Assembly: GCA_018262095.1 (NCBI GenBank)
Contig: JAGTRW010000005.1
Span: 62,001-126,000, forward strand
DNA from: Pseudomonadota bacterium
GTDB taxonomy: Bacteria > Pseudomonadota > Gammaproteobacteria > Burkholderiales > Rhodocyclaceae
DNA: 64,000 nt
Direction: 5' to 3'
Part shown: positions 1 to 64,000 of the stretch, piece by piece
Position numbering within the stretch: position 1 is the first letter of the stretch
Layout: each line of letters starts with the position of its first letter
Program-made: the position numbers and the translations under genes
Notes under the pieces: model-generated
Databases searched by the model: none
Told to the model about the DNA's origin: nothing
The model's input: only the letters and a program-made list of their open reading frames with translations

Positions 1-415
1 GCCGCCCGCTAAAGCGCGGGTAGGTGATCGGCGCCTGCTGCGCGGCGATCGTCGCCGCCAGCGCGGCGATCGTCGCCGGCCGCACCAGCGGGATGTCGAC
101 CGGCAACAGGAAGCAGGCGTCGACGTCGGCCGGCAGCGCTGCGATTCCGGCCTGGACGCTCGAAAACATGCCGCGCTCGTAAGCCGGGTTGGCGATCGCG
201 CCGACCTCAAGCTCGTGCAGCAGCGGCTCGAGCTGCTCGGCCTGGTGGCCGGTGACGACGCCGATCCGGTCGATTCCCGCCTGGCGGAAGCTGCGCACGA
301 CGCGCGCCAGGACGGTCTGCCCGCCAAACGGCAACAGCGCCTTGGCGCGGCCCATGCGCGACGAATAGCCGGCGGCGAGGATCAGCGCGGCGAGTTTGGG
401 GGAACGTTCATTCAT
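1..415 (-). CDS. MocA-like NTP transferase (partial)
   Basis: Likely nucleotidyltransferase of the MobA/MocA fold, which attaches a nucleotide to the molybdopterin cofactor. The N-terminal motif LAAGYSSRMGRAK, then KALLPFGGQTVL, and a later LLPVDIPLV (metal-binding Asp) are the family signature. About 138 codons are visible and the C-terminal end lies beyond position 1. The start at 415 is preceded by a GAGG ribosome binding site. It is the most distal visible gene of the Mo aldehyde oxidoreductase set on this strand, separated from the next gene by a short repeat (430-557). From memory it matches what NCBI calls the DVU_1551 family. A cofactor maturation role is inferred from context. Confidence 0.85.
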   Translation of the reverse strand, partial: MNERSPKLAALILAAGYSSRMGRAKALLPFGGQTVLARVVRSFRQAGIDRIGVVTGHQAEQLEPLLHELEVGAIANPAYERGMFSSVQAGIAALPADVDACFLLPVDIPLVRPATIAALAATIAAQQAPITYPRFSGR

Positions 416-429
416 TCTAAAGACCTCAG

Positions 430-557
430 TTATAACCACAGCGACACGGCGAACACAGCGAAATTCCTAAGTTTTTACTCCAACCCGCCGGGTGACCCCA
501 GAAACCATCGCAAGCAATTGTTTTTCCGCTGTGTTCGCTGTGTTCGCCGTGGTCAAC
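430..557. repeat. Inverted-repeat element, copy 1 (ACCACGGCGAACAC family)
   Basis: The left arm reads TTATAACCACAGCG followed by ACACGGCGAACACAGCG. The right arm, read in reverse complement, is GTTGACCACGGCG followed by AACACAGCGAACACAGCG. The arms enclose about 60 bp. A related element sits at 54220-54352. It fills most of the gap between the C-GCAxxG-C-C gene and the NTP transferase gene, so it is probably transcribed within the operon and could form a long stem. It looks like a REP or MITE-type short palindromic repeat. No open reading frame is supported in it. Confidence 0.6.
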
Positions 558-571
558 TGCTTTTTCCAGGT

Positions 572-1033
572 TCATGGCCGCGCGCCCTGTTCGGCGCCGC
601 TGCGCCCGTCGAGTTCGAAGCCGTTGGCCTCGAGGATTTCAGTCGCCTTGTGCACGGCGTCGAGGATCAGTCCCGGGCAGCGCTCGCCGCGCAGCTGCGG
701 CTTGCGCTCGATGATCTGCGCGCAATCGATGCCGCCGTAGCGCGGCGTATATTCGGCGCGGAACCAGTCGACGTATTCTTCGAGCATCAGCGGCAGGCTC
801 GGGTGGTCGTCGCGTTCGCCGTCGCCTCCAGCGTACAGGCCGATCAGGCAGCAGCCGCCGGTCAGCGCGCCGCAAGCGAGGCCGCAGCCCATTCCCGAGG
901 CCAGCCCGGACATCGCGCGCAGCAACTCCGGATTGCTCTGGTCCTGCGCGTCGAGGCCGATCTGCACCAGGATGTGGCTGCAGCGGTAGCCCTTGAGCGA
1001 GAGCTCGGCGACGCGAAACGAAATGTCGGTCAT
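572..1033 (-). CDS. C-GCAxxG-C-C family redox protein
   Basis: A 153-residue cytosolic protein of the C-GCAxxG-C-C family, probably a metal- or redox-binding accessory protein. The cysteine block MGCGLACGALTGGCC lies near residue 50, with a further C-A-Q-I and E-R-C-P-G motif downstream, as is usual in this family. The start at 1033 (MTDISFRVAEL) is chosen because its ATGA overlaps the stop of the methyltransferase gene by 4 bases. A longer frame to 1144 would read into that gene. From memory the equivalent Desulfovibrio gene is DVU_1555, next to a Mop-type aldehyde oxidoreductase. The biochemical role is unknown, and maturation of the Mo enzyme is an inference. Confidence 0.8.
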   Translation of the reverse strand: MTDISFRVAELSLKGYRCSHILVQIGLDAQDQSNPELLRAMSGLASGMGCGLACGALTGGCCLIGLYAGGDGERDDHPSLPLMLEEYVDWFRAEYTPRYGGIDCAQIIERKPQLRGERCPGLILDAVHKATEILEANGFELDGRSGAEQGARP

Positions 1034-1788
1034 CGGCGCGATTCCTTTACTGACTTGCTGGCGATCATTAGAAAATAACCCGGCCGCGATCGGCGCAGGC
1101 AGGCGCCCAGCGATGCCGCGTCGCCGGGCGCGGCGCCGCGCCACAGGCTGTCGAGCGAGCCGCTCTCGAAAATGAGTCGGGCGACGAAGGTCTTGAGCAC
1201 CGCCGAGTGGTTCTCCCAGCGCTCGATCCGGAAACCGGCGTCGATCAGCCGGGCGACGATTTCATCGCGCCCGCGGTGGCTGGCGAGGCAGCCAGCCAGC
1301 GGCGCGGGGCCGGCGGCGTCGCAGACGCGCGCGTAGACGTCGGTGATCGCCAGCGGCGCGCCCGGGCGCAGCACGCGGTGGCATTCGGCGAGCACGGCGG
1401 GGGCAAAGCCAGCCAGCGAGAGCGAGCATTCGGCGAGTATTCCGTCGATCGATTCGGTGGCAAAAGGCAGTCGCGCGGCGTCGGCGGCGAGCAGCGAGAC
1501 CGCCGCGAGACCCTCGGCGGCGGCTTGTGAATGAGCCGCGAGGCGCTCTGCGGCGGTGGCCAGCGCGCGCAGCGACCGATCGACGCCGATCGCCTGGCAG
1601 CCGGCGCGGCGCAGCAGCTCGGTGCCGGCCGCTTCGCCGCAACCCAGGTCGACGATCGTCTGACCGGCGGCGAAGCCCGCGCAGCGCAAGGCATGTCGTG
1701 TCAGGTCGAGGCCGCCGGGACGCAGCGCTTGGTCAGCGTCGGCAAAATGGCCGCTGTGGTAGGGCGGCGCGGCGAGCTGACAATCCAT
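1030..1788 (-). CDS. SAM-dependent class I methyltransferase (DVU_1556-like)
   Basis: A 252-residue class I methyltransferase. Motif I is IVDLGCGEAAGTELL near residue 46, followed by an acidic motif II (IGVDRS) and a motif resembling LAECSLSLAG. The start at 1788 shares one base with the TAA stop of the upstream gene, so translation is probably coupled. The stop overlaps the next gene by 4 bases. Its substrate is not evident. Its place between the two small redox proteins of the Mo aldehyde oxidoreductase operon suggests a step in enzyme or cofactor maturation. That is inferred from conserved gene order recalled for Desulfovibrio, not from the sequence itself. Confidence 0.8.
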   Translation of the reverse strand: MDCQLAAPPYHSGHFADADQALRPGGLDLTRHALRCAGFAAGQTIVDLGCGEAAGTELLRRAGCQAIGVDRSLRALATAAERLAAHSQAAAEGLAAVSLLAADAARLPFATESIDGILAECSLSLAGFAPAVLAECHRVLRPGAPLAITDVYARVCDAAGPAPLAGCLASHRGRDEIVARLIDAGFRIERWENHSAVLKTFVARLIFESGSLDSLWRGAAPGDAASLGACLRRSRPGYFLMIASKSVKESRR

Positions 1789-2000
1789 TACTTGTCCTCC
1801 AGCGCGCGTTCGACGTCGAGCATCTTGCCCAGCGCCAGCGCCTCGGGAACGTAGGTGAAGCCGCAGCCCGGGCAGCGCAGCAGATCGACCGGAAAGTCGT
1901 TGCCCAGGTAGCTCGCGGTGACCTTGCCGAGCACCAGCGGCTGTTGGCACTTGGCGCAGATCAATTGGCTGTCGCTGGGCGCGGGTGGTATTTCGCTCAT
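1788..2000 (-). CDS. Small CxxC-CxxC redox/zinc protein (DVU_1557-like)
   Basis: A 70-residue protein with two CxxC pairs, CAKC (near residue 15) and CPGC (near residue 44), separated by about 25 residues. This is a zinc-ribbon or rubredoxin-like arrangement. Its start at 2000 overlaps the stop of the dicluster oxidoreductase gene by 4 bases (ATGA), and its stop overlaps the methyltransferase start by one base, so it sits tightly inside the operon. From memory it corresponds to NCBI's DVU_1557 family redox protein. It may carry a metal or electrons for the neighbouring oxidoreductase. No function is demonstrated. Confidence 0.8.
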   Translation of the reverse strand: MSEIPPAPSDSQLICAKCQQPLVLGKVTASYLGNDFPVDLLRCPGCGFTYVPEALALGKMLDVERALEDK

Positions 2001-4306
2001 GGCCTTGATTCCAGTTGCATGCGATGGCTGTAGGCGCGATGCACGACGTAGCGCCCGTCCGCAAGCGAATATTCGACCCAGTAGGTCATGCTCACCAGCC
2101 GGTGGCTGGCGATGAAGTGGCCGCTCTGGCGGTCGATCAGCTTGGCGCCGCTGTCCTCTGCGTGGGCGATGGTTTGCCGGAGGTCGTCTTCGAGGATCAG
2201 CTTGCGTTCGAGGTCAGCGTGCACTTCTTCGCTGATCGCAAGCTCGATGGCGTTGACGGGTTCGTTCACGGTCTCGCTCCAGAGTTCGCGCAACAGGTGG
2301 CGCTTGAGTCTGCCACGATTTTCCTGGCGTTGCGAGAAGCCGGGGTCGGGGCGTGCTGCCGCATCGCCGGCGACGGGAAAAAGAAGGTCGAGGACATGGA
2401 GCGCGCGCTTGCCGCGGCGCGCGAAGTTGTCTCGGCACATCGCGCAGTAGGTCAGATAGTCGGCGTCGTTCTGGACTATGCAGCGGTCGACGATCTGGTC
2501 GGTGATGGCCGGGCTGACGAACGAAGCGAGGCCGCCGAAACCGCAACACGAGGAGCGCTGCGGTCCGTCGAGCTCGGCCGTCGAGATCGCGCAGCGATCC
2601 GCCAGTTGGCGAACGCCATCGTGGATCGCGGTTTCATGGCGCGTCGTGCACGGATCGTGGATCGCCAGCGCGGCGCTGCGCTGCGCTGCGCCGGCCGGCA
2701 GCTCGCTGCGCGCCAACACCGACCACAGCGATTCCTGCGCGACCGTGGGGTGGTGGTCGGCGATCATCCGGTAGCAGCTCGAACACGCGGTCAGTACCAA
2801 CGGCCGTCCGAGTTCCTGCCATTGGCGGTCAAAGTCGGCGCGCACTTCGGCGAACAGTTCCTGGCGCCCGGCCCATTGCGCCGGCGCGCCGCAACAGCCG
2901 AGCAGCAGGCCGACGCCGCCGTCGATCGTGGCGCAGAGGTGGGCGTAGGTCTGCTCGACCTGTTCGGGCGACGACGCGGCGAGTTGGCAACCCGGGTAGA
3001 AGAGCACGGCGCTGCGGGAAAAACCGGGTTGGTGACGCGCCAGCGCAAACGCGTCGCTGCGCGAATAAGCCAGGTCGCGCAGCGCGAAGTCGTGGTGCGA
3101 CGGCGGCATCTTGCCCTTGGCGGTCATCCCCTGACGCGCCGACAGACAGACTTCGCCCATCGCCAGGTGTTCGGGGCAGACTTCGGCGCACAGGCCGCAG
3201 AGCGTGCACGAATCGATCAGCCGGTTGGTCTTGCGCGGCCCCATGATGATCGTCTCGTTGTTGTAGATCTCGCGCACATAGCGCTTCGGGTAGGCGCCGA
3301 AGTGCTCGAGGAAGGGGCAGGCCCTGACGCACTCAAGACAGTGGCAGGGAAAGCAGCGCGCCGCCTCGGCGATCGCTTCGGTCCTGCAGAAGCCGCGCTG
3401 CACGTCGGCCGGCTGCACCGCGGGCAGCGGCGCGAAGCGCGCCGTGTTGACGTAAAGGCGTGTCGGCTGCGGCCCCTGGTTGTCGCGGCTGGCGGAGAGC
3501 GAAGCGCCTTGCAGCAGGCGGTCGATCGACAGCGCGGCGTAGCGACCGTCGTGCAGCGAGCCGATCGGCGAGTAGCGCGTACCCTGGCGTTGGCTGCCGC
3601 CGGCAAAAATCTTCGGGTGGCTGGTGGCGAAGGTCAGCGGATCGATGGCGATGCGCGCGTCGGCGATCAGCGCCAGCACGCCGTCGAGCGCCGGCTGGGC
3701 CGCGGGTCCGAGTCCGAGGTAGACGGCATCGAACTCGTCGGTGAGCGTGGTCAGCGTAGCGAGGGCGATCGCTTCGCCGAGCCTCAGCTCGACGCTGGTT
3801 GCGGCAAAGCGCGCCAGATCGGCGTCGATGGCGCCGGCCGGCAAGCGCGGGTCATCGCGCAGCCGCGCGAATGCCTGCTGCCGCGCCTCGAAAACGACGA
3901 CGCGGTGACCCTTGATGGAAAGCTCGGCGGCGACGCAGAGGCCCGAGATGCCGGCGCCGATCACGGCGATGCGCTTCTTGGCGAGCTGTTTGTTGGTGCG
4001 AAACGGCGCAGCGACAAAGCCGTTGGCGGCGTCGACGCAGGCGCGTTCGAGCTCATGAATACGGATCGGATCGCCGGCCTCGCCGCGCTTGCACGCGGCC
4101 TCGCAGGGGTGGTCGCAGAGCTCTGCGATGATCGCCGGAAAAGGAATGATTCGTGAATAAAGCGCTTGGGCGAGTTTGAAGTCGCCCTGGCGCAGCAGTT
4201 CCATCATCGCGCGCACGTCAACGTGTACCGGACACGCGGCGTTGCACGCCGGCGGCGACTCCTCGATGCAGTGCGATTCCCAGTCGCGAACCTGTTGGCC
4301 GTCCAT
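1997..4306 (-). CDS. Pyridine nucleotide-disulfide oxidoreductase / Fe-S dicluster / CCG-domain fusion
   Basis: A 769-residue electron-transfer fusion. Residues 1-95 carry the GltD-like Fe-S motif (C13, C21, C25, then C64, C68, C72). GAGISG at 117-122 starts a dinucleotide-binding domain. Residues 318-330 (CFPCHCLECVRAC) and 367-377 (CTLCGLCAEVC) hold two ferredoxin-type [4Fe-4S] sites. Residues 435-640 form a CCG (HdrB-like) module with CCG at 471 and 587 and CxxC partners. It is encoded between the Mo aldehyde oxidoreductase and its small accessory genes. It probably links the enzyme to NAD(P)H, ferredoxin or a thiol/disulfide couple; the partner cannot be read from sequence. A GC-rich hairpin (4326-4354) separates it from mop. 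Confidence 0.85.
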   Translation of the reverse strand: MDGQQVRDWESHCIEESPPACNAACPVHVDVRAMMELLRQGDFKLAQALYSRIIPFPAIIAELCDHPCEAACKRGEAGDPIRIHELERACVDAANGFVAAPFRTNKQLAKKRIAVIGAGISGLCVAAELSIKGHRVVVFEARQQAFARLRDDPRLPAGAIDADLARFAATSVELRLGEAIALATLTTLTDEFDAVYLGLGPAAQPALDGVLALIADARIAIDPLTFATSHPKIFAGGSQRQGTRYSPIGSLHDGRYAALSIDRLLQGASLSASRDNQGPQPTRLYVNTARFAPLPAVQPADVQRGFCRTEAIAEAARCFPCHCLECVRACPFLEHFGAYPKRYVREIYNNETIIMGPRKTNRLIDSCTLCGLCAEVCPEHLAMGEVCLSARQGMTAKGKMPPSHHDFALRDLAYSRSDAFALARHQPGFSRSAVLFYPGCQLAASSPEQVEQTYAHLCATIDGGVGLLLGCCGAPAQWAGRQELFAEVRADFDRQWQELGRPLVLTACSSCYRMIADHHPTVAQESLWSVLARSELPAGAAQRSAALAIHDPCTTRHETAIHDGVRQLADRCAISTAELDGPQRSSCCGFGGLASFVSPAITDQIVDRCIVQNDADYLTYCAMCRDNFARRGKRALHVLDLLFPVAGDAAARPDPGFSQRQENRGRLKRHLLRELWSETVNEPVNAIELAISEEVHADLERKLILEDDLRQTIAHAEDSGAKLIDRQSGHFIASHRLVSMTYWVEYSLADGRYVVHRAYSHRMQLESRP

Positions 4307-4325
4307 GATCGGTCCTCGTCAGTGC

Positions 4326-4354
4326 GGCGGGGAACGCGGCTAGCGTTCCCCGCC
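4326..4354 (-). other. Intercistronic hairpin between mop and the dicluster gene
   Basis: A perfect 12-bp stem (GGCGGGGAACGC with GCGTTCCCCGCC) closes a 5-base loop. It lies just after the mop stop codon and before the next start on the same strand. No run of U follows, so a complete rho-independent terminator is unlikely. It more likely protects the mop mRNA 3' end or lowers expression of the accessory genes relative to the catalytic subunit. Confidence 0.6.
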
Positions 4355-4363
4355 GGCTTGCGT

Positions 4364-7126
4364 TTAGTTATGCGCCGGGATGATCGCCGGCTTGCCCGCT
4401 GCCTTGAGGTCGAGTCCCGCCTTCACAATTTCGGGAAGCGCCGGTATCTTCATGATACGAACGCCACAGGCATTGTAGATGGCGTTGAGGATCGCCGGGT
4501 GACCCGCGGTCAGCGGCCCTTCACCGGCGCCAGCGGCACCGAACGGGCCGAGCGGACGCGGTGTTTCGAGGTAGAGGATTTCCATGTCGTCGGGGATGTC
4601 CCGCGGATAGGGAATGCCGCAATCGAGCAGTGTCGTGTGCTTTTCGAGATCGTCGAAGTCCTCGGAGAGCGCCAGCCCGATGCCCTGGGCGAGCCCGCCG
4701 TAGATCTGGCCGTCGACCGTCACCTTGTTGATGATGGTGCCGAAGTCGACCGAGGTGGTGTACTTGACGACGGTGACCTTGCCGGTTTCGAGGTCGACTT
4801 CGACTTCGGGGACGAACACTTCGTACATGTAGATCGGGAACGGATTGCCTTGGCCGGTGACCGGATCGCATTCGGTACAGCCCTGGGCGACCCACTTGCC
4901 GTCGTAGCGGCACGGGATGTTCTCGGCGACCATTTCGGCGTAGCTGCGATAGCTGCCGTCAGGCTTCTTCATCGCGTGCAGCAGCATTTCGCACGAGTTC
5001 TTGATGGCGTTGCCGACAAAGACGTTGGAGCGGCTGCCGCCCGACGGGCCGGCGTTCGGGCAGTCGGTGGTGTTCATCACCAGATGAATATGTTCGGGCG
5101 TGATGCCGAGCGGACGCAGCGTTTCATGAACGAAGGTCTGCGTGCCGAGGTCGGAACCCTGGCCGTGATCCTGCCAGGCGTTGTAGGCGGTAACGCCCTT
5201 GGCGGTCAGCTCGATGGCGGCGTTGGAACTGTCGGGACCGTCGAGGCCGCAACCGTAGATGCCGATGGCGATGCCGATGCCGCGCTTCTTGCCGGGAACC
5301 GCGAAGTCCTTGCAGCGCTGCTTGCCCGCTTCCCAGGCCGGGCGGACCAGATCGAGCAGCTTGTCGAGGACGAAGACTTCGGGAACCTGGCCGGTCGGCG
5401 TCGTCGCGCCGGGGCGGTAGACGTTCTTGTAGCGCAGTTCGAGCGGGTCCATGCCGATTTTCTCGGCGAGCATGTCCATGGCGATTTCGGACGACAGGAA
5501 AGCCTGCGGCGAACCGTAACCGCGGAACGCCGACCCCCAGGCGTGGTTGGTGCACACCGTCTTGCCGTGGCCGCGGATGTTCTTGATGTCGTACGCGGCG
5601 CCGGTGAATTGGCCCTGGCGAACCGTCACCAGGTCACCGAACTCGGAATAGGGGCCGTGGTCGAGCCACCATTCGGTTTCCATGCCTTGCAGGATGCCGT
5701 CCTGGTCGGCGGCGAGCTTGCAGCGCACGTTGGCCGGCGAACGTTTTCCCGTGTAAGTGATGTTCTGGTACTGCGTATAGACCAGCGAAACCGGTCGCTT
5801 GAGCGCCATGCAGGCGACGCCGAGCAGCGCTTCCATGGTCGGGCTGAACTTGTAGCCGAAGGTGCCGCCGGTCGCGTTCTGCACCAGGCGCAGCTTTTCC
5901 GGTGCGATGCCGAGGCCCGGCGCGATCATCGCGTGGTGCAGGTGCAGGCCGATGCTCTTCGACTGGATGGTCAGAATGCCGTCGTCGTCAAAATAGGCGC
6001 AGCCGCAGTCAGGCTCGATGTGCAGGTGAGGCTGGCGGCTGCAATACGTTTCCGACTCGACGATATGGGTCGCGGCGGCCATGATCGGCGCCGTTTCCTC
6101 GCCCTTGATCATGCCTTGTTCGTAGTAGACGTTCGGCACGCCGGGGTGGATTTCGATCGCGTCGTCGGCCTGGGCTGCCCAGCCGTCCATATAGGCCGGC
6201 AGGACCTCGACGTCGACGCTGACCTTCTCGGCGGCGGCGCGCGCGTGCTCGACGGTGTCGGCGCAAACGATGGCCAGCGCGTCGCCGAACTGGAAGATCT
6301 TGTCGCGGCACAGGATCGGTCGATCCCAGCCGTCGCCCTTGTTGGTCGGGAAGGTGATCAGTCCGGTGATGGCGTTCTTGCCCGAGACGTCCTTCCAGGT
6401 CAGCACGTCGACGACGCCGGGCATTTTCTTCGCTTCGCTGGTGTCGATTCCCTTGAGGTTGGCGTGCGAGACCTTGGCCTGGACGAGCGCCAGGTGCAGG
6501 GTGTCGGGCGGCATGTGCATGGTGACGTCGGCGCCGAAGTCCCAGGTGCCGGTGACCTTGGCGACCGCCGACGGGCGGCGGAATTTCGAGCCGAGGATGC
6601 TGCCGTTGTCTTTGGCTTCGCTGCGGGCCAGCAGGTCTTCCTTGCTCTTCTCGCCGCGCATGATCGCCGCGGCATCCATCACGGCGTCGGTCAGCGGCTT
6701 GTAGCCGGTGCAGCGGCACAGGTTGCGGTTGCGGTTGAACCAGGTGCGAACGTCCTCGCGCGTCGGGTTCTGGTTCTTGTCGAGCAGCGCCTTGGCCGAC
6801 ATGATGAAGCCGGGAGTGCATACGCCGCATTGGGCGCCGCCATGCACCATCCAGGAGATCTGGATCGGGTGCAGCTGGTCGGCGGTGCCGATGCCTTCGA
6901 TGGTGACGATCTTCTCGCCGTTCTCGTACTTGCTGATCGGAACCATGCAGGCCTTGATCGGCTTGTTGTCGATCAGCACCGTACAGGTGCCGCATTGGCC
7001 GGAGTCGCAACAGACCTTGCAGCCGGTCATCAGCAGGTTTTCACGCAGTACGTCGGCGAGCTTCTTGGCCGGGTCGGTGATGAGCGGGCGGTCGACTCCG
7101 TTGACGTTGATGATGATTCTTTTCAT
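4364..7126 (-). CDS. mop: Molybdopterin-dependent aldehyde oxidoreductase (Mop type)
   Basis: A 920-residue cytosolic enzyme of the xanthine oxidase family that oxidises aldehydes to acids. It carries two [2Fe-2S] clusters and a molybdopterin cytosine dinucleotide site. The cysteines of cluster one (C40, C45, C48, C60) and cluster two (C100, C103, C137, C139) fall at the same numbers I recall for the Desulfovibrio gigas enzyme. The motif GAAGAGEGPLTAG near residue 870 holds the expected catalytic glutamate. It has no FAD domain, so electrons must leave through an external carrier. The 63-residue ferredoxin and the dicluster protein encoded in the same operon are the candidates. The start at 7126 is followed by NVNGVDRPL, typical of the family. 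Confidence 0.93.
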   Translation of the reverse strand: MKRIIINVNGVDRPLITDPAKKLADVLRENLLMTGCKVCCDSGQCGTCTVLIDNKPIKACMVPISKYENGEKIVTIEGIGTADQLHPIQISWMVHGGAQCGVCTPGFIMSAKALLDKNQNPTREDVRTWFNRNRNLCRCTGYKPLTDAVMDAAAIMRGEKSKEDLLARSEAKDNGSILGSKFRRPSAVAKVTGTWDFGADVTMHMPPDTLHLALVQAKVSHANLKGIDTSEAKKMPGVVDVLTWKDVSGKNAITGLITFPTNKGDGWDRPILCRDKIFQFGDALAIVCADTVEHARAAAEKVSVDVEVLPAYMDGWAAQADDAIEIHPGVPNVYYEQGMIKGEETAPIMAAATHIVESETYCSRQPHLHIEPDCGCAYFDDDGILTIQSKSIGLHLHHAMIAPGLGIAPEKLRLVQNATGGTFGYKFSPTMEALLGVACMALKRPVSLVYTQYQNITYTGKRSPANVRCKLAADQDGILQGMETEWWLDHGPYSEFGDLVTVRQGQFTGAAYDIKNIRGHGKTVCTNHAWGSAFRGYGSPQAFLSSEIAMDMLAEKIGMDPLELRYKNVYRPGATTPTGQVPEVFVLDKLLDLVRPAWEAGKQRCKDFAVPGKKRGIGIAIGIYGCGLDGPDSSNAAIELTAKGVTAYNAWQDHGQGSDLGTQTFVHETLRPLGITPEHIHLVMNTTDCPNAGPSGGSRSNVFVGNAIKNSCEMLLHAMKKPDGSYRSYAEMVAENIPCRYDGKWVAQGCTECDPVTGQGNPFPIYMYEVFVPEVEVDLETGKVTVVKYTTSVDFGTIINKVTVDGQIYGGLAQGIGLALSEDFDDLEKHTTLLDCGIPYPRDIPDDMEILYLETPRPLGPFGAAGAGEGPLTAGHPAILNAIYNACGVRIMKIPALPEIVKAGLDLKAAGKPAIIPAHN

Positions 7127-7190
7127 GACGCTCTCCTTGAGTATTCGAATGAACTGAAAATGGGCTGCAAGAATTTGGTGATTGATCGGC

Positions 7191-8027
7191 CTAGGCGATT
7201 TTGTGTGGCTTGTTCTCCTCGGGCTCGGGACGCAAGCCGCGGCGGGACAAGGCCGCGGCGCAATGGCGCCGACAGGCGATCAGTTCGGCGACGACCGAGA
7301 TGGCGATTTCTTCTGGATTGTCGGCGCCGATTTCCAGGCCGATCGGCGCATGCACGTCGGCCAGGCGCTCCGGCGTCACGCCTTCCTTTTGCAGCTCCTG
7401 GAAGATCCCGGTGACCTTGCGCCGTGACCCCATCATGCCGACATAGCGCGCCGGGGTGCCGAGCGCCCAGCGCAGCACGCGCATGTCGGTGAGATGGCCG
7501 GGGGTCAGCGAAACGACGTAGGCGGCGGGGTTTGGCGCCAGTTGCAGCATGGCGACGTCGAGCTCGGCGACGACGATGCCTTTGGCGTCGGGGAAACGTT
7601 CGCGGTTGGCGAAGGCTTCGCGCTCGTCGACGATCACCACGTCGAAGCCGGCCGAGCGCGCAATGCGGTAGGTGGCGAGACCGGTGTGGCCGGCACCGAA
7701 GATGTAGAGCGTCGGGTTGGGGACGATCGGTTCGACGAAGATATCGAGGCTGCCGCCGCACACCATTCCGGCGTCGATCCCGGGTCGCTGGGTGAGATTG
7801 AAGCTGACGGTCTGCGGTTTTTCGCTTTTGATGACTTCACGTGCGATGGCGATCACTTCGAGCTCGCCGGCGCCGCCGCCGATGGTGCCGACGATCGTCC
7901 CGTCGTCGCGCACCAGCATCTTGGCCGACGACGAGCCGGGGATCGAACCGACGGTATTGATGATCGAGGCCAGCGCACAGCTCCGGCCTTCTCGCCGCAA
8001 GAGGATGATTTCTTCATAGACGTCCAT
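7191..8027 (-). CDS. XdhC-family maturation factor for aldehyde oxidoreductase
   Basis: A 278-residue XdhC/CoxF-type protein. Members bind the Mo cofactor, help add the terminal sulfido ligand and insert the cofactor into xanthine oxidase-family enzymes. The N-terminal XdhC domain shows SIPGSSSAKMLV and TIGGGAGELE, and the C-terminal Rossmann domain shows YIFGAGHTGLATYR near residue 135. It lies directly upstream of mop with a 64-bp gap, so the Mop enzyme is its likely client. The frame ends 37 bp after the ferredoxin gene on the same strand, consistent with one transcript from the promoter at 8390-8466. Confidence 0.9.
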   Translation of the reverse strand: MDVYEEIILLRREGRSCALASIINTVGSIPGSSSAKMLVRDDGTIVGTIGGGAGELEVIAIAREVIKSEKPQTVSFNLTQRPGIDAGMVCGGSLDIFVEPIVPNPTLYIFGAGHTGLATYRIARSAGFDVVIVDEREAFANRERFPDAKGIVVAELDVAMLQLAPNPAAYVVSLTPGHLTDMRVLRWALGTPARYVGMMGSRRKVTGIFQELQKEGVTPERLADVHAPIGLEIGADNPEEIAISVVAELIACRRHCAAALSRRGLRPEPEENKPHKIA

Positions 8028-8064
8028 ACGATCCTCGCTCTATCTTCGGTTTGCTGACGAGTGT

Positions 8065-8256
8065 TTACGCGGGAACGCAGGCGTCGGTGTTGCACAGCTC
8101 GGCGCACATCGGGCTGTCGTAGGTTCCCTCGCAGTCCTTGCATTTGTCCGCATCGATCGAGAACTGTTTGCCGACGTGACTGATGGCGCGGTTGGGGCAT
8201 TCGGATTCGCACGCGCCGCAGGCATTGCACAGGTCGGGGATGATTTTGTGGGCCAT
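8065..8256 (-). CDS. 63-residue 2[4Fe-4S]-type ferredoxin, paralogue A
   Basis: A small ferredoxin with CNACGACESECP near residue 11 and a second cluster site made of CKDCEG, C50 and C54/C59 in the C-terminal half. The start at 8256 has an AAGGAG ribosome binding site and gives MAHKIIPDLC. A longer frame to 8364 has no such site. It is 51/63 identical to the ferredoxin at 16408-16599 that precedes the tungsten enzyme. It heads the Mop operon and is the likely electron acceptor of that enzyme, handing electrons on to a ferredoxin-using partner such as the group 4 hydrogenase. The partner is inferred. Confidence 0.9.
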   Translation of the reverse strand: MAHKIIPDLCNACGACESECPNRAISHVGKQFSIDADKCKDCEGTYDSPMCAELCNTDACVPA

Positions 8257-8389
8257 GAAAAACTCCTTGAAAAATAAATATCGCAATTGCTGAGTCGGCC
8301 GCCATGAATCGCGAGGGCTGCAGCAGGCTGCCGCACTGCCGGCGAACGAAGTGATGCGTTGCATCAGCCCGATTCGCAGTGTGGTGACG

Positions 8390-8466
8390 CAGTATTCGGC
8401 GCGGCTTTTGCGCGCGCAATGGAATGTCGCTGATCAACGCTTCGGCGCTGTCCCGTTTTGTGACAG
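8390..8466 (-). promoter_or_regulatory. Shared-regulon promoter of the ferredoxin-xdhC-mop operon
   Basis: Read on the minus strand: dyad CTGTCACAAAACGGGACAG (8466-8448), 28 bp, TTGCGC (-35, 8419-8414), 17 bp, AATACT within GAATACTG (8397-8390). The same order and spacing recurs at six other operons in the window. The dyad centre lies near -70 from the expected transcription start, a usual place for an upstream activator. The untranslated leader to 8256 is about 125 bases. Apart from this promoter and the second dyad at 8503-8521, I see nothing else in the 8257-8569 gap. Confidence 0.7.
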
Positions 8467-8502
8467 TCGCATCGTTGAGGCGAAGGAAGGGAGGTTGGCA
8501 TG

Positions 8503-8521
8503 CTGTCCCGAAACGGGACAG
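8503..8521. promoter_or_regulatory. Second, perfect regulon dyad upstream of the mop operon
   Basis: CTGTCCCGAAACGGGACAG is a perfect inverted repeat with 8-bp arms and a 3-base centre. Its centre is 55 bp from that of the dyad at 8448-8466, about five helical turns. It matches the regulon consensus but has no -10 of its own at the usual distance on either strand. It may be an auxiliary site for cooperative binding. Confidence 0.6.
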
Positions 8522-8569
8522 TGGGGTCGTTGGCGGCGAGTTATTGTTGACTCGCGGTCGGTGGTTCGG

Positions 8570-8950
8570 CTAGTCGCGCAGCTTTCCGGGGCGAGCGTTG
8601 CGGAAGCTGCGCGGTGCGTGCGAGAAGATCGCCGACCAGGCGACGATGACCCAGAAGAGCGGCACGCGCAGTTCGGGCCAGGCGATCATCGCCGCCACCA
8701 GAACGAGTTTTGCCAGCATCGAGAGGCCGGCGCCTTCGATCAGATGCGCGGGCCGGTGCCAGAGGTCGAGCAGCCAGACCAGCACCCCGCTGATCAGCAC
8801 CGCGACGCCCGCATGCTCGGGCAACGCGGTGGGCGGCGTGCGCAGCAGCGTCGCGGCGAAACTGATCACCGCGATCAGGTGCGCGCCGCGCAACACGACG
8901 CTCGCCCAGCGACGGCCGCGAAAATCGCGAAGCTCGCCGCCGCAGAACAT
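8570..8950 (-). CDS. Small membrane protein coupled to moeA
   Basis: A 126-residue protein with three to four hydrophobic segments (around residues 22-36, 45-62, 68-86 and 92-108) and a basic C-terminal end. I do not recognise a family. Its start at 8950 shares one base with the TGA stop of moeA (TGATG), so translation is probably coupled. The longer frame to 9172 runs inside moeA and is rejected. Context suggests co-expression with molybdenum cofactor synthesis. No function is claimed. Confidence 0.65.
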   Translation of the reverse strand: MFCGGELRDFRGRRWASVVLRGAHLIAVISFAATLLRTPPTALPEHAGVAVLISGVLVWLLDLWHRPAHLIEGAGLSMLAKLVLVAAMIAWPELRVPLFWVIVAWSAIFSHAPRSFRNARPGKLRD

Positions 8951-10176
8951 CAAATCAGGCCGTTGAAGGGCTGCACGTCGACCAGGTCGCCGACCGCGAT
9001 GTCTTTGCCTGTTTCGGGCAGCACAATGAAGCAGTTGGCGCTCGACATCGAACTCAAGACGCCCGATCCCTGGTTGCCGGCGAGTCGGACCTTCCACTGG
9101 TCGCCGTCGGCGAACAGCACGCCGCGCGGAAATTCGCGCCGCCCGGGCGATTTTTCGATCGCCGAGACGCAAGGCACCTTGAACGACGGACGCTCGGGCA
9201 GCGGCGAGCAGCCCATCAGTTTGAGCAGCGCGTCGACGACCAGCTGATGGAAAGTCACCATCACCGCCACCGGGTTGCCGGGCAGGCCGAACAGCCAGGC
9301 GTCGCCGATGCGGCCGAAAGCCATCGGCCGGCCGGGCTTGATGTTGAGCTTCCAGAACATGACGTCGCCGAGGCGCGAAGTGAGCTCACGCACGTAGTCG
9401 GCGTCGCCGACCGAAACGCCGCCGCTGGTCAAGATGACGTCGGCTTGCCCAGCGGCTTGCCTGAGCGCCTCTTCGAGCGCGGCGGGATGGTCGCGAACGA
9501 CGCCCAGGTCGATGAGGTCGACGCCGAGCTGCGTGAGCACGCCGAACAGCGTGTAACGGTTGCTGTCATAGACCTCGCCGGGCGCCAAAGGGCGGTTGAG
9601 CGAAGCGATCTCGTCGCCGGTCGAAAAAAAGGCGACGCGCAGGCGGCGATGGACGGTGACTTCGCCGATGCCGAGCGACGCCAGCAGGCCGAGCTCGGCG
9701 GGGCCGAGCCGCTGGCCGGCGGCCAGCGCCGGCTTGCCGCGTGCCAGATCCTCGCCAGCCTGGCGAACGTGTTGGCCGGCTTGCTGCCCCGGCGGGACGA
9801 GCAGTGCATCGCCGTCGATGCGCACGTGTTCCTGCGCGACGACGCTGTCGGCGCCCTGCGGCAGTACGGCGCCGGTCATGATGCGTACCGCTTGACGCGC
9901 ACCGACGATCCCCGAGAAGGCGTTGCCGGCCAAGGCCGTGCCGACGACGGCGAGCCGGGTGTCGCCGTCGGCCGCCAGGTCGGCGATGCGAAAAGCGTAG
10001 CCGTCCATCGCCGAGTTGGTATGCGCCGGAACGTCGAAAGGCGCGACGATGTCGCGGTAGAGCATGCGGCTGAGCGCGCCACGGATCGGCAGCGTTTCCC
10101 AGCCGCTCACCGGCGACAGCGCGTCGAGCAGCATCTGGCGCGCTTGCGCCACATTCAGGGGCTTGTTGGTGAGCAT
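8950..10176 (-). CDS. moeA: Molybdopterin molybdenumtransferase MoeA
   Basis: MoeA inserts molybdate (or tungstate, in some homologues) into adenylylated molybdopterin. The 408-residue product has the family length and motifs: VPAHTNSAMDGYAFR near residue 50, IMTGAVLPQGAD near residue 100, FFSTGDEI near residue 185, SGGVSVGDADYV, KPGRPMAFG and LPGNPVAV. It lies between the Mo operon and the nickel importer genes, divergent from the latter, and may share their operator (10260-10278). Both aldehyde oxidoreductases in this window need bis- or mono-pterin cofactors. Whether this MoeA loads Mo, W or both cannot be told from sequence. Confidence 0.95.
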   Translation of the reverse strand: MLTNKPLNVAQARQMLLDALSPVSGWETLPIRGALSRMLYRDIVAPFDVPAHTNSAMDGYAFRIADLAADGDTRLAVVGTALAGNAFSGIVGARQAVRIMTGAVLPQGADSVVAQEHVRIDGDALLVPPGQQAGQHVRQAGEDLARGKPALAAGQRLGPAELGLLASLGIGEVTVHRRLRVAFFSTGDEIASLNRPLAPGEVYDSNRYTLFGVLTQLGVDLIDLGVVRDHPAALEEALRQAAGQADVILTSGGVSVGDADYVRELTSRLGDVMFWKLNIKPGRPMAFGRIGDAWLFGLPGNPVAVMVTFHQLVVDALLKLMGCSPLPERPSFKVPCVSAIEKSPGRREFPRGVLFADGDQWKVRLAGNQGSGVLSSMSSANCFIVLPETGKDIAVGDLVDVQPFNGLI

Positions 10177-10205
10177 CGGATCGCCTGTGGAAAGAACAGG
10201 CGTCC

Positions 10206-10278
10206 ATTATGCGTTGCCCGGCTGTTTCCTGAAATAGCGGGCAGGCGCACTGCCGTGATCTGTGGCAAAAAGTGACAG
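10206..10278 (-). promoter_or_regulatory. Possible divergent regulon promoter of moeA
   Basis: The dyad at 10260-10278 is followed in the minus direction, after 48 bp, by CATAAT (10211-10206) as a -10. The -35 at 17 bp is poor (TTTCAG). The 48-bp distance equals that seen at the other regulon promoters, which suggests that the same dyad serves both moeA and the nickel importer. Confidence 0.4.
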
Positions 10279-10333
10279 CGCCACGAAAAACGGTACGATT
10301 CGCTTGAAGACGCCGTTCGCCGGTCGAATACTG
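10260..10333 (+). promoter_or_regulatory. Shared-regulon promoter of the nickel/cobalt importer operon
   Basis: Dyad CTGTGGCAAAAAGTGACAG (10260-10278), 25 bp, TTGAAG (10304-10309), 17 bp, AATACT within GAATACTG (10326-10333). The left arm of the dyad deviates at two positions from CTGTCAC. The leader to the ATG at 10377 is about 38 bases and carries a GGAG ribosome binding site. Confidence 0.65.
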
Positions 10334-10376
10334 CAGGCCTGTCCGGCGTCGTCCGAATTACTCTCTGGAGATCCAT

Positions 10377-11447
10377 ATGCACATCCCCGACGGCTATTTG
10401 AGCCCGGCGACCTGCGCTGCTGCCTACGCGATCACCGTGCCGTTCTGGGTCGTCGCCTTCAAGCGCGTCGAACGCTTGCTGCACACGCGCATGGTGCCGC
10501 TGCTCGCGGTCTTTTCGGCGTTCAGCTTCGTGATCATGATGTTCAACCTGCCGCTGCCGGGCGGTACGACCGGCCATGCGGTCGGCGTTGCGGTGGCGGC
10601 GATCGTGCTCGGGCCGTCGGCGGCGATGGTCGCGATCTCGATCGCGCTGCTGATCCAGGCGGTTTTTTTCGGCGACGGCGGCATCACGACCTATGCCGCC
10701 AACTGCTTCAATATGGCGGTCGCCGGCTCGCTGGTGGCGTACTGGAGCTATGTGCTGATCGCCGGCAAGTGCGCGCTCGATTCGCCGCGGCGCGTCGTCG
10801 CGGCGGCGATCGCCGGCTATCTGGCGCTTAACGTCGCGGCTTTGCTGACGGCGATCGAATTCGGCGTGCAGCCGCTCTTTTTCCACGACGCCGCGGGAAT
10901 GCCCTTGTACGCGCCGTATCCTCTGTCGATTGCGCTTCCGGCGATGATGATCGGACACCTGGCGATCGCCGGGGTCGCCGAGCTGGTGATTTCCGGCGGT
11001 CTGGTCGCCTATCTGCAGCGCGCCAATCCCGAGCTGCTCGCCGGCTCGATGCCGAGCGTTACGAGCGCGCGCGCCGCCGTCGTCAACTCGACGCGCCGGC
11101 TCTGGTGTTGGCTGGCCGGCTTGATGCTGCTCTCTCCGCTCGGCCTCATCGCCGCCGGAACGGCGTGGGGCGAGTGGGGTGGATGGGGCGCCGACGACTT
11201 TGCCGGTGCCCAAATCCGCCAGCAAATGCTGCAGGCGTCGGGCGGCGTCGCTCCGCCCGCAACCGTTCCGAGCGGGCTGGAGCGATTGGCCAGCGTGTGG
11301 CGCGCGCCGATCCCGGACTATGCGCCGGCCTTCCTGCACGACCTTTACGTCGGCTATATCGTATCGGCGGTGATGGGCGCCGGACTGATCGTGCTGCTCT
11401 TGCTGCTGATCGGCAAGTGGGTCGGCCGCCAGTCGGCCGAATTTTGA
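10377..11447 (+). CDS. nikM: CbiM/NikM-type substrate-specificity membrane protein, NikMN fusion
   Basis: Metal-binding membrane component of an ECF-type Ni2+/Co2+ importer. It begins MHIPDGYLSP; the N-terminal Met-His is the metal ligand in the NikM/CbiM family. Residues 1-210 form the CbiM domain with about six membrane segments. Residues 235-350 match the NikN/CbiN-like (PDGLE) extension, with two membrane segments around a periplasmic loop, so the protein is a NikMN fusion of 356 residues. It leads the importer genes, and its TGA overlaps a possible TTG start of the next gene. Nickel rather than cobalt is inferred from the neighbouring hydrogenase and hyp genes; no B12 genes are present. 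Confidence 0.85.
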   Translation: MHIPDGYLSPATCAAAYAITVPFWVVAFKRVERLLHTRMVPLLAVFSAFSFVIMMFNLPLPGGTTGHAVGVAVAAIVLGPSAAMVAISIALLIQAVFFGDGGITTYAANCFNMAVAGSLVAYWSYVLIAGKCALDSPRRVVAAAIAGYLALNVAALLTAIEFGVQPLFFHDAAGMPLYAPYPLSIALPAMMIGHLAIAGVAELVISGGLVAYLQRANPELLAGSMPSVTSARAAVVNSTRRLWCWLAGLMLLSPLGLIAAGTAWGEWGGWGADDFAGAQIRQQMLQASGGVAPPATVPSGLERLASVWRAPIPDYAPAFLHDLYVGYIVSAVMGAGLIVLLLLLIGKWVGRQSAEF

Positions 11448-11455
11448 GCCGGCCG

Positions 11456-12307
11456 GTGCTGAGCGAAGCCATCTCGCTGCCAAAGCCACCGCGCCGGCGC
11501 CATCTGGCGCAGCGGCTGGCACAGGGGCTGCTGCGCGCGATCGATCGGGCGCAGACCGCCGAGTCGCTGGCCGCCGGCGACGGACTGTTGCAGGGACTCG
11601 ATCCGCGCATCAAGCTCTCCGGCGCGCTGGCGCTGATCGTCAGCGCGGTGCTGACGCCTTCGCTGGGCGTCGTGGCCGGCCTCTTTGCGCTGGCCTTGCT
11701 GCTTGCCTGGTGCTCGCGGCTGCTCACTGCCGGCGTCTGCCAGCGATTGTGGCTCAGCGTGCTGCTCTTTTCCGGAACGGTCGCGTTGCCGGCGCTCGTC
11801 GTGGTTCCCGGCCGCGCGCTCTGGCAACTGCCGCTGCTCGGCTGGACGGTCAGCGAACCGGGGCTGCGCAGCGCCGCCTTGCTGATCGCTCGCGCCGAGA
11901 CGTCATCGACGCTGGCGCTGCTGCTCATCGCGTCGACGCCGTGGACGCATGTGCTCAAGGCGATGCGCTGCGTCGGCGCGCCGCGCGTGCTGGTCGCCAT
12001 CCTGGGCATGACGCACCGCTACATCTTCGTGCTGGCGCAGTGCGCGGCGCAATTGTTCGAAGCGCGGCGCAGCCGCATCGTCGCGCCGATGAACGGCGCG
12101 CAGCAACGCGCGCTGGCGACGGCGGCGGCCGGCGTGGTGTTGAGCAAGGCGTTTTGGCTCGCCAACGAAGTGCATCTGGCGATGATTTCGCGCGGTTATC
12201 GCGGCGAAGTGCGCCTGCTCGACGATTTCCACACCCGAGCGCGCGACTGGCTGGCGCTGCTTGCCGCGTTGAGCGTTCCGCTGCTGATCCTTTGGGCCGA
12301 GCGATGA
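11456..12307 (+). CDS. nikQ: CbiQ/NikQ-type energy-coupling transmembrane protein
   Basis: Energy-coupling (T) component of the importer, about 283 residues, with five or so hydrophobic segments between residues 45 and 280. The family motif around LGMTHRYIFVLAQCAAQLFEA contains the coupling region. I chose the GTG at 11456; a TTG at 11444, overlapping the nikM stop, is also possible, and neither has a strong ribosome binding site. The large upstream extension of this frame runs inside nikM and is discarded. The stop overlaps the ATP-binding gene start by 4 bases. Confidence 0.8.
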   Translation: MLSEAISLPKPPRRRHLAQRLAQGLLRAIDRAQTAESLAAGDGLLQGLDPRIKLSGALALIVSAVLTPSLGVVAGLFALALLLAWCSRLLTAGVCQRLWLSVLLFSGTVALPALVVVPGRALWQLPLLGWTVSEPGLRSAALLIARAETSSTLALLLIASTPWTHVLKAMRCVGAPRVLVAILGMTHRYIFVLAQCAAQLFEARRSRIVAPMNGAQQRALATAAAGVVLSKAFWLANEVHLAMISRGYRGEVRLLDDFHTRARDWLALLAALSVPLLILWAER

Positions 12308-13140
12308 ACGATTGCGTCTTCGATTTGAGCCACGTCTCTTTCGCCTACCCGCAGCAACCGGCGCTCGACGATCTGTCGCTGCGCATCCGGCGCGGCGAGC
12401 GCATCGCGTTGCTCGGCGCCAACGGTTCGGGCAAGTCGACGCTGCTGCGCCTGCTCGATGCGCTCTACTTCCCTTGCCGGGGAGAGCTCAGAGCCTTTGG
12501 CGAGGTGATCTCGGAAGCCGCGCTCGCCGACGACGAGGTCAATTTCGCTTTCCGGCGCCGCGTCGGTCTGGTTTTTCAGAACCCCGACGTTCAGCTCTTC
12601 AATCCGACGGTTTTCGACGAGCTGGCTTTCGGCCCGCTGCAGCTCGGCTGGTCGAGCGAAGAAATATTGCGCCGGGTCGAGGCGATGCTGGCGCGCTTTG
12701 CCATTGGCCACCTCAAGCATCGCGCCGCGCATCGCCTGTCAGGCGGCGAGAAAAAACGCGTCGCGCTCGCTTCGGTGCTGGTCATCGACCCCGAGGTGCT
12801 GTTGCTCGACGAACCGACCGCCGCACTCGACCCGCAGAGCCAGGGCGAAGTCGTCCGTTTCCTGAGCGAGAGCCGAGACACCGGGAGAACGATCGTGACG
12901 GCGACGCATGACCTCGAGATCGTCTACGACATCGCCGACTTCGTCTATGTGCTGGCCGACGGCAAGGTGGTGGGCGCCGGCGCGCCGGCAGAAATTCTCG
13001 CCGACCAGGCGCTGCTGCGGCGAACGCACCTGGCGCACGCGCATTGGCATGTGGCTGCCGACGGTTTGGCGCATGCTCATGTGCACGCGCATCGACACCA
13101 GCACCACACGCCGATCGACGGCGACTCTTCCGAGAAGTAG
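12304..13140 (+). CDS. nikO: CbiO/NikO-type ATP-binding protein with histidine-rich tail
   Basis: ATPase of the nickel/cobalt importer, 278 residues. Walker A GANGSGKST is at 38-46, the Q-loop is VFQNPDVQLF, the signature LSGGEKKR lies near 146 and Walker B is VLLLDEPTAALD. The last 40 residues hold 11 histidines in alternating HAH and HVH patterns, which is unusual for the core family and suggests metal buffering or sensing at the cytosolic face. The ATG at 12304 overlaps the nikQ stop by 4 bases. Confidence 0.88.
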   Translation: MNDCVFDLSHVSFAYPQQPALDDLSLRIRRGERIALLGANGSGKSTLLRLLDALYFPCRGELRAFGEVISEAALADDEVNFAFRRRVGLVFQNPDVQLFNPTVFDELAFGPLQLGWSSEEILRRVEAMLARFAIGHLKHRAAHRLSGGEKKRVALASVLVIDPEVLLLDEPTAALDPQSQGEVVRFLSESRDTGRTIVTATHDLEIVYDIADFVYVLADGKVVGAGAPAEILADQALLRRTHLAHAHWHVAADGLAHAHVHAHRHQHHTPIDGDSSEK

Positions 13141-13183
13141 CGCTGGCGACTTGCCTGGGATCTGGGTACAAAAAGCAGCTAGA

Positions 13184-13257
13184 CTGTCACGAAATGTTAC
13201 AGTTGGATTAAAAGCCGCTCGCTTGCATCGAAGTCACCGCTCGTCTGTGGAATACTG
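13184..13257 (+). promoter_or_regulatory. Shared-regulon promoter of the FIST-MCP/tupB operon
   Basis: Dyad CTGTCACGAAATGTTACAG (13184-13202), 25 bp, TCGAAG (13228-13233), 17 bp, AATACT within GAATACTG (13250-13257). The leader to the GTG at 13423 is about 160 bases and contains the ferredoxin gene remnant at 13351-13407. The whole leader resembles that of the ferredoxin-aor operon at 16210-16407. Confidence 0.65.
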
Positions 13258-13350
13258 CCGATGGTCCGGCTGGCACCAGCCGATCCGCCCTCGTCGCAGC
13301 GACCTCAAGGCGTTCAGCGCGAAAATGATTCACCGTTCAAGGAGACCTTC

Positions 13351-13407
13351 ATGCCCGACCAAGTCATCCGCGCCAAGCATCATGCCGACGCCCGCGTTTC
13401 GGCCTGA
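13351..13407 (+). pseudogene. Remnant of a third 63-residue ferredoxin gene
   Basis: A 19-codon frame (MPDQVIRAKHHADARVSA) sits at the place where the ferredoxin gene lies in the related operon at 16408. Its last 21 bases match the end of that gene at 19 positions (TDACVPA there, ADARVSA here). The sequence before its ATG (ACCGTTCAAGGAGA) is identical to the ribosome binding region of that gene. The middle, including all cluster cysteines, is missing. It is best read as an internally deleted ferredoxin copy, now part of the leader of the MCP gene. It might still be translated as a leader peptide. Confidence 0.6.
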
Positions 13408-13422
13408 ACGGGAGAGCAAATC

Positions 13423-15438
13423 GTGAGCCTGTTCAAAAGATTGAGCTCTGCGGCCAAGACCGGCGTGCAGACGCTGGAGACGACTTCGGCGGCGCTCGCT
13501 TCGGCGCTGTCGGGAATCTCCGGGCGGACCACCTTTGTCGTCGGCTATGTTTCGCCGCACCTCGATCTCGATTCGGTGGCGCGCCAATTTTCGCAGCGCT
13601 TTGCCGGCGTCCCGCTGATGTTGTGCTCGACGGCTGGCGAGCTGTGTTCGAGCCAGGGCAGCATCTATTGTCGAACCGGCGAGCAATGGGATCGCATCGT
13701 CTTGCAGTGTTTCGACGATTCGCTCGTCGAACGCGCCCAGGTCGTCGCCGTTGCGCTGGGCTCCGACGATTTGCGGCGCGGCGCTGCAGCGATGCCGCTC
13801 AAGGAGCGCATCGCCAGGATTTCGCGGTCGATCGAATCGCTCAAGGTCGACATCGAAATCGACTACCGCGACACCCTGGCCTGCGTCATGATCGACGGCC
13901 TGTCATTGTCCGAGTCGTTTTTCATGGAAGCCTTGTACGACTCCGGGCGATTTCCCTGTCTATTCGTCGGCGGCTCGGCGGGAGGTAAACTCGATTTTCG
14001 CAACACTTGGATTCACGATGGACAGCGCAAGCTCGAAAACCATGCGGTGGTCGCCTTCCTGAAAATAGCCAAGGGCACTCGCTTCGGCGTCTTCAAGAGC
14101 CAGAATTTCGAGCCGACCCAAATCGGCTTTTCGGTCATTCGCGCCTCGCTGGTCAATCGTTACGTCAGCCACGTCATCGACGATTCGGGCCGGGTCGTTC
14201 CGTTCATCGAGGCCTTGTGCGCGCAACTGCGCTGCTCTTGCGGTGAGCTTGAGCAGCGGCTTGGCGAATACTCTTTCGCCATCCGCGTCGGGCAGGAGCT
14301 TTTCGTCCGCTCCGTTTCGCGCATCGATCTGGCCGAGAGCCGAATCCATTTTTTCTGCGACATCGCGCCGGGCGAAGAGCTGCTGCTGGTCAAGCGGACC
14401 AATTTTGTCGACAGCACGACCCGCGATTATCGCAACTTCATGCAAGGCAAGCCGGGCGCTCCGGTCGCCGGAATCCTCAACGACTGCATCTTGCGGCGCC
14501 TCAACAACGACAAGACGCTTGGCGGCCTCGACAGCGTTTTCGATTGCCGGCAACTGGCTGGTTTCTCGACCTTCGGCGAGATACTGGGACTCAATCTCAA
14601 CCAGACGCTGACCGCGGTATTTTTCTTCAAGGTGCCCGCGGGAACGTCGTTTCACGACAACTATGTCGATCATTTCGTCGCCCATTACAGCCAGTTCAAG
14701 TCGTTCTTTCTGCGCCGCCAGATCGGCAAGTTGTCGGGGCTCGGACGGGTCATGGCGCAGCAGATTTCCGACTACAAGAATCAGCATTTCGACAGCCAGC
14801 TCGATCCGGAGATTTTCGATCAGAGCATGAAAGCGGTTGCCGCGGGGCTCAATGAGCTGGGCGCCGCCCTGCAGAGCGCCGACGCATCGCGAATCGACAC
14901 GGCCAGGCATATGGAAGACTGTTCGCGTGATCTGTACTCGTCGGTCGAAGGGCTGACGGTGCACATCGGCGATCAGGACGCGATCGTTTGCGAGGCGGGC
15001 AACAAGGTCGATGCGCTCGCCGCAGACGCGGTGCACGTCGCCGAGAGCGCGCGCCTGCTGGCCGAGTCGAGTACCCGCATCCGCAGCGTCGTCGAGGTGA
15101 TTCAGCAAATTTCCGACCAGACCAACCTGCTGGCGCTCAATGCCGCGATCGAAGCGGCACGCGCCGGCGAGGCCGGCCGCGGCTTTGCCGTGGTCGCCGA
15201 CGAGGTGCGCAAGCTGGCGGAAAAAACGCGCACCAGCGCCGGCGAGATCGGCAGCGACATTTCTGCGTTGGCCGCCAGTATTGGCGAGGTCGCCAAGAAA
15301 ATCGACCAGCAGTCGGCTGACGTCGAGAGGGTCTCAGGAATGCTGAGCAAGATCGAGGAATTCAGCGTCAAGACGGCGCAAACGGCGGCGCATACCAAAT
15401 CGGTCGCCGATACGCTGCAGCAGCTGACAAAGGTCTGA
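13423..15438 (+). CDS. FIST-domain methyl-accepting chemotaxis protein (cytosolic)
   Basis: A 671-residue soluble chemoreceptor-type protein. Residues 30-230 form a FIST N domain, about 240-400 a FIST C domain, and the C-terminal 200 residues the MCP signalling helices. The hairpin tip is near residues 556-605 ([20 protein letters not shown] and [16 protein letters not shown]). No membrane segment is seen, so it should act in the cytosol with CheA/CheW encoded elsewhere. The start is a GTG at 13423 behind GGGAGAG. It is followed after 18 bp by tupB and is preceded by a regulon promoter, which suggests that it senses a metabolite linked to aldehyde or metal metabolism. The ligand is unknown. 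Confidence 0.88.
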
Positions 15439-15456
15439 GCTTGGTGGCGTCGCCGC

Positions 15457-16152
15457 ATGTTTGAAACCCTGCGTCAAGCACTGTCGCTGCTCGCCCATCT
15501 GGATAATCAGGTGCTGGCCATCGTCTGGCTGTCGTTCAAGGTCAGCCTTGCCGCGGTGACGCTGGCGGCGCTGCTCGGTCTGCCGCTCGGTGCGCTGGTT
15601 GCGGTCGCTTCGTTTCCCGGGCGCGGCGCGCTGACGGTCGTGCTCAACGGCATGATGGGCTTGCCTTCGGTCGTCGTCGGCGTCGTCGTCTATCTATTTC
15701 TTTCGCGCTCCGGGCCGTTCGGCGACCTCGGCCTGCTCTACTCGGCGCCGGCCATGATCGCGGCGCAGACGGTGCTGGTCACGCCGTTGATGGCCGCGCT
15801 GACGCGGCAGATCGTCGAGGACGCCTGGCGCGAGTATGCCAACGAGTTCAACTCGATGCGCTTCTCGCTGCGCCACAGTGTCGTCGAGTTGCTCTATGAC
15901 TGCCGTTTTTCGCTGGTTGTCGCGGTGCTGGCCGGCATGGGCCGCTCGTTGTCGGAAGTCGGCGCGGTGATGATCGTCGGCGGCAACATCGAGGGCTTCA
16001 CGCGCGTGATGACCACCGCCATCGCGCTCGAAACCGCCAAGGGCGACCTGCCGCTGTCGCTGGCGCTGGGCGTGGTGTTGCTGACGGTGGTGTTGCTGCT
16101 CAACAGCGGGGCCTATCTGATGCGGCAATGGGCAATGCGCAAATTCGGCTAG
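15457..16152 (+). CDS. tupB: Tungstate ABC transporter permease TupB
   Basis: A 231-residue inner-membrane permease with about five membrane segments and the coupling-loop region EYANEFNSMRFSLRHSVVEL. The sequence MGLPSVVVGVVVYLFLSRSG near residue 67 is typical of TupB and distinguishes it from ModB. It lies 18 bp after the FIST-MCP gene. Its partners tupC and tupA are 7-8 kb away on the other strand at the end of the hydrogenase operon, so the transporter is encoded in two operons of the same putative regulon. It serves the tungsten enzyme that follows. Confidence 0.88.
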   Translation: MFETLRQALSLLAHLDNQVLAIVWLSFKVSLAAVTLAALLGLPLGALVAVASFPGRGALTVVLNGMMGLPSVVVGVVVYLFLSRSGPFGDLGLLYSAPAMIAAQTVLVTPLMAALTRQIVEDAWREYANEFNSMRFSLRHSVVELLYDCRFSLVVAVLAGMGRSLSEVGAVMIVGGNIEGFTRVMTTAIALETAKGDLPLSLALGVVLLTVVLLLNSGAYLMRQWAMRKFG

Positions 16153-16209
16153 ATCGCTGGTGACGAGCGAAAGCCTGCTTCGGCATGAGCGTCGCAGCAC
16201 GCAAAAAAG

Positions 16210-16284
16210 CTGTCACAAAATGTGACAGCGGCAACAAAAATCGCCAGCTTCTCCTTGAAGCGTCTCTTCGTACGTCGAATACTG
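16210..16284 (+). promoter_or_regulatory. Shared-regulon promoter of the ferredoxin-aor operon
   Basis: Best example of the architecture: perfect dyad CTGTCACAAAATGTGACAG (16210-16228), 26 bp, TTGAAG (16255-16260), 17 bp, AATACT within GAATACTG (16277-16284). The leader to the ATG at 16408 is about 118 bases. No further gene is seen in the gap 16153-16407. Confidence 0.75.
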
Positions 16285-16407
16285 TGTACTTGTCAAGGGG
16301 GGCGCAGAGCAGCGCCGCCTCGGGTTCAAAGCGTAGTAAAAATATTTTCAGATCACGGATATCGAGGCGCGCCGCGCGAAGATTCCGTACCGTTCAAGGA
16401 GAAACTC

Positions 16408-16599
16408 ATGGCTTACAAAATCATCCCCGACCTGTGCAACGGCTGCGCCGCCTGCGAATCCGAGTGCCCGAACCGCGCCATCAGCCATGTCGGCAAGGAT
16501 TACACGATCGATCCGGGCAAGTGCCAGGAGTGCGAGGGCGTCTATGACAGCCCGATGTGCGCCCAGCTGTGCAACACCGACGCCTGCGTTCCGGCCTGA
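16408..16599 (+). CDS. 63-residue 2[4Fe-4S]-type ferredoxin, paralogue B (aor partner)
   Basis: A small ferredoxin with CNGCAACESECP near residue 11 and the second-site cysteines CQECEG, C50, C54 and C59. The start at 16408 has an AAGGAG site. It is 51/63 identical to the protein at 8065-8256. It lies 71 bp upstream of the aldehyde ferredoxin oxidoreductase gene on the same transcript and is its probable electron acceptor. In the Aromatoleum-type enzyme, as I recall, the first subunit is a larger multi-cluster protein followed by a separate FAD subunit; here the ferredoxin is short and no FAD subunit is encoded nearby. Confidence 0.9.
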   Translation: MAYKIIPDLCNGCAACESECPNRAISHVGKDYTIDPGKCQECEGVYDSPMCAQLCNTDACVPA

Positions 16600-16670
16600 A
16601 GCCGCCGATCAGCATTGCGCAACCGAAACTGCGCGGGCAAGCGTTAGCTGCAACCAATCAGGAGTGTGTC

Positions 16671-18401
16671 ATGGATAAGATCGTACGCATCAATATGGCC
16701 GAGCTCACCAGCAGCGTCGAGCCCGTTCCGGCGGAATGGGTTGGGCTCGGCGGACGAGCGCTGACCTCGACCATCGTCGCCAAGGAAGTTCCGCCCACCT
16801 GCCACGCGCTGGGGCTGAGCAACAAGCTGGTGTTCGCCCCTGGCTTGTTGTCCGGCACCTCGGCGGCCAACTCGGGTCGCCTTTCGGCGGGCGCCAAGAG
16901 TCCGCTGACCGGCGGCATCAAGGAATGCAACGCCGGCGGCACCGCCGCAAAAATGTTCGCCAAGCTCGGCATCAAGGCGCTGATCATCGAATGGATTCCG
17001 CGCGAGGACAAGTGGTACAGCGTGCATGTGACCAAGGACGCGATCACCATCGCCGAAGAGTCCGAACTGATCGGCAAGGGCAACTACTGCCTGATCAACA
17101 GTGTTCAGGCACGCTACGGCAAGCCGGTCGGCGTCATGTCGGTCGGCCCGGTCGGCGAAATGAAAATGCTTTCGGCCAATATTTCGGTCGCCGATCCCGA
17201 GTCGCGAGTCCGTAGTCTGGGCCGTGGCGGGCTCGGCGCGGTGATGGGTTCGAAGAAGATCAAGTACATTTCGATCGACGATTCCGGAACGCCGCCGGTG
17301 ATGCCCAAGGACGCCGTCAAGTTCAAGGGCGCCGCGCGCATCTTCGCCAAGACGCTGCTCGACCACCCGGTCAGCGGCCAGGGGTTGCCGACCTACGGCA
17401 CCAACGTGCTGGTCAACATCCTCAACGAAGCCGGCGGTCTGCCGACACGCAATTTCACCAGCGGCCAGTTCGCCGGGCACGACAAGATTTCGGGCGAGAC
17501 GATGCACGCCACTATCGTCGCGCGCGGCGGAACGCCGACGCACGGCTGCCATGCCGGCTGTCAGATTCAGTGCTCGCAGGTCTACAACGACAAGAACGGC
17601 CAATACGTCACCTCGGGTTTCGAGTATGAAACGATCTGGGGCTTGGGCGCCAACTGCTGCATCGACGATCTCGACGACATCGCCGAAGCCGACCACATCA
17701 TGGACGACTTAGGCTGCGACAGCATCGAAACGGCGGTGATGTTCGGCGTCGCGATGGAAGCCGGGGTACTGCCTTTCGGCGACAGCAAGGAAATGCTGCG
17801 GCTGTTGCGCGACGAGATCGGCAAGGGTACGCCGCTCGGCCGCGTGCTCGGCGGCGGCGCCGCGCAGCTCGGCCGGATCTATGGCGTGACGCGCGTTCCG
17901 GTGGTCAAGAACCAGGGCATCCCGGCTTACGATCCGCGCTCGGTCAAGGGAATCGGCGTCACCTATGCGATGGGAACGATGGGCGCCGATCACACCTCGG
18001 GTTACGCCATCGCCACCAACATCCTCAACGTCGGCGGTCACGTCGATCCTCTGTCGAAGGTCGGTCAGGTCGAGCTCGCGCGCAACCTGCAGATCGCCAC
18101 GGCAGCCATCGATTCGACCGGAATGTGTCTGTTCATCGCCTTCCCGGCGCTCGACATCCCGGAGTGTCTGATTTCGCTGATCGACATGATCAACGCGCGC
18201 TTTGGTATCAACCTGACCGGCGACGACGTCACCGCGCTGGGCAAGTCGGTGCTCAAGATCGAGCATCAGTTCAACCTCGACGCCGGTCTGTCCAAGGAGC
18301 ACGATCGCCTTCCCGAGTTCTTCAGCAAGGAGTTGCTGCCGCCGCACAACGCGATCTGGGATTTCACCCCCGCCGAACTCGACGCCTTCTGGAACTTCTG
18401 A
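16671..18401 (+). CDS. aor: Tungsten-dependent aldehyde ferredoxin oxidoreductase, large subunit
   Basis: Catalytic subunit with a bis-pterin tungsten site and one [4Fe-4S] cluster; it interconverts aldehydes and carboxylic acids using a low-potential carrier. The 576-residue product has the family length. Cluster cysteines are C293, C297 and C301 (GCHAGCQIQC) and C486 (DSTGMC). Other AOR features include the N-terminal AEWVGLGGRALTSTIVAKE and DDLGCDSIETA near 345. The ATG at 16671 has a GGAG site and lies in a longer frame that is discarded. Tungsten rather than molybdenum is inferred from the family and the tup genes under the same promoter type. It is closer to the bacterial AorB type than to archaeal enzymes, from general recall. 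Confidence 0.92.
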   Translation: MDKIVRINMAELTSSVEPVPAEWVGLGGRALTSTIVAKEVPPTCHALGLSNKLVFAPGLLSGTSAANSGRLSAGAKSPLTGGIKECNAGGTAAKMFAKLGIKALIIEWIPREDKWYSVHVTKDAITIAEESELIGKGNYCLINSVQARYGKPVGVMSVGPVGEMKMLSANISVADPESRVRSLGRGGLGAVMGSKKIKYISIDDSGTPPVMPKDAVKFKGAARIFAKTLLDHPVSGQGLPTYGTNVLVNILNEAGGLPTRNFTSGQFAGHDKISGETMHATIVARGGTPTHGCHAGCQIQCSQVYNDKNGQYVTSGFEYETIWGLGANCCIDDLDDIAEADHIMDDLGCDSIETAVMFGVAMEAGVLPFGDSKEMLRLLRDEIGKGTPLGRVLGGGAAQLGRIYGVTRVPVVKNQGIPAYDPRSVKGIGVTYAMGTMGADHTSGYAIATNILNVGGHVDPLSKVGQVELARNLQIATAAIDSTGMCLFIAFPALDIPECLISLIDMINARFGINLTGDDVTALGKSVLKIEHQFNLDAGLSKEHDRLPEFFSKELLPPHNAIWDFTPAELDAFWNF

Positions 18402-18414
18402 TCGCCGATCCGGG

Positions 18415-18441
18415 CCCGGCGTCGGCGTCTGCCGCGCCGGG
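18415..18441 (+). terminator. Hairpin between aor and the moaD-like gene
   Basis: Stem CCCGGCG (18415-18421) with CGCCGGG (18435-18441), a 13-base loop, followed by TTTGTT. It resembles a weak rho-independent terminator or an attenuator that would lower expression of the small downstream gene relative to aor. Confidence 0.4.
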
Positions 18442-18478
18442 TTTGTTCACCGACCTGCGTCCGGACAAGGTGTTGCGA

Positions 18479-18730
18479 ATGAAAATCAGGCTCAAACTTT
18501 TCGCTACGTTGGGAAGCTATCTGCCGCCGGGCAGCAGCGGCGGCGAAACGCTGATCGAATTGCCGGAAGCGGCGATCATCCCGGACGCGCTCGGCATGTT
18601 CGGCGTACCGCTTAACCTAGCGCACATCGTGTTCGTCAACGGGCGTCATGTCTTGCGCCCGAACTTGCCGACGCACCCCTTGCACGACGGCGACACGCTG
18701 GCCGTCTTCCCGGCCATCGGCGGCGGCTAG
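18479..18730 (+). CDS. MoaD/ThiS-family sulfur carrier protein (AorD-like)
   Basis: An 83-residue ubiquitin-fold protein ending in Gly-Gly-Gly, as MoaD/ThiS proteins need for C-terminal activation. The sequence begins MKIRLKLFATLG and has the conserved HDGDTLAVFPAIGGG end. It lies 77 bp after aor, the position where I recall a moaD-like gene (aorD) in the Aromatoleum aor operon. It probably supplies sulfur for molybdopterin for the tungsten enzyme. The start at 18479 is chosen from the fold; the frame extends far upstream inside aor. Confidence 0.82.
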   Translation: MKIRLKLFATLGSYLPPGSSGGETLIELPEAAIIPDALGMFGVPLNLAHIVFVNGRHVLRPNLPTHPLHDGDTLAVFPAIGGG

Positions 18731-18773
18731 CAGCGGCCGCAGTGGCGCGAAACGGGCTAAGTAGTCAGGGAGG

Positions 18774-18968
18774 CTAGGCGACTTCCTGGGCATTGAGTAG
18801 CCGGATACGCGCTTGATGCAGAAACTCGTTGAGTTCCCGGACGTTGGCATAGGCATCTCCGTGAGTTGCGTTGGCGAGCCGGCGCCCCATTTTCTGCGCG
18901 ACAAACAGCACGTCGGACAATTCATCGATGTTTTCCCGCCGCGCCACTTCGCTTGTTTCGTCCAGCAT
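18774..18968 (-). CDS. Hypothetical 64-residue protein
   Basis: A small, charged, mostly helical protein without cysteines or membrane segments (MLDETSEVARRENIDELSDV). The ATG at 18968 is preceded by an AAAGGAAA site. It is antisense to the aor operon direction and convergent with the moaD-like gene. I do not recognise it, and no function is proposed. Confidence 0.5.
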   Translation of the reverse strand: MLDETSEVARRENIDELSDVLFVAQKMGRRLANATHGDAYANVRELNEFLHQARIRLLNAQEVA

Positions 18969-19313
18969 GGCGATTTCCTTTGTCCGTGTATTGCTGCGTT
19001 AGTCCTAAAAATTCCGGCGATGCATCGTTCGGCGTCCAGCGCGCCCATGCACGGCAGATTGAAGCAACTGTCCGTTGGCGTCTGTCTGCGAGCGAACAGA
19101 GCGCTTAAGGACGCCTCCCGGCTTTGCGCTGTCGATCTGCGGTCGTCGAACGGCTGAACTATCGCTCAAGCCGCGGTGGCCGTTAATCCGACTTTTCGCT
19201 TGAAAAAAGCGCCGAAACAAACGAATATGCCGCCCCTTCGGCTGATCGTCGGTGCGTCGCTGCACGCGGCCAGCGCACGATTTTTCCTCAACCCAGTTCA
19301 TTCCCGAGCGGCC
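18969..19313. other. 345-bp divergent intergenic region
   Basis: This gap separates the 64-residue gene (minus) and the parB-like gene (plus). A plausible plus-strand promoter is TTGAAA (19200-19205), 17 bp, GAATAT (19223-19228). Unlike the regulon promoters it has no dyad upstream at the usual distance. I see no other gene. An upstream in-frame extension of the parB-like gene reaches 19176 but lacks a ribosome binding site. Confidence 0.4.
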
Positions 19314-20216
19314 ATGTCCTTCAAAGAATCTCCCTCGCAATTTCAAATGATCGACGTGTCGTTGATCGAAGCGGGCTCGTCGCCTGCGCGTCAGAACATC
19401 GACGAAGCCAGCCTCAAGGGGCTGGCCAATTCGATCCAGATGAAGGGCCTGATTCACCCGCTGGTGGTGCTCCCCGCCAACGCCGCTGGACGGCATGCCC
19501 TGATCGTCGGCGAACGCCGCTGGCGGGCCGCCGTTCTGGCCGGCGAGAAAACGGTTCCGGCGCTGATCCGTCAGTGCGAGCCCGGCGAAGCGCTGGAAAT
19601 CCAGGTTTTCGAAAACCTCGGTCTGGGAATGCGCGCGGCGCTCGAACCCCGCGAGATGGCCAATGCCATTCAGGCGATTGCCGAACGCTTTGCAACGCGC
19701 GACGCCGCCGCCGAGCATTTCGGCCGCAACGCTTCCTGGCTCAATCAGGCGACCGCCGCCGCCAAGCTCTCGGCCAAGGTCACCGCGCTGCTCGATTCGG
19801 GGAAAATTTCCAGCGCTGGCGCTGCCGTTCAACTCGAAAAACTGGCGCAGAAAAACGAGGTCAAGGCGAAATCACTGATTGGCCAGATCGAGGAAATGCC
19901 GGAAGGGAAAAAACTGTCGAGGAAAACCGTCGATAGCGCGCTTTCCGCCGAAGGCGGCCGGCGCAAGAAAAAGGAAGAGGCGCCGGCGCCAGAGCAGTCC
20001 GCCGGCCCGGCGACGGCGGCCTCGACGGGCGGCAGCGAGCCGCTGCCGCCTTGGGAGGACGCGCCCGCCGCACCGAGTCGACGCCGCGTCAATCGCCACA
20101 AGGTCGAGCGGGTTGCCGAAATTCTCGGCATGGCCGACAGCGACGAGGAAGAGATCCTGGTCCAGCTGATCGATGCTTTTCTGGCGCTCAAGGGCGAGGC
20201 GACTTCGACGCCTTGA
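19314..20216 (+). CDS. Orphan ParB/RepB/Spo0J-like DNA-binding protein
   Basis: A 300-residue protein with an N-terminal ParB nuclease-like domain (DEASLKGLANSIQMKGLIHP, then VGERRWRAA near residue 65) and a central helix-turn-helix region (RDAAAEHFGRNASWLNQATAA, about 125-145). A charged, Ala/Pro-rich linker (about 205-260) and a short C-terminal helical domain follow. No parA and no plasmid genes are adjacent, so it is not part of an obvious partition locus. It could be a transcription regulator of the surrounding cluster or an unrelated insertion. The start at 19314 (MSFKESPSQ) is chosen over an upstream extension. Confidence 0.8.
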   Translation: MSFKESPSQFQMIDVSLIEAGSSPARQNIDEASLKGLANSIQMKGLIHPLVVLPANAAGRHALIVGERRWRAAVLAGEKTVPALIRQCEPGEALEIQVFENLGLGMRAALEPREMANAIQAIAERFATRDAAAEHFGRNASWLNQATAAAKLSAKVTALLDSGKISSAGAAVQLEKLAQKNEVKAKSLIGQIEEMPEGKKLSRKTVDSALSAEGGRRKKKEEAPAPEQSAGPATAASTGGSEPLPPWEDAPAAPSRRRVNRHKVERVAEILGMADSDEEEILVQLIDAFLALKGEATSTP

Positions 20217-20233
20217 GTGTGTCGCTGGCGCCG

Positions 20234-20860
20234 CTAGCGAGCGGCCAGGCCGCCGCGCTGATGACGCTCCAGGCACTGGTCGAGCTGGCTTCTCGGCGCC
20301 TTTTGAATCTTGCGCAGAAGCTCGTGCGACACCTCGCGCAGTTTATAGCGGCGGCGCAATTCGTCTTCGAGGTAGCTCAGCAGACTGGCCGCCATCTGCG
20401 CGTCGGCCAGCGCGCGGTGGGCGCGACCGGCAACGGGCAGCCTGGCGAAGTCGACCAGGACGCCCAGTTTGTGGCTTGGCGCTTGCGGCAGCAGCCGCCG
20501 CGCCAGCAGCATCGAGCAGGCAAACTCCTGGTGCCGACGGCGATCGATGCGGGCCAGTTCGGCGTCCCAGAATTTGCAGTCGAACGAAGCGTTGTGCGCG
20601 ACCAGCGGATGGCTGCCGACAAAATCGGCGACCTGCCGCATGACTTCGGCGGCTGGCGGCGCCTGGCGAACCATGGCGGTGGAAATGCCGGTGAGCTCTT
20701 CGATATACGAGGGAATCGCGACCCCGCAATTCATCAGGCTCTGGTAATGGTCGACGACCTTGCCGTCGCGCAGCAGCACGGCGGCAATTTCCGTCGCGCG
20801 GTCGCCTTGGGCGGGAGACAAGCCTGTCGTTTCAAAGTCGATTACCGCGACCAGTTCCAT
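20234..20860 (-). CDS. DnaQ-like 3'-5' exonuclease
   Basis: A 208-residue exonuclease of the DEDDh family. Exo I is VIDFETTGLSP near residue 7, Exo II is HNASFDCKFW near residue 87, and Exo III (HRALADAQMAASLL) is near residue 150. It resembles stand-alone epsilon-like proteins rather than the polymerase III subunit of full length. The ATG at 20860 is chosen; the frame upstream to 20905 adds a poor extension. It converges with the parB-like gene with a 17-bp gap. It has no clear link to the aldehyde/hydrogen genes. Confidence 0.82.
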   Translation of the reverse strand: MELVAVIDFETTGLSPAQGDRATEIAAVLLRDGKVVDHYQSLMNCGVAIPSYIEELTGISTAMVRQAPPAAEVMRQVADFVGSHPLVAHNASFDCKFWDAELARIDRRRHQEFACSMLLARRLLPQAPSHKLGVLVDFARLPVAGRAHRALADAQMAASLLSYLEDELRRRYKLREVSHELLRKIQKAPRSQLDQCLERHQRGGLAAR

Positions 20861-20943
20861 ACATTCAATCCCATCGTTTCTGATATTCGGCGGCGATTGT
20901 CTCATTTGGCAAGGGGCGCCGGCGCATCTTCTTTACCGTCGGC

Positions 20944-21019
20944 TTGTCACACGTTGTTACAGGTTGGTACGTAACAATGCAAAAGAAGCAATAGACACCG
21001 GCTTCGTCTGTCAATACAG
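20944..21019 (+). promoter_or_regulatory. Shared-regulon promoter of the 21068-22703 operon
   Basis: Dyad TTGTCACACGTTGTTACAG (20944-20962), 49 bp, then CAATACAG (21012-21019) as the -10 region. The -35 is weak, with AATAGA at the expected distance. The dyad position relative to the -10 is the same as at the other regulon promoters. Confidence 0.5.
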
Positions 21020-21067
21020 TGCGTCCTGCGATGTGGAATAGTTTTTTATATTACGGAAGGAAAAACT

Positions 21068-21166
21068 ATGAACACGATGAACTCGTCGGCCATGACGATT
21101 GCGGTTCTTGCGAACCCAAGCACGGGTGTTTTGACCCCCGCGCCAGTCGGACCCCTGGGAATTTGA
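21068..21166 (+). CDS. Possible 32-residue peptide downstream of a regulon promoter
   Basis: The frame starts at 21068 (MNTMNSSAMTIAVLANPSTG) behind a good GGAAGG site, about 40 bases after the predicted transcription start, and ends at 21166 in APVGPLGI. It has no cysteine and no known family. It could be a real small protein, a leader peptide for the genes that follow, or the undamaged start of a frameshifted gene. The remaining 180 bp before 21347 hold no clear open frame or motif. Confidence 0.4.
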   Translation: MNTMNSSAMTIAVLANPSTGVLTPAPVGPLGI

Positions 21167-21346
21167 TTTCCTCCAAGCGGCCGCGATAACTCTCGGTCTC
21201 GAGTCGCCAGCCTGGTGCGGCGACCCAATTATCCTCTGCTCAAGAACTTGAGCGCCTATCTTGGTGTGATTGTTCCATCGAGATTCAATACATCAAAGAC
21301 ATCATCGATCTCTGGCGAGAGTCGGTGTTGTTGAAAGGATTCAACA

Positions 21347-21790
21347 ATGAACGAACTTAATACGAAGACTCATGATTCCGATCATTTGCACGACGTGGCA
21401 TCGATCGACCTCGGGCAGCTGCTGACGTCTTCCCTGCCGCGCCTGACGCTGCTTCCGCTGGTCAAGGCGAGGGTCAAGCTGGTCATCGCCGAGCACGTCC
21501 AAGCGTCGCCCATCGCCAGCTCGACCAGCGATGACATGGCCGCGGCGAAGGTGGTGGACTATCTGCGCGGTGCTTCGGCTATTCCGCTCCAGCCTGAGCT
21601 ATGCACCCTCATGGCGCGGGTCGGTTTCGACAAGGCGCTGTTTACCTACGGCAAGGCTGACGGCGTTCCGGTCGGGTACGCGGAAGGAATATGGCTGCTG
21701 AAATTCGTCGAGCCCGCCGAGAAGGACCCGGCAAAGCCTCCGGATTTGTCGTGGCTGCGCTTCCTTGGCGGCGATGCCACTCGGCATTGA
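21347..21790 (+). CDS. Hypothetical 147-residue cytosolic protein
   Basis: A soluble protein with an AAAGGA ribosome binding site and good coding character. One cysteine, no membrane segment and no recognised motif. The middle part (LPRLTLLPLVKARVKLVIAE) is hydrophobic and helical, and the end is Pro/Asp-rich. It is the second frame after a regulon promoter and precedes the shikimate dehydrogenase-like gene by 94 bp, so co-transcription is plausible. Its function is unknown. Confidence 0.65.
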   Translation: MNELNTKTHDSDHLHDVASIDLGQLLTSSLPRLTLLPLVKARVKLVIAEHVQASPIASSTSDDMAAAKVVDYLRGASAIPLQPELCTLMARVGFDKALFTYGKADGVPVGYAEGIWLLKFVEPAEKDPAKPPDLSWLRFLGGDATRH

Positions 21791-21884
21791 TCTTCCCCTT
21801 GTCGTCGGCTGGTCAAGAGCCGCCGGTTGTTGACGCGGAAGGATTTCTCGGCTCGAATCGAGTCTTTGCGGTGGAATTCATTCG

Positions 21885-22703
21885 ATGAGCAGACCGATCA
21901 ACAAGGACACCACGCTGTGCATCTCGCTGGCGGCGCGGCCGAGCAATTTCGGCACGCGTTTCCATAACTTCCTGTACGACGCGCTCGGCCTCGATTACCT
22001 CTACAAGGCGTTTTCGACCACCGACCTGGCGGCGGCGATCGGCGGCGTGCGGGCGCTGGGAATCCGCGGCTGCGCGATCTCGATGCCGTTCAAGGAAGCG
22101 TGCATCCCGCTGGTCGACGAGCTCGACGCTTCGGCCTTGGCGATCGACTCGGTCAATACCATCGTCAACACCGCTGGTCGGCTCAAAGCGTACAACACCG
22201 ACTACCTGGCGATCGCCAGACTGCTGGCCGAACACCGGCTTTCGCCCGACCTCGTTTTTGCGCTGCAAGGCAGTGGCGGAATGGCCAAAGCGGTGGCCTG
22301 CGCGTTGCGCGACGCCGGTTTCAAACAGGGCTATATCGTTGCCCGCAACGAAGCGAAGGGCCGCGCGCTGGCCGCGCTCTACGGCTTCGAATGGCGCGCG
22401 AGCATGGCCGGCGTTCGTGCCGGACTGCTGATCAATGTCACGCCGATCGGGATGGCCGGCGGCGCCGAGCAGGATGCGCTGTCGTTCAGTGCTGCGGCGA
22501 TCGCCGACGCCAGCGTGATCTTCGACGTCGTCGCGCTGCCGGCGGTGACGCCCTTGATCCGCCAGGCGCAGGCGTGCGGCAAGGAGGTCATCACCGGCGC
22601 CGAGGTCTTTGCCATTCAGGCCGTCGAGCAGTTCGTGCTGTATACCGGGGTGCGGCCAGACGACGAGCAATTCCGGCAAGCGGCCAGCTTCGCCCGCGGC
22701 TGA
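21885..22703 (+). CDS. Shikimate 5-dehydrogenase-like protein (HI0607/SdhL type)
   Basis: A 272-residue two-domain dehydrogenase of the AroE superfamily. The NAD(P) loop is GSGGMAKAV near residue 127. Catalytic Lys (SMPFKEA, near 68) and Asp (YNTDYLA) are present. The Ser-x-Ser shikimate-binding motif of AroE is replaced by PSNFGTRFHN. This pattern and MSRPINKDTTLCISLAARPSN match what I recall of the HI0607 subgroup, for which shikimate is a poor substrate. The role here is unknown. It ends 7 bp before the tupA stop on the other strand. Confidence 0.85.
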   Translation: MSRPINKDTTLCISLAARPSNFGTRFHNFLYDALGLDYLYKAFSTTDLAAAIGGVRALGIRGCAISMPFKEACIPLVDELDASALAIDSVNTIVNTAGRLKAYNTDYLAIARLLAEHRLSPDLVFALQGSGGMAKAVACALRDAGFKQGYIVARNEAKGRALAALYGFEWRASMAGVRAGLLINVTPIGMAGGAEQDALSFSAAAIADASVIFDVVALPAVTPLIRQAQACGKEVITGAEVFAIQAVEQFVLYTGVRPDDEQFRQAASFARG

Positions 22704-22710
22704 GTCGTCG

Positions 22711-23523
22711 TCAGTTTTTCGCGTCGGGGAAGAACAGCTGTTCGCCGTTGATCTTGTACGCGGCGATCACTTCCTGGCCTTCGCGCGAAGTGATCCAGTC
22801 GATGAACTTCATTCCCGATTCTTTCTTGACGTGCGGATGCTTGGCGGGATTGACCAGCATCACGCCGTAGGGATTGAACAGCCGCTTGTCGCCGGCCAGC
22901 ACGATCTCGATGTCCTGGCGGTTCTTGAACGACAGCCAGGTGCCGCGGTCGGCCAGCGTGTAGCCGCCCATCGCCGCGCTCATATTGAGCGTCGGTCCCA
23001 TTCCGGCGCCGGCTTCCTTGTAGCCGGCCCAGGCTTTCGGATCGACGCCGGCGTCCTTCCAGAAGCGCAGTTCGGCGGCGTGTGTGCCGCTCTTGTCGCT
23101 GCGTGAAATGAACGGCGTCGTACCGGCGGCGATTCGCCGAAAGCCTTCGACGACGTCGGTCGTTGTCTTGACCCGCGACGCGTCGGACTTGGGACCGACG
23201 ATCACGAAATCGTTGTACATCACGTCGCGGCGCTCGATGCCAAAGCCCTCGGCGACAAATTTGTCCTCGGCCGCCCGATCGTGCACCAGCAGCACGTCGG
23301 CGTCGCCACGCCGCCCGGTGTCGAGCGCCTGGCCGGTGCCCAGCGCCACCACCTTGACCTTGATTCCGGTCTTGGCCTCGAAGCGCGGCAGGATGAAGCC
23401 GAACAGCCCGGACTGGTCGGTCGAGGTCGTCGAAGCGACGACGATAGCTTCGTCGGCGAGCGCGATGCTGCCGAGCAGGGTGATGCAAAAACCGATGATC
23501 AGCTGTCGAAAGCGACTCGCCAT
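22711..23523 (-). CDS. tupA: Tungstate ABC transporter substrate-binding protein TupA
   Basis: A 270-residue periplasmic oxyanion-binding protein. An N-terminal signal peptide (MASRFRQLIIGFCITLLG, cleavage after ALA) is followed by VASTTSTDQSGLFGF, the TupA ligand motif, then DVLLVHDRAAEDKFV and FISRSDKSGTHAAELRFW. It is the last gene of the hydrogenase operon on this strand. Its start overlaps the tupC end by 25 bases. The permease gene tupB lies at 15457-16152. High-affinity tungstate uptake is inferred from the family. Confidence 0.9.
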   Translation of the reverse strand: MASRFRQLIIGFCITLLGSIALADEAIVVASTTSTDQSGLFGFILPRFEAKTGIKVKVVALGTGQALDTGRRGDADVLLVHDRAAEDKFVAEGFGIERRDVMYNDFVIVGPKSDASRVKTTTDVVEGFRRIAAGTTPFISRSDKSGTHAAELRFWKDAGVDPKAWAGYKEAGAGMGPTLNMSAAMGGYTLADRGTWLSFKNRQDIEIVLAGDKRLFNPYGVMLVNPAKHPHVKKESGMKFIDWITSREGQEVIAAYKINGEQLFFPDAKN

Positions 23524-24218
23524 GGTAGTTCTCCTTGAATGAAAAGTTTGGCCTCGGCCGATTGCGGCCGGGCGAAGAAGCGCGACGACGGCGCGCGCTC
23601 GATGACGCGGCCCCGGTCCAGAAAAACGACGTCGTCTGAAATGCGCATGGCCTGGCCCAGGTTATGGGTGGTCATCAGGATTCGCGCGCCGTCGGTCCGG
23701 ATTTCGCGAACGATGCGTTCGACGGCCTCGGTCGCCGAAGGGTCGAGCGCGGCGGTCGGCTCGTCGAGCAACAGCAGTTGCGGACGCATCGCCCAGGCGC
23801 GCGCCAGCGCCAGCCGCTGGCGTTCACCGCCCGACAGCCGGCGTGCGCTGTCGCTGGCGCGATCGGCGAGACCGACCCGTTCGAGCGTCTGCAGCGCGCG
23901 CCGCCGCGCTTCGGCACACGACAGCCCGAGCGGCGCCAGACCCAGTCCGGCGTTGTGCAGCACCGAACTGCGCAGCAGCACCGGATGCTGGAAGACCATG
24001 GCGATTCCAGCGGCCGGCAGGCCGTCGCCATGCCAGTCGATGACACCGCCATCGGGTGCCTGCAGCCCGGCCAGAACGCGCAACAGCACGGTCTTGCCGG
24101 CGCCGTTGGGTCCGATGATCACGGTAATTCCTTCGGCGTCGATATCCAGGTCGACGCCGCACAGCACGGCGCGGCCGCCGGGAGTGAAGTGGATGTTGGA
24201 AAGCCTGATTGGAAACAA
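23499..24218 (-). CDS. tupC: Tungstate ABC transporter ATP-binding protein TupC
   Basis: A 239-residue ABC ATPase. Walker A GPNGAGKTV is near residue 37, the Q-loop is VFQHPVLL, the signature is LSGGERQRLALARA and Walker B is LLLLDEPTAALD. The start is most likely a TTG at 24218 (followed by FPIRLSNIHFTPGG); upstream codons lie inside the hydrogenase large-subunit gene. It directly follows that gene with a 13-bp gap and overlaps tupA, so tungstate uptake is co-transcribed with the hydrogenase. Confidence 0.85.
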   Translation of the reverse strand: MFPIRLSNIHFTPGGRAVLCGVDLDIDAEGITVIIGPNGAGKTVLLRVLAGLQAPDGGVIDWHGDGLPAAGIAMVFQHPVLLRSSVLHNAGLGLAPLGLSCAEARRRALQTLERVGLADRASDSARRLSGGERQRLALARAWAMRPQLLLLDEPTAALDPSATEAVERIVREIRTDGARILMTTHNLGQAMRISDDVVFLDRGRVIERAPSSRFFARPQSAEAKLFIQGELPWRVAFDS

Positions 24219-24231
24219 GGTCGCTGGCAGC

Positions 24232-25317
24232 TTAGCGTTCAGTGCAGGAAATGCACGGGTCGATGCTATTGACGATGATCGCGATGTCAGCGATCTTGGC
24301 CCCTTTGAGCATGAAGCGCAACGCATCCCAATTCATGAAGCTCGGCACCCGCCACTTGACGCGCTCGGGCCGCGGCGAATCGATCGTCCGCACGTAGTAA
24401 ATGAGTTCGCCGCGCGGCGCCTCGCACTTGGCGATGGCTTCGCCCGGCGGGATCGGCGGCCGTTCGCTGGTGCAGCTGATCGGCCCGTCGGGTAGTTGAT
24501 CGAGGCATTGGCGGATGAGGTCGATGGCGGTGGCGGCCTCGGCCAGGCGGATCATCGCGCGCGACCAGACGTCGCCGTCGGCCAGCGTATGCACCGGCAC
24601 CTCGAGGCGGTCGTAGGCGGCGTAGGGTGCCTTGGTGCGAACGTCGTAGTCGATGCCGCAGGCGCGCGCCACCGGCCCGACCACCGAGCAGTCGACGGCG
24701 TCGGCGCGGGTCAGCACGCCGATGCCGCGCGTGCGGCCGAGGATCGATCCGTTCGTGCGGTAGAGCGCGGTAATTTCGGCGACTGCCGGCGCCAGCCGGT
24801 CGAGTTGCGCCCTGAGGTAGGCCGCGCCCTCGCCGTCGATGTCGTAGCGTACGCCGCCGACGATGTTGGCGCCGATGTCCATGCGGTTGCCGAAAACCGT
24901 TTCCTTGACGTCCTGCATCATCTCGCGAACTTCCATGACGTGCATGAAGAGCGATTCGAAACCGACCAGATGAGCGAGAACGCTGACGTTGAAGAGGTTC
25001 GACGCGACGCGCTTGATCTCGTCGGCGATCACGCGCAGGTATTCGGCGCGCGGCGGAACGACCAGACCGGCGATCTGCTCGATGGCCATGGCGTAAGCCT
25101 GCGGGTGGCTGTTCGAACACAGCGAGCAGATGCGTTCGGTGAGCACGATGTTCTGGAAGATGTTGCGCTTGGTCGCGAGATACTCGATGCCGCGATGGAC
25201 GTGGCCGGCGTGGATGTCGACGTGGGCGACGGTTTCGCCGGAAACGTCGATGCGAAAATACATCGGTTCTTCGAGCGCGACGTGCAGCGGTCCGACCGGA
25301 ATGGTGAAGTTGCTCAT
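24232..25317 (-). CDS. Group 4 [NiFe] hydrogenase large subunit (HycE/EchE/CooH-like)
   Basis: Catalytic subunit that forms or consumes H2 at a NiFe(CN)2CO centre. The four nickel-binding cysteines are present: C64 and C67 (RICSLCSNSH) and C355 and C358 (DPCISCTER). The 361-residue protein lacks the NuoC-like extension of HycE; a separate gene encodes it. The chain ends three residues after the last cysteine pair begins, so there is no C-terminal peptide for a HycI-type protease to remove, as I recall for EchE and CooH. The start at 25317 overlaps the upstream gene by 4 bases. Confidence 0.92.
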   Translation of the reverse strand: MSNFTIPVGPLHVALEEPMYFRIDVSGETVAHVDIHAGHVHRGIEYLATKRNIFQNIVLTERICSLCSNSHPQAYAMAIEQIAGLVVPPRAEYLRVIADEIKRVASNLFNVSVLAHLVGFESLFMHVMEVREMMQDVKETVFGNRMDIGANIVGGVRYDIDGEGAAYLRAQLDRLAPAVAEITALYRTNGSILGRTRGIGVLTRADAVDCSVVGPVARACGIDYDVRTKAPYAAYDRLEVPVHTLADGDVWSRAMIRLAEAATAIDLIRQCLDQLPDGPISCTSERPPIPPGEAIAKCEAPRGELIYYVRTIDSPRPERVKWRVPSFMNWDALRFMLKGAKIADIAIIVNSIDPCISCTER

Positions 25318-25904
25318 GACTTGCTCCCCGTCTGCGCCATTATTTTCTCCCACAGCCCCTTGGTGGTGGCGCTGTTGGCCAGCGCCGAAAAGGGAATCAG
25401 CCGTTCCAGAACGGCGCCGTCGATCGATGGATCGATGAACAGGCGGCGCGGGTCGGGATGGCCGCTGACGACCACTGAATAGAGTTCCATCAGCTCGCGC
25501 TCGGGCCAGTCGGCGCAGCGGAAGAGCGGCGTCAGCGAGGCGATATTGCCGCCGAACGGCACGTGCGCGATCAGCGTCACGGTGTCGCCGTTGACGTCGA
25601 AGTGGTAGTTGATCTCGAAGGTCTTGCCGTCGCTGGCGACGCCGCCGAAGAAGGTCGGCAGCACCGCTGCTTCGCCTTCCGCCGGTGCCGGCGTTGCCGG
25701 CGCCTTGGGCTGCAGGATGGTGATCGTCGATAGCCGGGCGCCGAGGTTTTTCATGAAGGTCGCTGCCGGCAGCAGGTCGTCCTTGCTGGCCAGCGTGCAC
25801 CAGGCGCAGCTGACGCCCTTGGCGTCGGTCTTGCTGGTGAACTCAATTCCGGCTGGCGCGGTGGTCGCCAAGCAGAGCTCGAGCGTCTCGGGCAGTTTGC
25901 TCAT
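25314..25904 (-). CDS. NuoC-like (30 kDa) hydrogenase subunit
   Basis: A 196-residue subunit with the complex I 30-kDa fold. The family region ADWPERELMELYSVVVSGHP lies near residue 130, followed by the RLFIDP motif. An internal Ala/Pro-rich stretch (about 68-82) is a linker. It overlaps both neighbours by 4 bases, in line with co-translation. It probably braces the large and small subunits of the hydrogenase. Confidence 0.85.
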   Translation of the reverse strand: MSKLPETLELCLATTAPAGIEFTSKTDAKGVSCAWCTLASKDDLLPAATFMKNLGARLSTITILQPKAPATPAPAEGEAAVLPTFFGGVASDGKTFEINYHFDVNGDTVTLIAHVPFGGNIASLTPLFRCADWPERELMELYSVVVSGHPDPRRLFIDPSIDGAVLERLIPFSALANSATTKGLWEKIMAQTGSKS

Positions 25905-26404
25905 GATGTGGCTCCTCGTTCAGCCAGGGCCTTCTTGCGGCAACCCGGGCAGAGATTGCGTTGTTGTTCGATTTCCTCGGCGCTAAATGGCGGATTGACG
26001 CCGACCGGGTTGGGCGCGCTCGACAGCGTCTTGGCGCCGCACGCGCTGCAATTAACATAAGCGATGACTTCGCGGATGGCCATGGTGAACTCGTCCTCGA
26101 CGGCGTGCGCCAGGTGCCAGTCGGTGGTCTGTTGGATCGCGTCGGTTGGGCAGTAGTGTTCGCACAGGCCGCAGAACACGCAGCTGTTGTGCCACATCAT
26201 GAAGCGCAGCCCTTCCGGCGTCTTGTCGAAACGGATGGCGCCGGGCGCGCAGACCTGCTCGCAGGCGCGGCAGCCGGTGCACGAGGCGAGCTTGAAGGCG
26301 ACGCGGCCGCGAAACTTGTCGGGCGTCCACGCCGGGCCGAAGGGGTAGCTCACGGTCGATGGGCCGCGCACCAGGTTTTGCATCAGATTTTTGATGAAGT
26401 TCAT
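25901..26404 (-). CDS. NuoI/HycF-like 2[4Fe-4S] ferredoxin subunit
   Basis: A 167-residue polyferredoxin subunit. The clusters are CTGCRACEQVC (about residue 42) and CVFCGLCEHYC (about 75). Two more CxxC pairs, CSAC (about 120) and CPGC (about 153), may bind zinc or iron, as in HycF-type proteins. It should pass electrons from a soluble ferredoxin to the small subunit. The start at 26404 follows the small-subunit gene by 18 bp. Confidence 0.88.
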   Translation of the reverse strand: MNFIKNLMQNLVRGPSTVSYPFGPAWTPDKFRGRVAFKLASCTGCRACEQVCAPGAIRFDKTPEGLRFMMWHNSCVFCGLCEHYCPTDAIQQTTDWHLAHAVEDEFTMAIREVIAYVNCSACGAKTLSSAPNPVGVNPPFSAEEIEQQRNLCPGCRKKALAERGATS

Positions 26405-26422
26405 GAGCGTTCCTGATTGGGT

Positions 26423-26875
26423 TCAAAGGCGCTCGCGCCAGATCGCGATGGCCTGGGCGATTCCTTCGATGATGGCCTGCGGGCGCGGCGCGCAGCCGGG
26501 GATGTTGACGTCGACCGGGAGGTACTTGGAGAGCGGCGCCAGCACCGCGTAGCTGTCGCGGAAGATGCCGCCCGAAATCGGGCAGACGCCGACGGCGACG
26601 GTGACCTTGGGTTCGGGAACTTCGTCATAGACGCGCAGCACGCTGTCCTTGACGCGCGCCGTCAGCGGCCCGGTGATCAGCACGATGTCGGCGTGGCGCG
26701 GGCTGCCGCAGTACTGGCAGCCGAGCCGCTCGACGTCGTAGCGCGGGATCAACGCGGTGGTCGCGCATTCGACGTCGCAGCCGTTGCACGAGCCGGCGTT
26801 GATGCGATAGATCCACGGCGAGAGCGACGCCATGCGGCGCGTCTGCGTGGAGAACATTTGTTTCAGAGAAGTCAT
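26423..26875 (-). CDS. Hydrogenase small subunit (NuoB/HycG-like)
   Basis: A 150-residue small subunit carrying the proximal [4Fe-4S] cluster. Ligands are in CNGCDVEC near residue 30 and later cysteines GVCPISGG (about 97) and PGCAPRP (about 127). No signal peptide is present, as expected for a cytosol-facing group 4 enzyme. It is encoded between the NuoH-like and NuoI-like genes. Confidence 0.88.
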   Translation of the reverse strand: MTSLKQMFSTQTRRMASLSPWIYRINAGSCNGCDVECATTALIPRYDVERLGCQYCGSPRHADIVLITGPLTARVKDSVLRVYDEVPEPKVTVAVGVCPISGGIFRDSYAVLAPLSKYLPVDVNIPGCAPRPQAIIEGIAQAIAIWRERL

Positions 26876-26888
26876 GGCATTTTCCTGT

Positions 26889-27845
26889 TCAGGCCAGTGC
26901 GACGCAGGCCAGGGAAAGAACCGCCAAAGCCAGCGGCCATTTGAGGAAGAAACGGAAAGCCTGGTCGATGCGCAACCGACCGCAGGAAACGCGAACCACC
27001 GAGACGCCGATCAGCATCAGCGCGATCAGTTTTACGAGGTGCACCGCGAGGCCAGCGATTCCGTCGGGAGCGATCGGGTAGAAGAGCGCGACGCCGAGGC
27101 CGAGGACGACGACCGCCTTCAAGGCCGACATGATCTTGAAGAGGCCGAGCGCCGGGCCCGAGTATTCGAGCAGCGGCCCTTCGAGCACCTCGGTTTCGGC
27201 CTCGGGAATGTCGAACGGAATGATTCCCAGGTTGGCCGGGTAGAAGGCCAGGAAGGCGGCCAGCGCCGGCCACAGCAGCGGGTCGAAGAGAAAGGCGCCA
27301 TGCGTCTGCTGATAGGCGATGATCTCGGGCAGCGAAAAGCTCACCAAGCCGCCCTGGCCGAGCCCGGTGCGCATCGCGACGGCGGCGACGACGAGCACCA
27401 GCGGTCCTTCGTAGGCCAGCATCATGGCCATTTCGCGCGAAAAGCCGATGGCCCCGAAAGGCGATCCCGACGCCGATCCGGCGATCATCAGCACGACCGC
27501 CGGGACGGTCAGCAGATAGAGCAGTACCAGCAGGTCGCCGAGCAGCGGGTCGGGCGTATAGAAGCCGGCGATCGGCACCAGCGCGGCGGCCAGCGCCATC
27601 GCCACGGCGCCGATCAGCGGCGCGCCGAGAAAGACCGGCTGACACGCGGTATCGGGAACCATGGTGCGCTTCTTGGCGAGCTTGACGAGGTCGTAGAACG
27701 GCTGCGCCAGCGGTGGCCCGACGCGACCCTGGAGGCGAGCCGCGAGGCGCCGGTCGAGTCCCTTGAGCGAGAGGCCGAGCGCCAGCGCGAACAGGCCGCC
27801 GGGGAAGATCAGCATGGCAAGTGGAGTGTAGAGCGATTCGATCAT
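26889..27845 (-). CDS. NuoH/HycD-like membrane subunit
   Basis: A 318-residue integral membrane subunit with about eight hydrophobic segments. The NuoH motif GPPLAQPFYDLVKLAKK lies near residue 42, and EAETEVLEGPLLEYSG near residue 215 holds the acidic loop at the quinone-site equivalent. It anchors the soluble arm to the membrane. The ATG at 27845 is chosen; the frame upstream lies inside the fused antiporter gene. Confidence 0.88.
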   Translation of the reverse strand: MIESLYTPLAMLIFPGGLFALALGLSLKGLDRRLAARLQGRVGPPLAQPFYDLVKLAKKRTMVPDTACQPVFLGAPLIGAVAMALAAALVPIAGFYTPDPLLGDLLVLLYLLTVPAVVLMIAGSASGSPFGAIGFSREMAMMLAYEGPLVLVVAAVAMRTGLGQGGLVSFSLPEIIAYQQTHGAFLFDPLLWPALAAFLAFYPANLGIIPFDIPEAETEVLEGPLLEYSGPALGLFKIMSALKAVVVLGLGVALFYPIAPDGIAGLAVHLVKLIALMLIGVSVVRVSCGRLRIDQAFRFFLKWPLALAVLSLACVALA

Positions 27846-27858
27846 GATAATTCTCTCT

Positions 27859-30800
27859 TTAAGCCGGCTTGATTTGAAGGTGGTCGATCGGGCTCGCGTC
27901 GTCCTCATCCTCGTCGCTGTAGCCGGTATCGTGCTTGGCGTGCAGCAGGCCGCGAATGGCGGCGTCGGGCGATTCGAAGAGGTTCGAGGCATTGACGTTG
28001 AGCTGCGCCGAGGCGATGTCGGCAACGCCGCACAGATGGATCGGCGAGCGGATCACCGCCGCGCCGCGGCCCTGGCGCAGGTAGAGCGCGGCGATCAAAC
28101 CGCCGGCCAGCAGCAGCAGCGAGAGCAGCGCCGGATGGAAGCCGCCGGTTCCCGGCAGCACGCCGGTCCAGCTCATTTCGATCGGCGTCATGCCGAGTTC
28201 TTGCTGGATGGCGGCGATCGGCACCAGCAGCAGGCCGGGCAGCAGGCCGACGGCGATACAGCCGGCGACCAGGATGCCCATCGGCACCAGCATGATCGCC
28301 GGCGCCTCCTGAGCATGCTCGGCGGCTTCGCCCGGCGAACCCATGAACGCGGCGTGCGCGAACTTGAGCACCGCGGCCAGCGTGAACAGGCTGGCGATCA
28401 GCGCGAAGATGCCGAGGATGTAGTGACCCGAGCCGAAAGCGGCCTGGTAGATCAGCCACTTCGAGGCGAAGCCGTTGAGCGGCGGAATCCCTGCGAGCGA
28501 CAGACCGGCGAACAGGAAGATGGCGAAGGTGAGCGGCATCTTGCGGCCGAGGCCGCCGAGCTCATCGAGCGTCGTCGCGTGGCTGGCCACCATGATGCAG
28601 CCGGCGCAGAGGAACAGCAGGTCCTTGAGCATCAGGTGATTGACGAAGTGCATCAGGCCGCCGGCGATGCCGAGCGGCGAGCCCTCGCTCATGCCGATTC
28701 CCAGCGCCATGGTGATGTAGCCGAGCTGGCAGACGGTGCTGTAGATCAGCAGGCGCTTGATTCCGGTCTGCACGACCGCCATGGCGCCGGCGTAGAGCAG
28801 CGTGATGCCGCCGATCAGCGCGACGGCGTACATCAACAGCGGCATCCCAGAGACGACGCCGAGACGATCGAACAGCGCTGCGCCGCCGAGCAGCGCGAAC
28901 AGCTTGAGCACGCCGTAGGGACCGCTCTTGAGCAGCACCGCCGAGATGTAACCCGAAACCGGCGTCGGCGCGGTCGCCGGGTGCATCTGGTAGTCGATGC
29001 GGATCGGCAGCATCGCCGCCTTCATCAGCATGCCCAGAACGATCAGTACCAACGCCGCGCCGAGCCAGGGGGTAGCCATTTCGGGCGCGGACTGCGCGAT
29101 CGCGGCGAAGTCGAAGCTGCCGCTCGCCGTGCCGAGCAGGGCAATGCCGAGGAACATGAAGCAGGCGCCGACGGTGTTGAACATGAAGTACTTCATCGCT
29201 TCGCGACGCGCGTCGCCGGTCTCTTCATGGACCAGCGCGACGTAGAGCGCCCAGCTGCTCATCAGCTCCCAGAAGGCGAAGAAGTTGAAGAAGTCGTGGC
29301 TGCCGGCCATTCCGATCAGGCCGGCGATGAGCAGCGCGAAGGCGGCATAGAAGCGTGGTTGGGCGTGGCCGTGCGCCAGGTAGCCGGTGGCGTAGGCCAG
29401 GTTGAGCGTGCCGACGCCGGCAACCAGCAACGCGAAAGCGAAGGACAGCGAATCGTAGCGCTCGGGTTGCGCCAGTACGGCGACGAAGGCGGCGAGTGGA
29501 ACGGCGATCGCCAGGCGCGCCGCAGCGGTCGCCGATCTCTTGCCGGCCAGCCAGATGATCGGTGCGCCGAGCGCGGCGATCAACGCTGCGGCCGGCCAGT
29601 CGAGTCTCAGGTCGGGAAGCAGCACGGGCGGCAAGCCGGCGCGACTGGCGACGAGATCGCCGATGGCGCGCACGGCGTCGAGCTGGACGCCCGGGGCGAC
29701 GCCGCCGAAGAGGATGGCGGCGGCGAGCACGGCGAGCGCGATCAGCATCGACGCCGGCGCTTCTCTGACCGCCGACCCATGGTACGGCTGGAAGAAGAGC
29801 ACGCGAACGACGCGCAGGTAGTAGAAGGCGGCGACGACGCTGCCGATGAGCAGCAGCGCGGCGACGTCGACGCGGCCGGCGTCGGCGGCCGCGGTGATCA
29901 TCAGGAACTTGCTGATGAAGCCCGAGAACGGCGGCAGTCCCATGATCGAAATGGTCGCCAGCGCGTAGCAGCCGGCCGAAAATGGCATCACCTTGCCGAG
30001 CCCGGCGAGCTCCTTGATCTGGCGCTTGCCGCTTTGCAGGATGAAGGCGCCGGCGGCGAAGAAGAGCAGCGTCTTCATCACCGCGTGGTTGCTCACGTGC
30101 AGCAGCGCGGCCGAGGTCGCGAGTGCGCTACCCAGGCCGAGAACGGCGGCGATCTCGCCGATCTGCGCCAGCGTCGAGTAAGCCAGCATGCGCTTGATCT
30201 CGGTCTGCAGCAGCGCCATCACTTCGCCATAGATCAGCGTCGCGCAGCCGAGGATGACGAGCACCATGGGCAGGTCGATTCCGGCGCCGGCGAAGCGCGC
30301 CAGAGCGGTCGCGCCGAAGACCACGTAGAGCACCTTGACCATACCGAAGATGCCGGCCTTGGTCAGGATCCCCGAGAGCGGCGCCGAGATCGACGACGGC
30401 GCTTCCGGGTGGGCGAGCGGCAGCCACGAATGCAGCGGCACCAGGCCGGCCTTGACGGCGAAGCCGGCGAAGAAACACAGCGCGGCGAGCAGGCCGACGC
30501 CGGGCGCGACTTCGCCGATCTTTTCGGCGACGGTCGCGAACTCGAAACTGCCGATCTGCGCATGCACCAGCAGAATGCCGAAGTGCATGATGTAGGCACC
30601 GGCGGCGCACATCACGAAGTAGACCAGACCGGCTTTGAGCGCTTTCGGCGTCTGCTCATGGACGACCAGCAGGTACGAGCTCCAGGTCATCAGCTCCCAG
30701 AAAACGTAGAAGTTGCCGAATTCGTGGGCGGTCGCGAGACCGAGCAAGGAACCGATCAGCAGGAAGACGAAGAAGGTGTAGCGGTTGGTCTGCTCGGCAT

Positions 30801-31707
30801 GCTTCATGTAGCCGCGCGAATAGACGACGACGAGCAGCCCGATGGTGACGAAGATCAGCGCGAAGAAACGCGACAGCGGATCGAGCCCGGGTTCCTGCAG
30901 CGTCAGCACCACCGTCGCGGCGGCGATGAGCAGCGCGGCGATGTCGCGCCAGCGCGTCGATACGCGGCCGATGGCGTAGAGCGCAAAGGCGCCAAGATAT
31001 GGCACCAGCATCAGCGTCGACCACGGCGACTCGAACTGCGGAACCTGCGTCACATCGAGCACGCCGGCGAGTGCCGCGGCGTGATGCAGGAAGGGCTCGG
31101 GCCAGATGCCCATATAGACGGTCAGCGCGCTCAGTACGGCGATCGGCGCGATCAGCCACGACGGCGCGGCGCGCAGTTCGCAGGGGCCGCTCGCCGGTTC
31201 GAGGCAGACGCGCTGGATGACGCGGATGTAGTAGACGGCGGCGATGATGGTCGCCAGCGTGCCGACCGCGGCGAGCAGCCACTGGCCCTGTTCGATCGCC
31301 GCGTAGAGCACCAGGAACTTGCTGAACGATCCCTTGAACGGCGACAAGCCCATCACCGAGAACATGCCGAAGCCGAACAGCGTGGCGGCGATCGGCATGC
31401 GCTGGCCGCTGCCGGCGAGGTCGTCGAGCGACGCCGAGCCGCTGCGGCGGATCAGCCACCAGGCGCTCAGCACGACCAGGCCGCGCATCACCAGCTGGTA
31501 GCCCAGGTGCATCAGCGCGCCGGTGTCGCCCGCCGCACCGCCGAGGCCGACGCCGAGCAGCAGGTAACCGACCTCGGCGAGCGTCGAGATGGCAATCAGT
31601 CGCGGCAGATTGCGTAGCGAGAGCAGGGCGAGGATTTCGCCGAGCAGCAGAATGATGGCGCCGAGCCAGGCCGTGATGGCGGGGTCGAAGCTTGTTGAGG
31701 CGAGCAT
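27859..31707 (-). CDS. Giant fused antiporter-like membrane subunit (1282 residues)
   Basis: Membrane arm of the hydrogenase made of several NuoL/M/N-type modules in one chain. Residues 1 to about 215 match the C-terminal half of such a module (MGLSPFKGSFSKFLVLYAA, then YYIRVIQRV). About 230-650 is a full module with FYVFWELMTWSSYLLV and GFAVKAGLVPLHSWLP, which hold the pump Glu and Lys. About 690-1130 is a second full module (FNFFAFWELMSSWALYV and GMLMKAAMLPIRI). Residues 1190-1282 form a soluble acidic tail (YSDEDEDDASP). E. coli Hyf has three separate proteins for this (HyfB, D and F). The frame is unbroken and the codon use is uniform. It is the first gene of the operon and likely drives H+ or Na+ translocation. 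Confidence 0.88.
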   Translation of the reverse strand: MLASTSFDPAITAWLGAIILLLGEILALLSLRNLPRLIAISTLAEVGYLLLGVGLGGAAGDTGALMHLGYQLVMRGLVVLSAWWLIRRSGSASLDDLAGSGQRMPIAATLFGFGMFSVMGLSPFKGSFSKFLVLYAAIEQGQWLLAAVGTLATIIAAVYYIRVIQRVCLEPASGPCELRAAPSWLIAPIAVLSALTVYMGIWPEPFLHHAAALAGVLDVTQVPQFESPWSTLMLVPYLGAFALYAIGRVSTRWRDIAALLIAAATVVLTLQEPGLDPLSRFFALIFVTIGLLVVVYSRGYMKHAEQTNRYTFFVFLLIGSLLGLATAHEFGNFYVFWELMTWSSYLLVVHEQTPKALKAGLVYFVMCAAGAYIMHFGILLVHAQIGSFEFATVAEKIGEVAPGVGLLAALCFFAGFAVKAGLVPLHSWLPLAHPEAPSSISAPLSGILTKAGIFGMVKVLYVVFGATALARFAGAGIDLPMVLVILGCATLIYGEVMALLQTEIKRMLAYSTLAQIGEIAAVLGLGSALATSAALLHVSNHAVMKTLLFFAAGAFILQSGKRQIKELAGLGKVMPFSAGCYALATISIMGLPPFSGFISKFLMITAAADAGRVDVAALLLIGSVVAAFYYLRVVRVLFFQPYHGSAVREAPASMLIALAVLAAAILFGGVAPGVQLDAVRAIGDLVASRAGLPPVLLPDLRLDWPAAALIAALGAPIIWLAGKRSATAAARLAIAVPLAAFVAVLAQPERYDSLSFAFALLVAGVGTLNLAYATGYLAHGHAQPRFYAAFALLIAGLIGMAGSHDFFNFFAFWELMSSWALYVALVHEETGDARREAMKYFMFNTVGACFMFLGIALLGTASGSFDFAAIAQSAPEMATPWLGAALVLIVLGMLMKAAMLPIRIDYQMHPATAPTPVSGYISAVLLKSGPYGVLKLFALLGGAALFDRLGVVSGMPLLMYAVALIGGITLLYAGAMAVVQTGIKRLLIYSTVCQLGYITMALGIGMSEGSPLGIAGGLMHFVNHLMLKDLLFLCAGCIMVASHATTLDELGGLGRKMPLTFAIFLFAGLSLAGIPPLNGFASKWLIYQAAFGSGHYILGIFALIASLFTLAAVLKFAHAAFMGSPGEAAEHAQEAPAIMLVPMGILVAGCIAVGLLPGLLLVPIAAIQQELGMTPIEMSWTGVLPGTGGFHPALLSLLLLAGGLIAALYLRQGRGAAVIRSPIHLCGVADIASAQLNVNASNLFESPDAAIRGLLHAKHDTGYSDEDEDDASPIDHLQIKPA

Positions 31708-31781
31708 CTTTGAATCCCTTCCCTTAAGTTCCGATCAATGAAGCGGCGCTGAAAAACCGCTTCGTCGCGTTACGCTAATCG

Positions 31782-31856
31782 TAGTATCGAAGCTCGAAGA
31801 TGCTGCGGCAATGCAAACTGGCCGATTGGAAAATTGATTGTGTCAATTTGTGACAG
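31782..31856 (-). promoter_or_regulatory. Shared-regulon promoter of the hydrogenase-tupCA operon
   Basis: On the minus strand: dyad CTGTCACAAATTGACACAA (31856-31838), 26 bp, TTGCCG (31811-31806), 17 bp, GATACT within CGATACTA (31789-31782). The leader to the ATG at 31707 is about 68 bases. Spacing agrees with the other sites. Confidence 0.6.
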
Positions 31857-31910
31857 AGCCTATTTTTTAGGCGGCGAGGACTCGCCAAGGCGGCCGCGAT
31901 CGCTTACAAA
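31838..31910 (+). promoter_or_regulatory. Possible divergent regulon promoter of hypA
   Basis: From the same dyad, 48 bp further in the plus direction lies TACAAA (31905-31910), with TCGCCA (31882-31887) 17 bp before it. The elements are weak but at the distances seen for the other promoters. A leader of about 38 bases leads to the hypA ATG, with a GGAG site. Confidence 0.4.
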
Positions 31911-31954
31911 GACGCTGTGGGCGGCCCTCGTCGACCCTCGACGGAGAACACGGG

Positions 31955-32323
31955 ATGCACGAAACGGCGATTGTCATGGGACTGATGCGCATCATCGAAA
32001 CGCACGCGGCACGCGTTGGCGTTCGCCGCGTGCTGCGGGTCAGGCTCAAGGTCGGCCGGCTGCGCGCGGTCGAACCGCAACAGCTGTGTTCGTGCTTCGA
32101 GATGTTTGCCGAAGGCACCGTCGCCGAAGGTGCCGAGCTGGTGATCGACATGCTCGGCGTGCGCGGCCGCTGCCGCACTTGCGCGAGCGAGTTCGACGTG
32201 GCGCGCTACCACTTTGAATGCCCGGCCTGCGCCGGCATCGACATCGAAGTGATCCAGGGCCAGGAGCTCTACATCGAGAGTTTCGAAGTTGATAGTGCCG
32301 TGGACGGCGAACTCAAAGGCTAG
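31955..32323 (+). CDS. hypA: Hydrogenase nickel incorporation protein HypA
   Basis: A 122-residue nickel chaperone. It begins MHE, the nickel-binding N-terminus of HypA. The zinc site is formed by CRTC (about residue 71) and CPAC (about residue 88). It works with HypB to load nickel into the hydrogenase large subunit. It is divergent from the hydrogenase operon and separate from the main hyp operon, which lacks hypA. It converges with the permease gene with a 29-bp gap. Confidence 0.93.
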   Translation: MHETAIVMGLMRIIETHAARVGVRRVLRVRLKVGRLRAVEPQQLCSCFEMFAEGTVAEGAELVIDMLGVRGRCRTCASEFDVARYHFECPACAGIDIEVIQGQELYIESFEVDSAVDGELKG

Positions 32324-32352
32324 CCGCGAGTCATGCGCTACGCTTCCTGCTG

Positions 32353-33951
32353 CTAGCCAAGCCTTAGCTTGAGAAACAGCAGCACGAAGAGCGAAGTGAC
32401 CGAGGTCAGCAGCAGCGAGAAGACAAATGCGGTGCGGATCACCTGATTCTCTGCGCCGAGTTTGTCGATTGATGCGGCGGCATTTTGCAGCTTGGCCGGG
32501 GAGATCACGCTGGCGAGTCCGCCGCCGAAGGCCAGCCCGGCCATCAGCAGAATCATCCCGTAGCTATCCATGTTGAGATTCCTGGCGGTGGTCAGCGTGT
32601 ACTTGCCGAACATGGCCACCGTCGACGCCTCGCTGCCGGTGACAAAACCGCCGAAAAGCCCGATATACGCCACGACGGCGCCGTACGCGTCGGAGAAGTA
32701 CTGCGCCGAATAATCGGCGAGTACTTTGACCATGCTCGGAACGGCAAACGTCTTGGTCGCCATGCTGAAACCCGACATGTTCATGATCTCGCCGATGGCG
32801 AAGAAAATGGCTGCGGAAAAAACCGGGCGCGGTGCGCGCTTGCCCCAGACGCGCAGAGAGTCCTTGAGCTGCGCGCGGCTCGGACGGATGATCGGAATCG
32901 AGAAAATGACGCTGGCGAAGATCCAGGTATACGCTTGCCATAGCGCGCGGGTCTCAAGCGGCGCGCCGTTGGCGGTCAGGCCATTGATCGGCAGGCGAAG
33001 CTCCCGATAGAGATAATTGAAGGCGTCCTGCGGGACGTTGAGCGCAACGATCAGCACCACCAGAATCAACCACGGGCTCAGCGCCCGCCACAGCGGATAG
33101 CGCTTCTCGTACGCCAGTTCTTCGGCGCTGAGCAGGCTCTTGTCGATCAGCTTGCGGCCGCTGGCCTTGAGGTAGATGATCATCGCCAGGATCACTGCCA
33201 GGCCGCACAGAACGCCGGTGAGAACGACCAGATTGTCGTAGCGGTTGGTGACATAGGAGACGAGTCCGATCACGATGCCGCTGATCAGGCAGGGCAACCA
33301 GCCTTCCTTGAGCGCAGTCCACTTGCCGACAATCCAGAGCATGCTGACGCCGATCATGGTCGAGACGACCGGAAGGAACATGAAGAACACCCGGCCGGCG
33401 TCGGAAAGGGTGATTTCGTTCCCTCTGCCGAGAAAGCCGTTGGCCACATCGACAAATACCACGATCGGTGCGCCGAGAAGCGCGTAGGTGCATAGCGCGT
33501 CGTAACCGATCGCCGGCAGCGCAATCGCGACATACGTCGAATAGCCCATGGCGACGAGAATCGGCGGCAGCAGGGAAACCGGGGTTGCGCCAACGGCAAC
33601 CATCAGCGTCCCGAAGCCGATATTGATCATCATGATCTGGACGGCGCGGTTCTCTCGGGCAATGGTCTTGATGAAAATGATGATCCGCCTGAGGGCACCC
33701 GTTTTTTCCATATACGCCATCTGCAGCAGCGACATGGCGACGATCAATGAGACCGAGAACGACCTGATGATTCCCGCCGCGGTCGAACGAAGGATGACTT
33801 CAATGCTCGTCTCAAAGGCGAACAGCGCAATCAGCGAGATCGCGATCCAGCCGATGATTCCGCTGACATCGGCCGGCTTTTTCCACAGCATCAGCATCGC
33901 CAGAATGATGAAGATCGGCAGCAGGGTCAATAAAAGGGATACGAGCGACAT
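32353..33951 (-). CDS. L-lactate permease family transporter
   Basis: A 532-residue membrane protein of the LctP/GlcA family with about 12-14 hydrophobic segments. The conserved region VGATPVSLLPPILVAMG near residue 120 and FGGFVTGSEASTVAMFGKYT near residue 420 are family signatures. It may import lactate, glycolate or another small acid with protons. No regulon dyad is seen before it; the 154-bp gap to the pst operon holds its promoter region but nothing I can define. Its link to the surrounding redox genes is unclear. Confidence 0.85.
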   Translation of the reverse strand: MSLVSLLLTLLPIFIILAMLMLWKKPADVSGIIGWIAISLIALFAFETSIEVILRSTAAGIIRSFSVSLIVAMSLLQMAYMEKTGALRRIIIFIKTIARENRAVQIMMINIGFGTLMVAVGATPVSLLPPILVAMGYSTYVAIALPAIGYDALCTYALLGAPIVVFVDVANGFLGRGNEITLSDAGRVFFMFLPVVSTMIGVSMLWIVGKWTALKEGWLPCLISGIVIGLVSYVTNRYDNLVVLTGVLCGLAVILAMIIYLKASGRKLIDKSLLSAEELAYEKRYPLWRALSPWLILVVLIVALNVPQDAFNYLYRELRLPINGLTANGAPLETRALWQAYTWIFASVIFSIPIIRPSRAQLKDSLRVWGKRAPRPVFSAAIFFAIGEIMNMSGFSMATKTFAVPSMVKVLADYSAQYFSDAYGAVVAYIGLFGGFVTGSEASTVAMFGKYTLTTARNLNMDSYGMILLMAGLAFGGGLASVISPAKLQNAAASIDKLGAENQVIRTAFVFSLLLTSVTSLFVLLFLKLRLG

Positions 33952-34105
33952 GGGTCGAAATCTTCCTCTTGAATTATTGATAAAGGCGGGCCGCAGTGGT
34001 CAGTCGGATTCAATGTCCAAATACAGCAGCATTATGAGGCGAGTGCAGCGCAAGCCGGCGCATAATTTCGCTCGTCCGCCTGGTTTCAGAAAAGCACGAT
34101 TCGAG

Positions 34106-34876
34106 TCAAATCAGCTCGTCCATCACCGAAAAGAGAGCATCCCGGTCCTGGAAAACATCCTTGCTCAGCGCCTCGATTCGCTCGCCGTCGTGCAGCACAA
34201 ACAGCGACTCGGCGATGCGCCGCGCCTGACCCAGACTGTGCGAGACGACGAGCAGCGTATAGCGCGACTTGAGCTCAAGCAGCAAGTCCTCGATGCGCTG
34301 CGCTGCCTTGAAGTCGAGCGAGGCGGTCGGTTCGTCGAGCAGCAGGATTTGCGGCCTGAGGGCCAGCGTCCTGGCCAGACAGAGGCGCTGCTGCTGCCCG
34401 CCGGAGAGCGTCGACGCGGCTTGCGACAGGCGATCCTTGACCTCGTCCCATAAATGCACCTCGCGCAAGGCCTGCTCGGCACGCGCTTCGGCTTCATCTG
34501 CCGGCAGCGAAAGCGCCACCTTGAGCGGCATCTCGATATTGCGCAGGATCGACAGCGGCAGCACATTGGGCGACTGGAAGACCATGCCGACGCGCCGCCG
34601 CAAATTCTCGACGTTCGTTGTCGCGGCATAGGCATCGACCCATTGCTCGCCAAGCCGCAGCTCAACCTGGCCGCTGGTCGCGCATCCGGGCAGGCACTCG
34701 TTGAGCCGGTTGAGCGCACGCAACAGCGTCGTCTTGCCCGAACCCGAGCGGCCGACCAGGAAAGTCGGGCCGCCGCTGGCGATCTCCAGACTCAGATGGC
34801 GAATGACGTGCTTGCCGGCGAAGCTTACCGACAGCTTCTCGACGCGGATGGCCGCTTTCATTGATCGGTCTTTCAC
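34106..34876 (-). CDS. pstB: PstB-like phosphate ABC transporter ATP-binding protein
   Basis: An ABC ATPase of about 256 residues. Walker A GRSGSGKTT is near residue 43, the signature is LSGGQQQRLCLARTL and Walker B is ILLLDEPTASLD. I use the GTG at 34876, which overlaps the pstA stop by 4 bases (GTGA). An ATG at 34861 is equally possible. Phosphate specificity is inferred from the neighbouring binding protein. No phoU is present. Confidence 0.8.
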   Translation of the reverse strand: MKDRSMKAAIRVEKLSVSFAGKHVIRHLSLEIASGGPTFLVGRSGSGKTTLLRALNRLNECLPGCATSGQVELRLGEQWVDAYAATTNVENLRRRVGMVFQSPNVLPLSILRNIEMPLKVALSLPADEAEARAEQALREVHLWDEVKDRLSQAASTLSGGQQQRLCLARTLALRPQILLLDEPTASLDFKAAQRIEDLLLELKSRYTLLVVSHSLGQARRIAESLFVLHDGERIEALSKDVFQDRDALFSVMDELI

Positions 34877-35739
34877 TTGATTTCCAGACCCGCCTGCAGG
34901 CGGCGGGCGGCAAGCAGCAGCAGCCCGGTCAGGGCAAGCAGGACGAGCGCGGTGGCGAAAGCCTGCGCCAGTTCGGCCGGCGACTGATACTCGGCCGCCA
35001 GATAGTAGATGTGGAAGGGCAGCGCTTCGTACTTGGCGGTCAGGGAACCCGGCGTGCCGGCGTTGGCGACGACGCCGGTCATCAGGATTACCGCGGTATC
35101 CTCAGCGGCGCGGCCGATCGCCAGAATGACGCCGCTGAAAATTCCCGGCGCCGACGCCGGCAGCAGAATGCGCCGGATGAGCTGCCAGTGCGACAGGCCC
35201 AGGCTGGCGCCGGTCAGCCGCAAGGCGTCCGGCAAACTCTCGATGGCCAGGCGGGTGCTGCTGATCAGGTAGGGCAAGACGAGCAGCGTCAGGCAGAACG
35301 CCGAAAGCAGCAGGCAGGTATTGGCCTCTGGCGCGAAGCTTCGGCGCAGGAACAGGATCAGCGCAAAGCCGAACAGTCCCATCAGGATCGACGGGATTCC
35401 GGCGAGCAACTCGATACAGAACGAAAACGCGAGCTTGGTCCGCCCGCCGGCGTACTCGGCGAGAAAAATCCCGCTGGCGACGCCGAGCGGGACCGCCATC
35501 AGCGCGACTAGCGCGACCAGATAGAGCGTTCCCAGGCACGCCGGCCAGATGCCGTCGAACACCGGTGCGCCGTGCAGCAGCGCGGCCAGCGGCGGCGTAT
35601 CGCCGAACCAGAGCGCGACCTGCAGACTCGGCAAGCCGCGCCGCAGCAAAAATCCCGTGACCATCGCCAGCAACGCCGGAACCAGCAATGCCGAGAGCCA
35701 GGCGAAGGCGACCGACAACTTCTCCTGACGATCAGCCAT
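34873..35739 (-). CDS. pstA: PstA-like phosphate ABC transporter permease
   Basis: A permease of about 288 residues with six hydrophobic segments and the binding-protein-dependent loop motif around DALRLTGASLGLSHWQLIRR near residue 165. The ATG at 35739 overlaps the pstC end by a few bases; a GTG at 35751 is an alternative. It pairs with PstC to form the membrane channel. Confidence 0.82.
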   Translation of the reverse strand: MADRQEKLSVAFAWLSALLVPALLAMVTGFLLRRGLPSLQVALWFGDTPPLAALLHGAPVFDGIWPACLGTLYLVALVALMAVPLGVASGIFLAEYAGGRTKLAFSFCIELLAGIPSILMGLFGFALILFLRRSFAPEANTCLLLSAFCLTLLVLPYLISSTRLAIESLPDALRLTGASLGLSHWQLIRRILLPASAPGIFSGVILAIGRAAEDTAVILMTGVVANAGTPGSLTAKYEALPFHIYYLAAEYQSPAELAQAFATALVLLALTGLLLLAARRLQAGLEIK

Positions 35740-36568
35740 GTGCCGTGGCACCGGTGCGAATGCGGCGCAGGCCGAGATTGACCAGCACCGTGAGCAGGAA
35801 GAGGATCAGACCGCAGGCGAACAGCGAATTGTAGGCGGCACTCTGGCTGTCGGTGGCGACCACCAGCGCGATATGCGCGGTCAGCGTGCGCATCGGATCG
35901 AGCAGCGAGAGCGGCGGCTGCGGCGCGTTGCCGGCGAGCATCAGCGGCACCAGCGTATCGCCGAGCGCGCGCCCGAAACCCAGGATCGCCGCCATCACCA
36001 GGCCGCGCGACGACAGCGGCAGCGTCAGCTGCAGCATTTCCTGAACGCGGGTCAATCCGAGCGCCGCTGCCGTCAGCCTGATCTCGCTCTCAAGCCGCTG
36101 GAACTGGTTGTCGAGCAGCAGCACGATGGTCGGCAGCGCCAGCACGGCCAAGGTCAGCAGCGCCGCCAGCCAGCACAAACCCGATCCGGAGGAAGCGCCG
36201 CGAATCAGCGGCACCAGCGAAAAAGCGGCAACCAGTCCATAGACCACGGTCGGCACGCTGCTCATCAGACGGACCGCGACCAGCAGCGGTCGCGCCGCCC
36301 AGTCGGGGCCGAGTCCGTGCGCGAAACAGCAGACGCCGAGCGCCAGCGGATAAGCGACCAGCATCGACGAGACGGCCAGCGCCAACGAGGCGGCAATCAT
36401 CGGCAAGATCCCGAACTCGTTCTGCAGCGGCCGCCAGTGCCACGAAAACAAGGCGGCAAGCTGGTCGCCCTGAAACAGCGGCAAGGAAAAATAGACCAGA
36501 AAAGCGAGGATCGCCAGCACCGCCAGCGCCGAGACGGCGGCGGCGCAATAGAGCAAGCGCGCAGCCAT
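35732..36568 (-). CDS. pstC: PstC-like phosphate ABC transporter permease
   Basis: A 278-residue permease with six hydrophobic segments; the coupling loop is in RLTAAALGLTRVQEMLQLTLP near residue 170. The start at 36568 lies one base after the pstS stop, so the genes are transcribed together. Length and order (S, C, A, B) fit a complete Pst-type importer. Confidence 0.82.
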   Translation of the reverse strand: MAARLLYCAAAVSALAVLAILAFLVYFSLPLFQGDQLAALFSWHWRPLQNEFGILPMIAASLALAVSSMLVAYPLALGVCCFAHGLGPDWAARPLLVAVRLMSSVPTVVYGLVAAFSLVPLIRGASSGSGLCWLAALLTLAVLALPTIVLLLDNQFQRLESEIRLTAAALGLTRVQEMLQLTLPLSSRGLVMAAILGFGRALGDTLVPLMLAGNAPQPPLSLLDPMRTLTAHIALVVATDSQSAAYNSLFACGLILFLLTVLVNLGLRRIRTGATAHG

Positions 36569-36569
36569 T

Positions 36570-37412
36570 CTAGTGCAGCGGCAGATACCCAGCGGCGGCC
36601 GTCATCCGTATTCCCTCGGGCCCCATGATGTAGTTGATGAAGGCCGCGCAGAGGCCCTGCGGCGTCCCTTTGGTGTTCATGTAGAGCTTGCGGACGATGG
36701 GGTACTTGCCGGAACGCGCGTTCTCCTGCGTCGGCGCGACGCCGTCGAGCGTCGGCGCCTTGATCGTCTCGTCGAGGTGGCCGATCGAGACGTAACCGAT
36801 GGCGTCACTATCGTCGGCGACGGCCGACTTCATCGCGCCGTTGGAGGCAACGACATTGGCCGTTTCGACGATGGCGCCTTTCTTCAGCAGCTTCTCCCAG
36901 AACACCTCGCGCGTTCCGCTCGCCTCGTCGCGCGTGTACAGGTGAATCGCCGCATCGCGCCCGCCGACGCCCTTCCAGTTGCTGATCTTGCCGGCGAAAA
37001 TCTGCTGCACCTGCTCGGCAGTGAGGTTGGCGACCGAATTCTTCGGGCTGACCGCGACGGCGACGCCGTCGAGCGCGAAGGCAAACGATTTGAGCCCGTA
37101 CTTGGCGACTTCGTCGTCGCTCAACGGCCGGCCGGTGTTGCCGATGTCGACGAGTCCCTCGCCGACCTTCTGCACGCCGACTCCGGAACCGCCGGCGGCG
37201 ACGCTGATGCGGATTTCCGGGTTGGCCTGCATGATGCGTTTGGCGGCGTCCTTCATCACCGGGATGTGCGCCGTTCCGCCGGCGATATCGATCTTGCCTT
37301 TCTTGCCGGCGAAAGCGTCGAGCTCGCCAGCGGCAGCGGCGCCGGCGAGCAGCGCCGAACAGATCAGCGCCAGCGTCAGGCAGCGCGTTCCATGGGTGAT
37401 AAACCGTTTCAT
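36570..37412 (-). CDS. pstS: PstS-like phosphate-binding protein
   Basis: A 280-residue periplasmic binding protein with signal peptide MKRFITHGTRCLTLALICSA, cleaved after GAAAA. Motifs AAGGSGVGVQKVGEG and LYTRDEASGTREVFWE are typical of PstS. The ATG at 37412 is chosen; 8 residues upstream in the frame are poor. No Pho box is obvious. It is divergent from moaA, and I find no regulon -10 at the expected distance on this strand. Another oxyanion cannot be excluded by sequence. Confidence 0.82.
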   Translation of the reverse strand: MKRFITHGTRCLTLALICSALLAGAAAAGELDAFAGKKGKIDIAGGTAHIPVMKDAAKRIMQANPEIRISVAAGGSGVGVQKVGEGLVDIGNTGRPLSDDEVAKYGLKSFAFALDGVAVAVSPKNSVANLTAEQVQQIFAGKISNWKGVGGRDAAIHLYTRDEASGTREVFWEKLLKKGAIVETANVVASNGAMKSAVADDSDAIGYVSIGHLDETIKAPTLDGVAPTQENARSGKYPIVRKLYMNTKGTPQGLCAAFINYIMGPEGIRMTAAAGYLPLH

Positions 37413-37515
37413 CGCCTCGTCCTGTGAAATAAGCAAAGGCCGCCACTATACGTCAGCCCTTGGGCCATTGAGAAATGCAGCGCCCCCGGCGCGCCAAGCT
37501 GCCCGACCATCGCGC

Positions 37516-37590
37516 CTGTCTCGAAATGACACAGCAACTTGGCCGGATCGCCCGATCCCATTGCGCGCAGCGTTCGCGCCGTCAATACTG
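37516..37590 (+). promoter_or_regulatory. Shared-regulon promoter of the moaA-hyp operon
   Basis: Dyad CTGTCTCGAAATGACACAG (37516-37534), 26 bp, TTGCGC (37561-37566), 17 bp, AATACT within CAATACTG (37583-37590). I located this dyad by predicting its place from the -10 sequence, an internal test of the pattern. The leader to the ATG at 37649 is about 52 bases. Confidence 0.68.
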
Positions 37591-37648
37591 GGAGCACCAG
37601 ATACGAGGGCGGTCTGCAACGGCAGCTGCCCGACCACGGGATACCGAC

Positions 37649-38671
37649 ATGGATCAGCTTTCGCCTCTCGCTCAAATTGCCCGCCGGCCGGCGCTGACCG
37701 ACGGTTTTGGCCGCGCCATCACCTATCTGCGCGTGTCGCTGACCGATCGCTGCAATCTGCGCTGCTTCTACTGCATGGGCAAGGAAGTCAAGTTCCTGCC
37801 CAAGGCAGAGGTACTGAGCCATGAGGAAATGGATCGTCTGTGCGCGGCGTTCATCCGCCTCGGCGTGCGCAAGCTGCGCCTGACCGGCGGCGAGCCGCTG
37901 GTTCGTCACGGCGTGATGAGCCTGATCGAGCGGCTCGGCGCGCGCGTCGCCGCTGGCGAGCTTGACGAGCTGACGCTGACCACCAACGGCACGCTGCTCG
38001 CCAAGTACGCGCCGGCGCTGGCCGCCGCCGGCGTGCGCCGCGTCAATGTGTCGCTCGATACGCTCGACGCCGCGACCTTCAGCCAGATCACCCAGCGCCC
38101 GGGGCTCGCCGACGTGCTCGGCGGAATCGATGCGGCGCGCTCGGCCGGACTCGCGGTGCGCATCAACGCCGTCGCGCTGGCCGGAATCAACGACGCCGGG
38201 TTCGATTCGCTGATTCGCTGGTGCGGCGAGCACGGCTGCGATCTGGCGCTGATCGAGCGCATGCCGCTGGGCGGCATGCCGGCCGCGCACTACCTGTCGC
38301 TCGACGCGGTGCGCCGCGAGCTGGCGCAGCGCTGGACGCTGACGCCGGCCGACGGCGACGCGGGATCGGGCGGGCCCTGCCGTTACTGGAAGGTGCTTGA
38401 GACCGGTCGCCGGGTCGGCTTCATCACGCCTTTGAGTCACGGCTTTTGCAGCGACTGCAATCGCGTTCGCGTCACTTGTACCGGCGCGCTGGTGATGTGC
38501 ATGGCGCAGCCCGGCGACATCGACCTGCGCGCAGCGCTGCGCGGCGGCGCGACCGACGAAGGCCTCGAAGCGGCGATCATCGCCGCGATCAAGGACAAGC
38601 CGGTGGGGCACCAGTTCAATCTCGGCGAGGCTCCCGGAGCGAGCCAGCGGATGTGGCAACTCGGCGGCTGA
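37649..38671 (+). CDS. moaA: GTP 3',8-cyclase MoaA
   Basis: Radical SAM enzyme for the first step of molybdopterin synthesis. The 340-residue product has C35, C39 and C42 (CNLRCFYC) for the SAM cluster. A C-terminal CSDC-x13-C site holds the second [4Fe-4S] cluster, and the chain ends in Gly-Gly. TGGEPL is present. It heads the transcript with the hyp genes, which ties pterin cofactor synthesis to hydrogenase maturation. The ATG at 37649 fits the family start; the frame extends further upstream through the promoter. Confidence 0.95.
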   Translation: MDQLSPLAQIARRPALTDGFGRAITYLRVSLTDRCNLRCFYCMGKEVKFLPKAEVLSHEEMDRLCAAFIRLGVRKLRLTGGEPLVRHGVMSLIERLGARVAAGELDELTLTTNGTLLAKYAPALAAAGVRRVNVSLDTLDAATFSQITQRPGLADVLGGIDAARSAGLAVRINAVALAGINDAGFDSLIRWCGEHGCDLALIERMPLGGMPAAHYLSLDAVRRELAQRWTLTPADGDAGSGGPCRYWKVLETGRRVGFITPLSHGFCSDCNRVRVTCTGALVMCMAQPGDIDLRAALRGGATDEGLEAAIIAAIKDKPVGHQFNLGEAPGASQRMWQLGG

Positions 38672-38690
38672 AAATCGCCGATCAAACCGT

Positions 38691-38706
38691 GCAGCCGCGA
38701 GGCTGC
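38691..38706 (+). other. Small hairpin before hypB
   Basis: Stem GCAGCC-GCGA-GGCTGC directly before the hypB ribosome binding site (AAGGAAA). It has no U-run and is unlikely to terminate; it may affect hypB translation or mRNA processing. Confidence 0.35.
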
Positions 38707-38723
38707 CAACCAAGGAAACGACC

Positions 38724-39464
38724 ATGTGTGACAACTGCGGCTGCAACGTAACCGACGCCAATCGGCACCTGCTCGACGGCGACGGGACCCATACCATCGA
38801 AGTGCTCGAAAACCTGCTGCACGAGAACGACATCCAGGCCGATCACAATCGCGCCCATTTCGACGAGTACGGCGTGTTCGCCGTCAACCTCATGTCGGGC
38901 CCCGGCAGCGGCAAGACCAGTCTGCTCGAAGCGACCATCGACGCGCTGCCCGCGGGCTTGCGCGTCGCCGTCATCGAGGGCGATCTGGAAACCGAGAACG
39001 ACGCCGAACGCATCCGTCGCCACGGCGTCGCGGCCGTTCAGATCACCACCGGGATGGCCTGCCACCTCGACGCGCACATGGTTCATGACGCGCTGCACGA
39101 AATCGCGCTCGAAGGCATCGACATCCTGTTCATCGAGAACGTCGGCAATCTGGTCTGCCCGGCGAATTTCGACATCGGTCAGCACACCAACGTGCTGCTG
39201 CTGTCGGTCACCGAAGGCGACGACAAGCCGTCGAAGTATCCGGTGATGTTCCATGCCGCCGATTTGGCGCTGATCACCAAGACCGATCTGCTGCCGTATA
39301 TCGACGAGTTCAACGTGGCGCGCGCGCGCGCCAATATCCGCGCGCTGCGCGGCGATCTGCCGATCGTCGAAGTGTCGTCGAAAAACGGCAGTGGCCTGGC
39401 CGCGTGGCTGACGTGGCTGCAAGCCGGCGTCGCTGCGCGCCGGCGCGCCGGGCAGGGCGGCTAA
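38724..39464 (+). CDS. hypB: Hydrogenase nickel GTPase HypB
   Basis: A 246-residue GTPase that delivers nickel with HypA. It begins MCDNCGCN, the high-affinity nickel site CxxCGC. G1 is GPGSGKTS near residue 59, the metal site is in the TTGMACHLDAHM region near 108, and the guanine motif is TKTD near 190. It has no long histidine-rich region. Confidence 0.95.
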   Translation: MCDNCGCNVTDANRHLLDGDGTHTIEVLENLLHENDIQADHNRAHFDEYGVFAVNLMSGPGSGKTSLLEATIDALPAGLRVAVIEGDLETENDAERIRRHGVAAVQITTGMACHLDAHMVHDALHEIALEGIDILFIENVGNLVCPANFDIGQHTNVLLLSVTEGDDKPSKYPVMFHAADLALITKTDLLPYIDEFNVARARANIRALRGDLPIVEVSSKNGSGLAAWLTWLQAGVAARRRAGQGG

Positions 39465-39472
39465 GCAGCGCC

Positions 39473-40990
39473 ATGATCGCAGCGGTCGCCGCCTGCGTGC
39501 CGCCGAACGACTCGGCCGAAGCCCGGACGCGCCGGGTCATCGACCGCTGCGCCGGCTGCGGGCACTGTCGCGAGTTGATGGACGATTCGTCGTGCCGCTT
39601 CATGCCTGAGCTTTATCGCCTGGTCGACCGCGAAGCCGCCGACGGCGAGCCGATTTCGTCGCTCGCGATGAAGCGGCTGCTCGCGCTGTGCACCAACTGT
39701 GGAATCTGTCCGTGCGCGCCGGTGCATACCTGGATCAACGAGGCCAGGGACGGCTTCGTTGCGCGCGACGGGCTGCCGGCCGCGCTGCGCCTGATCGAGA
39801 ATGTCCGGCTCGTCGGACGGGTCGGCGGCGCCATGCCGCGCCTGGCCAATCTGCTGGTCGGCGACGGCGCGCTGGCGCGCGGCGTCAAGCGCGTGATCGG
39901 CATCCATCCGGCGCGCCGTTTGCCGCGTTTCCCGCGCGACGGTTTCTCGGCCTGGGCGCGGCAACGCGGCCTTTTTCGCGCGCCGCAGACGAGCGGTCGC
40001 AAGGTCGCCTATTTCGCCGGCTGCAGCGCGCGCTACTATTTTCCCGAGGTCGCCAAGGCGACCGTCGAGGTGTTGCAGAAAAATGGCGTCGCGGTCTATC
40101 TGCCCGAACAGAAATGCTGCGGCATGCCGACCCTGCTCGAGGGCGACCGCGCGTTCACTTTCGACCTGGCGCGCTTCAACGTCGCCGAGCTGGCGCGCTG
40201 CGTCGCGGCGGGTTTTGACATCGTTTGTTCGTGTCCGAGCTGCGGTCATCTGCTCAAGACGGTGCTGCGCGACGGCGCTCAATATTCGCCGGACTATCGC
40301 GCGCTGGTCGAGGCGATGGCCGACCAAGCGCACGGCGATATGGCCGAGGTCAGCGCCCGGCTGGCGCGCGACGACGCGGCGTTCACCGGCCGTGCCAACG
40401 GCCGTTCGGCGCATGGCCGCCAACCCTGGTTGCTCGGCATGGTGTCGTGGAAGGTGTTTAGCGACCAGGGCTACTTCGCGTCGATCGATGGCCTGCCGCG
40501 GCTGCGCGTCGCCAACCATTGTTACGACCTGGGCGAGTACCTGGCCGAGCTCGACGATGCCGGCGAGCTTTGCGCCGAGCTCGGGCCGGTGAGCGGCAAG
40601 ATGGCGTATTTCGCGCCTTGCCATCAGCGCCAGCAGGGAATCGGCCAGCCGTGGATGGGGCTGCTCGGCCGGGTGCCGCAGATCGATCTGCGACAGGTCG
40701 GCGACGATTTCGATTGCTGCGGCCAGGGCGGCATCATGGGCTTCAAGAAAGCGTTTCACGAGACCTCGCAAAGCATCGGCGCGCGCCTCGCTGACCAGCT
40801 TGCGGCCGCCGCTCCCGAGCGACTGCTCAGCGATTGCCTGAGCTGCCGGGTGCAGTTCGAGCAGATGCTGCCGTTTGAAGTCTTCCATCCGGTCGAGATC
40901 CTGCGCGAGTCGTACCGGAACTATCGGCATGATCGTTTGCCGCAATCCCTCGCCAGCGTTGCGCCGGGGCCGGCGGTGGCGGCTGCATGA
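39473..40990 (+). CDS. Two-CCG-domain (Fe-S) oxidoreductase within the hyp operon
   Basis: A 505-residue electron-transfer protein resembling GlpC/HdrB-type subunits. Two N-terminal Fe-S motifs (CAGCGHC near residue 27 and CTNCGICPC near residue 76) are followed by a CCG module (CCGMPTL and CSCPSC near residues 215 and 252) and a second one (CCGQGG near 413 and CLSCRVQ near 455). No membrane segments. It lies 8 bp after hypB and overlaps hypF by 4 bases, so it is built with the hydrogenase maturation proteins. A role in electron supply to maturation, or as an enzyme of the aldehyde pathway, is possible. This is not a standard hyp operon member. Confidence 0.82.
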   Translation: MIAAVAACVPPNDSAEARTRRVIDRCAGCGHCRELMDDSSCRFMPELYRLVDREAADGEPISSLAMKRLLALCTNCGICPCAPVHTWINEARDGFVARDGLPAALRLIENVRLVGRVGGAMPRLANLLVGDGALARGVKRVIGIHPARRLPRFPRDGFSAWARQRGLFRAPQTSGRKVAYFAGCSARYYFPEVAKATVEVLQKNGVAVYLPEQKCCGMPTLLEGDRAFTFDLARFNVAELARCVAAGFDIVCSCPSCGHLLKTVLRDGAQYSPDYRALVEAMADQAHGDMAEVSARLARDDAAFTGRANGRSAHGRQPWLLGMVSWKVFSDQGYFASIDGLPRLRVANHCYDLGEYLAELDDAGELCAELGPVSGKMAYFAPCHQRQQGIGQPWMGLLGRVPQIDLRQVGDDFDCCGQGGIMGFKKAFHETSQSIGARLADQLAAAAPERLLSDCLSCRVQFEQMLPFEVFHPVEILRESYRNYRHDRLPQSLASVAPGPAVAAA

Positions 40991-43407
40991 AGCGCGAAGA
41001 TGCCGTGGGCACTGATGAAAGCGCCGAGCGCATTCGCGTGCGCGGCATCGTGCAGGGCGTCGGTTTTCGCCCGATGGTCTGGCATCTGGCGCGCGAACAC
41101 CGGCTGCGCGGCTCGGTGTGCAACGACGGCGACGGCGTCGCGATCGTCGTTTGCGGCGCGGCGGTAGCGCTCGCCGCTTTCGTCGATGAGTTGCCCGGCC
41201 GCTCGCCGCCGCTTGCCCGGATCGACGTGGTCGAACGCGAGCGGCTTGCCGAGCTGCCGCCCGAGGCTGATTTTCGCATCGTCGAAAGCGGTACCGGCAG
41301 CGTGCACACCGGCGTCGCCGCCGACGCCGCGGCCTGTCCGGCGTGTCTTTCCGAAATCGAGGATCCGCTGGCGCAGCGTTTCCGCTATCCATTTACCAAT
41401 TGCACCCATTGCGGTCCGCGTCTGACGATTGTCGAGGCGATTCCCTACGATCGTGCAGCGACGACCATGCGCGGTTTCGCGCTGTGCCCCGCTTGCGCCG
41501 CCGAATACGATGACCCGCGCGACCGCCGCTTTCACGCTCAGCCGATCGCCTGCCCCGCTTGCGGGCCGCGCGTCTGGCTGGCCAGCGCCGCGGGTAATGT
41601 GCTCGGTGGCGATGAATTGGCGGGGCTCGATGCGCTCGACGCGGTCGACGCTGCGTGTACGCTGATCCAGCGCGGCTTGATCGTCGCCATCAAGGGCCTC
41701 GGCGGTTTTCAGCTCGCCTGTGACGCGGGTAACGATGAGGCGGTCGCCACCTTGCGTGCGCGCAAGAAACGCGAACGCAAGCCCTTCGCGTTGATGGCGC
41801 GCGACCTCGACGTGATGCGTCGCTACGGCCGGATCGACGACGCGCAGGCGGCGCTGCTGCAAAGTCCGGCGGCACCGATCGTCATCGTCGATGTTGCGCC
41901 CGACGCGCCGGCGCGCGTCGCCGCTTCGGTCGCGCCGGGGATCGCGAGCCTGGGCTTGATGTTGCCCAACACGCCGCTGCACCATCTGCTGCTGCAGCGC
42001 ATGGGGCGGCCGATCGTGCTGACCAGCGGCAATCTTTGCGACGAACCGCAGTGCATAGCCAACGACGACGCGCAGGTCAGGCTCGGTGCCATCGCCGACT
42101 ATTTCCTGCTGCACGATCGCGCCATCGCGCGCCGCGTCGATGACTCGGTAGTGCGCGTGATGGCCGGCGCACCGCGCTTGCTGCGCCGCGCGCGCGGCTA
42201 CGCGCCGACGCCGCTGCCGCTCGCCGCGGGCTTTGCTGCGGCGCCGCCGGTGCTGGCGCTCGGCGGCGAACTCAAGAACACCTTCTGTCTGCTGCGCGAC
42301 GGACAGGCCGTCTTGTCTCAGCATATCGGCGACCTTGCCGACGCCGCGTGTCATGCGGACTATCTGCGCGCGATCGAAAGTTACCGGCAACTCTTCGCGT
42401 TTGTTCCGCGTCGAATCACCGTCGACCTTCACCCCGAGTACCTGTCGCGCAAGCTCGGCCTGGACATGGCGCAAGCGCAGGGCCTGGGGCTCGACGAAGT
42501 CCAGCACCATCACGCGCACCTTGCCGCGTGTCTGGCCGAAAACGGTCAGGCGCCGGATTGCGCGCCGGTGCTCGGCGTCGTTCTCGACGGACTGGGCTAC
42601 GGCGACGATGGGACGCTGTGGGGCGGCGAGTTTCTGCTCGCCGACTATCGGCAGAGCCGGCGGCTCGCGACCTTCAAGCCGGTGGCGATGCTCGGCGGCG
42701 CGCAGGCGATTAGCGAACCGTGGCGCAATACCTACGCGCAGCTGATGGCGACGATGGGCTGGGCGCGCTTTGCCGCCGACTTCGGTGCGCTGGACCTGTG
42801 TACTTTCCTCGCCGGCAAGCCGCGTGCGCTGCTCGACGCGATGCTCGCCAAGGGACTCAACAGCCCGCCGGCGAGCTCGGCCGGCCGCCTGTTCGACGCG
42901 GTCGCCGCGGCGGCCGGCGTCTGTCGCGAGCGCGCCGGGTACGAGGGGCAGGCGGCGATTGAATTCGAGGCGCTGGTCGACGCGCGCGCGCTGGCCGAGG
43001 CAGACGAGCTGGCGTATCGCTTTTCGATCGATCGACCGGCCAGCGGTTTGCCGCAGATCGATCCGTCGTCGATGTGGCCGGCGCTGCTGCGCGACCTCGT
43101 CGCCGCGACGCCGGTCCCGCTGATCGCCGCGCGTTTCCACAAAGGGCTGGCGATCGTCATCGCGCGCATGGTCTGCGCGCTCTACCGCGACGAGTGCGAC
43201 CAGGATGGCGGTGCGGCGAGAACGGTGGCACTGTCCGGTGGCGTCTTGCAGAACCGCGTGCTGCTCGAACAACTGGTCATGCGGTTCGAACGTCACGGAT
43301 TTACGGTGCTCACTCACCACCAGGTGCCGGCCAACGACGGCGGGCTGGCGCTCGGCCAGGCGGCGATCGCCGCGGCGCGGGCGCTCGCCAATTCAACGCA
43401 AGGATAG
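40987..43407 (+). CDS. hypF: Carbamoyltransferase HypF
   Basis: HypF makes the carbamoyl group that becomes the cyanide ligands of the NiFe site. The 806-residue protein has an acylphosphatase domain (GIVQGVGFRPMVW near residue 20), two zinc fingers (CPACLSEIED with CTHCGPR; CPACAAEYDD with CPACGPR), a YrdC-like domain (about 205-385) and a Kae1-like domain (VQHHHAHLAACLAENG near 500, SGGVLQNRVL near 750). Its start overlaps the upstream gene by 4 bases. Confidence 0.95.
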   Translation: MKREDAVGTDESAERIRVRGIVQGVGFRPMVWHLAREHRLRGSVCNDGDGVAIVVCGAAVALAAFVDELPGRSPPLARIDVVERERLAELPPEADFRIVESGTGSVHTGVAADAAACPACLSEIEDPLAQRFRYPFTNCTHCGPRLTIVEAIPYDRAATTMRGFALCPACAAEYDDPRDRRFHAQPIACPACGPRVWLASAAGNVLGGDELAGLDALDAVDAACTLIQRGLIVAIKGLGGFQLACDAGNDEAVATLRARKKRERKPFALMARDLDVMRRYGRIDDAQAALLQSPAAPIVIVDVAPDAPARVAASVAPGIASLGLMLPNTPLHHLLLQRMGRPIVLTSGNLCDEPQCIANDDAQVRLGAIADYFLLHDRAIARRVDDSVVRVMAGAPRLLRRARGYAPTPLPLAAGFAAAPPVLALGGELKNTFCLLRDGQAVLSQHIGDLADAACHADYLRAIESYRQLFAFVPRRITVDLHPEYLSRKLGLDMAQAQGLGLDEVQHHHAHLAACLAENGQAPDCAPVLGVVLDGLGYGDDGTLWGGEFLLADYRQSRRLATFKPVAMLGGAQAISEPWRNTYAQLMATMGWARFAADFGALDLCTFLAGKPRALLDAMLAKGLNSPPASSAGRLFDAVAAAAGVCRERAGYEGQAAIEFEALVDARALAEADELAYRFSIDRPASGLPQIDPSSMWPALLRDLVAATPVPLIAARFHKGLAIVIARMVCALYRDECDQDGGAARTVALSGGVLQNRVLLEQLVMRFERHGFTVLTHHQVPANDGGLALGQAAIAAARALANSTQG

Positions 43408-43416
43408 GAGAACAGC

Positions 43417-43716
43417 ATGTGCTTGGGGATACCCGGACAAATCGTCGAAATTGTTGAAGGCGTCGACGCGGCGGGCAAGCTCGCGATAGTCGACGTCGGC
43501 GGCGTCAGGCGCGAGGTCAACATCGCCTTCATCGTCGACAAGGAGCATACGGTCGCCGATTGCGTCGGCGACTGGGTGCTCGTCCATGTCGGCTTCGCCA
43601 TGGTGCGCATCGACGAGGGCGAAGCGGCTGCGACGCTGGCGCTGCTGCGCGAGATGGGCGAGTACCAGACCGAGATCGACAGCATGCAAACGTCGGCGGC
43701 GGGAAATCCGGCATGA
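43417..43716 (+). CDS. hypC: Hydrogenase assembly chaperone HypC
   Basis: A 99-residue chaperone beginning MCLGIPGQI, with the essential N-terminal cysteine after the initiator Met. It carries the Fe(CN)2CO unit with HypD to the large subunit. Only one hypC-like gene is seen. Its stop overlaps hypD by 4 bases. Confidence 0.95.
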   Translation: MCLGIPGQIVEIVEGVDAAGKLAIVDVGGVRREVNIAFIVDKEHTVADCVGDWVLVHVGFAMVRIDEGEAAATLALLREMGEYQTEIDSMQTSAAGNPA

Positions 43717-44876
43717 AGTACGTCGACGAATTCCGCGATCCGGGCAAGGCGCTAGCGCTGTCGCGCGAGATCCACGCGCTCACCGCGACCATCGCGCGCG
43801 CCAAGCGGCAGCCCCTGCAGATCATGGAGGTCTGCGGCGGCCACACGCACTCGATCTTCCGTTACGGCGTCACGCAGTTTCTGCCCGACGAAATCGAGTT
43901 CGTGCACGGTCCGGGCTGCCCGGTCTGCGTGCTGCCGATGGGCCGCGTCGACGATTGCGTCGCGCTCGCCGAACGGCCCGAGGTGATCTTCACCACCTTC
44001 GGCGACGCCATGCGCGTCCCCGGATCGAAGAAGAGCCTGCTCAAGGCCAAGGCCGACGGCGCCGACGTGCGCATGGTTTATTCGCCGCTCGACGCGCTCG
44101 CCTTGGCGCGCCAGAATCCCGAACGTGAAGTGATCTTCTTCGGCCTCGGCTTCGAGACGACGATGCCGAGCACGGCGATGACGGTGCTGCAGGCCGATGC
44201 CCAAAACGTCAGCAACTTCTCGCTGTTCTGCAACCACATCACGATCATCCCGACGATCAAGGCCATCCTCGATGAACCCGATCTGCGCCTCGACGGTTTC
44301 CTCGGGCCGGGCCACGTCAGCATGGTGATCGGCAGTGCCGCCTACGACTTCATCGCGCGCGACTACGGCAAACCGATCACCATCGCCGGTTTCGAGCCGC
44401 TCGACGTGCTGCAGTCGGTGTGGATGGTCGTCAAGCAGATCGCCGAGGGCCGTGCGCAGGTCGAGAACCAGTACGCACGCGTCGTTCCGCGCGACGGCAA
44501 CAAGGTCGCGCTGGCGGCGGTCGCCGAGGTCTTCGAGCTGCGCGAATTCTTCGAGTGGCGCGGCCTGGGATCGATAGCCCATTCGGGGGTGCGCGTTCGC
44601 GAGCGCTACGCTGCGTTCGACGCCGAGCGCAAATTTGCCTTGCCCAACCTCAGAATCGCCGACCCGCAGTCGTGCCAGTGCGGCGAAGTGCTCAAGGGTC
44701 AGCTCAAGCCGCAGCAATGCAAGATATTCGGCACGGCGTGCACGCCACAGACGCCGCTCGGCGCGCTGATGGTGTCGACCGAAGGCGCCTGCGCCGCCTT
44801 CTACAACTACGGACGGATCGATACTTCTGGCCTGTCCGCCAGCAAAGCGACCAAGGAAGACCAGCATGGACGATAA
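43713..44876 (+). CDS. hypD: Hydrogenase formation protein HypD
   Basis: A 387-residue scaffold for the Fe(CN)2CO group with one [4Fe-4S] cluster. Conserved motifs are EVCGGHTHSIFRYG near residue 37, GPGCPVCVLP near residue 66 and CQCGEVLKG near residue 323. The ATG at 43713 is coupled to hypC. The long frame before it is inside hypC. Confidence 0.95.
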   Translation: MKYVDEFRDPGKALALSREIHALTATIARAKRQPLQIMEVCGGHTHSIFRYGVTQFLPDEIEFVHGPGCPVCVLPMGRVDDCVALAERPEVIFTTFGDAMRVPGSKKSLLKAKADGADVRMVYSPLDALALARQNPEREVIFFGLGFETTMPSTAMTVLQADAQNVSNFSLFCNHITIIPTIKAILDEPDLRLDGFLGPGHVSMVIGSAAYDFIARDYGKPITIAGFEPLDVLQSVWMVVKQIAEGRAQVENQYARVVPRDGNKVALAAVAEVFELREFFEWRGLGSIAHSGVRVRERYAAFDAERKFALPNLRIADPQSCQCGEVLKGQLKPQQCKIFGTACTPQTPLGALMVSTEGACAAFYNYGRIDTSGLSASKATKEDQHGR

Positions 44877-45924
44877 GAGCAGACGGCGCGTGCGCACGCT
44901 GCGCGAGAGTCACGTCAATCTGTCGCACGGCAGCGGCGGCAAGGCGATGCGCGATCTGATCGAAGACGTCTTCGTCGCCGCCTTCGACAACCCGCAACTG
45001 GCGGCGATGGAGGATCAGGCCGTTTTTCCTTTTGCCGAGCTCGCGTTGCACGGCGACCGTCTGGCGTTCACCACCGATACCTTCGTCGTCGATCCGCTGT
45101 TCTTTGCGGGCGGCGACATCGGCACGCTGGCCGTCGCCGGCACCGTCAACGACCTGGCGATGAGCGGCGCGCGGCCGCTCTACCTCTCTTGTGCGATGGT
45201 GCTCGAAGAGGGCCTGTCGATCGAGGTTCTGCGGCGCGTCGTCGCCAGCATGCAGCGCACCGCGCAACTGGCCGGCGTGACCATCGTCACCGGCGACACC
45301 AAGGTCGTCGAGCGTGGCGCGGCCGACAAGCTGTTCATCAATACCGCCGGCGTCGGCGTGGTGCCTGCGGGCGTATCGATTTCGGCGGCCAATGCCCGCG
45401 TCGGCGACGCAGTGATCATCAACGGCACGCTCGGTGATCACGGCACGGCGATCCTGATCGCGCGCAACCAGCTTGGAGTGAGCTGCGACGTGGCGAGCGA
45501 CTGCCAGCCGCTCGCCGGCCTGGTCGCGGCGATGCTCGCCGCCTGTCCCGACATCCATTGCCTGCGCGACGCGACGCGCGGCGGCGTGGCCACCGTGCTC
45601 AACGAATTCGCCGAAAGCTCGAACGTCGCGATTCGCATCGACGAGGATGCGCTGCCGCTGCGCGAAGAGGTCCGCGGCGCCTGCGAAATCCTCGGGCTCG
45701 ACCCGCTTTACCTAGCCAACGAAGGCAAGCTGATCGCCATCGTCCCCGGCGAGCACGCTAGCGCGGTATTGGCGGCGATGCGCGCGCATCCGGCCGGAGA
45801 ATGTGCGGCGATCATCGGCGAGGTCTGCGCCGCGCCGGCAGGAACGGTCGTACTCAACACCTGCTTCGGCGGCCAGCGCATCGTCGACATGCTGGTCGGC
45901 GAGCAGCTGCCGCGCATCTGCTAG
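44866..45924 (+). CDS. hypE: Hydrogenase expression/formation protein HypE
   Basis: A 352-residue ATP-dependent dehydratase that turns the carbamoyl group on its C-terminal cysteine into thiocyanate. The chain ends PRIC, with the essential Cys last. N-terminal VNLSHGSGGKAMRDLI is typical. It overlaps hypD by 11 bases. Its TAG stop is also the first three bases of the MITE-like element at 45922-46110, so the insertion left the C-terminal cysteine in place. Confidence 0.95.
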   Translation: MDDKSRRRVRTLRESHVNLSHGSGGKAMRDLIEDVFVAAFDNPQLAAMEDQAVFPFAELALHGDRLAFTTDTFVVDPLFFAGGDIGTLAVAGTVNDLAMSGARPLYLSCAMVLEEGLSIEVLRRVVASMQRTAQLAGVTIVTGDTKVVERGAADKLFINTAGVGVVPAGVSISAANARVGDAVIINGTLGDHGTAILIARNQLGVSCDVASDCQPLAGLVAAMLAACPDIHCLRDATRGGVATVLNEFAESSNVAIRIDEDALPLREEVRGACEILGLDPLYLANEGKLIAIVPGEHASAVLAAMRAHPAGECAAIIGEVCAAPAGTVVLNTCFGGQRIVDMLVGEQLPRIC

Positions 45925-46110
45925 TGGTCTGCTTGGTAAGTTGTTGAACTGGATGAAAACGATGAATTTCGCTCTGTGGCTAGGCGCGAACCGGAGCCAT
46001 AGCCGTAGCTATGGCGAGGATGAGCAACAACGCCACGGAGTGAAAGGCGCGTTTTCATCCCACAGGGATTTCCGTTGGTCATGTTCGATTATTTGCCAAG
46101 CAGACCACTA
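45922..46110. mobile_element. 189-bp MITE-like element with terminal inverted repeats
   Basis: The ends are TAGTGGTCTGCTTGGTAA (45922-45939) and TTGCCAAGCAGACCACTA (46093-46110), inverted repeats that match at 17 of 18 positions. Inside is a second inverted pair (GGATGAAAACG and CGTTTTCATCC) and a central perfect hairpin GCCATAGC-CGTA-GCTATGGC. No transposase is encoded; a short internal frame looks non-coding. Each end provides the TAG stop of the gene it faces, hypE on the plus strand and the lapA-like gene on the minus strand. With its stems it may act as a bidirectional terminator. Confidence 0.75.
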
Positions 46111-46506
46111 GGTGGCTGGCGGCTTCTCTTCGTCGTCGCCAGCGAGCAGTGTGCGCAGGCCGACATAGGGCTTGGCTGGCGGCTCGACTGCGGTGGCAGT
46201 CGGCGTCAGCCGCTCGAGTTCGGCGGCGAGAACGGCGTTGCGCGCTTGTTGTTGGGCGGCTTCGCGTTCGAGTTCGGCGACCTGGCGGCGCAGACGGCTT
46301 GCCGACCATTGCCCGCGAATCACCGACGGCGTAGACACCAGTCCGGTGATCAGTACGCCAAGGCCGACGGCGACCAGCAGCACGACGGCGAGCGATCCCT
46401 CGAAGTTCCAGAACGCCAGCGTGACGACGACGGCTGAGTTGTTCTGTAGCGCGAAAACGACGGCGCCGATGGCGAAGACGATTCCGGCAATCAACATGAG
46501 TTGCAT
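46108..46506 (-). CDS. LapA-domain (DUF1049) membrane protein
   Basis: A 132-residue inner-membrane protein with two membrane segments (about residues 3-20 and 38-60), then a cytosolic coiled coil (residues 70-95, Ala/Glu/Arg-rich) and a Pro-rich end. This is the LapA/YciS layout linked to lipopolysaccharide assembly. Its stop codon is provided by the MITE-like element, so the C-terminal residues may differ from relatives. Confidence 0.8.
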   Translation of the reverse strand: MQLMLIAGIVFAIGAVVFALQNNSAVVVTLAFWNFEGSLAVVLLVAVGLGVLITGLVSTPSVIRGQWSASRLRRQVAELEREAAQQQARNAVLAAELERLTPTATAVEPPAKPYVGLRTLLAGDDEEKPPAT

Positions 46507-46616
46507 TTTTGTTCTCCTGGTTGGGTCCTTGGGCTCGCGGCCTTCAGTCGGTTTCCGCAGCGACCGTGAAAGTTTAGATCATCGTGCGCAAAAATCTGTT
46601 CGTCAGCGCACCTTGG

Positions 46617-47303
46617 CTAACGGCTGTGCAGCAGTGCGCGCTTGAACGACAGCACGTGATTCTCGACCGCGGTGACGACCGCAGCGGCGTCGCCGCGCGT
46701 CAGCGCGTCGATGATCAGCCGATGTTCGGCCTGAACTTCGGCGAGATGGCCTTCGGCGGCCAGTGAAATCGTCCAGAAGCGCTGCGTTCGCGCATGCAGC
46801 ACCTTGAGAATTTCGGTCAGGATCTGGTTGCGCGCGGTCAGCGCGATCTGCTCGTGAAACAGTCGGTCGGTGTTGATCACCTGGTCCATGTCACGGCGCA
46901 GCACCGCGTCGTCGAAGCGCTGTGCCAGGCTGGCGAGCTGTTCGAGGTCGCTGCTGGTGATCCTGGCGGCCGCCAGGCGCGCGCACAGGCTCTCATTGGC
47001 CAGACGCACGTCGATCAGTTCGAGCGCGCTGTCGATCGACAGCGGCGCGACCATCACCCCCTTGCGCGGAATGATCTGGACCAGGCCCTCGTTCGACAGG
47101 CGGTGCAGCGCGTGATTGATCGGCGTGCGGCCGAAAGCCAGCTCTTTCATCAGGTTGGCGGTGTTGAGGTAGTCGCCCGGCTTGTAGGCCAGGGTGGTCA
47201 CTCTCTCCTTGAGTTGGGTGTAGGCGAGTTCGTTCTGCGACAGGCCCTGCAATCGTCCTTTTTTTGGCGGAATCTTTCGGCTGGGTCTTACTGGTTTTGT
47301 CAA
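46617..47303 (-). CDS. GntR-family (FadR subgroup) transcriptional regulator
   Basis: About 228 residues: an N-terminal winged helix (about 20-80, with LNTANLMKELAFGRTPINHA and RKGVMVAPL) and a C-terminal helical FCD ligand-binding domain (about 90-220). The likely start is a TTG at 47303 behind AAGGGG; the frame extends to 47498 without a site. It is divergent from the TRAP transporter genes and probably controls them through the palindrome at 47407-47422. The effector would be the TRAP substrate or its product. Confidence 0.8.
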   Translation of the reverse strand: MTKPVRPSRKIPPKKGRLQGLSQNELAYTQLKERVTTLAYKPGDYLNTANLMKELAFGRTPINHALHRLSNEGLVQIIPRKGVMVAPLSIDSALELIDVRLANESLCARLAAARITSSDLEQLASLAQRFDDAVLRRDMDQVINTDRLFHEQIALTARNQILTEILKVLHARTQRFWTISLAAEGHLAEVQAEHRLIIDALTRGDAAAVVTAVENHVLSFKRALLHSR

Positions 47304-47375
47304 AGCACACCCCTTGCAGCGTTTTATTTGGCCAGGCGAACACTCTGGATCGCGCCGGGAGCCCGAGAAAGCGGC

Positions 47376-47422
47376 TTGACATAGTATAAACCGCATGTTA
47401 AAAATGCAGTGAAATTTCACTG
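47376..47422 (+). promoter_or_regulatory. Promoter and palindromic operator of the TRAP operon
   Basis: TTGACA (47376-47381), 17 bp, TAAAAA (47399-47404) form a good promoter. Directly downstream lies a perfect 16-bp palindrome, CAGTGAAATTTCACTG (47407-47422), at about the transcription start. A GntR protein bound there would block transcription. The leader to 47504 is about 90 bases. Nothing else is seen in the 200-bp gap. Confidence 0.6.
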
Positions 47423-47503
47423 TTCTTTCAGTAGCTGCGTGCCACGGGAATAACGGGAATCCGTGGTTCGACCCTAAACCCCGTTGATAAGGAACCAACC
47501 GTC

Positions 47504-48550
47504 ATGAACAAGCGCTTTGTTTTTACCGCGGCTCTGGCCGCGCTGCTGAGTTTCTCCGTCCATGCGCAAACGCTGCCGCGTACCCAGCTCAAGGTAGTTG
47601 GTGGCCTGAGCAATCTGTCAGCTTACAACGACTACGAAAAGCCGTTCTGGACCAAGGTCGTGCCGACGCTGTCGAACGGTCAGGTTACCGCCGAGATCAA
47701 GGGTTTCAACGAGATGGGGCTCAAGGGGCCCGAGTTGCTGCGCTTGATGTCGCAGGGCGTGGTCGAGTTCGGCACGGCGACGCTGTCGTATTTCTCGAGC
47801 GACAATCCGATCAACGAGGCGGTCGACCTCGCCGGTTTGGCGCCCGACGCCAAGACCGCGCGCGCCGTGGTCGATGCTTTCGCCCCGGTTTACGCCAAGT
47901 TTTACGGGCCGGGATCGGGAATCAAGATTCTCGGCATGTCGCCGTATCCGGCGCAGGTGCTGTTCTGCAACGCCGAGATCAAGAGCCTGGCCGACGTCAA
48001 GGGCAAAAAGGTACGCACCAGCAGCCGCACCCAGGCCGAGTTCATCGAGGCGCTCGGCGGGTCGGGCGTCACGCTGGCGTTCGGCGAAGTCGTTCCGGCG
48101 ATGCAGAACAAGGTCATCGACTGCGCGATCACCGGCTCGCTGTCGGGCTATTCGGCCAAGTGGTTCGAGGTCGCGACGCACCTCTACGCGCTGCCGATCA
48201 ACTGGAACTCGCAGATCCACGGCGTCAACCAGAAGGCTTGGAACAAGATCGATCCGAAGGTGCAGGCCTTCCTGCAGACCAATATCACGTCGATGATCGA
48301 CAATATGTGGGACGCTGCCGCGGCGCAGACGCAGCAAGGCTACGACTGCAATTCAGGAGCGGCCGCCTGTACGCTGCCGGTCAAGGGCAAGATGGTCATC
48401 GTTCAGCCGACGGCGGCCGATCGCGTGCTGCTCAAGAAGCTGATGCAGGAGATCGTGCTGCCCAAGTGGGCGGCGCGCTGTTCGGCGACCTGTGTGCAGG
48501 ACTTCAACGCGACGATCGGCAAGGCGGTCGGCATGACCGCCAAGAAGTAA
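47504..48550 (+). CDS. TRAP transporter substrate-binding protein (DctP family)
   Basis: A 348-residue periplasmic binding protein with signal peptide MNKRFVFTAALAALLSFSVH cleaved after HA. It has the DctP region AGLAPDAKTARAVVDAFAPV and the conserved Arg in KKVRTSSRTQAEFIEALGG that binds a substrate carboxylate. Three cysteines near the C-terminal end (CNSGAAAC and CSATC) could form disulfides. The substrate is probably an organic acid. Confidence 0.88.
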   Translation: MNKRFVFTAALAALLSFSVHAQTLPRTQLKVVGGLSNLSAYNDYEKPFWTKVVPTLSNGQVTAEIKGFNEMGLKGPELLRLMSQGVVEFGTATLSYFSSDNPINEAVDLAGLAPDAKTARAVVDAFAPVYAKFYGPGSGIKILGMSPYPAQVLFCNAEIKSLADVKGKKVRTSSRTQAEFIEALGGSGVTLAFGEVVPAMQNKVIDCAITGSLSGYSAKWFEVATHLYALPINWNSQIHGVNQKAWNKIDPKVQAFLQTNITSMIDNMWDAAAAQTQQGYDCNSGAAACTLPVKGKMVIVQPTAADRVLLKKLMQEIVLPKWAARCSATCVQDFNATIGKAVGMTAKK

Positions 48551-48624
48551 AGCCCGGCGCGCGCCACCGAAAGCGGCGGCGCGCGTCAGCGGATCAACCC
48601 ATGTCACACCCACGAGGGATACTC

Positions 48625-49242
48625 ATGTCTGCTTCTCCTCCGGCCGTTCTCGGCCGTCTGTTGCGCAGCGCTGAAAAGCTGTCGCTTGGTGCCGTCTGGT
48701 GCGGCGGCGCGCTGACGCTGGCCAGCGTCTTCCTGATCGGCTTCGACGTCGTTGCGCGCAAGTTCTTCGGGTTCACCACCGGCGGCGCCGACGAGTTGTC
48801 GGGCTACGCCTTCGCGATCAGCACTTCGTGGGCGCTGGCCTTCGTCGTTCTGCAGCGCGGCAACGTCCGCGTCGACGTGCTCTATCAATTGCTGCCGGTC
48901 CGCGTCGCGGCGCTGCTCGATTGGATCTCGCTGGTCGCGCTGGCGGTCTTCATGGTGATCCTGACCTACTACGCGTCGTTTGTCGCGGAAACCTCGTGGC
49001 TGCAAAGTTCAGCGGCCAACACGCCACTCGGCACGCCGCTATGGGTGCCGCAGGGACTGTGGGTGATCGGTCTGGCGTGGATGTGCGTGGTGCTCACGCT
49101 GATGCTGATCCGCGCGTCGACCGCGCTGGTCACCGGCGACCTGGCGACGATCAAGGTGCTGTGCGGCGTGCGCTCGTCGGAAGAGGAAGCGCTCGACGAG
49201 GCGACCGCCGGCGAGCGAATGGTTCGGGGAGAAATCGCATGA
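48625..49242 (+). CDS. TRAP transporter small permease (DctQ family)
   Basis: A 205-residue membrane protein with four hydrophobic segments, as usual for DctQ. The motif VARKFFGFTTGGADELSGYAF near residue 40 is conserved in the family. The ATG at 48625 has a GAGGGAT site; another ATG at 48601 is possible. Its stop overlaps the large permease start by 4 bases. Confidence 0.85.
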   Translation: MSASPPAVLGRLLRSAEKLSLGAVWCGGALTLASVFLIGFDVVARKFFGFTTGGADELSGYAFAISTSWALAFVVLQRGNVRVDVLYQLLPVRVAALLDWISLVALAVFMVILTYYASFVAETSWLQSSAANTPLGTPLWVPQGLWVIGLAWMCVVLTLMLIRASTALVTGDLATIKVLCGVRSSEEEALDEATAGERMVRGEIA

Positions 49243-50525
49243 TCGCCACCGCGATGGTTCTGCTGCTGGTGCTGATCGGCCTCTCGATTCCGGTCGGCGC
49301 CGCGCTCGGCGTGCTCGGGCTGCTGCTCGATCCGCTCTTTTCGATGCTGCCGCTGACGCGAGCGATCGGCGAACTGGCGTGGAGTTCGAACACCGAGTTC
49401 CTGCTCGTCGCCATCCCGCTGTTCATCATGCTCGGCGAGATCCTGTTGCGCGCCGGCATCGCCGAAAGCATGTACGGCGCCATGAGCCTGTGGCTGTCGT
49501 GGCTTCCGGGCGGGCTGATGCACGCCAACATCGGCGCTTCGACGCTGTTCGCCGCGACCTCGGGGTCGAGCGTCGCCACCGCGGCGACGGTCGGCACCGT
49601 CGCCATTCCACAGATCAAGCGTTACGGTTACAACGAGCCCTTGTTCTTGGGCAGCATCGCGGCGGGCGGGACGCTCGGCATCCTGATCCCGCCGTCGATC
49701 AACCTGGTGATCTACGGCGTGCTGACCAACTCTTCGGTGCCGCAACTCTATCTCGCCGGTTTCATCCCCGGCTTCGCGCTCGCCGCGTTGTTCATGCTGA
49801 CCGTCATTGTCGCCTGTGTGCTCAAACCGGAATGGGGCGGCCAGCGGATCAGTGCGACCTGGGGCGAGCGTTTCGCCAGCCTCAAGCATCTGTTGCCGCC
49901 GCTGTTCATCTTCCTGATGGTCGTCGGTTCGATCTACGCCGGCCTGGCGACGCCGACCGAGGCTGCGGCGCTCGGCGTGCTCGGCGCGCTCGGGCTGGCG
50001 GCGAGTTTCCGGCGCTTGTCGCTGCGCATGCTGCGCGAGGCGGTCGAAGGCACCATGCGCGCAACCGCGATGATCATGCTGATCGTCATCGCTGCGGGCT
50101 TTTTGAACTTCGTGATGGCGGCGACCGGGCTCACCGAATCGCTGACCAGTTCGATCAGCGGCCTCGGGTTGTCGGCGGGCTGGATGCTGCTGGTGGTGGT
50201 GATTTTCTACGTGATCCTCGGCTGCTTCATGGAGACGCTGTCGATGATGATCGTCACCATTCCGATCGTCGCGCCGATTATGACCGCGCTCGGCTACGAC
50301 CCGATCTGGCTGGGCATCGTCATCGTCGTTCTGGTCGAGACGGCGCTGATCACGCCGCCGGTCGGCATGAACCTGTTCGTCGTGCAAAGCCTGCGCAAGG
50401 GCGGTTCGCTCAACGCCGTGATCGTCGGCAGCCTGCCCTTCGTCCTGGCGCTGTTTCTCATGGTGCTGCTGCTCGCGCTGTTTCCCGACCTCGCGTTGTG
50501 GCTGCCGCGCGTGATGGCCGAGTGA
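49239..50525 (+). CDS. TRAP transporter large permease (DctM family)
   Basis: A 428-residue membrane protein with about 12 hydrophobic segments. Family motifs include FAATSGSSVATAATVG near residue 105, GILIPPSINLVIYG near 148 and TEAAALGVLGA near 245. It forms the transport channel with the small permease and uses an ion gradient. Confidence 0.88.
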   Translation: MIATAMVLLLVLIGLSIPVGAALGVLGLLLDPLFSMLPLTRAIGELAWSSNTEFLLVAIPLFIMLGEILLRAGIAESMYGAMSLWLSWLPGGLMHANIGASTLFAATSGSSVATAATVGTVAIPQIKRYGYNEPLFLGSIAAGGTLGILIPPSINLVIYGVLTNSSVPQLYLAGFIPGFALAALFMLTVIVACVLKPEWGGQRISATWGERFASLKHLLPPLFIFLMVVGSIYAGLATPTEAAALGVLGALGLAASFRRLSLRMLREAVEGTMRATAMIMLIVIAAGFLNFVMAATGLTESLTSSISGLGLSAGWMLLVVVIFYVILGCFMETLSMMIVTIPIVAPIMTALGYDPIWLGIVIVVLVETALITPPVGMNLFVVQSLRKGGSLNAVIVGSLPFVLALFLMVLLLALFPDLALWLPRVMAE

Positions 50526-50568
50526 GTCGCCGCATGCTTCAACCAAACCCTATTCGCAGGAGAATTCA

Positions 50569-51249
50569 ATGAAACTTTTTTTTGAAGTCGAAGCGACCGA
50601 CGGCGCGCCTGCGCGCCAGCTGGCGGTCGACATCGATACCTTCATCGTCGCCGGCTGGGCCGGTCGCGACCTGGCCGCCATCGAGCACCATATCGAAGAG
50701 CTGGCGGCGCTCGGCGTGCCGCGTCCGAGCGCCGTTCCGCTCTACTACCGTGTCGCCGAAAACCAGTTGACGCAGGCCAGTTCGATTCAAGTGCTCGGGC
50801 CGCACGGCTCGGGCGAGGTCGAGACGCTGGTCTTCGTCGCCGACGGCGAGCTCTACGTCAGCCTGACTTCCGACCATACCGATCGCCAGGTCGAGACGCA
50901 GAGCGTCGCACTGGCCAAGCAGATGTGCGCCAAGCCGGTCGGCCGCAGCGCCTGGCGTTTCGCCGAAGTCGCCGATCACTGGGACGAACTGGTGATTCGC
51001 TCGACGATCGTCGAGGACGGCAAGGAAGTGCGCTATCAAGACGGCACGCTGGCTGCGCTGCGCACGCCTGGCGATCTGATCGCCGGCTACGGCGGACTGC
51101 CGCCGGGCAGCGCGATGAGCTGCGGCACGGTCGGCGCGATCGGCGGCATCCGGCCGTCGCCGTCGTTCGCCATGGCGTTGTACGATCCGCGTTCGGGGCG
51201 TAGCCTGCGCCACCAGTACGCGATCGAGGTGCTGCCCGAGATCGCCTGA
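50569..51249 (+). CDS. DUF2848-family protein
   Basis: A 226-residue cytosolic protein matching what I recall as DUF2848, often beside amidases and TRAP genes. It resembles fumarylacetoacetate hydrolase-like folds only weakly (GDLIAGYGGLPPGSAMSCGT near 165). A GGAG ribosome binding site precedes the start. It lies between the permease and the amidase genes of one operon, so it may act on the imported compound. No reaction is known. Confidence 0.75.
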   Translation: MKLFFEVEATDGAPARQLAVDIDTFIVAGWAGRDLAAIEHHIEELAALGVPRPSAVPLYYRVAENQLTQASSIQVLGPHGSGEVETLVFVADGELYVSLTSDHTDRQVETQSVALAKQMCAKPVGRSAWRFAEVADHWDELVIRSTIVEDGKEVRYQDGTLAALRTPGDLIAGYGGLPPGSAMSCGTVGAIGGIRPSPSFAMALYDPRSGRSLRHQYAIEVLPEIA

Positions 51250-51272
51250 CTACCTTACTTGGGAGCGATTCA

Positions 51273-52622
51273 ATGACCACCATTGTTCAACATCAGGCCG
51301 CGCTGCGCGCCGGCTCAAGTTCGTCGCAAGACCTCGTCGAGGCGGCGCTGGCGCGAATCGAAGCGCCGCAAGGCGAGGGCGCTCGCGTCTTCACGCGAGT
51401 TTATACGGAAGCGGCGCGCGCCGCGGCATCCGCCTCGGATACGCTGCGCGCTGCCGGGCTGTCGCGCTCGGCGATCGACGGCTTGCCGATCTCGATCAAG
51501 GATCTTTTCGACGTCGCCGGCGAGACGACGCTCGCCGGGTCGGTCGTGCTGCAGGGCGAGCCGGCGGCCAGCGAGAGCGCGGTGATCGTCAAGCGACTGC
51601 AGGCCGCCGGCGCGGTACTGGTCGGCAAGACCAATATGACCGAATTCGCCTATTCGGGCCTGGGAATCAATCCGCACTACGGGACGCCGAAAAATCCCTG
51701 GGATCGCGCCACCGGCCGTATCCCCGGCGGTTCGTCGGCGGGCGCCGCAGTGTCGGTGAGCGACGCCATGGCGGTCGCCGCAATCGGCTCCGATACCGGC
51801 GGTTCGGTGCGCATTCCCGCCGCGCTGTGCGGGCTGACCGGCTTCAAGCCGACGGCGCGCCGCGTGCCGACGCGCGGCGCGCTGCCGCTTTCGGTCAACC
51901 TCGATTCGATCGGACCGATTGCGGCCAGCGTCGCCTGTTGCGCGCAGCTCGACGCCATCCTCGCCGGCGACGATGCTTCGCCGTTGCTTGCCGCCAGGCT
52001 GCAAGGGTTGCGCCTGGCGGTGCCGACCACGGTCGTGCTCGACGGGATGGACGCGCACGTCGCAGCGTCGTTCGCCTCGGCGCTGACGCGGCTGTCGGCG
52101 GCCGGTGCGCTGATCACTGAAATCGCCGTTCCGGCTTTTGGCGAGTCGCAGGCGATCAACGCCAAGGGCGGTTTCACCGCCGCCGAGGCGTGGGCCTGGC
52201 ATCGTGCGTTGATCGCGCGTGCTGGCGAACGCTACGATCCGCGCGTCGTTTCGCGAATTGCTCGCGGCGAAGCGATGGCGGCGGCCGACTACATCGATCT
52301 GCTGGGCGCGCGGGCGCGCTGGATCAATGACGTCGAAGCGACCATCGCCGGCTACGACGCGCTGCTGATGCCGACCGTCCCCGTCGTCGCGCCGGTCATC
52401 GCCGATCTGGTCGCTTCCGACGAGGCTTATTTCCGCACCAACGGGCTGATCCTGCGCAACCCGACGATGATCAACTTCCTCGATGGCTGTGCGCTTTCAC
52501 TGCCTTGTCAGGCGCCCGGCAGCGCGCCGGTCGGCCTGATGGTCGCTGGCCCGGCGCTGAGCGATCAGCGCATCCTGGCGATCGGTCTGGCGATCGAAGA
52601 GAGTTTGCGACCCGCGTCGTAA
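51273..52622 (+). CDS. Amidase-signature family hydrolase
   Basis: A 449-residue enzyme of the amidase signature family. The catalytic triad residues lie in SIKDLFDV (Lys near 76), GGSSAGAA (cis-Ser near 151-152) and GSDTGGSVRIPA (Ser nucleophile near 176). It probably hydrolyses an amide or ureide brought in by the TRAP transporter. Its specificity is not evident. It converges with ftsX with a 24-bp gap. Confidence 0.88.
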   Translation: MTTIVQHQAALRAGSSSSQDLVEAALARIEAPQGEGARVFTRVYTEAARAAASASDTLRAAGLSRSAIDGLPISIKDLFDVAGETTLAGSVVLQGEPAASESAVIVKRLQAAGAVLVGKTNMTEFAYSGLGINPHYGTPKNPWDRATGRIPGGSSAGAAVSVSDAMAVAAIGSDTGGSVRIPAALCGLTGFKPTARRVPTRGALPLSVNLDSIGPIAASVACCAQLDAILAGDDASPLLAARLQGLRLAVPTTVVLDGMDAHVAASFASALTRLSAAGALITEIAVPAFGESQAINAKGGFTAAEAWAWHRALIARAGERYDPRVVSRIARGEAMAAADYIDLLGARARWINDVEATIAGYDALLMPTVPVVAPVIADLVASDEAYFRTNGLILRNPTMINFLDGCALSLPCQAPGSAPVGLMVAGPALSDQRILAIGLAIEESLRPAS

Positions 52623-52646
52623 CGGCAGCGCCGGTCGGGCGAGGAT

Positions 52647-53546
52647 TCAGCCCAGGCGGCGCAGGTGGATGGCGACCGACAGTTGCGCGCCGAGCCAGCC
52701 GAGCGCGGCGCCGATCGCCGCCAGCGCGCCGACGTTGGCCGCCGACAGGCCGTGCAGCGCGAAGCTGCCGCCGTAGAGCGCGATCAGTTCGTCGACCGGG
52801 GCGGCCAGCAGATGGCCGCCGAGCACGACCAGCAGCGCGGCAAAGAGTCCGCCGAGCGCGCCCTGCAGCGCGCCGAAGTAATGGAAGGGGCGACTGATGA
52901 ACGCGTCGGTCGCGCCGATCAGCTTGGCGACTTCGATCTCGGCGGCCTGCGCCAGAATCTGCAGGCGGATGGTATTGAAAGTCACCGTCACCAGCGCGCC
53001 GGCGAGCAGGCTGGCGAGCATCGTGACGGCCAGCTTGCCGATGCGCAGAAAGGCGTCGAAACGCTTGATCCACGCCGAATCGAGCTGGACGTGGGCGACC
53101 TTGGGCCAGCCCGAGAAGGTCTTGGCCAAGCGTTCCATGGCCTGCGGCTCGGTATCGGTCGGTTCGACGACGAAGGCGTCGGGCAGCGGATTCCTCGGCA
53201 GGCTGGCGACGATTTCGGCCATCCCCTCGGACGCTTGCAGTTGTTTCAAGGCTTCGTCGCGCGCGACGAAGCGCCAGTTGCCGGGCTTGGCCGCAGCCAG
53301 GCGCGATTCGATTTCGCCGATGTCCTTCTTGCCCGCGTCGATCGTCATGAAGACGCTGATCTGCTGGACGCCCGAGGCGCTGCCGGTGACCGCGCCGAGG
53401 TTGTCGATGATCAGCCAGCCGGCGCTCGGCAGCGCCAGCGCGACGCCGATTACCAGCAGCGACAGCAGCGAGCTGAGCGGTGTGCTGGCAATGCGGCGCA
53501 GCGCGCCCTGCAGCGCCGCGAGGTGTTGCGCGAGATAGCGGCTCAT
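52647..53546 (-). CDS. ftsX: Cell division protein FtsX
   Basis: A 299-residue inner-membrane protein with one N-terminal and three C-terminal membrane segments and a periplasmic domain (about 50-165), the FtsX layout. With FtsE it regulates cell-wall hydrolases at the division site. The ATG at 53546 overlaps the ftsE stop by 4 bases. Confidence 0.93.
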   Translation of the reverse strand: MSRYLAQHLAALQGALRRIASTPLSSLLSLLVIGVALALPSAGWLIIDNLGAVTGSASGVQQISVFMTIDAGKKDIGEIESRLAAAKPGNWRFVARDEALKQLQASEGMAEIVASLPRNPLPDAFVVEPTDTEPQAMERLAKTFSGWPKVAHVQLDSAWIKRFDAFLRIGKLAVTMLASLLAGALVTVTFNTIRLQILAQAAEIEVAKLIGATDAFISRPFHYFGALQGALGGLFAALLVVLGGHLLAAPVDELIALYGGSFALHGLSAANVGALAAIGAALGWLGAQLSVAIHLRRLG

Positions 53547-54205
53547 GCGGCGTCTCCGACCAGATGGCCGCGTTCGAGCTGCAACACGCGCGGCGAGGCG
53601 CTCGCCATCCACTGCGGATTGTGGGTGGCGATCAGCAGCGTGACGCCGACCTGATGGAAGGCGCGAAAGATCTCAAGAATGGCACCCGCCGATTCGGCGT
53701 CGAGATTGGCCGCCGGTTCGTCGGCGAGCAGGATCGCCGGGCGATTGACGACCGCGCGCGCGATCGCCAGCCGTTGCTGTTCGCCGCCCGACAGCGCGAT
53801 CGGATTGGCCTTTTCGCGATCGAGCAGGCCGACCTTGTCGAGCGCGGCGCGCGCGCGGCGCGCCGCTTCCCGCGCCGGCAGGCCGACGATGGCCAGCGGC
53901 AGCAGCACGTTGTCGAGCACGCTGCGGTCGAAGAGCAGCTTCTGGTCCTGAAAGATCAGCCCGAAGTTGCGGCGCAGGTAGGGGATCGCGCTTTTGCTCA
54001 GCGCCGCGAGGTTTTTTCCATTGACCACGATGCTGCCCGAGGTCGGTCGCTCGATCGCCGCCAGCAGGCGGAACAGCGTCGATTTTCCGGCGCCCGAGTG
54101 GCCGGTGAAGAACACCATTTCGCCCGCGTCGATCTCGAAGCTGACGTCGCTGAGCGCTTGCAGTCCCTCTGGGTAGCGTTTGCTGACGGCGGTGGCAGAG
54201 ATCAC
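53543..54205 (-). CDS. ftsE: Cell division ATP-binding protein FtsE
   Basis: A 220-residue ABC ATPase with Walker A GHSGAGKST near residue 36, Q-loop FQDQKLLFDRSV, signature LSGGEQQRLAIARA and Walker B AILLADEPAANLD. It is encoded with ftsX and downstream of ftsY on the same strand, the usual order. Confidence 0.95.
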   Translation of the reverse strand: MISATAVSKRYPEGLQALSDVSFEIDAGEMVFFTGHSGAGKSTLFRLLAAIERPTSGSIVVNGKNLAALSKSAIPYLRRNFGLIFQDQKLLFDRSVLDNVLLPLAIVGLPAREAARRARAALDKVGLLDREKANPIALSGGEQQRLAIARAVVNRPAILLADEPAANLDAESAGAILEIFRAFHQVGVTLLIATHNPQWMASASPRVLQLERGHLVGDAA

Positions 54206-54219
54206 TTTGAAAACCTTGA

Positions 54220-54352
54220 GTTAACCACGGCGGGCACGGCGAACACGGCGAGAAAAACTGCTCTTATGGGTTGTTTCATGTCACTCATCGGGTACCTAAC
54301 TATAGCAATCTCGGTCATGGCTTTTCGCTGTGACCGCTGCGTCGCCGTGGTT
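54220..54352. repeat. Inverted-repeat element, copy 2 (ACCACGGCGAACAC family)
   Basis: The left arm is GTTAACCACGGCGGG plus CACGGCGAACACGGCGAG; the right arm in reverse complement is CGAACCACGGCGACG plus CAGCGGTCACAGCGAAAAG. It is related to the element at 430-557 and has about the same length (133 against 128 bp). It fills the gap between ftsE and ftsY. Confidence 0.55.
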
Positions 54353-54367
54353 CGCTGCTTTACCAAA

Positions 54368-55351
54368 CTACTCGAACAGCGCGTCGACGAAGTCGCGGGC
54401 ATTGAATGGGCGCAGGTCGTCGATGCCTTCGCCGATGCCGATGAAGCGGATCGGCTTCGGACACTGGCGCGCGATCGCAGCGATCACGCCGCCCTTGGCG
54501 CTGCCGTCGAGTTTGGTGACGACGAGGCCGGTGATGCCGATCGATTTGTCGAAGGACTGCACCTGCGTCAGCGCGTTCTGTCCGAAATTGGCGTCGAGTA
54601 CCAGCAGCGTCTCGTGCGGCGCGCTCGGGTCGGCTTTCTGGATGACGCGGCGGACTTTGGCGATTTCTTCCATCAGATGCAGCTGGGTCGGCAGACGGCC
54701 GGCGGTATCGGCGAGAACGATGTCGATGCCGCGCGCCTTGGCTGCGGCGATGGCGTCGAAGATCACCGCCGCCGGGTCGCCCGATTCCTGCGAGATCACC
54801 GTCACCTGGTTGCGCTCACCCCAGGTCTGCAGTTGTTCGCGCGCCGCGGCGCGGAAGGTGTCGCCGGCGGCCAGTAGTACGGACAGGCCCTGGGCGTGAA
54901 AGTGCTTGGCCAGCTTGCCGATCGACGTCGTTTTTCCGGCGCCGTTGACGCCTGCGATCATGATCACGTACGGGCGTTTTTCGGAGATGACCAGCGGTTT
55001 TTCGAGCGGCAGCAGCAGTTCGTGCAGCGCGTCCGCGAGCGCCCCCTGGATTCCCTCGGGGGTGTCGATCTGGTCGCGCTTGGCGCGTGCCTTGAGCTCG
55101 TCGAGCAGGTGCGCAGTCGCTTCCAGCCCGACGTCGCTGGTCAGCAATAGCGTTTCGAGTTCTTCGAGCAACTCGTCGTCGACCTTGCCACGCGAGAAAA
55201 TCGATTTGAGCTTTCCACCGAACTGCGCGCGAGTTCGCGCCAGTCCCGCCTTGAGTCGCTCGCGCCAGGAGAGCTCGGGCGGCGTTGGCGCCCGATCGCC
55301 TGGCGCTGCGCCGCCCTTGGCGTCGGCGGACTTCTTGAGGAAAGAAAACAT
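54368..55351 (-). CDS. ftsY: Signal recognition particle receptor FtsY
   Basis: A 327-residue SRP-type GTPase that docks ribosomes for membrane protein insertion. Motifs: GVNGAGKTTSIGKLA near residue 130, DTFRAAAREQL, DTAGRLPTQ near 216 and TKLDGSAKGG near 280. The N-terminal acidic domain is short. The inverted repeat copy 2 lies between it and ftsE. Confidence 0.95.
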   Translation of the reverse strand: MFSFLKKSADAKGGAAPGDRAPTPPELSWRERLKAGLARTRAQFGGKLKSIFSRGKVDDELLEELETLLLTSDVGLEATAHLLDELKARAKRDQIDTPEGIQGALADALHELLLPLEKPLVISEKRPYVIMIAGVNGAGKTTSIGKLAKHFHAQGLSVLLAAGDTFRAAAREQLQTWGERNQVTVISQESGDPAAVIFDAIAAAKARGIDIVLADTAGRLPTQLHLMEEIAKVRRVIQKADPSAPHETLLVLDANFGQNALTQVQSFDKSIGITGLVVTKLDGSAKGGVIAAIARQCPKPIRFIGIGEGIDDLRPFNARDFVDALFE

Positions 55352-55649
55352 GGGACCTTTTGTCGCTAGGGGGTTCGGTGAAAGTGTTGAATGCGGCGAT
55401 GGTAAGATGCGCTCGCCGCTGACCTGAGGGGCAAATTTTAACAGAAGCGTCCCTCGGCTGCTGATGCGGGGAGACCGGGCGTCCGGCGAGCTTGCCGGCG
55501 TTGACCGCCCGTGGCGGGACTGCCGCCAATCGCCGGGGCAACGAAGGCAAGGGCGGGAGTAATGTAAATGGCCCGAAGTCGATTCTTTCCGTTGTCTGCG
55601 TCGTGCGCGTTGTGGTTAAGTATCGGTTTTTCTGGCAAACAGGTTAATT
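55352..55649. other. 298-bp intergenic region between ftsY and rsmD
   Basis: This gap holds the divergent promoters of ftsY and rsmD. Some relatives have a peptidase (M16) gene here; I see no trace of one. Short frames on the minus strand look non-coding. No dyad of the regulon type is found. Confidence 0.4.
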
Positions 55650-56982
<1,333 letters not shown>

Positions 56983-56996
56983 TTACCGTCTCGATG

Positions 56997-57018
56997 CGCC
57001 GCCGCGCTTGCGGCGGCG
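56997..57018. terminator. Hairpin between convergent ferredoxin and dynamin genes
   Basis: A 9-bp perfect stem (CGCCGCCGC with GCGGCGGCG) and a 4-base loop lie between the two convergent stops. No U-run on either side, so its strength as a terminator is uncertain. Confidence 0.5.
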
Positions 57019-57024
57019 GGGCCG

Positions 57025-58974
57025 TCAGGCGGCGTGGCGCAGGCGGCTCGACCCGATTTCCAGCTGGCGTTCAACGTCGCCGGCGACGTTGCCGATCGCC
57101 CGCAGCTGTGAGACCAGCTCTGACTCGACGTGCAGAAGCTCGTTGATTCTATCCTCGAGCGTGTCGGTCGCCTGATGAATTCGCTTGATGCTCTCGAGCC
57201 GTCGTTTGAACTGGATCTGGTGTTCGCGGACCTGAGTTTCCATCGGCGCCATGATCGCCTTGAGCCACGCTTCGGCGTCGCGGTTGGCGCGTTCGAAGGC
57301 GTGCCTGACCTGTAGCGCGACTTCCTCGAAAAAGCGCTGCGTGACCTTGCTTTTTTCGAGCGTCATCAACTGAAACATAGTGTTGAGATGGGTATCGCAC
57401 CAGCTTTCCAGGCGGTCGATATCCTTTTCGTAACGAATCAGCGAAAAGCCGTGCGGCGTGCCGAGCTTAAGACCGTGCTCGACTGCGAATTTCTTGTAGA
57501 TGGCTTCCATCATGGTCAGAATTTCGCTGATTTCGCCGTCCGATTTCTTGAGGTTTTCGCGCGTTACGCGAAAGAAATTCTCCATCGCGTCGGACAGCGT
57601 TTTCGAAAAGGTCGCTTCGATCATCGTCTCGCGCGTGCTCGAAATCAGCGTGCGCAGCGAGTCGATCCCGAGGTGGGCAAAGAGCTTGTTGGTCAGCTGC
57701 GAGAAGATGCTGCGTAGCGCGTAGTAGCGCTGCAGGCCCGACTCGAACTCTTCCTTCTCGATGCGCACCTTGCCCATCATGTACTCGACGACGCCCTTGT
57801 TCTTGCCGCGCAGTTCGGTGAGTTCGCCCAGTTGTTCGCGCAGGCCGGACAGGCGCGATTCGAGCAGGCCGAGCGTGCGCCGGTGGATGTCGGAAAACTC
57901 GGCGTCGGCTGCCTCGTGAATGATTTCCTGCTTGGCCGGGATCAGCTCCTCGGACAGCGCGACTTCGAGCGCGTTAAGGCGGCTGCGCTGCAGCAGCGCG
58001 TCGTCGCCGTTGATCTTGGCGACCAACGCCTTCTGCGCCGACACCGGGAAGACCTGGTCGATCGGCAGGTCGAGCGTGGTCGCGCAACTGGCCACCTGTT
58101 TGGCGATCTCGGCGTCGATTTGCGCTGCGGATTTGAGCTCGTCCCACAGGCTGTCGATCTTGTTGAGAACGACCAGTCGCCCTTTTTTTCGCCCGCCCGG
58201 CGCGCCGATGTGATCGTTCCAGATCGCCAGGTCGGATTGCGTCACGCCGGTGTCGGCGGCCAGAATGAACAGCACGGCGTGGGCATTGGGCAGCAGCGAC
58301 AAGGTCAGCTCGGGTTCGGTGCCGATCGCATTGAGGCCCGGCGTGTCGAGAATGACCAGCCCCTGTTTGAGCAGCGGGTGCGGGAAGTTGATGATGGCGT
58401 GGCGCCAGCGCGGGATTTCGACGAGGCCGTCGTCGGCGCGGCGCCGCGCCGCGCCGTTCTGGCCGCCGCTCGCAAAGCCGTATCTTTCGGCCTCTTGTGC
58501 CGAGACGCGCGTGACTTCGCTGACCGAGTGCAGCGCCTGCTGCATCGCTTCGGGCGATCCGCTGTCCAGCGGCAGTACCGTCCATTGGTCGGCGAAGCGC
58601 TTGTATTCGCTGAGGCTCGAATGGCGCTCGCGGGTCTCGATCGGCAGCAGTTCGATCGAAGGCGGCTTGCTCGGGTCGTACATCAGTTCGGTCGGGCACA
58701 TCGTGGTGCGACCGGCGGTCGACGGCAGCATGCGGTTGCCGTAATCGGCGAAGAAAATGGCGTTGATCAACTCGGACTTGCCGCGCGAGAATTCGGCGAC
58801 AAAGGCGACCTGCAGGCGGTCTTCGTGCAATTTGTCGAGCAGCAGGCGCAGGCGCAGGTCGGTCTGGGCGTCGGAAAGCTCGTTGTCGGACAAACATTTG
58901 CGGAACGCTTCGAGGCCGCCCGAGAGATGCGACCGCCATTCACTGTAGGCGGCAAATTGTTGAGCAAGGGTCAT
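57025..58974 (-). CDS. Dynamin-like GTPase
   Basis: A 649-residue large GTPase. The P-loop is FSRGKSELINA near residue 63, G3 is DTPGLNA near 215 and G4 is LNKIDS near 260. The remaining sequence is helical with a C-terminal coiled coil (about 560-640, DTLEDRINELLHVESELV). Bacterial dynamin-like proteins bind membranes and may fuse or protect them. Its role here is unknown. Confidence 0.85.
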   Translation of the reverse strand: MTLAQQFAAYSEWRSHLSGGLEAFRKCLSDNELSDAQTDLRLRLLLDKLHEDRLQVAFVAEFSRGKSELINAIFFADYGNRMLPSTAGRTTMCPTELMYDPSKPPSIELLPIETRERHSSLSEYKRFADQWTVLPLDSGSPEAMQQALHSVSEVTRVSAQEAERYGFASGGQNGAARRRADDGLVEIPRWRHAIINFPHPLLKQGLVILDTPGLNAIGTEPELTLSLLPNAHAVLFILAADTGVTQSDLAIWNDHIGAPGGRKKGRLVVLNKIDSLWDELKSAAQIDAEIAKQVASCATTLDLPIDQVFPVSAQKALVAKINGDDALLQRSRLNALEVALSEELIPAKQEIIHEAADAEFSDIHRRTLGLLESRLSGLREQLGELTELRGKNKGVVEYMMGKVRIEKEEFESGLQRYYALRSIFSQLTNKLFAHLGIDSLRTLISSTRETMIEATFSKTLSDAMENFFRVTRENLKKSDGEISEILTMMEAIYKKFAVEHGLKLGTPHGFSLIRYEKDIDRLESWCDTHLNTMFQLMTLEKSKVTQRFFEEVALQVRHAFERANRDAEAWLKAIMAPMETQVREHQIQFKRRLESIKRIHQATDTLEDRINELLHVESELVSQLRAIGNVAGDVERQLEIGSSRLRHAA

Positions 58975-59160
58975 GAACGGTTCCCGCAGAGCAAACGAAT
59001 AGCCACTTTATCACAAAGCCTATCTCGATCAATGAGATGAGTTCTGCTTTCGCGGTGCGGCGCAAACGTTCGCCGCCCAAGCCAAAGCTGATGCTCAAGC
59101 ATTGCTCGGCGACCTTTGCCGGACGCCATCGGCACTCCCGGAGCAGCGCGGCAAACCGCG

Positions 59161-59166
59161 TATAAT
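59161..59166 (+). promoter_or_regulatory. Probable -10 element of leuS
   Basis: A perfect TATAAT lies 34 bases before the leuS ATG at 59201. No good -35 is found 17 bp upstream. The rest of the 226-bp gap 58975-59200 holds no gene. Confidence 0.45.
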
Positions 59167-59188
59167 TCGCGGCTTAGTCCATTTTTGA

Positions 59189-61828
<2,640 letters not shown>

Positions 61829-61847
61829 TCGGCAAAGGACTCAAGAG

Positions 61848-62357
61848 ATGCGTCGTCTTCGTCTATGTTTTCTGGCCGTTCTGATGGCGCTCATCGCCGG
61901 CTGCGGCTTTCAGCTGCGTGGCGCGTATTCGCTGCCCTACGAGAGCATCTATGTTTCCGGCACCGACTATTCGGTGGTCATCGCCGGCCTCAAGCGCGCG
62001 ATCCGCGCCTCGGGGTCGGCGCGCCTCGCTGACTCTGCCCAGGACGCTCAGGCGACCTTTCTGATGACGGTCGAACTCAAGGAAACGATTATTCTTTCAT
62101 ATTCCAGTTCGGGCCGAGCGCGCGAAAAGCGCTTGCGCTACCGCTATGGTTACCGCGTCGTCGACAAAAAGGGCGGCGATCTGGTGTTGCCCGGCCAGGT
62201 CGAGCTCTATCGCGATCTGACCTACGCCGACTCGGACGTGCTGGCCAAGACGCAGGAAGAGGAATTGCTCTGGCGCGACATGGAAACCGACCTGATACAG
62301 CAGCTGATGCGCCGTCTGGCGGCAGCCAAGCCGACGCCGCCGGCGGCTGCGGAGTAA
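61848..62357 (+). CDS. lptE: LPS-assembly lipoprotein LptE
   Basis: A 169-residue outer-membrane lipoprotein. The signal peptide ends in the lipobox LIAGC with the lipidated Cys at 19. GFQLRGAY right after it is typical of LptE. It plugs LptD and delivers lipopolysaccharide. It lies between leuS and holA, the usual order. Confidence 0.93.
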   Translation: MRRLRLCFLAVLMALIAGCGFQLRGAYSLPYESIYVSGTDYSVVIAGLKRAIRASGSARLADSAQDAQATFLMTVELKETIILSYSSSGRAREKRLRYRYGYRVVDKKGGDLVLPGQVELYRDLTYADSDVLAKTQEEELLWRDMETDLIQQLMRRLAAAKPTPPAAAE

Positions 62358-62360
62358 GTC

Positions 62361-63362
62361 ATGCTGCTCAAGGGCGAGCAGCTGGCGGCGCATCTTGAAC
62401 GTGAGCTCAAAGCGGTCTATGTCGTCTATGGCGACGAGCCGCTGCTGGTCATCGAAGCCGCCGACGCGATCCGCGCCGCGGCGCGCCGCGGCGGTTTCGA
62501 CGAGCGCAACGTGCTCACCGCGATGGCCGGTTTCAACTGGGTCGAACTGCACCACGCAGCGGGCAATATGTCGCTGTTTGGCGGCCGCACGCTGATCGAC
62601 CTGCGCATTCCGACCGGCAAGCCGGGGCGCGAGGGCGGCGCGGCGATCCAGGATTACTGCGCCAATCCTTCGCCCGACGCGCTGCTGCTGGTGACGCTTC
62701 CCGGGCTCGACTGGAGCGACGAAAAGGCTGCCTGGCTCAAGGCGCTGACCGACGCCGGGGTGGCCATCAAACTGGTCCCGCCCAACCTCGCGCAATTGCC
62801 CGCATGGATCGCCGGCCGCCTGCAGCGGCAGCAACAGAGCGCTGAAGGCGACGCGCTACGCTTCATCGCCGAACGCGTCGAGGGCAACCTGCTCGCCGCG
62901 CATCAGGAAATCCTCAAGCTCGGCTTGCTGCATCCGGCCGGCGAGCTCTCGCTGCAACAGGTCCAGGACGCGGTGCTCAACGTCGCGCGCTACGACCTCG
63001 ATGGGCTGCGCGAAGCGCTGCTCGCCGGCGACGTGGCGCGTCTGACGCGAACGCTCGACGGTTTGCAGCAGGAAGGCGAGGCGCCGCCACTGGTGCTCTG
63101 GGCGCTCACTGAAGAAGTGCGCGCGCTGGCGCAGGTTGTGGCCGGCTTGCAGCAGCGTCAGTCGCTCGATGCGCTGCTCAAGGAGGCGCGCATCTGGGGC
63201 GCGCGGCAAGCCTTGTTCAAACGCGCAGTGCAGCGCGTCGATGTCGGCCGGGCCAATGCGGCGCTGGCGCATGCGGCGCGAATCGACCGCTTGATCAAGG
63301 GCGCTGCCGGTGCCGGCGATGTCTGGGATGAGTTCTTGCGTCTCGGGCTGGGGATTTGCTGA
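62361..63362 (+). CDS. holA: DNA polymerase III subunit delta (HolA)
   Basis: A 333-residue clamp-loader subunit of the family length. N-terminal YVVYGDEPLLVIEAAD is the degenerate nucleotide-binding start and TLIDLRIPTGKPG is a family motif. It follows lptE by 3 bases. Confidence 0.93.
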   Translation: MLLKGEQLAAHLERELKAVYVVYGDEPLLVIEAADAIRAAARRGGFDERNVLTAMAGFNWVELHHAAGNMSLFGGRTLIDLRIPTGKPGREGGAAIQDYCANPSPDALLLVTLPGLDWSDEKAAWLKALTDAGVAIKLVPPNLAQLPAWIAGRLQRQQQSAEGDALRFIAERVEGNLLAAHQEILKLGLLHPAGELSLQQVQDAVLNVARYDLDGLREALLAGDVARLTRTLDGLQQEGEAPPLVLWALTEEVRALAQVVAGLQQRQSLDALLKEARIWGARQALFKRAVQRVDVGRANAALAHAARIDRLIKGAAGAGDVWDEFLRLGLGIC

Positions 63363-63396
63363 AGCTTGGCCGCGTGCGCCAATGCGCACGCCACGA

Positions 63397-63633
63397 TTAT
63401 TCCTTGTCGGGCGGCGGTTCGTCGGGCGCCAGGTGTTCCCACAGGCAGTCGTCGCGCCACTTGCCTTCGTCGTTGAGGCCCTGGCAGCATTTTTCCTGTA
63501 CCAGGCATTCGCCCTCGCAACTGTCGGCGACGACGATCACGCGCAGTTCCGGGTCAATCTTTCGTTCGCCGTCCCAATAGCTGCAGGTTGCACAGACTTT
63601 CACTTCGGCGGGGATAATCAGTTTTGGAGTCAT
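63397..63633 (-). CDS. Cysteine-rich hypothetical protein
   Basis: A 78-residue protein with 7 cysteines, including CATC (about residue 14), CEGEC (about 40), CC (about 48) and a later Cys. The ending is acidic and Pro-rich. The start MTPKLIIPAEVKVC at 63633 is chosen; a longer frame reaches 63807 into the proA region. It may bind a metal or be disulfide-rich. Family not recognised. Confidence 0.6.
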   Translation of the reverse strand: MTPKLIIPAEVKVCATCSYWDGERKIDPELRVIVVADSCEGECLVQEKCCQGLNDEGKWRDDCLWEHLAPDEPPPDKE

Positions 63634-63716
63634 GGTCGGTTGGATGCAGGATTTCGTAGCGGTCAGAGTGTATCTCTTTCCAATGGTTCCATTAAGGCTT
63701 TTATTCGATCGCTGGC

Positions 63717-63722
63717 TATAAT
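63717..63722 (+). promoter_or_regulatory. Probable -10 element of proA
   Basis: TATAAT lies 31 bases before the GTG start of proA. A clear -35 is not seen at the usual distance. Confidence 0.4.
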
Positions 63723-63752
63723 CGCGTTTTGGTCGTAGAAAGCAGGTCAGTC

Positions 63753-64000
63753 GTGGAGCTTCAAGCCTATATGCAGCGCGTCGGTCGTCAGGCGCGCGAC
63801 GCGTCACGCGCCATCGCGCGCGCCGACAGTCGGGTCAAGAACGATGCGCTGCGCGCGATCGCCAGCGCGATCAGGCGCGAATCGACCGCCTTGCTCGCCG
63901 CCAACCGCGATGATCTGGCTGCGGCGCACGCTGCCGGTCTTGAGCCGGTGATGCTCGAGCGGCTGACGCTTTCCGAAAGAAGCGTCGCCGTGATGGCCGA
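63753..64000 (+). CDS. proA: Glutamate-5-semialdehyde dehydrogenase ProA (partial)
   Basis: The first 82 codons of gamma-glutamyl phosphate reductase, an enzyme of proline synthesis; the rest lies beyond the window. The N-terminal part [17 protein letters not shown] and [17 protein letters not shown] match ProA. The start is a GTG at 63753. The position after holA is common in betaproteobacteria. Confidence 0.9.

Follow-up and report, generated by a model that had tools for sequence, protein, structure and literature searches.

A dyad-headed promoter architecture common to the operons of a predicted aldehyde-to-hydrogen gene set, with an AcoR-like protein with a defective GAFTGA loop as candidate regulator

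Genes and promoters of the window

The window, a stretch of 64,000 nucleotides from a bacterium of the Rhodocyclaceae, carries the genes and predicted promoter elements listed in Table 1. The preliminary description had proposed that seven operons share one promoter architecture headed by a 19-bp dyad with the consensus CTGTCNC-N5-GNGACAG, of which it gave eight copies. All eight are present. The window search showed no mismatches to the consensus at 8448, 8503, and 16210, one at 10260, 13184, and 37516, and two at 20944 and 31838. The promoters at 8448 and 31838 lie on the minus strand, facing the ferredoxin/MOP operon and the hydrogenase operon, respectively, and hypA is divergent from the latter promoter. 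An equally spaced counterpart of the 8448/8503 pair was seen in P. soli (L085 8054/8109).

Table 1. Predicted promoter elements and genes in the window
Feature	Position	Strand	Elements or basis
Ferredoxin, XdhC-like, small genes, MOP, FAD/FeS oxidoreductase operon	572..8256	-	gene calls, NCBIfam NF045668 and NF045663; XdhC named by reading
FAD/FeS oxidoreductase	1997-4306	-	in 572..8256 operon
Molybdopterin aldehyde oxidoreductase	4364-7126	-	in 572..8256 operon
-10 AATACT	8391..8396	-	TTGCGC at 8414-8419, 17-bp spacer; sequence
Dyad (predicted operator), ferredoxin/XdhC/MOP operon	8448..8466	-	0 mismatches, matrix 25.2
Second upstream dyad	8503..8521	-	55 bp from 8448 dyad; motif and matrix
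Dyad (predicted operator), cbiMQO	10260..10278	+	-10 10327-10332; TTGAAG 10304-10309
CbiM/CbiQ/CbiO-type nickel or cobalt uptake	10377..13140	+	Pfam CbiM 6.8e-57, ABC_tran; CbiQ by reading
Dyad (predicted operator), FIST-chemoreceptor/TupB operon	13184..13202	+	-10 13251-13256
FIST-MCP and putative TupB gene pair	13423..16152	+	
FIST-MCP fusion chemoreceptor	13423-15438	+	Pfam FIST, FIST_C, MCPsignal
ABC permease, putative TupB	15457-16152	+	name by reading; no Pfam match
Dyad (predicted operator), AOR operon	16210..16228	+	TTGAAG 16255-16260; AATACT 16278-16283
AOR operon: AorA-like ferredoxin, AOR, MoaD-like protein	16408..18730	+	Pfam AFOR_N/AFOR_C, ThiS
Tungsten-type aldehyde ferredoxin oxidoreductase (AOR)	16671-18401	+	Pfam AFOR_N/AFOR_C
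ParB/KorB-like protein	19347-20216		just after AOR operon; ParB_N 2.9e-21, KorB 2.5e-5
Weakest promoter dyad	20944..20962	+	-10-like AATACA 21013-21018
Candidate genes behind 20944: short ORF; hypothetical; AroE-like	from 21062; 21347-21790; 21885-22703		
Membrane-bound hydrogenase operon	22711..31707	-	group-4-type by reading; Pfam Complex1_49kDa, NiFeSe_Hases; NCBIfam
ABC ATPase and binding protein, TupC/TupA-like	within 22711..31707, after hydrogenase genes	-	ABC_tran, PBP_like_2
Dyad (predicted operator), hydrogenase operon	31838..31856	-	GATACT 31783-31788; TTGCCG 31806-31811
Dyad (predicted operator), moaA/hyp operon	37516..37534	+	TTGCGC 37561-37566; AATACT 37584-37589
MoaA, HypB, GlpC-like, HypF, HypC, HypD, HypE	37649..45924	+	by reading; GlpC-like by NCBIfam

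Behind each of the seven promoter dyads, a -10 element [A/G]ATAC[T/A] starts 48-51 bp after the dyad. The reading of this element as AATACT or a close variant stands, with AATACA at 20944 and GATACT at 31838. The TTG placed 17 bp before it was found at most promoters but not at 13184, which has TCGAAG there. In the whole genome, the composite dyad-N47-54-ATACT occurs eight times and its reversed pattern does not occur. Across genomes, 54 composites were collected, including two (L048 and L198) that are probably due to chance and were kept in the counts. The spacing between the dyad and the -10 is 48-49 bp in 42 of them (full range 45-51 bp), and TTG, which was not part of the search pattern, stands 17 bp upstream of the -10 in 29. 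Judged by these sites, dyad, 48-49 bp, [N]ATACT, and TTG 17 bp upstream appear to form a rigid, sigma70-like -35/-10 architecture, and the proposal of one architecture common to seven operons is supported by sites, spacing, and -10 elements alike. The dyad and the -10 upstream of AOR are kept in all eight other betaproteobacterial loci read. The gene set is coherent, as had been proposed, and the regulon content recurs in four further genomes (G422, G499, G507, and G563), G507 having the regulon without AOR.

Matching with up to three mismatches gave 40 places in the window against 39.8 expected, and with up to two mismatches the whole genome has 195 places, where the reversed pattern matched 216; no enrichment was seen at either setting. 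Meanwhile, the 4.8-Mb genome has only three places without mismatch, each within the window. A weight matrix scan of the contig up to the window's end (C20:1-126000) gave nine places scoring at least 18, the mean of 100 dinucleotide shuffles being 0.04 and the largest value 1. When the matrix was derived from eight sites of other species alone, the same nine again came out on top in these 126 kb (at least 16.5; the tenth scored 10.9). The nine are the eight window dyads and one new site at C20:28892, which together with C42:15550-15622 makes up the two further sites outside the window. The five places with one mismatch outside the window scored 0.1-14.9 and had no -10 nearby. The signal resides in the full motif; the expected non-random frequency holds for the full motif and the matrix only.

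A candidate regulator that follows the dyad

The preliminary description had rightly seen that the dyad is not a CRP/FNR site, which needs an even centre: the eight window dyads are 19 bp long and odd-centred, with a 5-bp centre. It had suggested a LysR-type or ModE-like regulator, a type that found no support here, and had seen no obvious regulator gene in the window. The best candidate indeed lies outside, 34 kb to the left on the same contig (C20:26180-28084). It is of the AcoR/DhaR/AorR kind, with Pfam GAF (4.2e-16), Sigma54_activat (AAA+, 1.3e-45), and HTH_8 (Fis-type HTH, 3.1e-11) domains. TGTNNC-N5-GNNACA is the geometry of enhancer-binding proteins with a Fis-type HTH, and this regulator is the predicted binder of the dyad. 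The NtrC site has the same TGT/ACA-type geometry, typical of such proteins. For AorR and 14 other groups, PMC6615313 describes sites in which a spacer of 10-12 bp separates TGT from ACA.

An orthologue of the regulator was found in all ten betaproteobacterial genomes identified through AOR. Among 19 genomes of the same genus, AOR occurs in three (G000, G403, and G404) and the regulator in these three and G405; both also occur in G537, another genome of the genus. All seven other betaproteobacterial AOR genomes that were reached through loci carry an orthologue, the AOR-type copy being 49-77% identical. Regulator and AOR are on different contigs in G563, G418, G419, and G422; in the genome studied here, they lie ~50 kb apart and no dyad stands in front of the regulator. 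In the 18 genomes that carry only an intact copy (see below), a dyad scoring at least 15 lies in the regulator's locus in 11 and was not found there in 7. The dyad with a -10 forms the regulator's own promoter in 7 of the 18, and no such composite was found at the regulator in the other 11. The single activator proposed earlier would fit this one AcoR/DhaR/AorR-like gene, which follows the dyad across genomes.

A different protein, LysR, ModE, or another, might bind the dyad, the AcoR-like gene being a mere neighbour. T-N11-A is formally contained in the dyad, strong dyads without a -10 occur in two genomes without a regulator match (G408, 25.7; G411, 18.4), and the 11 intact-only genomes without a composite at the regulator point the same way. 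We consider this quite improbable, as the AcoR-like gene co-occurs with AOR, the dyad accompanies it even into genomes without AOR, and its Fis-type HTH fits the TGT/ACA geometry described for AorR-group sites (PMC6615313). Another candidate was the ParB/KorB-like protein whose gene directly follows the AOR operon, given its ParB_N and KorB matches and the 13-bp odd-centred dyad that KorB binds. However, no match was found in the 17 distinct AOR loci listed (47 searched), eight of which have the dyad upstream of AOR; with conserved linkage missing there, we rejected this candidate as scarcely credible.

Loop state of the regulator and promoter type

At the position of the relatives' GAFTGA, the regulator reads LFGYAPTLC----REGA. 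The loop is thus defective in a protein that, by domain search and alignment, is otherwise complete; Walker A is kept, and this copy also keeps Walker B. In the tree, 11 copies, all with a deleted or rewritten loop, group together (support 99/98), and the four with a substituted loop make up a second clade (100/100); both clades are nested among intact copies. Two rows with a stop in the aligned stretch were left out. Selenocysteine from the in-frame TGA was ruled out for one of them (L131), where the TGA is a normal stop overrun by the alignment, and the other (L147), a 640-aa open frame, is probably the same case. For the P. dicarboxylicus copy, structure prediction gave a model too poor for use (pLDDT 51.6).

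The AOR genomes have a copy with the GAFTGA loop lost or altered, in two separate clades, whereas relatives without this AOR have an intact loop in 22 of the 24 checked. Among the 52 matching genomes of the family, the check covered 30; it left aside the C314 paralogue of G592 and copies two and three of G531. G531 has a degraded loop yet neither AOR nor composites, its genome being 84% complete. The copy of G417, in the substituted clade, reads GAFSGA, a form reported to still work with sigma54 (PMC6615313). Six AOR genomes of the Geobacter/Pelobacter type have distant relatives of the regulator (38-40%, tblastn) with GAFTGA intact; AOR as such can therefore do without the switch.

A dyad combined with a sigma54 -24/-12 element (TGGCAC-N6-TGC) adjoins the regulator in six genomes (G405, G556, G582, G187, G520, and G578 C292), and the copies beside these composites are all intact (GAF[TS]GA or GAYSGA). 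The scan matched nine genomes, three of which (G423, G499, and G507) were set aside as chance, the contig having no regulator copy, although the reversed control gave no matches. None of the 15 loop-defective copies had such a composite next to it, and G000, G403, and G404 had none under one strict pattern with 68-97 bp; under the strict pattern, it was also not found in 13 of the 18 intact-only genomes. Meanwhile, sigma70-type composites number 28 in 12 loop-defective genomes (two of them before paralogues), 13 in G000, G403, and G404, and 8 in the 18 intact-only genomes, where 7 are the regulator's own promoter. The reversed pattern matched 5 times in 30 genomes and once in the 4 genomes of another set. 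Promoter type therefore appears to split along loop state.

The loop-less protein might still drive sigma54 here through another contact, as Walker A and, in the copy studied, Walker B are kept and sigma54 is still encoded in all seven genomes tested. The missing sigma54 composites in the three same-genus AOR genomes and beside the loop-defective copies, with -35/-10 elements at fixed spacing instead, make this highly improbable. It is somewhat less improbable, though unlikely, that the same regulator binds the dyads as a repressor, hindering polymerase from upstream. Position alone is no proof of activation, and repressors occur among the loop-less relatives, TyrR for one. However, at the spacings of the 54 composites the dyad stops ~25 bp short of the -35 and covers neither it nor the -10; moreover, the -10s of the regulon are mostly AATACT or GATACT, against the better TATACT at the own promoters of seven intact regulators.

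Proposed mechanism and comparison with known systems

We propose, with a probability of about 0.8, that the dyad is the operator of the AcoR/DhaR/AorR-like regulator, which would have changed from a sigma54 enhancer-binding protein to an activator that works with sigma70 on an aldehyde-to-hydrogen regulon. The regulator would bind TGTNNC-N5-GNNACA ~70 bp upstream of the transcription starts and activate sigma70-type promoters (TTG, 17 bp, [A/G]ATACT), presumably in response to an aldehyde or alcohol. The regulon may form an aldehyde-to-acid, ferredoxin-to-hydrogen module of W-type AOR, Mo-type MOP, and hydrogenase, if electrons flow in that direction, and would also take in nickel, tungsten, and Mo-cofactor supply and the chemoreceptors. 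The ancestor was probably a sigma54 enhancer-binding protein that already used this dyad, a state that relatives without AOR apparently still show; in the AOR lineage, the sigma54-touching loop would have been deleted or degraded and the regulon placed on sigma70 promoters.

Moves of a regulon between sigma factors are mostly inferred after the event. Here, some related genomes appear ancestral, with an intact loop, the dyad, and a sigma54 promoter, which in G405 stands at an aldehyde dehydrogenase gene. Others show the apparently derived state, in which the loop is broken and the dyad heads sigma70 promoters of the aldehyde-to-hydrogen regulon; two origins of loop loss are open to comparison. 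As a tentative reading that we hold somewhat less probable than its opposite, two activator lineages separately lost the sigma54 contact, each alongside its control of a tungsten AOR regulon, and the regulon promoters are not converted sigma54 promoters but copies of the sigma70 module, headed by the same dyad, that the ancestral activator had before its own gene. The distance between dyad and -10 is 47-48 bp in the regulators' own promoters and mostly 48-49 bp in the regulon. If true, the change of sigma factor would have spread through the regulon from a self-regulation module. For betaproteobacteria, the analysis also names a candidate regulator of tungsten enzymes, of a hydrogenase, and of the metals that these need, and it links two types of chemoreceptor with this regulator.

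Loop-less proteins acting with sigma70 and the clostridial sigma54 AorR are already known. AorR of Clostridiales is described in PMC6615313 as a predicted sigma54 enhancer-binding protein of the aor-moaD operon, which is the likeness to our candidate. Its promoters are sigma54 promoters, whereas here the loop is lost and the promoters are sigma70-like, and the regulon is wider, including also MOP, hydrogenase, metal uptake, and chemoreceptors; the two are likened by description, not by orthology. TyrR and DhaR of E. coli and HupR of R. capsulatus (PMC3162934), as well as NtrC of R. capsulatus and Caulobacter and VspR of V. cholerae (PMC10274813), are loop-less and act with sigma70. They share with our candidate the AAA+/Fis-HTH protein, the deleted or altered GAFTGA, and sigma70 promoters, but have other signals and targets; they were compared by description, except for PDB matches, VpsR among these.

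The candidate has the domain order of AcoR-type activators (GAF, AAA+, and HTH_8), and its intact relative in G405 adjoins an aldehyde dehydrogenase gene. Classical AcoR, by contrast, has retained GAFTGA and works with sigma54. We know of no earlier case in which loop-intact and loop-lost states stand side by side; in this family, unlike with the loop-less proteins named above, orthologues that keep the loop, with sigma54 elements at this kind of dyad, are available for comparison.

Dyad promoters of the window

All eight 19-bp dyads (near CTGTCNC-N5-GNGACAG) reported in the preliminary description were recovered at their coordinates (Table). A -10-like element, [A/G]ATAC[T/A], starts 48–51 bp downstream of seven of them. 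In our genome (G000), the pattern dyad-N47-54-ATACT occurs eight times, and its reversed control does not occur; seven of these composites (a dyad plus a -10-like element) lie on contig C20, which holds the window. Among the 54 distinct composites of all fetched loci, the spacing is 48 or 49 bp in 42. In 29 of them a TTG, which was not part of the search pattern, is separated from the -10 by 17 bp, and in 8 more by 16 bp. With the dyad centre near -70 by our arithmetic, the composite looks like an ordinary -35/-10 promoter.

The weight-matrix scan suggested earlier gave a sharp result for the full motif, whereas the loose consensus stayed at background frequency. Up to three mismatches gave 40 places in the window versus 39.8 expected, so that loose matching is uninformative, and up to two gave 195 places in the whole genome versus 216 with the reversed pattern. 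A first, symmetrised matrix of 15 sites (seven from the window, eight from relatives) found eight matches of at least 19.9 in the window and none between 11 and 19; in 126 kb of the contig, nine places reached at least 18, whereas 100 dinucleotide shuffles averaged 0.04. A second matrix, built from eight sites of other species only, ranked the eight window sites and C20:28892 as the top nine in 126 kb of the contig (all at least 16.5), and the tenth-ranked place scored 10.9.

Dyads, regulator copies and neighbouring features (W, window; G, genome; C, contig; L, fetched locus)
Feature	Position	Strand	Remark
Dyad	W 8448	minus (-10)	
Dyad	W 8503		second, upstream dyad; own -10 absent
Dyad	W 10260		
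Dyad	W 13184		before FIST chemoreceptor gene
Dyad	W 16210		before AOR operon
Dyad promoter	W 20944-21885		AATACA; before short ORF and hypothetical gene; weakest of the set
Dyad	W 31838	minus (-10)	
Dyad	W 37516		
Dyad	C20:28892		faces HbpS-like gene in one direction, molybdenum-cofactor genes in the opposite one
Composite	C42:15550-15622 (L103, L240)		sole one of our genome outside C20; Cache-type chemoreceptor gene downstream
Candidate regulator, our genome	C20:26180-28084		GAF, AAA+ and Fis-type HTH domains
FIST-MCP fusion	W 13423-15438; also L125	plus (W)	below-cut-off match to nitric-oxide sensor NosP
Orphan ParB/KorB-like gene	W 19347-20216	plus	immediately 3' of aorA-AOR-moaD
Transposase-like protein	L016 12169-12864 (P. 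soli)		between moaD and TupA; resembles N-terminal part of ISL3-type transposase (our reading)
AOR operon position, G507	L233 9387-12834		ferredoxin, flavodiiron-like protein (our reading), regulator; AOR absent
Altered loop	G418		GAFSSA
Altered loop	G419 C44		EALSGA
Altered loop	G423 C221		STLSDA; Walker B LNEI
Altered loop	G417 C14		GAFSGA; Walker B LNEI

A candidate regulator and its regulon

An AcoR-like gene is present in several loci of the tungsten-type aldehyde ferredoxin oxidoreductase (AOR). The preliminary description saw no obvious regulator gene in the window, and the candidate indeed sits outside it, 34 kb to the left. Among 19 same-genus genomes, its orthologue is found in G000, G403, G404 and G405, and AOR in the first three. 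Seven further betaproteobacterial AOR genomes were reached through loci, and the candidate is present in every one of them; a family scan (E 1e-150 or better) found it in 52 of 199 genomes. An AOR search in 29 of these 52 gave five with an AOR more than 80% identical (G537, G499, G578, G592, G563), one at 40% (G511) and 23 without; G420 and G421 of the locus-based set gave matches identical to those of G578 and G563 in the family scan. Regulator and AOR lie within 10 kb on one contig in G403, G537, G578, G499, G592, G417 and G423, ~50 kb apart in G000, 24 kb apart in G404, and on different contigs in G563, G418, G419 and G422.

A dyad with a -10 precedes AOR in all eight other betaproteobacterial loci read (Propionivibrio soli, P. 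dicarboxylicus, Rhodoferax, Nitrosomonadales and Sideroxyarcus MAGs, and three Rhodocyclales or Rhodocyclaceae MAGs); the TTG is absent in two (L022, L057). The ParB/KorB-like gene was not found among the 17 distinct relatives' AOR loci listed. Three Desulfuromonadales loci (L025 8336, L048 8460, L056 8304) carry CTGTTCC-N5-GGAACAG-like dyads ~1.5–1.7 kb upstream of AOR, possibly sites of distant intact regulators.

In each of G422, G499, G507 and G563, dyads or composites precede the hydrogenase operon and moaA/hypB. They also precede aorA-AOR in G499, G563 and G422, and the ferredoxin/XdhC/MOP operon (MOP, molybdopterin aldehyde oxidoreductase) in G507 and G422; in P. soli they precede both AOR and the latter operon. 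Since a FIST-domain gene on another contig of G404 also has an upstream dyad, the regulon may regularly include a chemoreceptor-like protein. On our reading, the W- and Mo-enzymes would oxidise aldehydes and ferredoxin would then feed a group-4-type hydrogenase, while one activator would also govern nickel, tungsten and cofactor supply and chemoreceptors; the direction of flow and the inducer are what we infer.

Loop state and promoter type

Judged from the sequences, the sigma54-contacting GAFTGA loop of the candidate regulator and the type of promoter vary in step. Eleven copies, those of G000, G403, G404, G537, G499 C75, G578 C205, G592 C378, G422, G563, G507 and G531, have the loop deleted or rewritten, and four further copies have it altered (Table). 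Of the 24 family genomes that were checked and lack a close AOR, 22 keep the loop intact (GAF[TS]GA or GAY[ST]GA) and two, G507 and G531, do not; the paralogues G578 C292, G417 C12, G419 C126 and G423 C103 keep it as well. In the regulator tree (two rows left out), the loop-defective copies fall into a clade of 11 rows (99/98) and another of 4 rows (100/100), both of which lie within intact ones.

A dyad with a sigma54 -24/-12 element adjoins an intact regulator in six genomes (G405, G556, G582, G187, G520 and, at the C292 paralogue, G578), pointing at an aldehyde dehydrogenase gene in G405; none was found next to loop-defective copies. Sigma70-type composites number 28 in 12 loop-defective genomes, plus 13 in G000, G403 and G404; two of the 28 precede paralogues (G592 C314, loop state not checked; G419 C126, intact). 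The 18 intact-only genomes hold eight, of which seven are the regulator's own promoter, with the -10 TATACT, and the eighth (G556) is unlinked. Reversed-pattern controls gave five matches in 30 genomes and one in four genomes (G403). The sigma54 gene was found in all seven genomes tested.

Several findings speak against this reading. G531 has a defective loop but neither AOR nor composite, G507 has the regulon without AOR, and the G417 copy reads GAFSGA. In six Geobacter/Pelobacter-type AOR genomes, distant regulator relatives keep intact loops, and a strong dyad occurs in G408, a genome without the regulator. No dyad was found before the regulator gene of our genome; 7 of the 18 intact-only genomes lack a matrix dyad, and 13 lack a sigma54 composite under one strict pattern. 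In no case does this overturn the reading, in which binding, activation and sigma70 use are inferred.

Comparison with known regulators

Among the open-access papers listed, no title or abstract opening dealt with the regulon of a loop-less AcoR/AorR protein or with a regulator of AOR in betaproteobacteria, and no mention of aldehyde or AOR was found in PMC4641369. PMC6615313 predicts that aor-moaD of Clostridiales is served by a sigma54 enhancer-binding protein, AorR, whose sites are of the TGT/ACA type, and reports that a GAFSGA variant still works with sigma54. PMC3162934 describes TyrR, DhaR and HupR, and PMC10274813 R. capsulatus NtrC, VspR and Caulobacter NtrC, as sigma70-dependent and GAFTGA-defective. 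A loop-defective enhancer-binding protein acting with sigma70 is thus of a known kind.
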